From positions 150,203 to 194,431 of the forward strand of contig NW_003135840.1 in NCBI RefSeq assembly GCF_000003605.2: 44,229 nucleotides of DNA, read 5' to 3'. The notes beneath the pieces are model-generated. The model was not told where the DNA came from and did not search any database. It saw only the letters and a list, made by a program, of their open reading frames with translations. This stretch comes from Saccoglossus kowalevskii. Taxonomy: Eukaryota > Hemichordata > Enteropneusta > Harrimaniidae. A program made the position numbers and the translations under genes. Of the stretch, positions 1 to 44,229 are shown piece by piece (the first letter of the stretch is position 1; every line of letters starts with the position of its first letter).

Positions 1-449
1 TGCCCTGGGCAAATTTGATGGTGAAACCTATCTAATCTAACATCTGCTTCGTCTTATCGCCTGTAAAAGAGAGGGGTGACATTGACTGTTCAGAGCATTA
101 TTTGATTTTTGATAATTCAATCAAGATAGAAAATATTGATACCTATTCATATATTTGCATTGAAGTAGGAGTTCGCTTTAGTTTAATAGGGCAATCGTAC
201 GCCTACATATTACCCTTCGCAAAGGCGGAGGGGCGGAGCTAGACTAATGGCTTAAACGTGTATTAATTAAAGAATACAGTCCACTAAAGAACAAGGATTG
301 TTCGCATGACTCGCCATGCGGTGTTGACTGGTTTCACTAATGTAGGTCGAGGCAAACTGAGGTCGGGCAAAAGGCAATAAACAACATAAATCGATAGGTC
401 AACACACTTAATATGAAATCATGGTGGAAACGTGGACTACTGACTATAC
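1..449. other. Intronic or intergenic stretch at left edge
   Basis: This should be the start of intron 1 of the AGXT-like gene on the minus strand, since the donor site GT of that exon falls at 449-448. I looked on the minus strand for the next aminotransferase exon and did not find one, so it probably lies beyond the left edge. No other feature is visible. Confidence 0.5.
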
Positions 450-788
450 CTTGCAGAACTCCGGGTGCAAATGCCCAAGAATTGGCAGTGCGCTTGCTTT
501 CAGTACTCTATCAGACGCATTCGACGGTCCTGGTCCCATCAATGTCTTTGGTGGCACGTGGATGGGCTTCAGCAATTCCTGGGACGGCGGTGTGATGCTG
601 TAAGTCGCCATCGTGCGTTTCGGTTTTTGATTAATCGGAGTGAACGAGGGGTCAAAAGTCGTACCCACAATGCAACAAACAGTCGACAAGTTTCGACAAC
701 TTGTAGTGTTTTTAACTTGTTGAAACTGAAGGGCAGTTCTTAGATTTGAACGAAGTGAAACTGTGCGTCGCAGCAGCCCAGGTAACAT
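450..788 (-). CDS. AGXT: Serine-pyruvate / alanine-glyoxylate aminotransferase, first coding exon (partial gene)
   Basis: This exon encodes 113 residues of a PLP-dependent class V aminotransferase that converts glyoxylate to glycine. From the internal Met60 (ATG at 611-609) the protein matches the AGXT amino terminus: MATYSITPP, then ELLKP, then the strongly conserved GPGPSN about 26 residues in, followed by the region leading to the first helix. The PLP lysine lies in later exons outside the window. The frame starts at a real ATG (788-786) with an in-frame TAA only 6 nt upstream, so residues 1-59 are an N-terminal extension. That extension begins [20 protein letters not shown], rich in Arg, Leu and Ser with no acidic residue, as in mitochondrial presequences. 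The exon ends at AAG followed by a GTATAG donor, phase 0. Family assignment is firm for the Met60-onward part; use of the upstream ATG is inferred. Confidence 0.85.
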
Positions 789-1256
789 AGTTGTTTACAC
801 GCACGGCACAGCAGTGTCAACCTTATCAACTAATCTGGCGAGATCTGGTTTTCAAGGTTATCTTATTGCGCCCTCTGGTGGTCGCATTAATGATGTTCTT
901 TTGTATCATACTAGTATTTTGTTTATTATGGGTTCTTGTCATCAGAAAACCGAAAATGGAAAAAAAAAGGTCCCGGACAACTTTTCGAAACACAAGAGTC
1001 TAAAATGTCCTAGAAAATGGTTAAAAATGGCATTTTGCATTGGTTCTATGGCGAGCTTTTTTTTCATATCTTAGAATGTTGCCCCGTGATATGGAATAAA
1101 AAAAATCATGTTATTTTTGACACGTGTCCTAATTTTTTTTTTTATATTTCCACAAAAAAAAATAGCACTATAATAGTTTTCCATTATTTGCAATGGTAGT
1201 CATCACCCATAATGCATTGCGTACGTGTTCAGGAACATGCCCAGTCAAAAATTTAA

Positions 1257-1413
1257 AGCGGGGGAGTCGTCACCTGCGCATGCGTCAGATGGCCATAGTT
1301 TGTCATTGTTTACAAACAAGCGCATGCCCATGAGCCTTTGCGTTTTTAGCGTGTGTTGTTATCGTCACTTGGAACTCAACTCCCGCGCGTGCGCAGGTGA
1401 CGATCCTCCCGCT
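1257..1413. mobile_element. TTAA-flanked MITE, family 1 (157 bp)
   Basis: The element is 157 bp, flanked by TTAA at 1253-1256 and 1414-1417. Its ends are imperfect inverted repeats starting AGCGGGGGAGTCGTCACCTG and ending with the matching CAGGTGACGATCCTCCCGCT. It has no coding capacity. Two other copies in this window (33831-33987 and 42565-42721) are also exactly 157 bp, which fixes the boundaries. TTAA target duplications are typical of the piggyBac and Kolobok superfamilies; the end sequence alone does not tell me which applies. Confidence 0.85.
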
Positions 1414-2121
1414 TTAAATTCGTCTGAAACTTTTACATAGTTTCAACATGGACGTATTAACAAGTCATGGTTTTACCATTTACTATATACATTCACACAT
1501 TTCTTACGTAAACAAATTATATCATTGAACGATTTTTATGCCTTAGCACCGGTAATGAAATGATGTTGATTGATATTTTACAACTATTGTTTTTCAACCA
1601 CGTCAAACTCGGGACTATGAGATGAGACAGTCAATGTTATTGGTCAAAATCGGTGACAAGATAGTTTGAAAAATACTGATATCGTCCTCTCCCAGTGTAC
1701 TTCTTGTCTCTTACGTCATCGTGTGTATTACTGACCTCTTATATGTATTAACATCCGGGACACTTGTTGTTGGAAGCGATAAAAGTGTGAATGACGTTTT
1801 ATATAACAAGAGGTCTAATTTTGATTTTATACAGTTTACGTTTTGGCTTACAGTTTTACCTTGCTTACTGCATCGTTGTTCTCGTTCGGGATCATATCAT
1901 AAAACAGTTATCATAGACTCTATGTTGCTAACTCCAGCTCCCAGCTCAATATTCATGCTGCCATATGCGTAGCGAAGGAACATGTTCTCTACCTAAGCAA
2001 ACGATAGAAGGATTACGTAGTATCTAGGTCTGGAATCTCATTGGTAAATAAATAGCCTTACGAATGATTATTACAGTGTATAAATCCTGGTGTTACTGTT
2101 CGACAGGATATACGCCCTTAA

Positions 2122-2220
2122 AGCGGAAGGGTCGTCACCTGCGCACGCGCGGGAATTGAGTCCCAAGCGATGATAACAACGCACGCTAAGAACGCAAAGC
2201 CTCACGGGTAAACACTTGGT
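2122..2220. mobile_element. Truncated family 1 MITE
   Basis: Following TTAA at 2118-2121, the sequence matches one half of the 157-bp family 1 element (inverted-repeat end AGCGGAAGGGTCGTCACCTG, then the internal part with the repeated GATGATAACAAC segment). Similarity is lost around 2220 and no second end is present, so this is a truncated copy. Confidence 0.65.
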
Positions 2221-4070
2221 CCTACATTCTAAAATTGAATAACACGCCTTTATTACATTTTAGATGACTGATCATGTCGATTTTAGTATTTATAATTTAA
2301 TGATACAGATGTGCATATGTTTGAAAATTATCAAATGCGTCGTGTTTTACTTGAAAAATAAGATTTCTTATATTATACACTTACTATTCTAGAAGACTCA
2401 AGAAACAGTATAACGCAACGACTACATGCATATAATGTGGGACGTTTATCTATCGTTTTCTAGGCAGGAAAAAATCATTTTTGAATAAATAATTCAAATA
2501 ATCAAAACTTATTCCAAAAAACTGCTTGACAACAAGTTTTAGAAAATACTTTATTATTATTATTTTCATAACTTCACAAATGTATATGTTTAGAAATTGC
2601 ATGTCATAGTCAAGCCATAGGCTAGAATTTTCCAAATTTAGATGGCTTAATGACGGCGAAGATATTTTAAACCACGCTCGTCCAACTCGATCATAAAATC
2701 AATTTAGTGTTTCTAAATATTCAACAGCAGATGTGGTATTCTGGGGTGGACCCGTAGCAAAAGCATGCACATACACAGTGCAATGACAAGACACAAACAC
2801 GACCAAGGCTTATAGAATACTGACTACATTTTATTGAATTACATTTCTTTTATGGCAGCGCATGCCAGATGTACTGGTATACCAGGTGTACATTTAATTA
2901 GCATATCAATAGTGTGTACAAATCACTACAGCAGATAAAAAAAATCAGCATGTTTATGGTATTCTACAAGAATGAATGAAAATGTTCGGAACAGCATATA
3001 TCTGTTATTTCAGATTTAACGACGTGTTGTTTTGGATTATGAAAACCTGCATTGTCTCAAACGAAATTCGTTACAGTATTTTGTTACCATCCGCACTTGA
3101 TGGGGGAAGGGGTAGTATTTAACGAAAACGAATTTAATGACCTGTACTTTTTTGAAGTGAGACAGGGAGGGGGAATCTTAGATTTTTGCACAGGTCAAAA
3201 CAATTTATTTCCCATTAAATATTTAAATAATCCAAAAATACCACTGATATTAAAACACATAAACATTTGGGATTCCCAATTGTAAATTGTTGTGAGCGCC
3301 AAAGGTTACTTTCGTTACCATTCACATTCACAAAATAGCGTACGTTATATTTACACAGATTTTTTCCAAAATTTTGATCAATATTTGTAGTTAATAGAAA
3401 ATTATATCCATTTTGTCCAAAATGATCAAACATATTATGAACAAATACTTAAAAATAAACAAAAGGCTGCAGCAAAATTTTGGTTGGAAAAATTATGGCG
3501 CACAAAGGGTTAAATGTTCATATTGTACTACAAAGTTAGAGGCTTATGTTGATTTGATATCGCCACGATTCAAAGTTATTTTCAAATGCGTTATGTTTGG
3601 TCAACTAGGACCAGCGTTTATGTTTTACTTCTCTCTGTAGATGTTTTAAGGATGTATCCATTTTGAATTGCCAAATATGTAAAACTACCGTATTGCTCTA
3701 AGGAAACTATTAAAAATCGTCCGCGAAGTCTCAACCTTGCGTGAAAACTGCCATGGCGTCGTGTTATCAATTCCACTGAGGGGGGGGGGACACAATGGAT
3801 TACGTAAAGCCGATGACATATTCATACAGTTATATAAACATAGCGATCGCCATTACCTTCCCTCAAACCTTTAAACAAATACTTTGTATGACGCAGTTTC
3901 CAAGGACCGTGCAAAGTTAGGCGACCAGGTTGAAAAGGGCCCTAACATTTTACTACACAAGGGCTATTCGCAGTTTTTACTACTTAATCGCCCAAATGCC
4001 GGTGAAACAATTCGAAATGAAGTCACATTGGAAGGGGAACTATTGTCAATCGAGGCAGGTTTCATTCAAC

Positions 4071-4090
4071 CACGGTTACTAGTAACCGTG
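4071..4090. mobile_element. 20-bp perfect palindrome made of two transposon ends, with 7-bp direct repeats
   Basis: CACGGTTACTAGTAACCGTG is a perfect palindrome flanked on both sides by ATTCAAC (4064-4070 and 4091-4097). The half-site CACGGTTACT is the tip of the terminal inverted repeat of the 628-bp element at 9546-10173, which also has 7-bp direct repeats. I read it as an element reduced to its two outermost ends, or an excision/repair product. Confidence 0.7.
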
Positions 4091-5017
4091 ATTCAACTAC
4101 AGACGAGACAGGCCGATGCAAATTTAACGAACCCTGACCTCTGGAAATACCTCATTCATAGAGTGCCTTAGTACCAGATATCGCCGATCACGGCCATACA
4201 ACGTAGTTTGCGACATCGCTACCGGTGCATGCTAGCTGACAAGGGGGTTTCCGATTAAGGTAACCAAGATGGCATCGCAGAGTGCATGACTTTTCCACTG
4301 TGTTTAAAAACAGCATCTCATTGCCGATTTTTCGGTAATTTTTTTATTTTTAATTAACCAAGCATTTTATGTTTGTGTATTTTGACACTGAAAAGTTAGC
4401 GATGACAGAAACAGCAGTGTTGTTTGTCAATTTCATCACAATTCTATCAGCACGATAATCCCTACAGCGAAACGAAAAATGTTTACTTCAGTGTAAAAAT
4501 GCCGTTGGAGGAAAAATGTGTGGAAACAATTTGCGAAAAAGCTTGAAATCTATGCACCAAGAAAACAAAAGAAATTGTGGCCTTGTTTTGCGCGAAAATT
4601 AAATCGCCCTATCGACGCTACCTCGTACATGAAAATAAATGAAAAATCAATTTATTTAAGGGTGAAAAAAAAATACTTATCAGTTACTAGTGTATGTTTT
4701 GTTTCATTCCGCTTGCATGCTGGAAGCGTCTACGTCTTGTCTGTTTTTGTAGTTTGCTAGTTGATCGCGCTTGAGGTAAATAAACAGAGAGCCAAGACAG
4801 GAAGTCGCACACCGGCTGCTCCGTAACTGAGGCCAGCAACATTTACATATAACATCAACAGTGACTTGTCAATCAAAGAGCATCGCAAACAAACTTTCAG
4901 GACTTGTAATCACATACGCGTGCCTGGGTTCCCTATATTTTAAAATTGATTTTTGAGTATGTTCCAACAATGACAACACTCCGAAATTTTAACACTATCT
5001 AGCCAAGACGGTCTGGG

Positions 5018-5050
<33 letters not shown>

Positions 5051-5380
5051 ATCACTCTGAGTGCCCACGAACCTGCATCTCTACCTTAAGACTTCCAAAA
5101 CTAAATTTGGAATCGGAATGGCAAATGTGCAAGTCACAGTAGGTTACCGTGTCGTGTGTTATTAAACGTGTATTTCGTCACAGTTACACAAATATAAAGG
5201 CAATATTCGAATCACATGTGTACATGTGAAATGATTTCATTTTATAAATACCCATTTGTTTATTTTTCAATGGGGCCTTGAATACATGTCAAACAATTGA
5301 TCAAGGGCTATTAGCAATAAACACGTACGATGTTTTGCAATCTGCTCCCTACAACATAATATCGAATATATATGTGAAAC

Positions 5381-5411
5381 CATAGACCTTAAAAGTCTTT
5401 TAAGGTCTATG
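5381..5411. mobile_element. 31-bp palindrome with 7-bp direct repeats
   Basis: A 31-bp sequence folds back on itself with 15-bp perfect arms (CATAGACCTTAAAAG and its complement) around one central base. It is flanked by GTGAAAC at 5374-5380 and 5412-5418. Palindromy plus a 7-bp target duplication indicates a minimal transposed element. The similar string CAGTCTATGG near 8690 may be an end of a related element. Confidence 0.6.
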
Positions 5412-5756
5412 GTGAAACTCTATCCGTTTAATCTTTGAATATTTGAAATAAAATAACAGTTTAGGAGGTTGCAGAAAATACGCGTCAGGATACACACATA
5501 GTCCTATTTTTATGCGTCCCGATTTAGTGTGCGTAACATGTGGTGGTGGGATTATAGATATTTGCATATTGTCAAACTACATCCGGTATACGTCAATACA
5601 GTCTGTTGTTATCTGTACCACGGCGCTTTTCTGGGCGTTACGTGATGGCTAATACCGGACAGAATGGATGGACATTACTACTGAGATATCAGGCCAATAA
5701 TGTCAGTGTGTTTTTATTTGAATTGATGTACCATGTGACTGGCTGACTGATGTGTG

Positions 5757-7568
5757 ATGAAGTTCAGGGTCAAAAGAATGCCATTTTTGCGATCGTTATT
5801 TTATGCCATTATTGCCTACATGGTATTGTGTATCGTTTACCTGCACTATGCGACACAGGAAAACACCCAACGACTCCGCCGAGTCCGATTAGAGGCCGGT
5901 ACATTCGATAACCACGAATCTGGAGGACGTGATGTGGCTGCTTATAATGACAGGGGTAATAATTTTGTGACTAAACATTTAAGAAATGCTGTTAAATTTC
6001 ATGAAGAGTCGCCCAATTATGAAGCTCGATTGAATATTAGGAAATTAGATAACATTGCCCATGGCGGTATTGCTACAGTATCGTCACCGAGAACACGTGA
6101 AAAAGGTTACCAATCGAACAACAGTAACACACAAACTGTCACAGATGGTAAAGCATCTTCAGCAATACTTTCCGATGAAGAGTTGAATAATAAACTAGTT
6201 ACGACGAAACCTGAAGAAGCCGCTGTCGGCACGACGAAATCAGAAGATGTCGATATCGGTAAGACCACCTCCGATGATGCCACTCAGACTGTCGATGCAG
6301 TCTTCTCCAAAGACGCAACATTGCCCACAAATCAGGATTTGTCCATGGTACCAAAAGGAATATCTCCCGTATGTATGGATGTTTTTCGGGGGGAAATATC
6401 AAACGCGACTTTTCAAACAGAAAAAGAAAATCGATTAAAAACAGCTATTCGCGATTTTGAATTTCATAATCTGACAACGAATTGCACGGCCTTTAAATCA
6501 TCTCGGGGCTACTACACTGATCCCTCTCCAGCAGATGAATCGGATTTCCCATTAGCGTACGCCATTTTGATGTACAAATCTGCCAATCAGGTGGAACAGC
6601 TGTTACGCGCCATTTACAGACCGCAGAATTTCTATTGCATTCATGTTGACCAGAAGTCGCCATGGGAACTGCACCAGGCGATGAACGACATCGCTCGCTG
6701 CTTCAACAATGTGTTTATTTCATCCGAAAACGTGCGTGTAACCTATCAATCCATTGACCAGGTAACTGCTGAGCTAATTTGCATGCGCGACCTGTTGAAG
6801 ACAGGTAGAGAATGGAAGTATTATTTGAACTTGGCCGGGCAAGAGTTCCCCCTTAAAACAAACCGGGAAATTGTGCAAATATTGAAGCTTTACAACGGTA
6901 GTAATGACGTCACAAGCATACCCAATATGCAGTACTATAGGCTGGACTTAGTACACCTTATACGTAACGACAAATTGCTGAGAACGGCCTACCGGAAAGA
7001 CCCCCCGCCAAGAGATATAACCTTTTACAAGGGTGAATTTCACTCGGTTTTGAGCCGACAATTTGTCGAATACATATTCACTGACGGGATGGATCTGTAT
7101 GAGTGGCTAAAGGATACGCAAAGTCCAAGTGAATATTTTTACCCAACTTTGAATAGACTCGCGGACGCCCCCGGAGGATTCCCCAAGAGCTCTCTATATT
7201 TAGCACGTGCCAAATTCTGGGACCATATGCACAAAGGCAATTTTTTTTGTCGCGGTAGACACGTCCATGGAGTGTGTATCATGACGCACAGAGACCTACC
7301 TGTTATGTTACAGCAGCCGCATCTGTTTGCGAATAAATTCTACTATGATGAAGACCCATTGACCGTTGACTGCCTAGGTGAACTCGTACGCATGCGTACC
7401 CAATACCCAATCAAATTGAATATGGCGTATTACACCAATTTTATTGAAAACAGAACTTTCCCGGAATGCCGACGCGACATGGCTACTAAGTTATGGCACA
7501 GAATGTTCATGTGTATGATGCGTTTATCTTTGGAATCAGACCAACACAAATGGTATACGAACGAATAA
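5757..7568 (+). CDS. Core-2/I-branching beta-1,6-N-acetylglucosaminyltransferase-like (GT14), single exon
   Basis: The predicted 603-residue protein is a type II Golgi glycosyltransferase that would add GlcNAc in beta-1,6 linkage to galactose or GalNAc branches of O-glycans. Residues 10-32 form a signal anchor. About residues 33-215 form a long hydrophilic stem rich in Thr, Ser, Glu and Asp. The catalytic Branch domain starts near residue 268 (YAILMYK) and continues through FYCIHVDQKSPW, LNLAGQEFPLKTN, FYKGEFHSVLSRQFVEY and SPSEYFYPTL to ANKFYYDEDPLTVDCL. Glu459 in SPSEYF aligns with the catalytic base of mammalian C2GnT. Ten luminal cysteines are present; nine look like the family set. The ATG at 5757 is the first in frame. 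The stem is longer than in vertebrate enzymes, which are about 430 residues. The exact acceptor specificity (core 2 or I branching) cannot be read from sequence. Confidence 0.93.
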   Translation: MKFRVKRMPFLRSLFYAIIAYMVLCIVYLHYATQENTQRLRRVRLEAGTFDNHESGGRDVAAYNDRGNNFVTKHLRNAVKFHEESPNYEARLNIRKLDNIAHGGIATVSSPRTREKGYQSNNSNTQTVTDGKASSAILSDEELNNKLVTTKPEEAAVGTTKSEDVDIGKTTSDDATQTVDAVFSKDATLPTNQDLSMVPKGISPVCMDVFRGEISNATFQTEKENRLKTAIRDFEFHNLTTNCTAFKSSRGYYTDPSPADESDFPLAYAILMYKSANQVEQLLRAIYRPQNFYCIHVDQKSPWELHQAMNDIARCFNNVFISSENVRVTYQSIDQVTAELICMRDLLKTGREWKYYLNLAGQEFPLKTNREIVQILKLYNGSNDVTSIPNMQYYRLDLVHLIRNDKLLRTAYRKDPPPRDITFYKGEFHSVLSRQFVEYIFTDGMDLYEWLKDTQSPSEYFYPTLNRLADAPGGFPKSSLYLARAKFWDHMHKGNFFCRGRHVHGVCIMTHRDLPVMLQQPHLFANKFYYDEDPLTVDCLGELVRMRTQYPIKLNMAYYTNFIENRTFPECRRDMATKLWHRMFMCMMRLSLESDQHKWYTNE

Positions 7569-7606
7569 GGTGTATTTGTTGAATACATGGATGTTCAAAT
7601 TGTTAA

Positions 7607-7905
7607 AGGGCGGTTGTCATCGCGCCACGCATGCGCGAGATATATGGGTCTCATATAAACAGAGATGGCGACTTTGACCGTTGCGCAGATGAACGAGTAC
7701 AAACTGGGACGTTACCAAGCTTTAATTAGGTATTTTTTAGATGATTGGAAGGTATCGAAGGAGTCACCGGCGTTAATTAGTGCAAGTCGCGCTCGGGTCA
7801 AACCTCGTACTTGTGATTTCCATTGAAAGAGCGCATTGGATTGTGGGAAAATCAAATGTTATCAACACAAATGACGCACATACGCAGCGCGACGACCATC
7901 GCCCT
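7607..7905. mobile_element. TTAA-flanked MITE, family 2 (299 bp)
   Basis: The element starts 39 bp after the last base of the glycosyltransferase stop codon. It is flanked by TTAA (7603-7606 and 7906-7909) and has imperfect inverted ends beginning AGGGCGGTTGTCATCGCG and ending CGCGACGACCATCGCCCT. No protein is encoded. A diverged partial copy lies at 10174-10417. The right TTAA is part of an AATAAA sequence. Confidence 0.8.
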
Positions 7906-7907
7906 TT

Positions 7908-7913
7908 AATAAA
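7908..7913 (+). promoter_or_regulatory. Candidate poly(A) signal at MITE boundary
   Basis: AATAAA occurs here, overlapping the right TTAA target duplication of the family 2 element, about 340 bp after the glycosyltransferase stop codon. It is the first canonical signal I noticed downstream of the gene. Use is not shown by the sequence. Confidence 0.35.
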
Positions 7914-9411
7914 CATATAGGTAACCTAGCCTTCTACTTCTGGAAATTCAAAATGTGCGACAACTTGTAGTCGTGATGAATACACCTAAAGCAAGTTGCG
8001 TTGTTAAAAATGATGGTCTCTTCGTCTAGGTGCCTCCATTATCATTGCATAAATTACAATACTCTTCGAAGAAAAACTTATATACAAGACTTTAATTCAC
8101 ACTGATTGCTTATACTGGCTAACAGTTATACGTACAATCTTACACAAAGTACGAGTCGGATAAGTCAATCAAGTAGTACATAGTACGTAGTACAATATAG
8201 AAATCTATCTACAAATTCCAATAAACTTATTTATAGGTGTATATATTTATGATATGGTAATGTTTGATAATATGACCAATAATTTGTTAATTCGATTTTC
8301 TGAATGATACAATGAACAAGGTATTTACATATTTAAATATCGTCGGCGCGTGACGACTACACGTGCACACAGTGGCAATATACTGTATGTGTTAATATGA
8401 TTTGCGTTGTTTTAGTCGTCATTATCATTGAGTTAATAATGATACATGGTATATTAATTACAATATATATTAATTATAATTTATGTAAATAAACCACAAT
8501 ATTTGAGTAACAAATCATGTCGTATACATTTGTATTCAAATATTTCTAAATGTCAAGTTTAATTTGCTTCATTAAATTATTTTGTGTGTGCACGTAATAT
8601 GAATAGTTCTTGCAATTGACTTGAGGTGCAAATGGTCGCCAAGATCTCGTTGAGAGAGCGAGATGATCGCGAGATTTTGGCGGCCCTTTTCAGTCTATGG
8701 TATATTCATCAATATATTTGCCATCAAACATGTCACATGACAATCCAAAAACACAATACACCTTTAAAACTTGCACTGCTAAACAGTGGATAATAGAGAG
8801 CTTTGACTCAATTTGATGATATTTTTCATCAATATAGTATGAAAAAAAAACCCTGAACTTTCACTGTTATAAGTATGGCCGACAAATTTTCATTGTTAGT
8901 TTTGTGAGAGTCATGAAGTGATTACAACAACACATTACATTAACATTTTGTACTCGTTCATAGATTTGTTAACTGAACATAGCTGTGATATATTTTTTTT
9001 CAAATAAGACATTCTTATTCTCGGTATTTTGGTTTCAAAAACCGTATTCAGCGACTGTGCTGAAACCCCATCTATCAGAAATTGATTAATATACGACCTT
9101 TTAACATACTCATCTACGAATTTCTTATACTATAGGCACACCAAGACGGAAGTTGGCACAACTGAATGCTCTTTTCACTATAGTACGCATGTATGCCATG
9201 CCACGCTTTGATGGGTCTTATAGTATCATAAACACCAGATCCAAAAAATAAGTTCACGTGACAGTTATTACAGAATTGAATCATGAAATCGATCATTGTC
9301 ATTGCACAACCACAATTACTAATCAGTTTTTCAAACTATTAAACAGCAGGAACTGTTTTTCAATGTTAAACAACGTCTCTAGATAAGGGTACAATTTATA
9401 ACATTATTAAA
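7914..9411. other. Intergenic stretch between glycosyltransferase and cyclase gene A
   Basis: No gene is visible here. The two neighbouring genes converge on this stretch. It holds further candidate AATAAA signals for the plus-strand gene (8220-8225 and near 8488). At about 8637-8699 there is an imperfect hairpin, with GGTCGCCAAGATCTCG facing CGCGAGATTTTGGCGGCC, which looks like a relic of a small inverted-repeat element. Confidence 0.45.
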
Positions 9412-9471
9412 TTAATAATGCGTCGAGTTCTTCTTCCCCAATAACCAATATGTCATCATTGTTCCTTTCCC
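9412..9471 (-). CDS. Cyclase gene A, exon 5 (C terminus)
   Basis: The acceptor is TTTGTTACAG. It encodes [19 protein letters not shown] and a TAA stop. GKG.M.TYWL.G is the standard end of the guanylate cyclase domain, so the gene ends normally. Confidence 0.93.
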   Translation of the reverse strand, partial: GKGTMMTYWLLGKKNSTHY

Positions 9472-12400
9472 CTGTAACAAAGCGAAATATGTGTTATGAA
9501 ATGGACAAGACATGTGAACGCGAAATCAAGTGAAGTCATATAAACCACGGTTACTAAAAAAGACGGTTAGGAAACGATTTTGTTAAAAGGTGTGAATCTG
9601 CCTAATCCCTCAAGGATGCGTGTCGCGCTGTGTACGCCCTCTATTGCTTGAGATTTCAAGGTCCACCATTTTGTTTCATTTTTGTGTCGATAACATGATG
9701 CCCCGCGAATTTGAAATTTTCAGTTCGTTTTCGATAGAATATCCACGTTTATTACGAAGAACTAAATTTACATTTCGGATGAGTACTCTTTGTGACTGTG
9801 ATAACATTCAGAATAGAGAATCGTCATTTATCGTTTTCACTGTTATCCTGAAAGTAAGCTTGAGTCCCGGAAGAAAAAGTGACGAAAATTCTAACCCGTA
9901 AGTCATTATTTCAAAATACATTATATTATAAAAAATACTACCAAATGAATTTTTAGTATACTACTGTGCGTACTTATGACGGTTTTATGTGATTTGGGGG
10001 CTTATTAGAGTACATTTTATCGTTTTGCTTTCGCGTCACTGCCATTTTGTTTAAAGTCTTACCATTTTTTTTGTAGACGCCGTAGAAATCGTTGAAAATG
10101 TATTCAACATTTTCCGCCAGTTTCATAAAATGCCTGTTTAATTGTTCTTGTCTGTCCTTTTTTAGTAACCGTGTATAAACAAAGATGGCGACTTTGTTGC
10201 GCAGATCAACGAGTATAAACTGAGACGTTACTAAGCTAGGTTAGGTATTTTATAAGATGTTTAGAAATTATTGAAGGAGTCATGAGCGGTAATTAGTGCA
10301 AGTCGCGCCCAGGTCGAACCTCATACTTGTGATTCCATTAGAAGAGCGCATTGGATTGTGGGAAAATCAATGTTTATGAACACAGATGTCGCACATGCGC
10401 AGCGCGACTACCGCCCTTTAAATACAGGGCAGTACACTTTGACATAACCGGGACCACAGCGTCATGCCGTATAGCGGGCTACAGTTGGACACCACAGAAC
10501 ATAATGTAATATAGTGGTCCACTACAACAGGTCACATAGTATAGTCACATATGTATAGTACGTTTCTCCACCGTACTAAATTGTGTGTTGAAGGCGGTCC
10601 TATTCCCAGACCGAAGACTGAATGAGTCAACCTCTTAGGAGTTAGGAGAGAAAAAAAGGTATGACATCTTCTTCTACAACATCGACGTGGTCGAATAGAA
10701 TCACTTAGACGAACTCGCTAGGTTGCGCTTGAATTGGATCCGTCGGCGAGGGCGCAAGAACTCATAACTCTCATATATCGTGGAACAAAGTAATATGGTT
10801 AATGCGCGGATCAGTGTAATTACACACATAACAAGGTAAATCATTCTTACCTTTATTTCCATTTGACCACGTGGGCTTAAATTAAACTTCCCCAATATAT
10901 TCAGTATTCTACACGTGCTCTGACTGACTTGAATTCGCCCCGCTGAAATATGAGAGGTTACCCGAATGCGTATCAGGGAAAAAATAACTAAAAGAAGTAA
11001 GTAGCGTGGTGCATAGTTTCATGATTCGATTCAGACAGTGCATTTATTTTTTATGTTTTTTGAATAATTATATTAATCGCCATCTTCGTATTACTAACTT
11101 GACGTATTGAACTCGTACGGTGCTTCTCTTTAGTGGAGCTAGAGCGAGTGACATGGCAGCCATTGTATTTGCAAATGGCTGCCAAAATCTCGTTGATAAC
11201 GAGAAAGCCACGAGACTTTGTTTTTCTCGCTCCTTCTAGTGTCTTATGTCCACCGCTTTACATAGGTCAGGCGAACAGTGAACACTGCGATAAAGACTTC
11301 CCGTTTTCGACATCGTGAAATTTTTTCGTTTTTATGCAGAAAAATACAGTATTTTTACCAAGTAAAATCATATTTATTCAAGTTATTGTTCATACATGAG
11401 TTGTTGAACACACTACATAGTTTGTAATTTCATTCATAATTCAAGACAAAAAAAGCCAAAAATATAGAGAATATAGCGAATTATATTTTTGTGTAATATT
11501 CTTGTGTAGTCGGTAATTATTAAAATTGTTTATAGGTTCATACCATGTCGTTATGAATTATTCTTAATATTTTTCTGAATTTTCTTGTCAAAATCATTTT
11601 TTTTTTCAGTTTTTTTTTCACCAAAAAACGAAAGAAATTCACAATGTCGACGTTAGTGGACGTGAACGCGGTAGAAACACTATTTGTAAGGAGCGGGCAT
11701 AACATTTTGCGTGGCCACGTGATTTAACGTGATCTCAACTGTCATATGCAAATAAGGTGTATTCATAGCATATGAGATGAGAGTTGGTGATTACTTACGC
11801 AAAGAGCTGGATTCCATTCGCGATGCTGTATTCACAGTGTCGCCAAATAAACAATATCTTGGTGTTGCTATGCCAACCACTCCAGCAACACATGAGCCTG
11901 GAAACCGAATGGATGATGCAGCAATATTAACCAAACATGTATACTTTTTTTGCTCTCAACGAAATCTCGACGGCGGTTAATATATCTTCGACGCAAATGA
12001 CCGCTCACATCTCGTCGAAAGCGAGACTTATTGTTCCAAATACCACACTTCATGGGCAGTGATAGATAAAACATATGTATCCTTTACGTTTGAGTTCAAT
12101 TTTCATATCACGTGAACAGGCAGATGGAGCAATGTGTCCTATTAAGTAGCCTAAACTGATTTATAACACATCACTCGTTAATACTGTACTGTAATTGGTC
12201 AAAACAGGATCACGTGTTATCGGCTAAATTACCATAGTAACGCCAGGCAAATTACTAGTTCCTTAGGAAGACTAGTACATCAACAAGTGCCCGAGGATGA
12301 CGTCACTCGTCACCTGATCGTGTGATTTCCAATATGTCGTCTGCTAGTTCGGTCGCTGATATCGATGGTCCGCCTCGAAAGACTGGACGATTTAGCGTCA

Positions 12401-15400
12401 GTTCAGAAGAAGAACTTGACACACTAGTAGAAAATAAAGATGCACCGAAGACGAAGAACGCAGTTAGGTTTTCTAGATGCGTCTTTACATCATTTTGTGA
12501 GGAAATCGGGGGACCGCTAGCAGACGTCGAGAAGAAGACATGCAGTGTGTTTACTAATAATGGTACACTATGAACGTGTAATGTGTTATGTTATATGTGC
12601 TTAAAGGCGTTCCAGGACATCGCAAAAATGAAATGAAAGTGTTAACAATGAAAGTGTGAACGAAAAATATAATAACGAAGTGGGCATAGATTTTGTTGTC
12701 AACTGTCCTCTGTATATTATGTAAATTATAATATTTCCAGGAATACTAGGTCCGTCGACGTCACTGGATAGAAACCTAATCTGTTCCGCCGAGGGAGCAT
12801 GGAAGATACAACAATTGGGCAGATAACGAAATCAAGCAAGCCAATGACAGTGACCATGACCAGTTACTCCCTGTTAATTTTCCTATCTATATTAGAGATC
12901 GAAGGTCTGGCCAACTTTTTATGCATTTCTGACTGCTAACAATTTTGATCAATCTTTTTAACCAGATTGAAAAAACAGGACTTCTAAACTGCACATGCGC
13001 ACGATGGGTGAGCTTTGATCTGATTTCACGTTACAAAACCAATCGAATGCATTACCGAGAACTTGGAAGGGAATTCCGTGTCATCGTTTATCTTGACCGA
13101 TCAACAACTGAATCGACGATGATTATAGCAGCCACTAGAGCGTTTGAAATGCAGTCTTCTTGCACGGCACTACCTTGACAACCTATCGTCTCGCTAGTAT
13201 CATGCCTTTCTTTTTTCCAGTGTGTTGACAAGTGTGCCCTCTTTGGCAAGTTGATATCCTGCCTTTTGTTTGATTTCCATTGCCATTAAAGGAAACATCA
13301 AGCCAAACAACATAATGACCCTCAAGGAAAAGCTCCACAAATGTAAGAGAATGCAATTTACAGTTTTTTTATATCACTTTTCATTCTCTAGATATTCAAC
13401 TTTTCATCAGTATTATGTAGTCAGCCTTCTTGATTCTCAAGCAAAGGATCATGAGTAAAGTATGACATCATAGAATCTGTTGTCAGAAATTGAGAAAATG
13501 ATTTCATCGAGTTTGCGAGTCCGTGTGATTCTTACGATGGTTACCCATAAAAACGGATCAATTTTTAGTGTAACATTCCTATATGAAAGTACCCCATGCA
13601 ATGTAACCGACCTCGGAAATCATCTAATTAACTTAAATCTGTGGATTGTCTCCTTCAACGACAATGCCACAATCAGTTGCCAATTAAGATCACATTTCTG
13701 GCTGATTAGGTGACATATATGCTCCCGTAACTGAATTCCACTTATTTGACGACTGAATGACGTCAAACGCCTTACCGGAATTAAGTCCGCATCTTAGTTC
13801 TAGCTTCAGATTGTCATATCCGGGTACCTTTATTTCTCCCATACTGCGTTGCATATGCAGTGCCATCATAGCGACCTCACCGGCGTGTCGATTTCCATTC
13901 CGGTTAGGCAAACCTACAAAGGATGAGTATTATTATTCGCATATACGTCAGACCACGTTCATTGCCTCGATTTTTTTTATAGAAAATGTTGGACAAAATT
14001 CCTCAAATTTCTCATTTAGAATAAACTACAATTACTTGTAATTGTAAATAAGTTTTCTAAAACTATTCGTAAAATAAATATAAAGCGATATAGATCAAAC
14101 TCATAGAGTTCGCAGAAGCTATATGCTAAACCCCGCACCTTCACTTTCACGTAAATTTAGCTCCTAACATGATTTTTTATAAAACAAATAATTTATCATT
14201 TTAAGACGTACACTTGAGTGGCTATTAAAACAATTCCAAACAAATGGATATATTTTGAAAATTTTATTGTTTTTAATCGTCCGTTCACCATACAGAGAAG
14301 CCATTTTACAGACATACATTGGAGCCTTAATTATGGGGGCATATAAGGGTGCAATCAAATCATCACGCGGAAATCCGCAACTCTGTGCGTTTAAGTTTGG
14401 GTTAGTTACCGTGCTCGAAGACAAGGGCAGTACAAGAATTATCGTTCACATCCGATCTGACACTATGTTATTCTAACAAACCCAGTACCGCGTGTTTGAC
14501 AGTTTACTCGCAATGTACTCTGGTGAGTACAGTCAGCTGGGGGGGGGGTCTAACCATGAACTTCTCTGTGCGGGTGATCACACAGCCAATGCATATATAC
14601 ATATACTGTATGTACAAGAATATGACAAATCACAACTATTGTATGAATAATTAAAAAAAATATTTTCAGCTGCTTTTACCTGATACACACATGTAGACTT
14701 CGCCGATTGTCTCCACTTTGTAAACATCATATAGCTTAATTCGAGCATCAAAACATGAATATAGACTATTCAACATACGTATAACATTCACTGGGTTCAT
14801 CATGGTTACATATTTCATGAAGTCTACTACATCAGAAAAGAACACGGTTACCTCCTCGAATGTTTCCGCCTTGTTGTGCTTATTGTTCTTGAGGTCTTCG
14901 GCCACTTTCGCCGGTAACATCTGAGTTAACAGCCCGTCTGCTTTTCTTTTCTCGGTGTTTAACATGGAGGTTTGTCCTGCAATTTTTTCAACTGATTCCC
15001 GTAGTTGCTTAGTGATATTAAGGATGATTCCTAGTGTAACGGGGGCTACAATAGCGCTTACTAACAAAGCAAGCACGTCCAAGAACAGGTTCATTTTCGT
15101 CGATGTGCTCATGCTGTCCAAGTCGGCGATGCTCAAATTCTCGATTCGATGTACTGAATCAGTTACCGCAAGAGATAGTGTATACAAGTTATCCACATAC
15201 TCCCTCCATTGCCCTACTGTTGTCTCGTTGTCGCCGTCTAGGTAGTCCATTCTCAGGTTTCTACGTGTGGTTTCTATGGAATACTGGGAATCCGAGCTCA
15301 GAACAGCAACATTCTCCGTGAACGTGTCCTTAACATCAGGCGAATACGCCATAGCGGCGTTAATGGTCATGCTCCCAACACTAACGGCTCGGCAATACAT

Positions 15401-16123
15401 CAGGAAATACTCGTATGTTGGGAATGTGAAATTAAAAAAATAAAGCTGCCCAACCATTCTCTCAACCTCTATATTTTCTTGAGTTTTTATCAACATTAAA
15501 TAAGACATCAAGTTCTGCCAGATATCGCCTTCATCGATGGTTTGTATGGCTAATAAGATTTGCGTAGTCAGGTAAGCGATGTCGTCTTGGTACTTAACCA
15601 CTGTCTCAAACAGGCCAGTGTAGTCGGTTATTATTGTATTTTCATAAAAGCGAACCACATCTTCCCCTGATTCAAATGTATTGTTATTTATTATCAATGA
15701 CCTGCTTGACCAAGGGAATTTAGCCAATGACTTATTGCAGCACGTATATGGTGGAGGGACACGCGAGTTCGATACAGTTCTGTTAACGATAAACGAGTTA
15801 ACCAAGCTGCAGCGCTCTGCCTCAATATACGTTATCACATCGTACAAATGTGTGCTTGAAATCAGGACGTCTTCATCGGTGGCAATTGACTTGCTCTTAT
15901 GCGCGTGATCATGTATTCCTACACTTATCACAGAGAACAAAATAACAACTGGCGTCACAAACAACACTATGAGCTTCAACATAGGCCCCTTTTTCAGCCT
16001 GGATGAAAGCTCTGACTTATTTACAAACCACGCTCGTTTTCTCAGCGTCGTCTGCGACGCCTTTAAGTCCACCGTCCGAACATCGTCCACTTTGTTGCGC
16101 TTTTTCGAAGGCATTGCTAGCAT
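9412..16123 (-). CDS. NIT-type membrane guanylate cyclase, gene A (five coding exons)
   Basis: Joining 16123-14680, 13913-13776, 11897-11799, 10942-10851 and 9471-9412 on the minus strand gives an uninterrupted 610-residue protein. All introns are GT-AG with phases 1, 1, 1 and 0. The layout is: short cytosolic N terminus, membrane segment about 49-70, extracellular NIT-like helical region about 75-340 with several N-glycosylation sequons, membrane segment about 346-368, a helical linker, then a class III cyclase domain from about 420. Guanine-selecting residues are present (Glu471 in YKVETIG, Cys543 in PRYCLFGD), as are catalytic Asn550 and Arg554 in [10 protein letters not shown] and the first metal Asp431 in FFSDVV. 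The second metal Asp is Glu475 (GEVYM instead of GDAYM) and the usual GFT after the first Asp reads DFM. The start is the first ATG in frame; ATG 16114 is an alternative. Confidence 0.88.
9546..10173. mobile_element. 628-bp TIR element with 7-bp target duplication, inside intron 4 of gene A
   Basis: The ends are 17-bp perfect inverted repeats (CACGGTTACTAAAAAAG and its complement), flanked by TATAAAC at 9539-9545 and 10174-10180. The inside has no recognisable transposase. The insertion point matches ATAAAC within the family 2 element at 7607-7905, and the sequence to its right continues as that family, so the element appears to have landed in an older copy. A 7-bp duplication with CA-starting ends would suit P-superfamily or other less common elements; I cannot decide. 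Confidence 0.8.
10174..10417. mobile_element. Family 2 MITE, right-hand part, split by a later insertion
   Basis: The sequence follows the copy at 7607-7905 from ATAAAC.GAGATGGCGACTTT to the right end CGCGACTACCGCCCT and TTAA (10418-10421). The left part is cut off by the 628-bp element; the bases left of 9539 resemble the missing part only weakly. Confidence 0.7.
10851..10942 (-). CDS. Cyclase gene A, exon 4 (92 bp)
   Basis: The acceptor is CATATTTCAG and the donor GTAAGA. It encodes [19 protein letters not shown] and then [11 protein letters not shown], matching the cyclase pattern IHVS...L and RG.IEVKG near the domain end. Confidence 0.9.
11155..11204. repeat. Two adjacent small hairpins in intron 3 of gene A
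   Basis: GGCAGCCATT (11155-11164) faces AATGGCTGCC (11174-11183), followed by TCTCGTTGATAACGAGA. The string AATCTCGTTGA also occurs in the hairpin near 8650, and close variants occur around 11950-12030, so this is probably a degraded member of a small inverted-repeat family. Confidence 0.4.
11799..11897 (-). CDS. Cyclase gene A, exon 3 (99 bp, catalytic Asn/Arg)
   Basis: The acceptor is GGTTTCCAG and the donor GTAAGT. It encodes [19 protein letters not shown] followed by [10 protein letters not shown]. The guanine-contact Cys, the ribose-orienting Asn and the transition-state Arg are all present. The open frame on the opposite strand across this exon is only its antisense shadow. Confidence 0.93.
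12334..12573 (+). pseudogene. Possible fragment of a Crypton / DUF3504-type recombinase N-terminal region
   Basis: This is a 79-codon ATG frame within intron 2 of gene A, on the opposite strand. It contains [20 protein letters not shown] and then [15 protein letters not shown], which resembles the helical N-terminal pattern (a Glu-rich start, then L...KD...TK.A.....VF..) found in animal Crypton-derived proteins with a DUF3504-like tyrosine recombinase. No catalytic part follows and the frame stops soon after, so if the match is right this is a fragment. It rests on pattern memory only. Confidence 0.35.
13776..13913 (-). CDS. Cyclase gene A, exon 2 (138 bp)
   Basis: The acceptor is CTTTGTAG and the donor GTAAGG. 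It encodes [20 protein letters not shown] and onward to CGLNSG, the cyclase segment that normally reads NG.RHA.EIA...L and IGIHSG. It has the same length and phase as exon 2 of gene B. Confidence 0.92.
14680..16123 (-). CDS. Cyclase gene A, exon 1
   Basis: This exon encodes residues 1-481 plus the first base of Gly482: N terminus, both membrane segments, the NIT-like region, the linker ([15 protein letters not shown]) and the start of the cyclase domain up to VSG. The frame upstream of the ATG at 16123 stays open only a few codons with a TTG. The donor is G followed by GTAAAA at 14679-14674. Confidence 0.9.
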
Positions 16124-16135
16124 TGGGAGAAACAA

Positions 16136-16505
16136 CGCAGGTTTCTCTCTTCGCTGGGTTCAATTCAATTCAAGGATTCCGTGATACCTACAGAAAAAAT
16201 AGACAAGGTACTAGTATGCTATTGTATCTCGAAATTAAACAAGCGAAATGACATGATATCTGTTCGTTGCAATCATTTTTCAGTGGATAGACGATTTATG
16301 TATGAAATGCTACCCTTACACGTAACGTGGAAATAGAGAACACTCATGTCATTATATTTTGATTATATCTAGTTTTGTTGAATGACCTTCGTTTTAGCGA
16401 ATTGAATGGAAGGTGAAACATCTACGATCTTATACCGATATACATTAGCGTTTAACACCAAACCACAGTGTTACGCCAAATCGTGTTGTACTAGTATATG
16501 GATGA
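16136..16505. other. 5' flank of cyclase gene A
   Basis: This should contain the 5' UTR and promoter of gene A. I see no convincing TATA box or other core element and no gene. Confidence 0.4.
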
Positions 16506-16530
16506 TTGCAACTGTACCTTAAGAGTAGAC

Positions 16531-16663
16531 GCCCTGTCTCACGTTCCAAACCCGTGATCGAGGCTGTCGCGCCGACGATGTGCTTCTGGTCCACGCGTTT
16601 AGCATGTGATCGAAACGACGAGCTCTTGTCTCGAACTTCATGCCCGTACTCGATGCTGTCGCC
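16531..16663. repeat. Imperfect direct repeat, about 91-bp period
   Basis: About 40 bp around CCGTGATCGAGGCTGTCG (16552-16569) recur around CCGTACTCGATGCTGTCG (16644-16661). The stretch is richer in GC than its surroundings. I do not know its origin. Confidence 0.45.
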
Positions 16664-16716
16664 GCCAATGGGTTGTGGTCATTCGACGTAGGAGAAGCTC
16701 AATGACGAGCGATTAC

Positions 16717-16879
16717 ATGTGATTGGATAGCCGTCGTGTATAATAATTTGCGTAGTCTCGGGGAAATTAGGATACCGTGATTTTACAAGGTCGGTGTCAT
16801 TTGACGATCCATACACGCCGGTATATGCGACAACAAGACAGGCTACCAGAGATGTACCCAAGTGACATGCAATAGACAA
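16717..16879 (-). pseudogene. Possible lipase (AB-hydrolase lipase family) first-exon remnant
   Basis: The minus-strand frame reads as a hydrophobic leader (LGTSLVACLVVAYTGVYG) followed by a short polar stretch and PETTQIIIHDGYP. The order and spacing (leader, then ..I..HGYP about 50 residues in) resemble acid and gastric lipase N termini. Against it, no ATG starts this frame back to the upstream stop, the frame ends soon after GYP (a weak donor GTAATC lies at 16716), and the next lipase exon is not visible. It may be a decayed copy or a chance likeness. Confidence 0.3.
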
Positions 16880-17221
16880 GTATATGATTTTCCGGTAAGT
16901 TTATGTTTAATGTTCGAAGTGACACTGCGCTTATAGAACTAGGCTAAGCTTAGATTCAGGTTTCATTTGGATGTATTTGCTGTGTTTAGTTTCCATGGCA
17001 GCCAGGTGATCAAAACGGAAACAGTTCGATCATATAATTTCAACGTAAAATTTAGACGCAGCAAAGAAGCACTTATAGGATTCCAAACCATAGATACGGT
17101 TTCCAGTCATAAATCAAGGTCAGAATACCGGCCGCCCAGTAAGTTCACATCGTGCAAATCTATTTCCGTAAATTGAACAAGAACTACAAAAGTTATAAGA
17201 ATTTAATGAGTGCCAGGCAGG

Positions 17222-17346
<125 letters not shown>

Positions 17347-17872
17347 ACAATGGCAATGGTGTAAAATGTATTTAGGTGAAAATGTATAAGAAGCGAAGCT
17401 CTCTCTCAATTTAAACATCTACTTTTTTGCCTCGCATTCTAGGAGATTTGCTGAACAACTGTTTATATGTGTTTTCCTTGACATATTGGAAGCATTTCAA
17501 CTCCAATGTAAGATATATGTTCGGTTTCATAACTATATCTCTACTGAACGTCCTTATTTCCTTGAGTATATCTTTAAAAACGTACACTAGCTGTCCGGGG
17601 ATTATATGGTCTGGCAAATCGTTTATATAAAACAGAAATATAAGCTACCCCATAATAGAACACAAGATAAGGTGCGCCAGTTATAGAGCGGTGCATTCAG
17701 TAGTCGCTGGGTGTTTGTTACTGGGATAAGAAGCTTCCCATTTGTGTAAGGTTACCATGCAAACATTACGTTTGCAATTTATTCGAGTGAAGAGTGTGGG
17801 GAACGAAATCAAACGCGTAGAGAAGGCGAGTTCATTTCAACCTAGGAAAAACCTGAGCAAAATGAGTTGTAC

Positions 17873-18086
17873 CTTCAAACAATATCCTGATGGTCTTGAC
17901 AGTTTGAAATGGTCTTCACAGACGACATTATTTGCCCTGAAATCCGTACCAATATTTGCCTCCCATATAACATAAAGCGATCTTCTTTTTTTAGGACATG
18001 GGAAAGTAAAAAAAAAAAGAAGATTTTTCTTTGCCGTGTCGGTCCTTGTCGTTTGCGCACCCATAATATTTGCAGGTCGGCATCAT
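17873..18086 (-). pseudogene. THAP zinc-finger exon with a frameshift in a homopolymer
   Basis: From the ATG at 18086 the minus strand reads MMPTCKYYGCANDKDRHGKE, then SSFFF. The next part of the domain continues in another frame: TFPCPKKRRSLYVIWEANIG, then NNVVCEDHFK and SGYCLK. Together these give the C2CH zinc-binding signature of THAP domains (C-x4-C, FP, a conserved Trp, C-x2-H-F), a DNA-binding module of P-element and Kolobok transposases and of host THAP proteins. The break falls in a run of 11 A at 18008-18018 (plus strand), one base away from keeping frame, so it may be a sequencing error or a real mutation. A donor GTACAA follows at 17872. No later exons are evident. Confidence 0.7.
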
Positions 18087-20664
18087 TCTAGAACACAGCT
18101 TTCCGCGGGATCCGCAAATACAACCAATGGTTTCAACACAGTTTGCTAGCAACGAGCATAAATTTTGACTCCCCAAAAAGTTTTTGAACGAATGCCCCCT
18201 ATGTTGCTATTAATTAATCAGACGATATTACGTCACAGTTACAATTTAATAGACAGTCATAACTGCATGAAGGCGTTTTTATTTAGAACAATGGCGGTGT
18301 ATGTAACCTTTGGGAGACATGTATTAAAACCCCCAGAATGTGACACACATTCAATTTCAAACAACAACAAATGCATTTGAATTAACAAAATATAGACACG
18401 TGATGAGCCAACTATAAAATTCGCAACTTTGACTTCCCCTTTAATATTGGAACAAATAGAATCATTCATTTGGTATTTTATCAGCACATAACAAATGTGC
18501 AAAGGTATGGTGGTCAGTTGGTATGTGCAGGCTACATAGTCTGTTCCGCGCACTTTGTTTATATTTGAATGACTTAGAACGTTGATGACCTCTTTACCAC
18601 TTATATGTACATTTCCAGAATTTTGGTAAGTTGCATACTATCTAGGTCAACAAACTATAGCCAATCAAATTAGAGCATTACAGGTAAACATATTCCGTTG
18701 CCGTCTTTATCATTTTATTGGGCTACATATTGGACGAGCTGTCGTCACGAGGTGTAAAGCATTTTGATGATGTCTTGCCAAGTTGTCAAGCCAGACAACA
18801 TAGCAAAACTGACCATGTCAAAATTATCGCACGTTTTCCAAATTATTGCCAACATGAAGTGCACAAATATATTACCCACCAGATGCAAAGAAACGGAATG
18901 AAAATCTGCATGCTAAAGTATGCAGCCTGTTAATTTGACATTTTGTGTTCATGTTTGTCGAGATAGGACATGACAAATAAAATAATAGCCACAATTTTCT
19001 GAGAATATAAATATTATTTTTGTTTTCCTTGCGCCTCGGTGAATAATTATCACCATCTCTGGAAGGTAAATTTGTATGTTCCTTCACTCAAATTGACAAA
19101 CCAGATCTCAAAGGGCATCAATGTTATTAGATTGGTGTACTAGAGCCCCATATTGATTAGACGCCTAGAGCAGGATTTGCCCACTCTTTCCGAAACACCT
19201 GGCTGGCAGCACCCTACTGGCTATACACCTAGGGTCCGTTCATTAATCTTTCATGTTTTTTTAAGCTTTGAATACGTTATTTGGTTGTAGTTGATTTACG
19301 CTCATGAACCTGTATTTATCTATGTTTGATTGCGCGTAATGACATGGTTGCGCCATTTTCATCACCGATGATTTTCATGTTTTTTTTTGAACTGAGCACT
19401 CCCGCCATATCCTGGTACGCTAATTCTTCAAATATTTCTTTCATCTCGTCAGAATTTCATTCGTCTCACCCGGAAATAAGGTATTGTTAAAATAAAACAT
19501 TAGTCTCTCTAATAACCCAGTACTGCCTACATCTTTTTATCAAAACTATGATGCTCCTAACTACTCTTTTCTTTCGAATGTTCGAATTACACTCATGGAT
19601 CGGCAACTTGTTTATTAGACGGATTCATCTAGGTTGTTAAGCAGTATACATTTTTGGATTGTTCGTACACTCTCACAATAATCACTCTAACCATATATTT
19701 GCAGACCAACATTTCATTCATTCACATGACGAAAAAACAAACAAACATGAGTTGCCATGACCTTGTTCACGTGGTTTAGGTGAATAGCGGAAGAAGTGGA
19801 TTAACAAGCATACTAACTTAATGCATACCGCTGCAGTGTTATGGCACACTGTGGATATCATTAGCGACACGGATTCTATTCAATTCGTCCCATGATACGA
19901 TTACGGCACTCATCTTCCTTTAATTTCCCGCAGAGCCAGTTTTATTGTAATAGCTTCATTTTTTTCCATAGCTCCCTCGTTTGAGATATAAGTTGATTGA
20001 TGGATTTTTTAAAGTCGAGAGCAATTCACACAAATTGACAAATTTGAACAAACGCTGAAAACGTCTCTTTGTCAGATTCTTAATTCCGCCGTAATTTAGT
20101 GAATAATCTGAGCAAATTAAAAAATCTTCTTTCCAACTCAAAATCTTTCTTTTCAAATCCCGTTAATTGTGATTGCGTCTACAAACAGCGTACAAGAAAT
20201 TAAAATGGCATACTCATGTAATAGAATGAAATACTAGGAAGAATAATATTACGCTTTATCACTAAATTTACGTAAAAACCCGAACCGTCACGTTATATCA
20301 CTTAATATGACACTTAGTGGTAAACTGAAGAAATGTCAGAACCACTGACAATACAAAACGATCCCGGAGCCATTCGTAAAAAAATACTATGTAACATGTA
20401 TAATCACTTTGATTTGGCTATAATAAATGTTATTCATCTAATAGGTAAATATTGTGCAAAGAGAATACAATGTTGTTAATTGAATTGGCTCTCGAATTTT
20501 TAATATTCAAAAAAGTAATGTTACTTTGGCATATGATGATAAGTCTGTACTTTGAATTCAGGCGGGAATTTTAGAACATAAATGATGTAATCGTAGGGAG
20601 ATAATAATAACGCGATGCATTGAATTTATGAGGTGATTTAAACCGTAAAATATATAATCATATG

Positions 20665-20846
20665 NNNNNNNNNNNNNNNNNNNNNNNNNNNNNNNNNNNN
20701 NNNNNNNNNNNNNNNNNNNNNNNNNNNNNNNNNNNNNNNNNNNNNNNNNNNNNNNNNNNNNNNNNNNNNNNNNNNNNNNNNNNNNNNNNNNNNNNNNNNN
20801 NNNNNNNNNNNNNNNNNNNNNNNNNNNNNNNNNNNNNNNNNNNNNN
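20665..20846. other. Assembly gap (182 N) flanked by related repeats
   Basis: Unresolved bases. The left flank (GATGCATTGAATTTATGAGG, near 20613) and a segment right of the gap (GATGCATTGAGTTAATATAG, near 20945) are diverged copies of each other, so the gap probably covers tandem repeat sequence. Open frames through the gap are meaningless. Confidence 0.9.
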
Positions 20847-22857
20847 TAAATACATAATGTGTTATAATATGAAGATAACAATGAAACGAGTCATTCAATT
20901 AGTTTAACTATTGTAATTACAAAATGTGTAATCATATAAAGAAACGATGCATTGAGTTAATATAGTAGCGTTAAACCGGAAATAGAATATATATTGATTT
21001 GGATTCACGAGGAGGGAATTTCCGCGAAATTAAACACTTCACCCCTGCAGAAATAACAAACTTGAGACAAGTTTGAATATATGAGCACTGCTTGTGATCA
21101 TTATAAAACTAGGTCTAGTAGAGTGTTTGTTGTTTGGTTTAATGGGTTGTAATATGACACAGCTGCTTGATTAACTTGAAATGGAAATACATGAGTTGGT
21201 ACTTCACAGGTCATCAAACTGTGATGCCCTTCCGTGGTAGAAGTAGATGGTGCATTTTGTATTGATCTAACCGAAAGCTGTTTCTTCAATTGGGGATTAT
21301 ATTAAAAGGGCTACAGTGTCCCAATCTCGTCGTTACTAAGGCTAAACATTGACACTGCCTTTGCTATTTTGTTGATAAAGTTATGTAATCATTTTCCACT
21401 GAATATATTAGATACAAGTTGCAAGATTGAATCTCATGTTCCATGTATATATTTTCGTACATGTGCTTGCAATTTTAGTTACTTCCACTCAGGTGTTCGT
21501 CACTGCTGGTGAACAGATTTGTGTCTGAGTCAGTCGTTCTGAACGTGATCATACTAGGCTTTATATATGTTATATTCTCCATGTTGTTTCTGACGCCAGA
21601 GTTTCGAAACGTGCTTGTCCATCTAGTCATTATAAATGCACATTCACTACACGCTATTTCAAGCTGTCTTTTGTTGGAGACACTGTTTTGAAACGCAACA
21701 GGGAACATGTGTGCTTACAGTGGCGAGTTCGAATTTTCTGTTTCATGTTTATATATGTACCTGTTACTTTGAATACAAGGAAATACGAGAGTATTTGACT
21801 TTGAATATCAGCGTTACATTGAATTGCAGCACATATTTGTGTTAATGCATATGACTAATTTTAATCAGTTGCACACTTTTAGATTTTATTTTCTGAATAT
21901 TTGATTGATAGTAATCTTTATTGATATATATATACCTCATTTCATGTTCCAATAAACAGAATTTTTTACTAACATCTCAATCATGGTAGTATTGTCACGA
22001 TTTTCAAAATCGAAATTTATTATTTGATGAAGAGTGATTGAGAGAGAATTATCTTGTTGCCATAGAAACAATTAAGAGTTATACCGCCATGATTATTAAA
22101 TTCCACAAGTTCTTCCAAAAAGAAAGTATGTGATTAATTATACGATTTTTGCCAGCTGCTCACCTATTGACCATAATAAGCTGAGAGATGTGACTTAGTT
22201 ACCATAGAAACAAAAATACACATTTTATCATTGAATTTCTTAATATGAACCAGCCTTCATTTGATTTCGCTGTGGATTATAAACTGCTTTTAGTTTGACG
22301 AGTGACATAGACGTTTGTCAAATCACATATTTCTGAAAAAAACTATTGAGCACAAAATGCAATTTACCACTGGGGAATATGTCATACACGTCACGGAAAT
22401 TAATAATGGTATAATAATAGTTTTCATCATCACATCTATCGGTGTGCTTGAGGACCTTCAATGTAAGGTTTCTTTGAAAGAAACAAGACATCGCACCTTA
22501 AATAAAAAAAGTGAGCAATCTGGTAGGTCTTAATTACAAACTAGATCACAGCAGGCTTCATTTGTCTGATGAACACTGTGAATTATTACCAGGAGGTTAT
22601 TGATAAAAGGGCAAGGCTGCGAATTTCACCGCTTTTTATATGTGTGCAATAGCTAGGAAATTTATTTACCATTTATCTAATAGCTATTTGCAAACGTTTA
22701 ACCTGAACATTTTGTTCATTGTGTGCTCATTTAGTTATATGGACTAAAAAAAATTAAAAGTCGTTTGCATACTGGGGTTTTAGAAATTAACATCGTATAA
22801 TCGCAAAACGGATTTCAACTGTAACATTTATTGAAATAAGTCATCGTTATTCTGTGT

Positions 22858-23012
22858 TGATTACGTAATTATTTTTGTATGATATGATGCGACGTAATAT
22901 GAGTAACTGAAAAAAGTGAGTATATGTTGAGCTTAGAAAGAGTACTTTATCATAATATCTACCTAGTGTTACACTAAGCCTTAACCGTGTGTAAAACATT
23001 TCACGTTGTATA
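22858..23012. repeat. Diverged repeat, copy 1
   Basis: About 150 bp align with 23497-23650: ATGATATGA..CGTAATA, then AAAAAGTGAGTATATGT, then TCATAATAT, then CTAAGCC.TAACC and CACGTTGTA, with many small differences. No coding content. Confidence 0.6.
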
Positions 23013-23033
23013 CTTGTTTTTTTAATTAGCGTC

Positions 23034-23184
23034 GTATAATATGAGGTCATTACGAGGATACCTCAAAGTATGCACGAAAACAGTGCAGCGGAAATATCGA
23101 CCGACGCGCAGCGGAGGTCGATGCGACGGTGTACTGTATGAGTGAATACTTTGAGGTATTCTCGTAATAACCTTATTATTATAC
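23034..23184. mobile_element. Long inverted-repeat element (151 bp)
   Basis: The left arm at 23034-23071 and right arm at 23146-23184 are near-perfect inverted repeats of 38-39 bp; both contain TACCTCAAAGTAT or its complement. The 74-bp loop includes CGACGCGCAGCGGAGGTCGA. This is a typical non-autonomous fold-back element. The target duplication is not clear. Confidence 0.7.
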
Positions 23185-23418
23185 ATCTTTTTTGTCCAAG
23201 GATACATCATGGAAATGCCGAAACGTTTAGAACAAAATCAGCGAACTTCTTTGTGTGGTGTTCGGTCAAACCCTGGTAGCAGCCATGTTTGTTTTTCTTA
23301 TTAGAGGACGCTTACGCGCGTAATCATTCCATATTTGGAATTCACATTTCCTAATATGGTAGGATGAAAATACCACGTAAAATACCACGAAATTAAACAA
23401 AATTATTGACAAATGTAC

Positions 23419-23419
<1 letters not shown>

Positions 23420-23496
<77 letters not shown>
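23420..23496. repeat. AAT microsatellite, about 25 units
   Basis: Uninterrupted trinucleotide run. It produces the poly-isoleucine frame on the minus strand, which is not a gene. Confidence 0.97.
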
Positions 23497-23650
23497 TACT
23501 TTTACGTAACTACGTTGATATGATATGACGTAATACATGTAACTAACTAGAAAAAAAAGTGAGTATATGTGACAGGGAGTGTACTTCATCATAATATATA
23601 TCTCGTGCTGCCCTAAGCCGTAACCTGGTGTAAAAAGCACGTTGTACATT
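23497..23650. repeat. Diverged repeat, copy 2
   Basis: Second copy of the repeat at 22858-23012 in the same orientation, directly following the AAT microsatellite. Confidence 0.6.
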
Positions 23651-25519
23651 TGAAGTGATACTGTTATTGCACAGCGTCGTGTATGATATGCGTCTAATAC
23701 GAAGTACATAACTCGTGTGAAATGCAATGTATGTTTTACATATTTGGCTTACATTTTCCGAATAAATCGGTGAATGTTTATAACAAATTAAACCCTTCAA
23801 TATTGTGATAGGGCATTTTCCGCGGCGATCGCATTGGGATCACAGCTACACGAGCTTTGTAACTTTCATATTTCTGAAATTTCGGCTTTGTTGAAAACGA
23901 ACTCTATGCAGACCGATAGGTAACCCCCCTAAAAAAACATTATATATAATATTTAACAAGACAAGTGTAATTGCATTAACCGTATGTGATGACACTATCA
24001 GAAAAGCCAAATTAGGTCATATTAAACTTCAAAATAAATTAATGTTAACATAAGCACATGGAACTCAACTCATTATTTGTATCTTACAGCACAGCACAAA
24101 AAATGAATCCAGATACCAGTAGGAGCATGGCTTTCGATATCACGCATCGAAGTAACTGCCCTTGGGGTATAAAGACGTTTGTAGACTAGAAAGTAATAAT
24201 AAAGATTCCCCCCTGCGCTATGTTCGGCGGACTCCCGCTAATCGATAATGAATAATTATAATGAAGATGGTAACGTTTCCTTATTAGATTCTTATCTTGT
24301 TAAATTACAACTTTAAAATTTAATCATTCTGTAAAACCCCGCTAATAGATGTAACTTGGTTCCAATTATTTGTTTCAATCCATCGGATATGATTAGTGAT
24401 TTGATTCCGGTAATCCCAAGGTCTAACAATAGTGGATAAGCGCTGGCCTCCACGAGCAGTAGCATAATTGAGAGACTACTCCAATGTCATTATCACATCC
24501 GAATCCTGTGTGTTGAATTGTTTACAACTTATCTTGTGTATAATATTAACACTTCCCACAATACCGTCTAACAAAAACAGCACACACACACACACAGCGA
24601 CATTGGTATTATACTAACGTTGACATTTTGAACTAACACTACCATAAAAACATTTACGACATTGTAAAATTCTTTGGAGAAGAAAATTTATATTAAGAAT
24701 AATTCATAACGAAATGTATTCTATATGCACACAATTGATAATTTTCGTAATTATCGATTACAAGTTTAGTAAAAGAAAAAAAAGCATATTTGCTATATTC
24801 TCTACAATTCATACATGAACAATCATTTAATAGAAATAATTTTACTTTGTAAAAATACTGTACTTTCTGCGTAAAAACGAAAGAATTGCACAATGTCGAA
24901 AACGGAGTATTTATCGTAGTGTTACCTACAGCCAAGTCTGTCAACGTCGTGACATGAATCCTTCTTGATTTGTCAAACAATTTTCTTGCTAGTACAGTAT
25001 TAGCCTAGACTGGAACATTATAAAGTTAGCCCGATATCAAATTTACATAAAATATTATAATCTTACCCATTTAAACTAAGCGATATAATAAAGGTAGGTA
25101 GACTCGTGACTGTACCTGCCCTGTAACACGATTAACCTATTTTACAATGACAATGCCAGCAAAATATTTACAATGGTTGCCATGGCTACACTTGTAGTTG
25201 TTATTGAAGAAATGAGATACTGTAATTCATACAACGAAGCTGAAACTACGTGTGTATAGAGCGGAAGTGGCGTCATGAGAAGGGCGAGATAGACAGAATA
25301 ACTCACACCTTAAATGTGTTTATTTCTGTACACTCATGTCTGTAGGTATATGCCCTAGGATATGTTATGACTGTTTGTTCACAGAGTCGATGTGTGTATG
25401 TCTTGATTGGTGGCCAATGTGATTGAGGCGGTTACATGTTCTCAGGAAGTACTACGAAGACCGATTCATCGTACAACCATAAAACTGCGATAGATTGTAT
25501 ATTGTAATTCGTCAGAAGG

Positions 25520-26960
25520 ATGTCGAGTGCTTTGCGACGATTAAATAGATCTATAGCCTCGAAGCAGCCCGAACAAAGTAGTGTGTCCATGCCTAGTTAC
25601 GACACTGCCAGCAGTGCGGTGACTACTGTTTCCACCATGCTAGCCGGCAAGTGCTGTTTCCGTAACAGCTCGCCATCCCAGCTAGAACATAGGTGTCAGC
25701 TTTTCAAAGTGATTTTATGCTACATGATTCCGATTTTCATATTCATCGTGTACAGCTGCTTTCAGTTATCGGAGCGTCTCACTTTGCAGCAAGAACTCAC
25801 ATTTGTTAAAGAACACATGGGAAAAAGCACGAAAACTAGGCAGCTCGTGGCCAATGTTCAGATAGAAAGGGGTCTGACAGTCATGTACCTGTATAGTCGT
25901 GAAGATAATGTATACGAACTTTTGCAAGACATTTATAACCGAACTGACGCCATTGTGTTGTCCGACAACGGTGCGAACGAGGTAAGTCGGCATCATATAT
26001 GGGCGAACCTTACAGAGTTCAGGCAAGATGTATTGGTTACAAATGTAACCACGTATGACGTTCTAAATTTTTATACTTATAGTATTAATGAGAATTTTGG
26101 GACGATATTTGGGAGAATCTTCGAAAATATGGTTTTCATATCAAACTTTTGGACGCGAGTTGCATTCTACTGGTACGGTCTGTTGTCAACTGATTCATAT
26201 GGTATACAGCGAGCGCTGGGAAGCGCATATTTCTTACAAGGACACATTTTGTCTACCGAGGAATTTATGTATTTTCATGATAATTACTTCCGCGGGCAAG
26301 AACAATTTGAAACTGCTCAGAGTCTCCACGCCACCCTAGGCATGGAAGCAACAATGTCGGCGTCTTGGAATATAAGCAGTATTGTACGTCAAAAGATTGC
26401 AAACCGGGAACCTATAAGTGGAACATTAAATGAAAATATGTGGTTCGAAAATATGTCCATTGTCATTTCACATATTTTTAGCACCGTTGAAGAAGAATCA
26501 AATAATGTTATAAACATTCTAGATGCAAACATTGAGACGGCAGAATTATCAATTATTGTAATCAGTTCACTTATCTGCATCATGCTAATTCTGACAGTGG
26601 TACTGGTAGCCGTGGTCAATTCGTCAATGAAAGAAATACAGGGACTACTATCCTTGTTACGACGACAGTCTAGAGTACTGAACAAAGAGAAGAAACGAAC
26701 AGACATGTTATTAAACTCTATGCTACCGAGAGCAGTTAGCGAAGAACTCAAACGCACCGGGAGAGTTGCTGCCGAAACATTTGATGATTGTTCCATTTAT
26801 TTCTCTGACATCGTGGGATTCACTACTATTTGTTCAACCCTGAATCCGATGGAAGTTGTCGCAATGTTGAATGCCCTGTATTCTTTGTTTGATGCGCGTA
26901 TTGCAATATATGACTGTTACAAAGTGGAAACAATCGGCGATGCATACATGGTGACTTCGG
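25520..26960 (+). CDS. Cyclase gene B, exon 1
   Basis: Encodes residues 1-480 plus the first base of Gly481: N terminus, both membrane segments, NIT region, linker ([15 protein letters not shown]) and the cyclase core through GDAYMVTSG. The donor is GTAAGT at 26961. Confidence 0.94.
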
Positions 26961-29900
26961 GTAAGTGACGAATACGTATATTTAGTTTTAGTATGGGTAT
27001 CGCGGTGAGTAGAATATCGTTAACATATAGCAGATATTCTGATATTTCAATCTCATCAATTAAATTATTTTTCTTGACATTTACCGGTGACCAAAGATGT
27101 TCATGCGGGTTTTTCCAAAAAGATCATAAAATAAAACCAGATTATAAGATCAAAGAAATCTGATCTGTTTTAATAATATCCATCTTACCTTGCAGTATGG
27201 GAACAATGAGTATTAGTTTAGACCAAGTATTATTGATTCAATAAGTGACATACCCATTGAATTACATTGACAAAACTGCGAACGTATTCACAATTCTTGT
27301 TATGGTATGCATATTTGAGATTATCCTAGTTTATAGTCGATTGTCCTCTAAGGACTTGGGAAAGCGTTAAACATAATCTCAGTGTTTGCTCTGAGAAATT
27401 TCGAACTATCGTATGACAGGAAAATAACTGTATGTTATTTTTTCCCAGGCATCAGGTAATTGATTCCTACGTATCTGTTTACATATTGTGAACTTTTTAT
27501 GAAGTATATAATCATGTAACTACAAACTATGTTTAATTACGTTTTAAATCAAACAACCTCTGGCGACAAATGTCACTATACCAATGCAGCTATCCAATTT
27601 GTAACCATACTTTTATTTCCGTGTCGTTCCCAGGAGTTCCTGTACCTAATGGTAATAAACACGTCTCAGAAATTGCTTCATTGGCACTAGATCTGCAGAC
27701 ACAGGTGTCCATGCTATCAGTTCCACATAAACCACAGGAGAAAATGAAAATGCGAATCGGAATTCATTCAGGTAGATCCATTGTTCTTAGTATTTCAACG
27801 AGGATTCATTAGACCCCGAGTTAAAACCACGTTACATTCACCAACATCTCGCGTGATATTTGATTGAGACAGATCTAATTTTTGTTGTCTCGTCAGTTTT
27901 CTAGATGTACTGATGCAAAAAATATTAGAAAAAAATGAAACATTTTTATGATTATAAACAAAAATATGCAACTGGGTATAGATCTTTGTTTCATGTTACT
28001 AAATGATCACAAAGACTAATGTAATAGTAGAGAAAGCGCAGAGAGTTGCGACAATTTCAATCCAAATTGTCCTTCAACTTTACAACACTATAAGTACGTA
28101 TTTCGCTAGTCTTGTTTCCGTTTACCTATTTGTTCATCCGATTCGTAAGTCTTCATTACAATAACATAGTTCTTAGTGACGTCATTTGTGAACTATATGA
28201 TATAGACATACGTCATCTTGGCAGAGACTTTATTAAATACAACGTTCGTTGACATGAGAAGTCACGATTAAACTTACGATTACATATTAATGCTACTTAG
28301 TCGTCAACAGTTTTGATCATGATCATTTTGATCACCTGCATTTCTTTTTCACGGAATATAAATAATTATTTTAGTGTCTTTAAATGAGGAATTTACCATG
28401 CAGCGTATGCCAACAAAAAGTTCTATGAACGTGTGAACTGAATGACGACCACATTTAGCGAGTGATAGAATGACTTATTGATTAAGTGATTGAGTGCTTA
28501 AGCGAGTGAGTGAGTAGTCGCATAATATATAGTGATTCCAGTTACAAAGATAATGCATATATCTAACTAGTTGATGAGAATGCCCTCATTCTTGACATGT
28601 TACCAGTGGGTTCGTTTTACGAATTTCCAATAGTTTACAAATGGTCATCGCGTCCACTGCAGTGATTACCCTATTTCGGAGAATAACAAGTCTCGTGACA
28701 CACTCTCGTGCCCAGCAAGACCTCGGCGGCCATTAACAAATGAGGTCTGTTAAGTTAGGATTGTTGATATTAGTTTAATCACAGTATTAGATATATGGTA
28801 GCCATATATATCGCTTTTGACATATTGAAATACTTTTGTTAAGGGGAAAAGTAATTTAAATTTTTAGCGATTACACATGAATACTATAAAAACGCTATTT
28901 TTTATATTCTATATATGTTTGCATTTTATTTGTCTTGTATTAAGACTGAAATAAGGTGAATGAAATTACAGACTATGTAGTGTCTTCAACAACAATGGGC
29001 AATATTTAATAACTATGATTTCACTTGCCATGGTAAAAATATATTTTTCTGCATAAAAACGTTAGTGTTAAAGCGCGGTGGTCGTCGCGCAGCGCGTGTT
29101 CGAATTTCATGTAAATAAACAATGTATTTTACACGCGTTGTGTACGTCGCTAAGAGTCCCATATCGAACAGGACGCGGCACGACGACTGCCGCCCTTTAA
29201 CATTGTGTGTCTGCAAAATAATCAGTACTTGTGGGAATTTTTGTTTTAATCTAGCAATTGATGTTTTTATGTTTTCTGATGTAAGACAAGTATTAAATAT
29301 GTTTTATTAATTCGTGGTAGAATATTAATGATTGTATGTGTCGTGAACTCAATGGAATTAATAGAAAGTGAAACATTACACAATTGTAATTTATTGACAC
29401 TTAAATCCCGTGTAAAATAAAGAACGGCACATAAGTTTATATTCTTGCTACCATAATTGGACACATAATAATTGTATTATACGACTGAAGCAGACATCAA
29501 GGCCTTAGAAATCATTACTTCTTCCTATCGTACCTCAACATACAGTTCGAACTTACACTAAGGACACAGTTTTTAATTTTTCATGATTTAGACTATTAAA
29601 ATGGCAGTGATTAGTATAGCAAGTTAGACTTAATGTTCACACTATATGCGCGATGTTATTCGTGTGATATGTTGGCATATGTCTGTATAGATGAATACCA
29701 ATCTTCGTGATGATGGATTGTCAAGCTGAGGTCAAAGCAACTCATTATGTAGTTATACGTACAAACTATTTCATATTACATATTTCGTTACTAAATAAAT
29801 GTAATCATGTCTCTTAATTGGTTGGAATATTCCACTCATAGAGTTGATGTCATAAATTCTAAACTCAGTAGTGATTCCGGTGCCTTTGCTTTAAATTGTG

Positions 29901-32900
29901 TTGTATCTTGTGATGATTATCTTTCCGTCATCTGTCAGTGGATACATACTGAAGACTTTGTAATTGTTTGCTGAAAACACAGTGGTGAACGTGCAACTGA
30001 TAGAATTAGATCTCTTGGTCAGATGGAAGCCATCTAAACCACAAACCATCAAATAGTGATAATAGTGTTCGTGAAGTGTAATGGGTGGCGCAGTGAGTGT
30101 TATGTGACAAGTAACACGTGAGCCTGCAGTGGAGACGCGATTGTCGTGATCTTGAGTTGGAATTCTGTATTCTACATTGTATTACTTGTCTGTGTGTTAG
30201 AATGTACAATTTCTTAAATACACTGTTCTTTAAAGCTCATTGTTGATCATGGGCGATCAATGAGTGTACGCTGCCTACAAGTACTTTCACTAATGTAATA
30301 TATGATTCATTTTTAAGGTTCTTGTGTGGCTGGCGTAGTAGGGACAACCATGCCTAGGTATTGCATGCTGGGAATTACCGTCAGCATAGCGTCTAAAATG
30401 GAATCACACGGGCAAGGTGAGTTCACTTACAGACACAGACACATTAGTTGAGTCTGCAATAACCTACGATGTTACGGATAAGGATTAGTTTATCATTATC
30501 TTAGATATCAAGATGATTCATACAAAGTGATTTCAGTTTAAAACTTGGCGATGTAAATCTCTTTTCGAATCGACTCTAGAATCTATAATGCTTAAGCCAC
30601 GCGTGCATTCGTGGTGTAGACGCCATGCATAATCCCGTACTCTACCGCTCCAATAACTAGTTAATATCGATGTTTGTACGAGAATTGAAGCATCGATGTG
30701 AATCATAGAAATGACAACTCTGATTACAATTAATAAAGTGTATATTAGTTTTATAACAGTACACATGTAACTCGGTGAATGATTTTCCATTGCGTTTTAT
30801 CACGGTTTAATCTATATTTAGAATCCCACTAGCGGAAAAGATGATTTCATGATGAATTGAGAAATTCTTCTTGTCTCGTCGAGTCTTCACTTCCTGGAAA
30901 TAAACGGATTAATTTCAGTGTCACCACCTGCTGCCCTTAGTGAAATATCCCGGATGTAACTCACCTCGGGGGGTTTCTATCAGCAACGAATTATGATGTG
31001 GATTTAGACAGTAGTAGTTCAATCTGTAGCTCCTGCTAAATTTTGTCACGCTACTGTAAACACAGCGAATACATAACTGGTCGTTTCACGAAAACATGTT
31101 TTTGTCCAATCTAATCAGTTTCTACTTAAAATTGACTTCCACCGAGAGAATTGTCAAAGTAAATGGATAAAGTAAAAGGTTACTTCATTTTGAAATCAAC
31201 ATCATTAAATTTATACCGCGATTAGAATATTCATAATACTAAGCTCCACGAATAAGATTGTATAAAATTGTATACCAAACACTGCGATCGGGTGGATATT
31301 CTATAGCTTTTAATCAAGTTCGAAATTTGGTCACAACGAACATTACGCTGACAAATGTGTAAAGTGTATTGTAATCAATTAAACTACGTCAGTTGTATAG
31401 CTTGTAATCTCGATAAACCAATGAGATGCCATCCTCTGTGTAATGTCGAATATTGTACTCCGTCTCGCAGATGTAAATAGTTTGACATCACGTGTATGGA
31501 CAAGACTATTGGCACAGTGTGCAAAACATCACTCGAATGGTTTAATCCATTGCTTTTCTTCAAAAAACAATAATCAACAATATATCATTATAAAATGTCA
31601 TCGAGAATGTATTAATTTGTTTACAGCCGGGAAGATTCACGTTAGTCAAGAGGCCTACAGAAGGCTGAACGACTTTGGTGGTTTTGAACTTGAGGAAAGG
31701 GGAATAATAGACGTGAAGGTGAGTATATGTACTTTTTTGACAGTTAGTTGCATTTCATTTTCTTTTCAAATAAGGAGCTAAGCTTCAAATAACTCACTTT
31801 CAATTTTACAAAATTTAGGAAATAAAAAGCAATGTTCTGTCTTATGTTTACGTGATAACAAAACATGGACAAGGATGTATACAAATAATGGACGACGCAT
31901 GGAAAAAGTTGTCAGATAACAACAGTTCCCTAATATGGGGTTATGTGGTTCGTAATATTACTCATAATGCTTTTTGGTTCACGGGTAAAATAAAATAAAA
32001 GACGATCACGTAACAGTACAAAAACACCTTGGAACCCCGTAGGCAGGCCGGTGACACCGGTTCGCACTTAAGGGGGTACCAACCCCCTGCCAAATTCCAA
32101 GGGAAAATCAAAACATTTAAAACACAGAACAAGTAACATAAAACATATATGCGCTGCTGTAAGTGTGTGCAATGATAGCCCACCAAGAGGACAAAACTCT
32201 TGGCTCCTGTGCGTGTACTAAGTTTGTAAATACAATGATGTTCGTTTGTATCGATGTTNNNNNNNNNNNNNNNNNNNNNNNNNNNNNNNNNNNNNNNNNN
32301 NNNNNNNNTTTTTGACAGTTAGTTGCATTTCATTTTCTTTTCAAATAAGGAGCTAAGCTTCAAATAACTCACTTTCAATTTTACAAAATTTAGGAAATAA
32401 AAAGCAATGTTCTGTCTTATGTTTACGTGATAACAAAACATGGACAAGGATGTATACAAATAATGGACGACGCATGGAAAAAGTTGTCAGATAACAACAG
32501 TTCCCTAATATGGGGTTATGTGGTTCGTAATATTACTCATAATATTGTATGATATAATTAATAATATTGAATATACTATAGTATATGATAATATTGTATA
32601 AATATAATTTCCTTTCCGAAATCAATATGAATAGTGAAAATACATACAAACCCGTATGTTCGAGAAGACGGACAGAATAGAATAAAACACGATAGAGTAT
32701 TTACTGATTGAGTGTTGTCGGCGCTGAATCTGTATTATGTCGTTCATGTCGGTTACTGGCCAAGGCATCGTGTGCGCCACATTGAATCGTGTTCATGAGG
32801 CCCACTTTGTTCGCCGATTTGCTCATTTACTGTTTTATGAATGCCAATCGTGTGCATGTTGTCTAATATGTGATGTGCTCGACTAAAGGTTGAGCAAAAC

Positions 32901-33301
32901 AGTATCAATAAAATATTGAAAAATGTTTGATAATTTCCGAAAAGATTGGTATTGCTGTATGCAAAATAAAAACACATAGTAATGAACCACATTTTCGAGA
33001 GAAAAAACGTGCGTGTATTTTAGCCTTGTTATAGGGTCAATACGCTGGACTTTACGAAGAAAAGCAAAACACGGGTACGCCCTTTCAGTTACAAGTAGAA
33101 ATTACTTTTATAAAACATAGCACCTGTATTGACAAACCTCAATGACTCAGATTTCGATTTTGCGTATAAAGTTTTCCAAGTCATTCTCAACAAATATTAT
33201 GATGTGTTATTTTTTAGGATGCAGGACTTATGAAAACGTACTGGCTGTTACGTAAAAAGGGAATATCATCCAAGCACCTAAACACACTCAGCGTTGCGTG
33301 A
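25520..33301 (+). CDS. NIT-type membrane guanylate cyclase, gene B (five coding exons)
   Basis: Joining 25520-26960, 27634-27771, 30318-30416, 31627-31718 and 33218-33301 gives a 617-residue protein with GT-AG introns in phases 1, 1, 1 and 0, as in gene A. Layout: cytosolic N terminus, membrane segment about 62-83, extracellular NIT region about 95-340 ([16 protein letters not shown] fits the NIT helix Q.ERG motif), membrane segment about 343-366, helical linker, cyclase domain from about 418. Both metal aspartates are present (Asp430 in YFSDIVGFT, Asp474 in GDAYM), with guanine-selecting Glu470 and Cys542. The catalytic Asn and Arg are replaced: [10 protein letters not shown] reads [10 protein letters not shown] (Ser549, Lys553), and GDTV reads GITV. 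NIT cyclases are thought to sense nitrogen oxides and make cGMP; whether this one does so alone is doubtful. Confidence 0.92.
27634..27771 (+). CDS. Cyclase gene B, exon 2 (138 bp)
   Basis: The acceptor is CGTTCCCAG and the donor GTAGAT. It encodes [20 protein letters not shown] and onward to RIGIHSG. The frame upstream of the acceptor is intron read-through. Confidence 0.94.
29072..29196. mobile_element. TTAA-flanked MITE, family 3, in intron 2 of gene B
   Basis: 125 bp between TTAA at 29068-29071 and 29197-29200, with imperfect inverted ends beginning AGCGCGGTGGTCGTCGCG and ending CGACGACTGCCGCCCT. The minus-strand frame across it recurs in the copy at 33645-33755 and is not a gene. Confidence 0.8.
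30318..30416 (+). CDS. Cyclase gene B, exon 3 (99 bp, altered catalytic residues)
   Basis: The acceptor is TTTTTAAG and the donor GTGAGT. It encodes [20 protein letters not shown] and then [12 protein letters not shown]. The guanine-contact Cys is kept; the catalytic Asn and Arg positions hold Ser and Lys. Confidence 0.93.
31627..31718 (+). CDS. Cyclase gene B, exon 4 (92 bp)
   Basis: The acceptor is TTGTTTACAG and the donor GTGAGT. It encodes [20 protein letters not shown] and then [10 protein letters not shown], the expected segment before the last exon. Confidence 0.93.
31734..31968. repeat. 235-bp duplicated segment, copy 1
   Basis: Appears identical base for base to 32309-32543. It begins 16 bp into intron 4 of gene B. 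Confidence 0.9.
32027..32102. other. 76-nt segment with nested complementary stems
   Basis: CCTTGGAA at the left end pairs with TTCCAAGG at the right end. Inside lie two more hairpins, CCGGTG/CACCGG (32048-32060) and GGGGGT/ACCAACCCCC (32072-32087). The size and paired ends recall a cloverleaf, and GGTTCG is present, but it does not match a canonical tRNA or its promoter boxes. Confidence 0.35.
32259..32308. other. Assembly gap (50 N) in intron 4 of gene B
   Basis: Exactly 50 unresolved bases, directly followed by the second copy of the 235-bp segment. Confidence 0.95.
32309..32543. repeat. 235-bp duplicated segment, copy 2
   Basis: Begins at the first base after the N gap and matches 31734-31968 throughout. 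It probably reflects a misjoined or haplotypic contig end rather than a biological repeat. Confidence 0.9.
33218..33301 (+). CDS. Cyclase gene B, exon 5 (C terminus)
   Basis: The acceptor is ATTTTTTAG. It encodes [20 protein letters not shown], then LNTLSVA and TGA. The family end motif GKG.M.TYWLLG is recognisable though GKG is changed to DAG. It lies beyond the assembly gap and duplicated segment in intron 4. Confidence 0.88.
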   Translation, partial: DAGLMKTYWLLRKKGISSKHLNTLSVA

Positions 33302-33644
33302 GTTATGCTTCTGTTAATCATCGGGGCTGCCAACCTGATATTGATCGAGGAAGGGAGTGGTTGCTTTTTTACTATTAATGCGGAGTGACATCTGGTCTGG
33401 AGGAATAATCAGACAATGTCATTTTGATACGGAAATACACAAAGAAAATTTGGCGCTAATATTATATAGTAAATTGAAGTATACTGAAAACATGTAACAT
33501 GTTTTTGGTTTATTCGAAGAAATGATGATGACAAGAACAATACAGTATCATTATGCTGATAACATTCAGTAGTATATGGTGTAAACGATGTGACACGAAT
33601 TTGTATTCCACCATGGTAAAATATCAAATATAATATAAAGTTAA

Positions 33645-33755
33645 AGCGCGGTGGTCGTCGCGCAGCGCGTATTCGAAATTTATGTAAATGAACAATGTAT
33701 TTTACAGGCGTTGTATACGTCGCTATGAGTCCCATATCGAACAGGACGCGGCCCT
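33645..33755. mobile_element. Family 3 MITE with shortened right end
   Basis: Flanked by TTAA (33641-33644 and 33756-33759). It matches the copy at 29072 but lacks about 14 bp of the right inverted repeat, giving 111 bp. Confidence 0.8.
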
Positions 33756-33830
33756 TTAAATGTTAATTAACGACTTGGAGATGAGGTCAATGATATGGCA
33801 AATATATAGTTAGTTATGATTACTTATTAA

Positions 33831-33987
33831 AGGGGAATGGTCGCCACCTGCGCGCGCGTGGGAGTTGAGTCCCAGGCGATGATAACAACACGCGCTAAGA
33901 ACGCAAAGGCTCATGGGTAGGCGCTTGTTTGTAAACAATGACACGCTATGGCCATCTGGCGCATACGTAGGTGGCGACTCCCCCGCT
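33831..33987. mobile_element. Family 1 MITE, 157 bp, opposite orientation
   Basis: Reverse orientation relative to 1257-1413. TTAA lies at 33827-33830 on the left; the right flank is ATAA (33988-33991), one base changed. Confidence 0.85.
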
Positions 33988-34736
33988 ATAACATTTTGTT
34001 GAGGACTACATTTGTGTAACAGATATGATCAATGTAAAACAAATTGAATATGCTTTTCAAGAGATCGTACGTGACATACATAAACAGTTGTGTCGAAGCA
34101 TATGTACAAGGCAAATTTGACACATCCAAAAAACATGTCAACAAGCTGCTCTCTGATTGGTCTAACTGTGGAGCGTTGAGGTTGGGTAGCCAATCAGGCA
34201 CGCTCTTGAATGTAACTTCACATTGACATTCAGATGTAGTCACGTGTCATAACCTTCATATTACAGAGAAAATTAACGAGAGTTGTAATTTATTCAATTA
34301 TGATATACAGTCGGTTGAGTAATATCTTAATTAATCGTCTCTGTTGATGATAAAAGTCGACAGTGACTTTGAATGTATATTTTAAAATCACTCTCTGTTC
34401 TATAGTTACACGTTTTGTTGCTTAGCGTTAAGAAATTCATACACAGTGACGATGATTGAAAAGACCATTTGGAAAATGTATTTGTCACGTGGTATTTTTG
34501 TCGAGCATTCTTGTCATAATTTATCTGCCACTTCATCGTCTTTGTTAAAACATAAATCACAAAGTATTCATTTGACATGACACCAAGTATTTGCAGAGAA
34601 ACGTTCAAATTTTAGTAAGGTAAACTTTTGGAAATGCGTAGCTGTGTTGTATGACGTCATAGGACAAAACAGCGCCCACATCCCTGCAAGTGGTCTATTT
34701 TTAGCGGATATACGTTGCTTTATTTTTTAGAGTTAT

Positions 34737-34766
34737 AGTCGTCGCGCAGCGCGCTTGAATTCCGCA
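34737..34766. mobile_element. Family 3 MITE end fragment
   Basis: AGTCGTCGCGCAGCGCGC matches the left end of family 3 but the rest is not found, so this is a degraded relic. Confidence 0.45.
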
Positions 34767-37700
34767 TGTATTTTTGTATCTCATTATCATGAAATACGAC
34801 AAGCTTAGTAAATCAATAGCATATATTAAGGCATATTTTATTATACAGTGCATTTCAAGGTTTCGTCGTAGCTGTAAATAAATAGCCAGTACTAGCACGT
34901 GTATCATGCCTGTTTGCTCTATCTGTGCCTATAAGCAAGTCCTGTGCTTTACCCTGATTGTAACATTCGACCTCACTAGTGTTGTTGTTTTATTCATTAT
35001 CTTAGACCGAAATGAAATGAGTTGTTTACTTTACATCTGCTTGCCAGCTGTTATTGTATTATTAATCTCAATATTGTATATACCTGGGGTCAATACAATA
35101 TGGGTAGTGTTGCCCTGGGTGACAGGCAGTTATTTATGCGAAAGGCCATCTATACAACGGAGGACGTAACAGCGTTGGGTGCGAGTAATATTGTCTTTAT
35201 GGGCTCTTAATTAATTTCATTTAAATCTGATTTAAATGATATCTATTGCTGGCTTCTGAGCTGTATTTACGTTTTCTGTCAATTTATTTTAAATATGAAC
35301 GCTACATATTGAACTGAGCAACTTCTGTCACAGTGGAAGTCTCTCGTTTGAATCTCGAAATTCGTCAACCTTCAGAATAGGTGTTTTAAGTGTCAGGTTT
35401 TGCGCGTGCGTGACAAATGTTACAACAGTCAGTCATGTACAAAAATGACTACTTCTAAATTCTCTATACAAATTCCATAACCTAAGCCATCGTAAATGAC
35501 AAACTAGAAGATTTGAATAATGATATGAAACAGTGTAATGCTGATACAGTGAAATGCTATGCGATGAGACTGCATGATTGCTAAATAATAGAACACTTAA
35601 ACTGTTTCACACCAGAACGAGCTAACATTGGAATCGTATTAACAAGCTTGGTTAATTTATTTATTTCAATTGATTGCGTTCTGTCCTAATCTTTCATGCA
35701 CGTTTTTACCTATCTTATATTATGCTCCTCCATGGCTCTGTAGTAGTATACAAATTCTCTCAATCCTGCATGATGACTGTTGTTGGGGGTATGAATTGAA
35801 GTAGGCGAAAAAATAAATGAAATTCAGAAAGTTTGAAGTCGGTCTTAAAATGACATGTCCTTTCTACATGGTTTTGAAATCAGGCACGCGACTCGAAGCG
35901 CTCATGACTTCGACACCATGGACACTGAGTGTGTTATTTCATTACCTCCATGTGCCATCGTTAGCGCTTGTGCGTGACAAGCGTTCGTACAGTCACCTCA
36001 TCTCATCGTTACGTTAATATGTCCTCCGTTGTAGCAGACCGGTAATAATAAACTCAGGAAAAAAAACAGTGTAATGTTTACAATATATAAATAGTATACG
36101 AATGTGTGCATTTAACATTTTCTGAATTATATATTGTTTTATTCATTGATGTTAACTTCAAGTTTTATTATTATGAAATAAACAGTATATATATAGATCT
36201 GTTTTTTGATACGTTTGTTTCAGCATATTTTATAACCAGTATATAAAGAGATATACCAAACAGAGCATCATTCACTGTTATCCTGTATAATACAGTTATA
36301 TTATTAGATTTACAAAACATTCGCAAACACACATATAAACACACAAGCACATTGTTAGTGTAGTATGTGTATTGATGATGCACAGTCATCTATAGTCCAA
36401 TGTGTGACGAACCATGATTGCGGTAAACTGATTTTCGGTTTCGTGATATTTAAAACGAAAAAAGCAATTCATGCCTTGGATTAATGTTTGTAGGTACTTG
36501 CATCCATGAAAATCGTTTATGTTTTGTTTTTAATATGTAGACGGTCTTTACTTCACATATAATTATTGAGGTCTGCCACAGGTGCAATACGCAATACATT
36601 GGCATATTCGGCTTCGAATCGGCGGCATAATTTTTTACGATTTGGATAACCTCAAAAAGTATAACACGGTTTTAAAAGACGATGCCAAAATTTCCATTTA
36701 ATTTACTATAAACAGTCAGTCTGTTTATGTGAGAATTATAACCATTGTATTATAGTGTCTGTGAAATATACAGTGAGTAAATGGTTATGCAAATTAATCA
36801 TTCTCTTAACCTTGTTGCGTTTCATATAAACGTTTCTCACTATATTGGTCAGCAAAAGAGCGTCTGCAAATGTGTTTTGTTTCTTCTGTAATAATCTGTT
36901 GCACAATATTTTAGCCACATAATTGACTTACCTTAATTAAGTAAGTACAACCTCTGTTAAAACGCAACACTATATCAAACACCTGGACTCTCTTTTCTAG
37001 ATAAACACACCACATGCATAGTGTGAACATTTCCAATTAGATGAACACTGAGAGCTCCACGGAGCTATTTCAATTAAACTCTTCTTTAATTAAAAAAATC
37101 AAACTCAGATAATGCGTATTTGAAAGCATAAACAATCATTTACATCTTCATCTAGTGTTTTGATTTATTCCATTTTGTTTATTTGTTACTTGTATTAGAA
37201 CTACAATATTTCCGCAGTGTAAAAAATATAAAAAAAGCAAAAAAAAAAAAAAAAAAATTTCAGGGATTCAAGTTCAAATAAACGTGCATATGTATCTTGG
37301 TATAAGGTTCTTCAAGATTGTTTCATTGTGTAAGGTTCTAACAAACACAGTATCGATACGCATCTTTTGAAAGCATCTTTCAATTCCCTTGGGGATAAAG
37401 TATCGAATCTAACACCCCATGACAAATCAGTAACCATGCTGTTCAATTGCAAAATATTCAATGGTGATTCATTAATCTCCGTCGTCATAGTAACCTCACT
37501 AGAAACAAATGATGATCTATCAATCAATATATATGCACCAGGGGTGATTCTTAGTTCAAATTGCCCACTTTTAGGTTTTGAATTATTCAGTGTTTGCACA
37601 ACTCGTAGTAAAGACTTAATTTAAAACCTCTTTGCCACTCTCTAATGAAAAGTGCAACTTTTGGGAAATATTCCCGGAAATGTAACTATTTCCCAATGAT

Positions 37701-39828
37701 ATATGCATTTCAATCCCCCCCCCCTTTTTTTTACAAACATTGAAACCTTTCAGAAATATTTCTGAGTTTTTCTCCATTGCTTCTATAGCTGCGTTTTTTT
37801 GTAAATGAACGATGCGTGACATGTATAAGATTTAGTTTGACATCAGTTTCACAAAACATGTTTTCTGGTACACCTTGTAAAAAAACCGAATGATTCAGTA
37901 ATATCACCTAAACCTTGAGATCATCGTTGTATAGTATCTGTAGTTGGATTCTATTACAACTTAGTCACCATCTCATATTCTATATGATTCACGGGATCTT
38001 GGCTTCTAGAACTAATACACATAGATAGTGAATTGAATCGAAACATGAACACATTCGTATTTATGTTTTAAGAATACAGACTCTTTCCGCCGACACACAT
38101 ACACTCAGTAAAGAAACATTCTGACAAATCTGCCCGTTTCATGTAAGTCATAAACAGATCACGAATGTAAATTCCTATCAATGTTGATAATTTACGAGAT
38201 AGAACGTGAATCAGGGCAGCATCATGCACGTCAGTGTGCATGGGATATATTAATTATTAATGTCCGGTTATGCGTCCCTGCAAATTAACTGGTTGATGGC
38301 TTATAGCGAGAACTGTTTCAAAAAAGACATGATATGTTTACTAGAAATACACGTCCTTATAGAAGTTTGGGTGATTAGATACCTCTTTATAGCAATTAAT
38401 AAATCTGTCAATTATTCTTGACTGTCGAGTTCATTAGATTAAGGGAAGTTAATCTCCTTCACAAATCCCCGCACTGATTTAGGAATAAGAATCGGAAAGA
38501 CTTACTCTTATATTGAAAGTGGCAAAACTGTCTTTTCTTTCAATAAAAATGAATGGTCATAGTAAATTGACGCTGATTGACGTCATATTGGAATTAATTC
38601 GTTCCTCTGACGACGATTATCATTTGTAGGAATTCAGGTCATCCACAATACTGAGAGCAATAAACAAAATGATGAATATTTCACAAATGATATATAGAAA
38701 CGTACTATAGCACATACAACCATAAAATGATGACGTATAATTGAACATTACACACAGACGGTGCATAGTGGCATCTTGCAAATCTTCGCGTATATTTCTA
38801 CAATTTCTATCGTGCGTATTGTAGCTTAGCAACTAAAGCATGTGCAACTCAACTATTAAAAAGCAATTATTTGTCCTAACAGAAAAACGATAGACAATTG
38901 GACACTTGGGGGGGGGGGGGGTTGTATCTACTTATCTATGTCATTGGTTTCCCTGGGCTGGTTGAAATTACACCAGTGGCGATACAAACTTTCATGCATT
39001 TCTCTGCAAGTACATCTCCTGGCCTATCTGCTGATATTGTTTTCTAATCTTCCCGGCGATTTGTTGCCCACCACCCGACGTAAAAGACAGTCGATATTAA
39101 AAGATTAATCAAAAAATGTCAAATCAAAATCAATGCATAGCAAAAAATATATATATAATGTTTCTTTAAGTCCCGTTAATTTAATCTGTTTGAGTGGATT
39201 GGTGGGAATATTCATCCTCTAAAACTCCTCCTGAAATCATCGTCTGCAATAGTCGAAGAAAATGTCACCATAGCAACAATACACGTTATAATCCTCTAAT
39301 AAAATGTGAACAGAACAAATAAACGCCAATCGGTCTCTCTCATACTGTAATCTCAACTGGAATCAGCTTATCATAATTCCATAAAATACTATAACCATCA
39401 TTTTTTTACATGTTTAATGACGATAATCATTTATATATTTCATTCCTTTACTGCGTCATTCATTTATCAGTGTAAACCACGCTGTTTACCAAATTTGGTA
39501 AGATGTATCATAATTCATAAGAGATGTGTATTGTATTATTCTTTTTCAGTGGCATTGGTAGTGTTAATTTAATTAAGTCAGAACTATTGATGATCAGGAA
39601 TGCAAAGAAACATCGCAATTACTAATAAAAGCTTATTTTGGAAATGTGATAGAATTAGTTGTTGCGTACATAATCGACGGTAATTTCCTATACTAAAAGA
39701 GAAACAGACAATACATACTGAATGTCGAATTAGTAGATAAATGAAACGTGTAATATGAAAATCGAATGCAAATACAAAATATAAAGATGTAACTCGACCA
39801 GCGGCACTGCAAACCCCTACAAAAATAT

Positions 39829-39963
39829 CCCATAAGATCCCCATAAAAAATGTATTTATGGAATTCTTAACATTGTCCATTAGGTATTTTACCCAAATCC
39901 CATCGTTATTTGAATGGAATTCCTAAAAGAATCCTATACAAATCCTACTTGGGATCTTATAGG
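39829..39963. repeat. Inverted repeat CCCATAAGATCCC / GGGATCTTATAGG
   Basis: 13-bp arms with one mismatch at 39829-39841 and 39951-39963. The interior contains several short variants of AATCCTA and AATCCCA. Probably a small mobile-element relic. Confidence 0.4.
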
Positions 39964-40444
39964 AACACACATTATATAGAACAAAGTTCCAAGATCTTAT
40001 TCCCATAAATGACACGTGTAAGAAAAATACACAGACAATATGACATATAAACATTTGTCTTTTTACACAGCAAAATTCTGGCATGTGAAAGCACTCACTG
40101 AAAGCAACGTAACGTTATAACCACGAGCCTTGGCAGATTTAGATGAAATTATCTTTAATACCCGCGTTTATTATATACGATTTAATCTGATACACTTTTA
40201 TATTAATCCAACTCGGAGCCAGATCAATCAAGTTCATGAGTGTATTATATGACTTCTCTAACTTATTAATGGTATTTATGTGGTTCTTCACATGTCACAA
40301 ATGATTTCCATCCAAACACATTTGAACTTCTCCAATCTTGCAATGCTTGATTTTTTTTATGTATCGGTGTACGACAAGTTTGCTTATTTGTCTTTCACGG
40401 CTCAGTAGTTATTACATTTGGATGTAAACTATGCATTTCCACCA

Positions 40445-40823
40445 ATTTAATTAAATTTAATTTAATTTAATTTAATTTAATTTAATTCTAAATTTGAGCT
40501 GAATCATTTTATTTTAAATTTACTACTGTGCATATCATACATCTATTTAATTTTTAGATTTAAGGTGCATTAATATAATTTAATTTAATTTTATACTTAA
40601 TTTAAGCTGCTTCAATTAAATTAAATTTAATTTAATTTCATAGTGAATTTAAACTGTTTTATATAATTTAATTTAATACTGAATTTAAGCTGCTTTAATT
40701 TAATTCAATACTAGATTTAATACTGAATTCAAGGTATATTTATTTAATTTAATCTGTTAATATAATATATTTTTTAATTTAATTTAATTTAATTTAATTT
40801 AATTTAATTTAATTTAATTTAAT
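40445..40823. repeat. TTTAA pentanucleotide satellite tract
   Basis: Pure TTTAA arrays at both ends (about 40450-40487 and 40774-40822) with degenerate copies between them, including a recurring motif TGAATTTAAGCTG..TTTAATT. It looks like an old array with younger homogenised edges. Confidence 0.9.
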
Positions 40824-40875
40824 AAAGTTTGTGGGAAATAAACTTATTGAAACCCTATGTCAGGCACATAATTAT

Positions 40876-41180
40876 TTCTCGGGCGGACATCCGGGCATTG
40901 TCACGGTGAAAACAAACGCCGAAAACTCTCAGAAAACGGTACTTTGGGATTGTTGTTGAGACTCCCCTGAGCAGTGTAACAAGATTACCCCTGCGTTTGT
41001 AACATATATGAATTCGGTTATTCAGAATAACTTCGAAGTAGAGTTTTCTGGAATTTAGCTATTTTCACCGGCTCTTCGCTCGGCGTTCCACAGCAGCGCT
41101 CAGAGCCCTTAGAAATACATGGTACAGTGGTGCGCGTCTTAGCAACGTTGAACGTCTGGTGACGTAGCTCCGCCCGAGAA
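40876..41180. mobile_element. 305-bp element with 12-bp terminal inverted repeats
   Basis: TTCTCGGGCGGA at 40876-40887 faces TCCGCCCGAGAA at 41169-41180. The interior is richer in GC than its surroundings and noncoding. I do not see a clear target duplication. It directly follows the TTTAA tract. Confidence 0.6.
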
Positions 41181-42564
41181 CAATTCAAACACTAATGGTA
41201 AGCTTAATTTGAAAGCGCCTTGGAGTAGTAGACAGATTATTAAGTCTTATTGGTTGTAATAAGTATACACGCGTTTTATCTTTACGAATAATGAAAATAA
41301 CAAGAGATTCTACATACACCTTCGAGAAACTGCTAAAAATAGAGATAGTTCGTGGTGTCACTTTGTGCATTTTATATCCTTGCATATGGACTGTAAAATG
41401 TAGATTACTTCTAAGTATAATCTATAAATACGTTGAATAAAGTCATTGAACGCAATAAACGACGTGTATATCTGAAGGCGAAAAACTAGTGCTAAACGGA
41501 CATCCACATGGGCTACCAATTTGCAATAACTTGTGAGTGTTTTCCAGGGATATGTTGTTTTCTGTCAACAATATGATCATTTTGGGTGCAACATTTTACA
41601 CACTTTTATGTCTTCATTATTGTTTTTAGAAATTGGACATCATTTTCTTTGGGCTACAAGGCTTGATGACCATATTTTTGAAATAAATACTAAGGTCAAT
41701 TTTGAGAAAGGTGGCAAAAGATGACCCTGGAGTTCAAAGGGTTATAACGATTCGTCCAATCACGGGGAAGGGAAAGATGAATATATTTACTACTACCAAA
41801 GTACGTGTAAACTTTAATGTATAGAAAAATCGATCGATTCAAATTGCTCACAATGTATGTTGTTAGAATTTGTAAAAACCGTTATTCATATATCTGTCAG
41901 TTTTTATCGCTTTCTAATCAGTTTGTCTCCAGAGTAATTTGTTGTGGGAAGCCCGGATCCACTCAAATATTCGTTCCGTGCATATATTTCTTATCTATAT
42001 CCTTTTTATCTGAAACACTTTGCTACTATCAGTCTGACGTCTAGTCCCCGTTGACGTGTACTACTTCCAATTGCATGTTAGTTTTAATACTTACCCTTTC
42101 CGATTCTCCGGACTTTTGTGTGCAATATCCAATTGAGTCGTTATCTGGGTTTTTTCTGCAGTTCTCTGCTAACGACAACAGTATATTTCACAGTATTTTC
42201 TTTTTAATTTCATGTCCTTTAAATTGTTGTGTTTCTGAAAACAATGTATAACGCGCAGCTTGGTTGAAGTGTTCAGGCTCCGGCTGGCGCTGTTTGTAAA
42301 ATTGCATTTAACGAAAACAGTCCCAATAGTATGATCATGCGATACATATCTCTACTATACAAATGTACTTGTATGATTTTACAGTATTTTTGTATTCAAT
42401 TTTTCTTTTAAAATATGTTAAAACATCTAGTCCATCTAGTAACTGTTAGTCCATGTTCTTTACACTTTATTTGTAGCCGTCTTCTCGAGACGGTTATTGT
42501 GACATAACGAGGTGCGTGAATTCGTAAAATGGTGAGATGCTTTGCCGTGTTGTATGTATATTAA

Positions 42565-42721
42565 AGCGGGGGAGTCGTCACCTGCGCATGCGCCAGATGG
42601 CCATAGCGTATCATTGTTTACAAACAAGAATCTACCCATGAGCCTTTGAATTTTTAGCGTATGTTGTTATCGTCGCTTGGGACTCAATTCTCGCGCGTGT
42701 GCAGGTGACGACCCTCCCGCT
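42565..42721. mobile_element. Family 1 MITE, 157 bp
   Basis: Same orientation and length as 1257-1413, with TTAA at 42561-42564 and TTAG at 42722-42725. Inner sequence is highly similar to the first copy. Confidence 0.87.
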
Positions 42722-43031
42722 TTAGGTTCATATTGTGCCCGTGATTTAAAATACTATATCACTCAGATGTTTGACACTAATGATCACTTCTGCCTAAAGG
42801 CAATTTTATAATTGGGTAGATCGCTTTGACCATTATGTACCTGACTTTAATATGTTTTTTTTAGAAATATATTCTTAAAGTTGTGTGTGACGTTAGAGTT
42901 CGACTTGGACATGTGATTGTTAGTAGCACGCTTTTAGAGCCGACTTCTTTAAAGTCTGTTACTAGATGCGTGTCTGCTTATAGTGGCGAGGCGCGTTGAC
43001 TTGTTGATTATCCCTTCTTCCATAATATTAA

Positions 43032-43162
43032 AGCGCGGTGGTCGTCGCGCAGCGAGTATTCGAAATTGAATTTCATGTAAATAAACAATGCATTTTGCAC
43101 GCGTTGTATACGTCGCTATGAGTCCCATATCGAACAGGACGCGACACGACGATTACCGCGCT
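43032..43162. mobile_element. Family 3 MITE, 131 bp
   Basis: TTAA at 43028-43031 on the left; the right flank has decayed. Inverted ends AGCGCGGTGGTCGTCGCG and CGACGATTACCGCGCT. Confidence 0.78.
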
Positions 43163-44229
43163 TTCAGTGTTGCCAAATAGTAGACGTATCAACATAAGCT
43201 GCTCCCTGATTGGTCTTACTTTTTTACAGGGACAATCAAATCCCCTATAATGATCGAATTAATTTGAAATTCCCATGTACTGTGTTACACTGCGATTCAA
43301 TCGTATAAAATGACAGATACCTATGGCGAATTATAATCAGGCTGTCGTTTATGGACATGTATGTTATCACCAGCAACGACAACGATTCAACCAATGATGT
43401 GGTTGCGAGTATGATTTGCATGACAACCGAGTTTAACGGTTTTGTGATAGGTATTTTTGATGGTTAAAAACCTTTCACTTAGGTAACCGGGATTCGGTCG
43501 TTTCCACGCTAGGCTGACAAAAGACACACACAAGCTTCGTTCATGTTCCCAAAACGATTCTCCACCAAGTCCCTCGTTTTCACTCGAGACAGCATTAAAT
43601 CACTCTTTATTTCTTGTCACTCCTTAACCAATTACAATCAGTATAAGAGACTCCAAGGCCTTGCCTTCCAACAAACAACCAATCACATGAAAGTTTTACA
43701 CATCATAATCAATTAATTACTCGTCAAGCTGTCTAGAGAAAACATTTCTATACATTGTCAACACTAACTAATATTGATGGGGTAATAATCTCGCACTAAC
43801 ATTCCACCAAGATACTACCTTTTCTAAACTCGCAAACAACATTGGTTTAGAATTACAGCTACTGTCTTGTATCTTAAAAACTGCGGAGTCATAAGATGTT
43901 TTTGGTTGATTTCGACCAGCTCGCCATCTGGTCTTGTCATTAACCTTTATCAGTATATGTCATGACAACCACTGTCAAACTGACTGAAATATAAATCATG
44001 ATACAACCCCCTGTTTTACATTCTGCTTGTTCTCCGAACATACCGTTCCAATACCAAGGATGTCATCACATTTATATTTCACACGTCAAATACATCAACA
44101 ATTGTTAAGCAAGTAAAATACACTCTAATATAACAAAATACATAGTTTCAAATGAGTAAATACAATGATTACATATGGTAATTATAATTTCAAATAAAAA
44201 GCTATAAATTTAAACACTACTGTTATGAT

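Follow-up and report, generated by a model that had tools for sequence, protein, structure and literature searches.

In soluble guanylate cyclase, the alpha subunit retains the metal-binding Asp residues and has lost the catalytic Asn and Arg (Thr and Lys in human and Manduca), and the beta subunit retains Asn and Arg and has lost a metal Asp (Gly). The alpha1/beta1 dimer has one complete site and one pseudosymmetric site, and in the covered part of PMC3591389 neither homodimer reconstitutes the site. In mammalian transmembrane adenylyl cyclase 8 (AC8), the C1 domain has the metal Asps and a Lys at the Arg position, and the C2 domain supplies Asn and Arg, both of its Asps being lost. Among membrane cyclases, nematode ODR-1 and DAF-11 are proposed to form an obligate heterodimer in which each supplies residues that the other lacks. 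According to the sections of these papers covered here, a fusion experiment indicated that both partners are needed (PMC5225109), and proof from the native proteins is awaited, with homodimers possible (PMC8045692). The chytrid NeoR and RGC1 or RGC2 are membrane cyclases that are active only as heterodimers and are encoded by clustered, divergent genes (covered sections of PMC7655827 and PMC8815786); RGC1 and RGC2 retain every residue known to be important in cyclization, and the need for a heterodimer is probably not catalytic.

Metazoan NIT cyclases, in which two transmembrane segments flank the NIT domain (TM-NIT-TM) and a cyclase domain follows, include a set from placozoans and are recorded from many bilaterian lineages in the parts of PMC7400543 and PMC1592074 covered. 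Two of them, Platynereis NIT-GC1 and NIT-GC2, occur within one annelid photoreceptor, reportedly in different cell regions (PMC10584369, in part). The portions of the NIT-cyclase literature covered, the primary Platynereis paper being outside this scope, describe neither a complementary loss nor a heterodimer, and those of PMC2447327 and PMC1435932 contain nothing on NIT cyclases or on an Asp-to-Glu change at the metal site. The remark in the initial annotation of the present locus that no comparable membrane NIT pair is known to have been described needs correcting as regards membrane pairs in general, for which ODR-1/DAF-11 (proposed and in part demonstrated) and NeoR/RGC are precedents.

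The window analysed here is a stretch of 44,229 nucleotides from the hemichordate Saccoglossus kowalevskii. Gene models built from the window gave a head-to-head pair with start codons 9.4 kb apart, gene A (minus strand, 610 aa) and gene B (plus strand, 617 aa), each complete, with five exons, an uninterrupted frame and GT..AG introns throughout (Table 1). The stop codons at 9412 (A) and 33301 (B) coincide exactly with the limits drawn by the initial annotation. Both proteins have the order TM-NIT-TM-helix-cyclase, with a NIT-like region in A, exons 2-4 are identical in length (138, 99 and 92 nt) and phase between the two genes, and the cyclase domains are 50% identical. A tblastn search with A and B (E<0.1) found no third cyclase between the start codons, and ten other frames of the window matched no Pfam family.

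Table 1. Features of the two cyclase genes (window coordinates)
Feature	Position	Strand	Basis
A exon 1: N-terminal end, TM1 (aa 45-72), extracellular region resembling NIT	14680..16123	-	gene model
A exon 1, continued: TM2 (aa 341-372), signalling helix, first part of the cyclase domain (Asp431, Glu475)	14680..16123	-	
A exon 2, 138 nt, both ends in phase 1	13776..13913	-	gene model
A exon 3, 99 nt: intact 14-residue stretch with Cys543, Asn550, Arg554	11799..11897	-	
A exon 4, 92 nt	10851..10942	-	gene model
A exon 5: end of intact KGKG loop, stop codon	9412..9471	-	
A Glu475 codon GAA, second metal-Asp position	14699..14701	-	
B exon 1: TM1 (aa 58-84), NIT domain, TM2 (aa 336-373)	25520..26960	+	gene model, Pfam
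B exon 1, continued: signalling helix, first part of the cyclase domain (Asp430, Asp474)	25520..26960	+	
B exon 2, 138 nt	27634..27771	+	gene model
B exon 3, 99 nt: degenerate 14-residue stretch (Ile546, Ser549, Ile550, Lys553), Cys542 retained	30318..30416	+	
B exon 4, 92 nt	31627..31718	+	gene model
B exon 5: KDAG in place of KGKG, stop codon	33218..33301	+	
B Ser549 codon AGC, catalytic Asn position	30383..30385	+	
B Lys553 codon AAA, catalytic Arg position	30395..30397	+	
Interval between start codons, 9.4 kb, with N gap 20665-20846	16124..25519	.	

Exon 1 of both genes matched the Pfam cyclase family PF00211 (Guanylate_cyc; E-value = 3.4e-18 for A and 6.7e-21 for B), as did the three other exon frames examined, two from A and one from B. 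The NIT domain (PF08376) was recognized in B (E-value = 2.3e-11; 45 bits, with the cut-off at 24.9), whereas the corresponding region of A scored 13-14 bits, under that cut-off. A aligns with B across this region, with the aligned E-R and R..G residues retained in both proteins. Identity with soluble guanylate cyclase was rejected for A and B, based on the two hydrophobic segments in each protein and on the Pfam search, in which the matches listed up to E 10 included no HNOB haem domain; the last 42-43 positions alone of HNOBA matched, at 22-24 bits. An NCBIfam search of the exon-1 proteins returned no family. A PDB profile search matched 47 distinct sequences to E 1, all of them cyclases but for one chance sigma factor (E 0.19), and none was a solved NIT relative. 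Pattern scans of viral contigs yielded 3 and 34 stretches, none of which was confirmed as a relative.

B has both metal Asp residues (Asp430, GAC; Asp474, GAT), with Ser549 and Lys553 in place of the catalytic Asn and Arg, whereas A has Asn550 (AAT) and Arg554 (CGA), with Asp431 (GAT) at the first metal position and Glu475 at the second. The guanine-selecting pair is retained in both (Glu471, GAG, and Cys543, TGT, in A; Glu470, GAA, and Cys542, TGC, in B). Re-reading the codons confirmed every residue named in the initial annotation, and the complementarity that it claimed is not only true but wider than the listed residues. In A, the GFT phosphate motif has become D-F-M (Asp434 and Met436), and the KGKG loop and the Arg of the LRCG strand are retained; in B, GDTVNT has become GITVSI (Ile546, Ser549 and Ile550) and KGKG has become KDAG (Asp591 and Ala592). 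Judged by its residues, each subunit falls short of a complete standard site, because of Ser549 and Lys553 in B and Glu475, Asp434 and Met436 in A. Asp-to-Glu is a conservative change that retains the charge; metal binding may survive with Glu475, and A could then function alone. One base error could explain any single one of Glu475, Ser549 and Lys553; sequencing error was rejected as the cause of the split, since several changes per gene fall on one half.

To count the changes, we used the GTP-contact positions (from the covered part of PMC7289801) at which GC-A and GC-C agree, comprising 10 metal/phosphate and 18 base-side columns. A is changed at 4/10 and 0/18 of these and B at 0/10 and 7/18, respectively (Fisher p = 0.003, with columns treated as independent and few reference rows). 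When agreement of the canonical paralogue C1002a was also required, the counts were 2/8 and 0/18 in A and 0/8 and 7/18 in B (p = 0.028, under the same treatment of columns and with similarly few reference rows). The base half of A is also better preserved than A's other conserved columns (0/18 against 26/90 changed, p = 0.0058), whereas retention of B's metal half was not significantly better than that of its other conserved columns (p = 0.205). C1002a (metal 2/10, base 0/18) and C1002b (metal 3/10, base 1/18) tilt in the same way as A, and the excess in A over its relatives is thus smaller than it appears at first sight. The broken locus C1859, unlike A and B, is changed on both halves (metal 3/10, base 4/17).

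At least nine related loci exist elsewhere in the 572 Mb genome. A prokaryotic origin of the window was rejected, given this genome size and the presence of introns. Four are near-canonical NIT cyclases forming two adjacent, near-identical pairs, C1002a/b (tandem) and C4506a/b (convergent), so that adjacency of A and B alone tells little. C53 has an intact metal half and a degenerate base half, with Cys changed to Tyr and Asn to Arg, and C1859, C4066, C3647 and C4724 are broken or incomplete as assembled. C4066, with broken frames, was excluded from the alignment, counts and trees; C3647 entered no tree or count; C4724 was used to the end of its exon only and does not appear in the cyclase-only tree; the AC8 rows were kept out of the trees. 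The C1859 row is partial, with residues unknown across an apparent one-base frame break, the C4506a/b rows lack exons 4-5, and the C53 row lacks the upstream part. In the nine-row family tree, A and B have the longest branches (2.63 and 1.99, respectively), followed by C1859 (1.9); relaxed constraint would also give two such branches. The trees leave sisterhood of A and B open (p-AU 0.446), and their status as proven sister duplicates was rejected.

Scores to AC8 C1 minus those to C2 were +6 for B, -69 for A, -71 for GC-A and -55 for C1002a, and of the rows that extend to the C-terminus (A, B, C53, C1002a, C1002b, GC-A and GC-C) B alone matches C1 better, by a small margin; C4506a/b, without a C-terminus, and the partial C1859 are not comparable. 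The closer match of A to C2 was rejected as evidence, since GC-A and C1002 lean alike.

We consider the chances about even that A and B are diverged NIT paralogues that have become specialised, one for each half of a heterodimeric class III cyclase, a reading that the residue pattern makes plausible rather than proven. B would take the alpha/C1 role, providing both metal Asps as well as the phosphate loop, and A the beta/C2 role, with the guanine Glu/Cys, the transition-state Asn/Arg and the Lys loop. The two proteins would be present in one cell and pair with each other, held together by the membrane-proximal signalling helix, and their dimer would have one complete GTP site and one degenerate site, the homodimers being weak or dead. 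The NIT ectodomains may open and close the site, possibly sensing nitrate, nitrite or NO.

The initial annotation had proposed A:B as a candidate obligate heterodimer. The complementary split is real and parallels soluble cyclase, but obligation and exclusive pairing overreach, because five of the nine other loci (C1002a/b, C4506a/b and C53) could pair with A or B, C53 as a possible source of metal Asps for A, because the trees leave the sisterhood of the two genes open, and because the Asp-to-Glu change is conservative. With these loci and their adjacent pairs in the genome, A and B might instead be half-enzymes that work with other NIT partners, B and C53 with C1002 or C4506 and A with C53 or a canonical enzyme, the head-to-head arrangement being left over from an old duplication. 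We think this unlikely, since a half-enzyme always joined to a full enzyme would gain no catalysis, which would make the near-perfect retention of one half in both A and B less expected, and since A and B are still neighbours at the observed divergence of their cyclase domains.

It is less likely still that A is an active homodimer, with Glu475 replacing the metal Asp, and B a catalytically silent partner by which it is damped or retargeted. Asp431, the LRCG Arg, the whole base half and the conserved charge at Glu475 suit such an enzyme, but the GFT motif, which touches the phosphates through Gly, Phe and Thr in a soluble-cyclase simulation (covered part of PMC7289801), is gone from A as well, and the unchanged metal half of B would be unneeded in a purely inhibitory subunit. 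That both genes are drifting remnants without cyclase activity, partitioned by chance, seems very improbable: their long branches and the four broken or incomplete relatives fit decay, whereas the full frames of 610 and 617 codons, the regular introns, the unchanged base half of A and the confinement of losses to one half in each gene, as opposed to both in C1859, argue against it.

If the heterodimer reading of A and B is true, one more cyclase family has turned from homodimer to heterodimer by splitting the active site, and a simple prediction follows for the little-studied NIT cyclases, namely, that cGMP production needs both genes expressed. It would also help to account for the presence of several NIT cyclase genes in one animal, and a few receptors would suffice for combinatorial sensing. 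More tentatively, and with much more doubt than belief, the pair may be an independently evolved NIT-family counterpart of soluble cyclase at the membrane, a two-part nitrogen-oxide receptor encoded by a divergent gene pair, with B as the metal subunit with the better NIT domain, A as the base subunit with a degenerate one, and a functional site beside a vacant, regulatable pseudo-site.

Compared with the described systems, B resembles soluble cyclase alpha in keeping the metal Asps and losing Asn and Arg, with a small polar residue for Asn and Lys for Arg in both, and A shows the same division as beta. However, soluble cyclase is cytosolic with a haem H-NOX sensor, unlike A and B; the metal Asp lost is the first in beta and the second in A, and the Arg574 position is lost in beta and retained in A. 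B is also like AC8 C1, in which its Lys553 and Ile550 are both found, but in transmembrane adenylyl cyclase C1 and C2 lie within one chain and the product is cAMP, whereas A and B are separate genes. NeoR/RGC has a rhodopsin sensor where A and B are of the NIT type. ODR-1/DAF-11 is likened to the pair by description only, typical receptor cyclases of that family carrying a kinase-homology domain and a NIT domain being unmentioned. In short, A and B, if they do pair, would be a variant of the complementary-loss dimers already known from soluble cyclase and adenylyl cyclase, and proposed and partly demonstrated for ODR-1/DAF-11.

Genes A and B, the two NIT guanylate cyclase genes of the window, lie in intron-bearing DNA of animal type and are divergently transcribed, with 9.4 kb separating them. 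Exons 2, 3 and 4 are 138, 99 and 92 nt long in both genes, with equal phases, and no further cyclase was found in the window by tblastn with both proteins (E<0.1). Both proteins match Guanylate_cyc (A, 3.4e-18; B, 6.7e-21). The NIT domain is matched by B at 2.3e-11; the NIT region of A scores only 13-14 bits (cut-off 24.9), is alignable to that of B and keeps the E-R and R..G residues. Two hydrophobic segments flank this region in each protein (45-72 and 341-372 in A; 58-84 and 336-373 in B). The domain arrangement equals the TM-NIT-TM-cyclase order of the placozoan NIT cyclases described in excerpts of PMC7400543, where the ligand is thought to be bound by two arginines, to which the arginines of A and B may correspond. 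No solved NIT domain was hit when PDB was searched by profile.

Features of the window and related loci (window positions unless a contig is named)
Feature	Position	Strand	Remarks
Gene A	exons 16123-14680, 13913-13776, 11897-11799, 10942-10851, 9471-9412	minus	five exons, 610 aa
Gene B	exons 25520-26960, 27634-27771, 30318-30416, 31627-31718, 33218-33301	plus	five exons, 617 aa
Branch (core-2/I-branching enzyme) frame	5751-7568	+	605 uninterrupted codons, 2.2e-37
Direct repeat, 235 nt	31734-31968, 32309-32543		100% identical
N gap	32259-32308		
Long simple repeats	about 17210-17360, 23403-23495		LFIY; Ile/Leu/Asn runs in translated frames
C53 (L013)	G000:C53:361240-364773		
C4724 (L011/L061)	G000:C4724:238490-246700		

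The Branch frame is apparently an intronless glycosyltransferase gene adjoining the 3' end of A, and the long simple repeats lie between A and B. The direct repeat, on either side of the N gap in intron 4 of B, appears to have been duplicated there during assembly and leaves the exons untouched.

The initial annotation had claimed complementary catalytic losses in A and B. The GTP contacts of human soluble cyclase are listed from simulation in excerpts of PMC7289801, grouped by side, metal and phosphate contacts falling to alpha and those of the base, ribose and transition state to beta, and these positions were transferred to A and B via alignments to PDB chains. On the metal side, B is identical to the receptor cyclase GC-A (DIVGFT-IGD-R), whereas A reads DVVDFM-IGE-R; on the base side, A is identical to GC-A, whereas B is altered. 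The telling changes of A are Asp434, Met436 and Glu475; its Ile-to-Val change, common to the related loci C1002 and C4724, is probably neutral. At the compared base-side motif, soluble alpha has CLFGNNVTLANK in human and CLFGHNVTLANK in Manduca, and the C1 half of adenylyl cyclase 8 (AC8) reads ...VDIANK, so that the loss in B, including Lys for Arg, is of the alpha/C1 type. Human soluble beta has GIVGFN at the first metal position and AC8 C2 is without both Asps; the loss in A is of the same kind, but milder.

Changed columns (metal-side and base-side GTP contacts, and other conserved columns), counted where GC-A and the second reference receptor cyclase, GC-C, agree
Protein	Metal	Base	Other
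A	4/10	0/18	26/90
B	0/10	7/18	20/90
C53	0/10	5/17	
C1002a	2/10	0/18	
C1002b	3/10	1/18	
C4506a	0/10	1/15	
C1859 (broken)	3/10	4/17	

The A/B by metal/base split gives a Fisher p of 0.003 (0.028 with agreement of C1002a also required), the base half of A is kept better than the remaining conserved columns of that protein (p = 0.0058), and the metal half of B shows no significant excess of conservation over its other conserved columns (p = 0.205), all three tests being rough because the columns are assumed independent and the reference rows are few. Residue comparison and counts confirm and extend the claimed complementarity.

The genome (572 Mb, 4830 contigs), in which the window occupies C2792:150203-194431, was searched by profile and by protein. 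PF00211 matched 103 exons, PF08376 gave 10 matches (E up to 1), and the exon-1 proteins of A and B gave 36 and 20. Apart from A and B themselves, nine or more related loci emerged, named here by contig, each count being a minimum. The key catalytic residues are present in C1002a/b; those of C4506a/b, read without the last exons, are present except for Ser-to-Ala beside the Arg. C1002a/b (L010/L012) form an adjacent tandem pair and C4506a/b (L014/L015) an adjacent convergent pair, each nearly identical (branches 0.01-0.04) through either recent duplication or unmerged haplotypes. In C53, assigned to the family by the helix-cyclase region alone, the metal half is intact and the base-half motif is altered to YLFGYSVRIASR, with Tyr for Cys at the guanine position and Arg for the catalytic Asn; judged from sequence, it is a further candidate, besides B, for an alpha-like pseudo-subunit, its base pocket being altered. 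C4066 is a copy of C53 with NIT pieces and with frames broken as assembled, and C1859 has an apparent one-base frame break as assembled. The open exon of C4724 stops just past the first metal Asp. Neither the following 4 kb nor a PF00211 search of that contig yielded a cyclase exon; the NIT domain of C4724 is the genome's best Pfam NIT match (106 bits). For C3647, the NIT exon and last two exons were found, and the middle part was not. By their residue states, loci with complementary half-sites and loci with full sites coexist in the genome; no second A-like subunit was seen among related loci with readable catalytic exons.

Among the nine rows of a tree built on whole proteins, the longest branches are those of A (2.43 in the drawn tree, 2.63 in the accompanying check list) and B (1.99), with C1859 at 1.9 and C53 and C4724 at about 1.1. 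The AU test speaks neither for nor against an A+B clade (p-AU 0.446), and B+C53 is as undecided (0.398). The common exon structure and neighbouring position suggest an old local duplication.

According to excerpts of PMC3591389, the site of soluble cyclase is rebuilt by the mixed dimer and by neither homodimer. By this logic, an A:B dimer would have one full site, with Asp430, Asp474, GFT and Arg from B and Glu471, Cys543, Asn550, Arg554 and the Lys loop from A, and its other site would be degenerate. A B:B homodimer would be without Asn/Arg, and an A:A homodimer would carry Glu475 and DFM. The argument is weakest at A, in which the metal may still be held by Glu; alternatively, B or A may be paired with other NIT cyclases instead. 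Of the candidate obligate heterodimer originally proposed, the residue complementarity is borne out by the A/B split, and the heterodimer reading is plausible, its chances being about evenly balanced.

Heterodimeric membrane guanylate cyclases are already known or proposed, and none of the NIT type was found in the portions compared of PMC7400543, PMC10073611, PMC1592074, PMC10584369 and PMC11412693, the main Platynereis account lying outside the comparison. ODR-1/DAF-11 are described as obligate heterodimers with catalytic residues from each (PMC5225109); according to a further review, fusions of both intracellular parts are required, native proof is awaited and homodimer action is also possible, and several nematode cyclases are proposed as obligate heterodimers from missing residues (PMC8045692). 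NeoR/RGC are obligate heterodimers encoded by clustered, divergent genes, with the residues of RGC1/2 intact (PMC7655827, PMC8815786).
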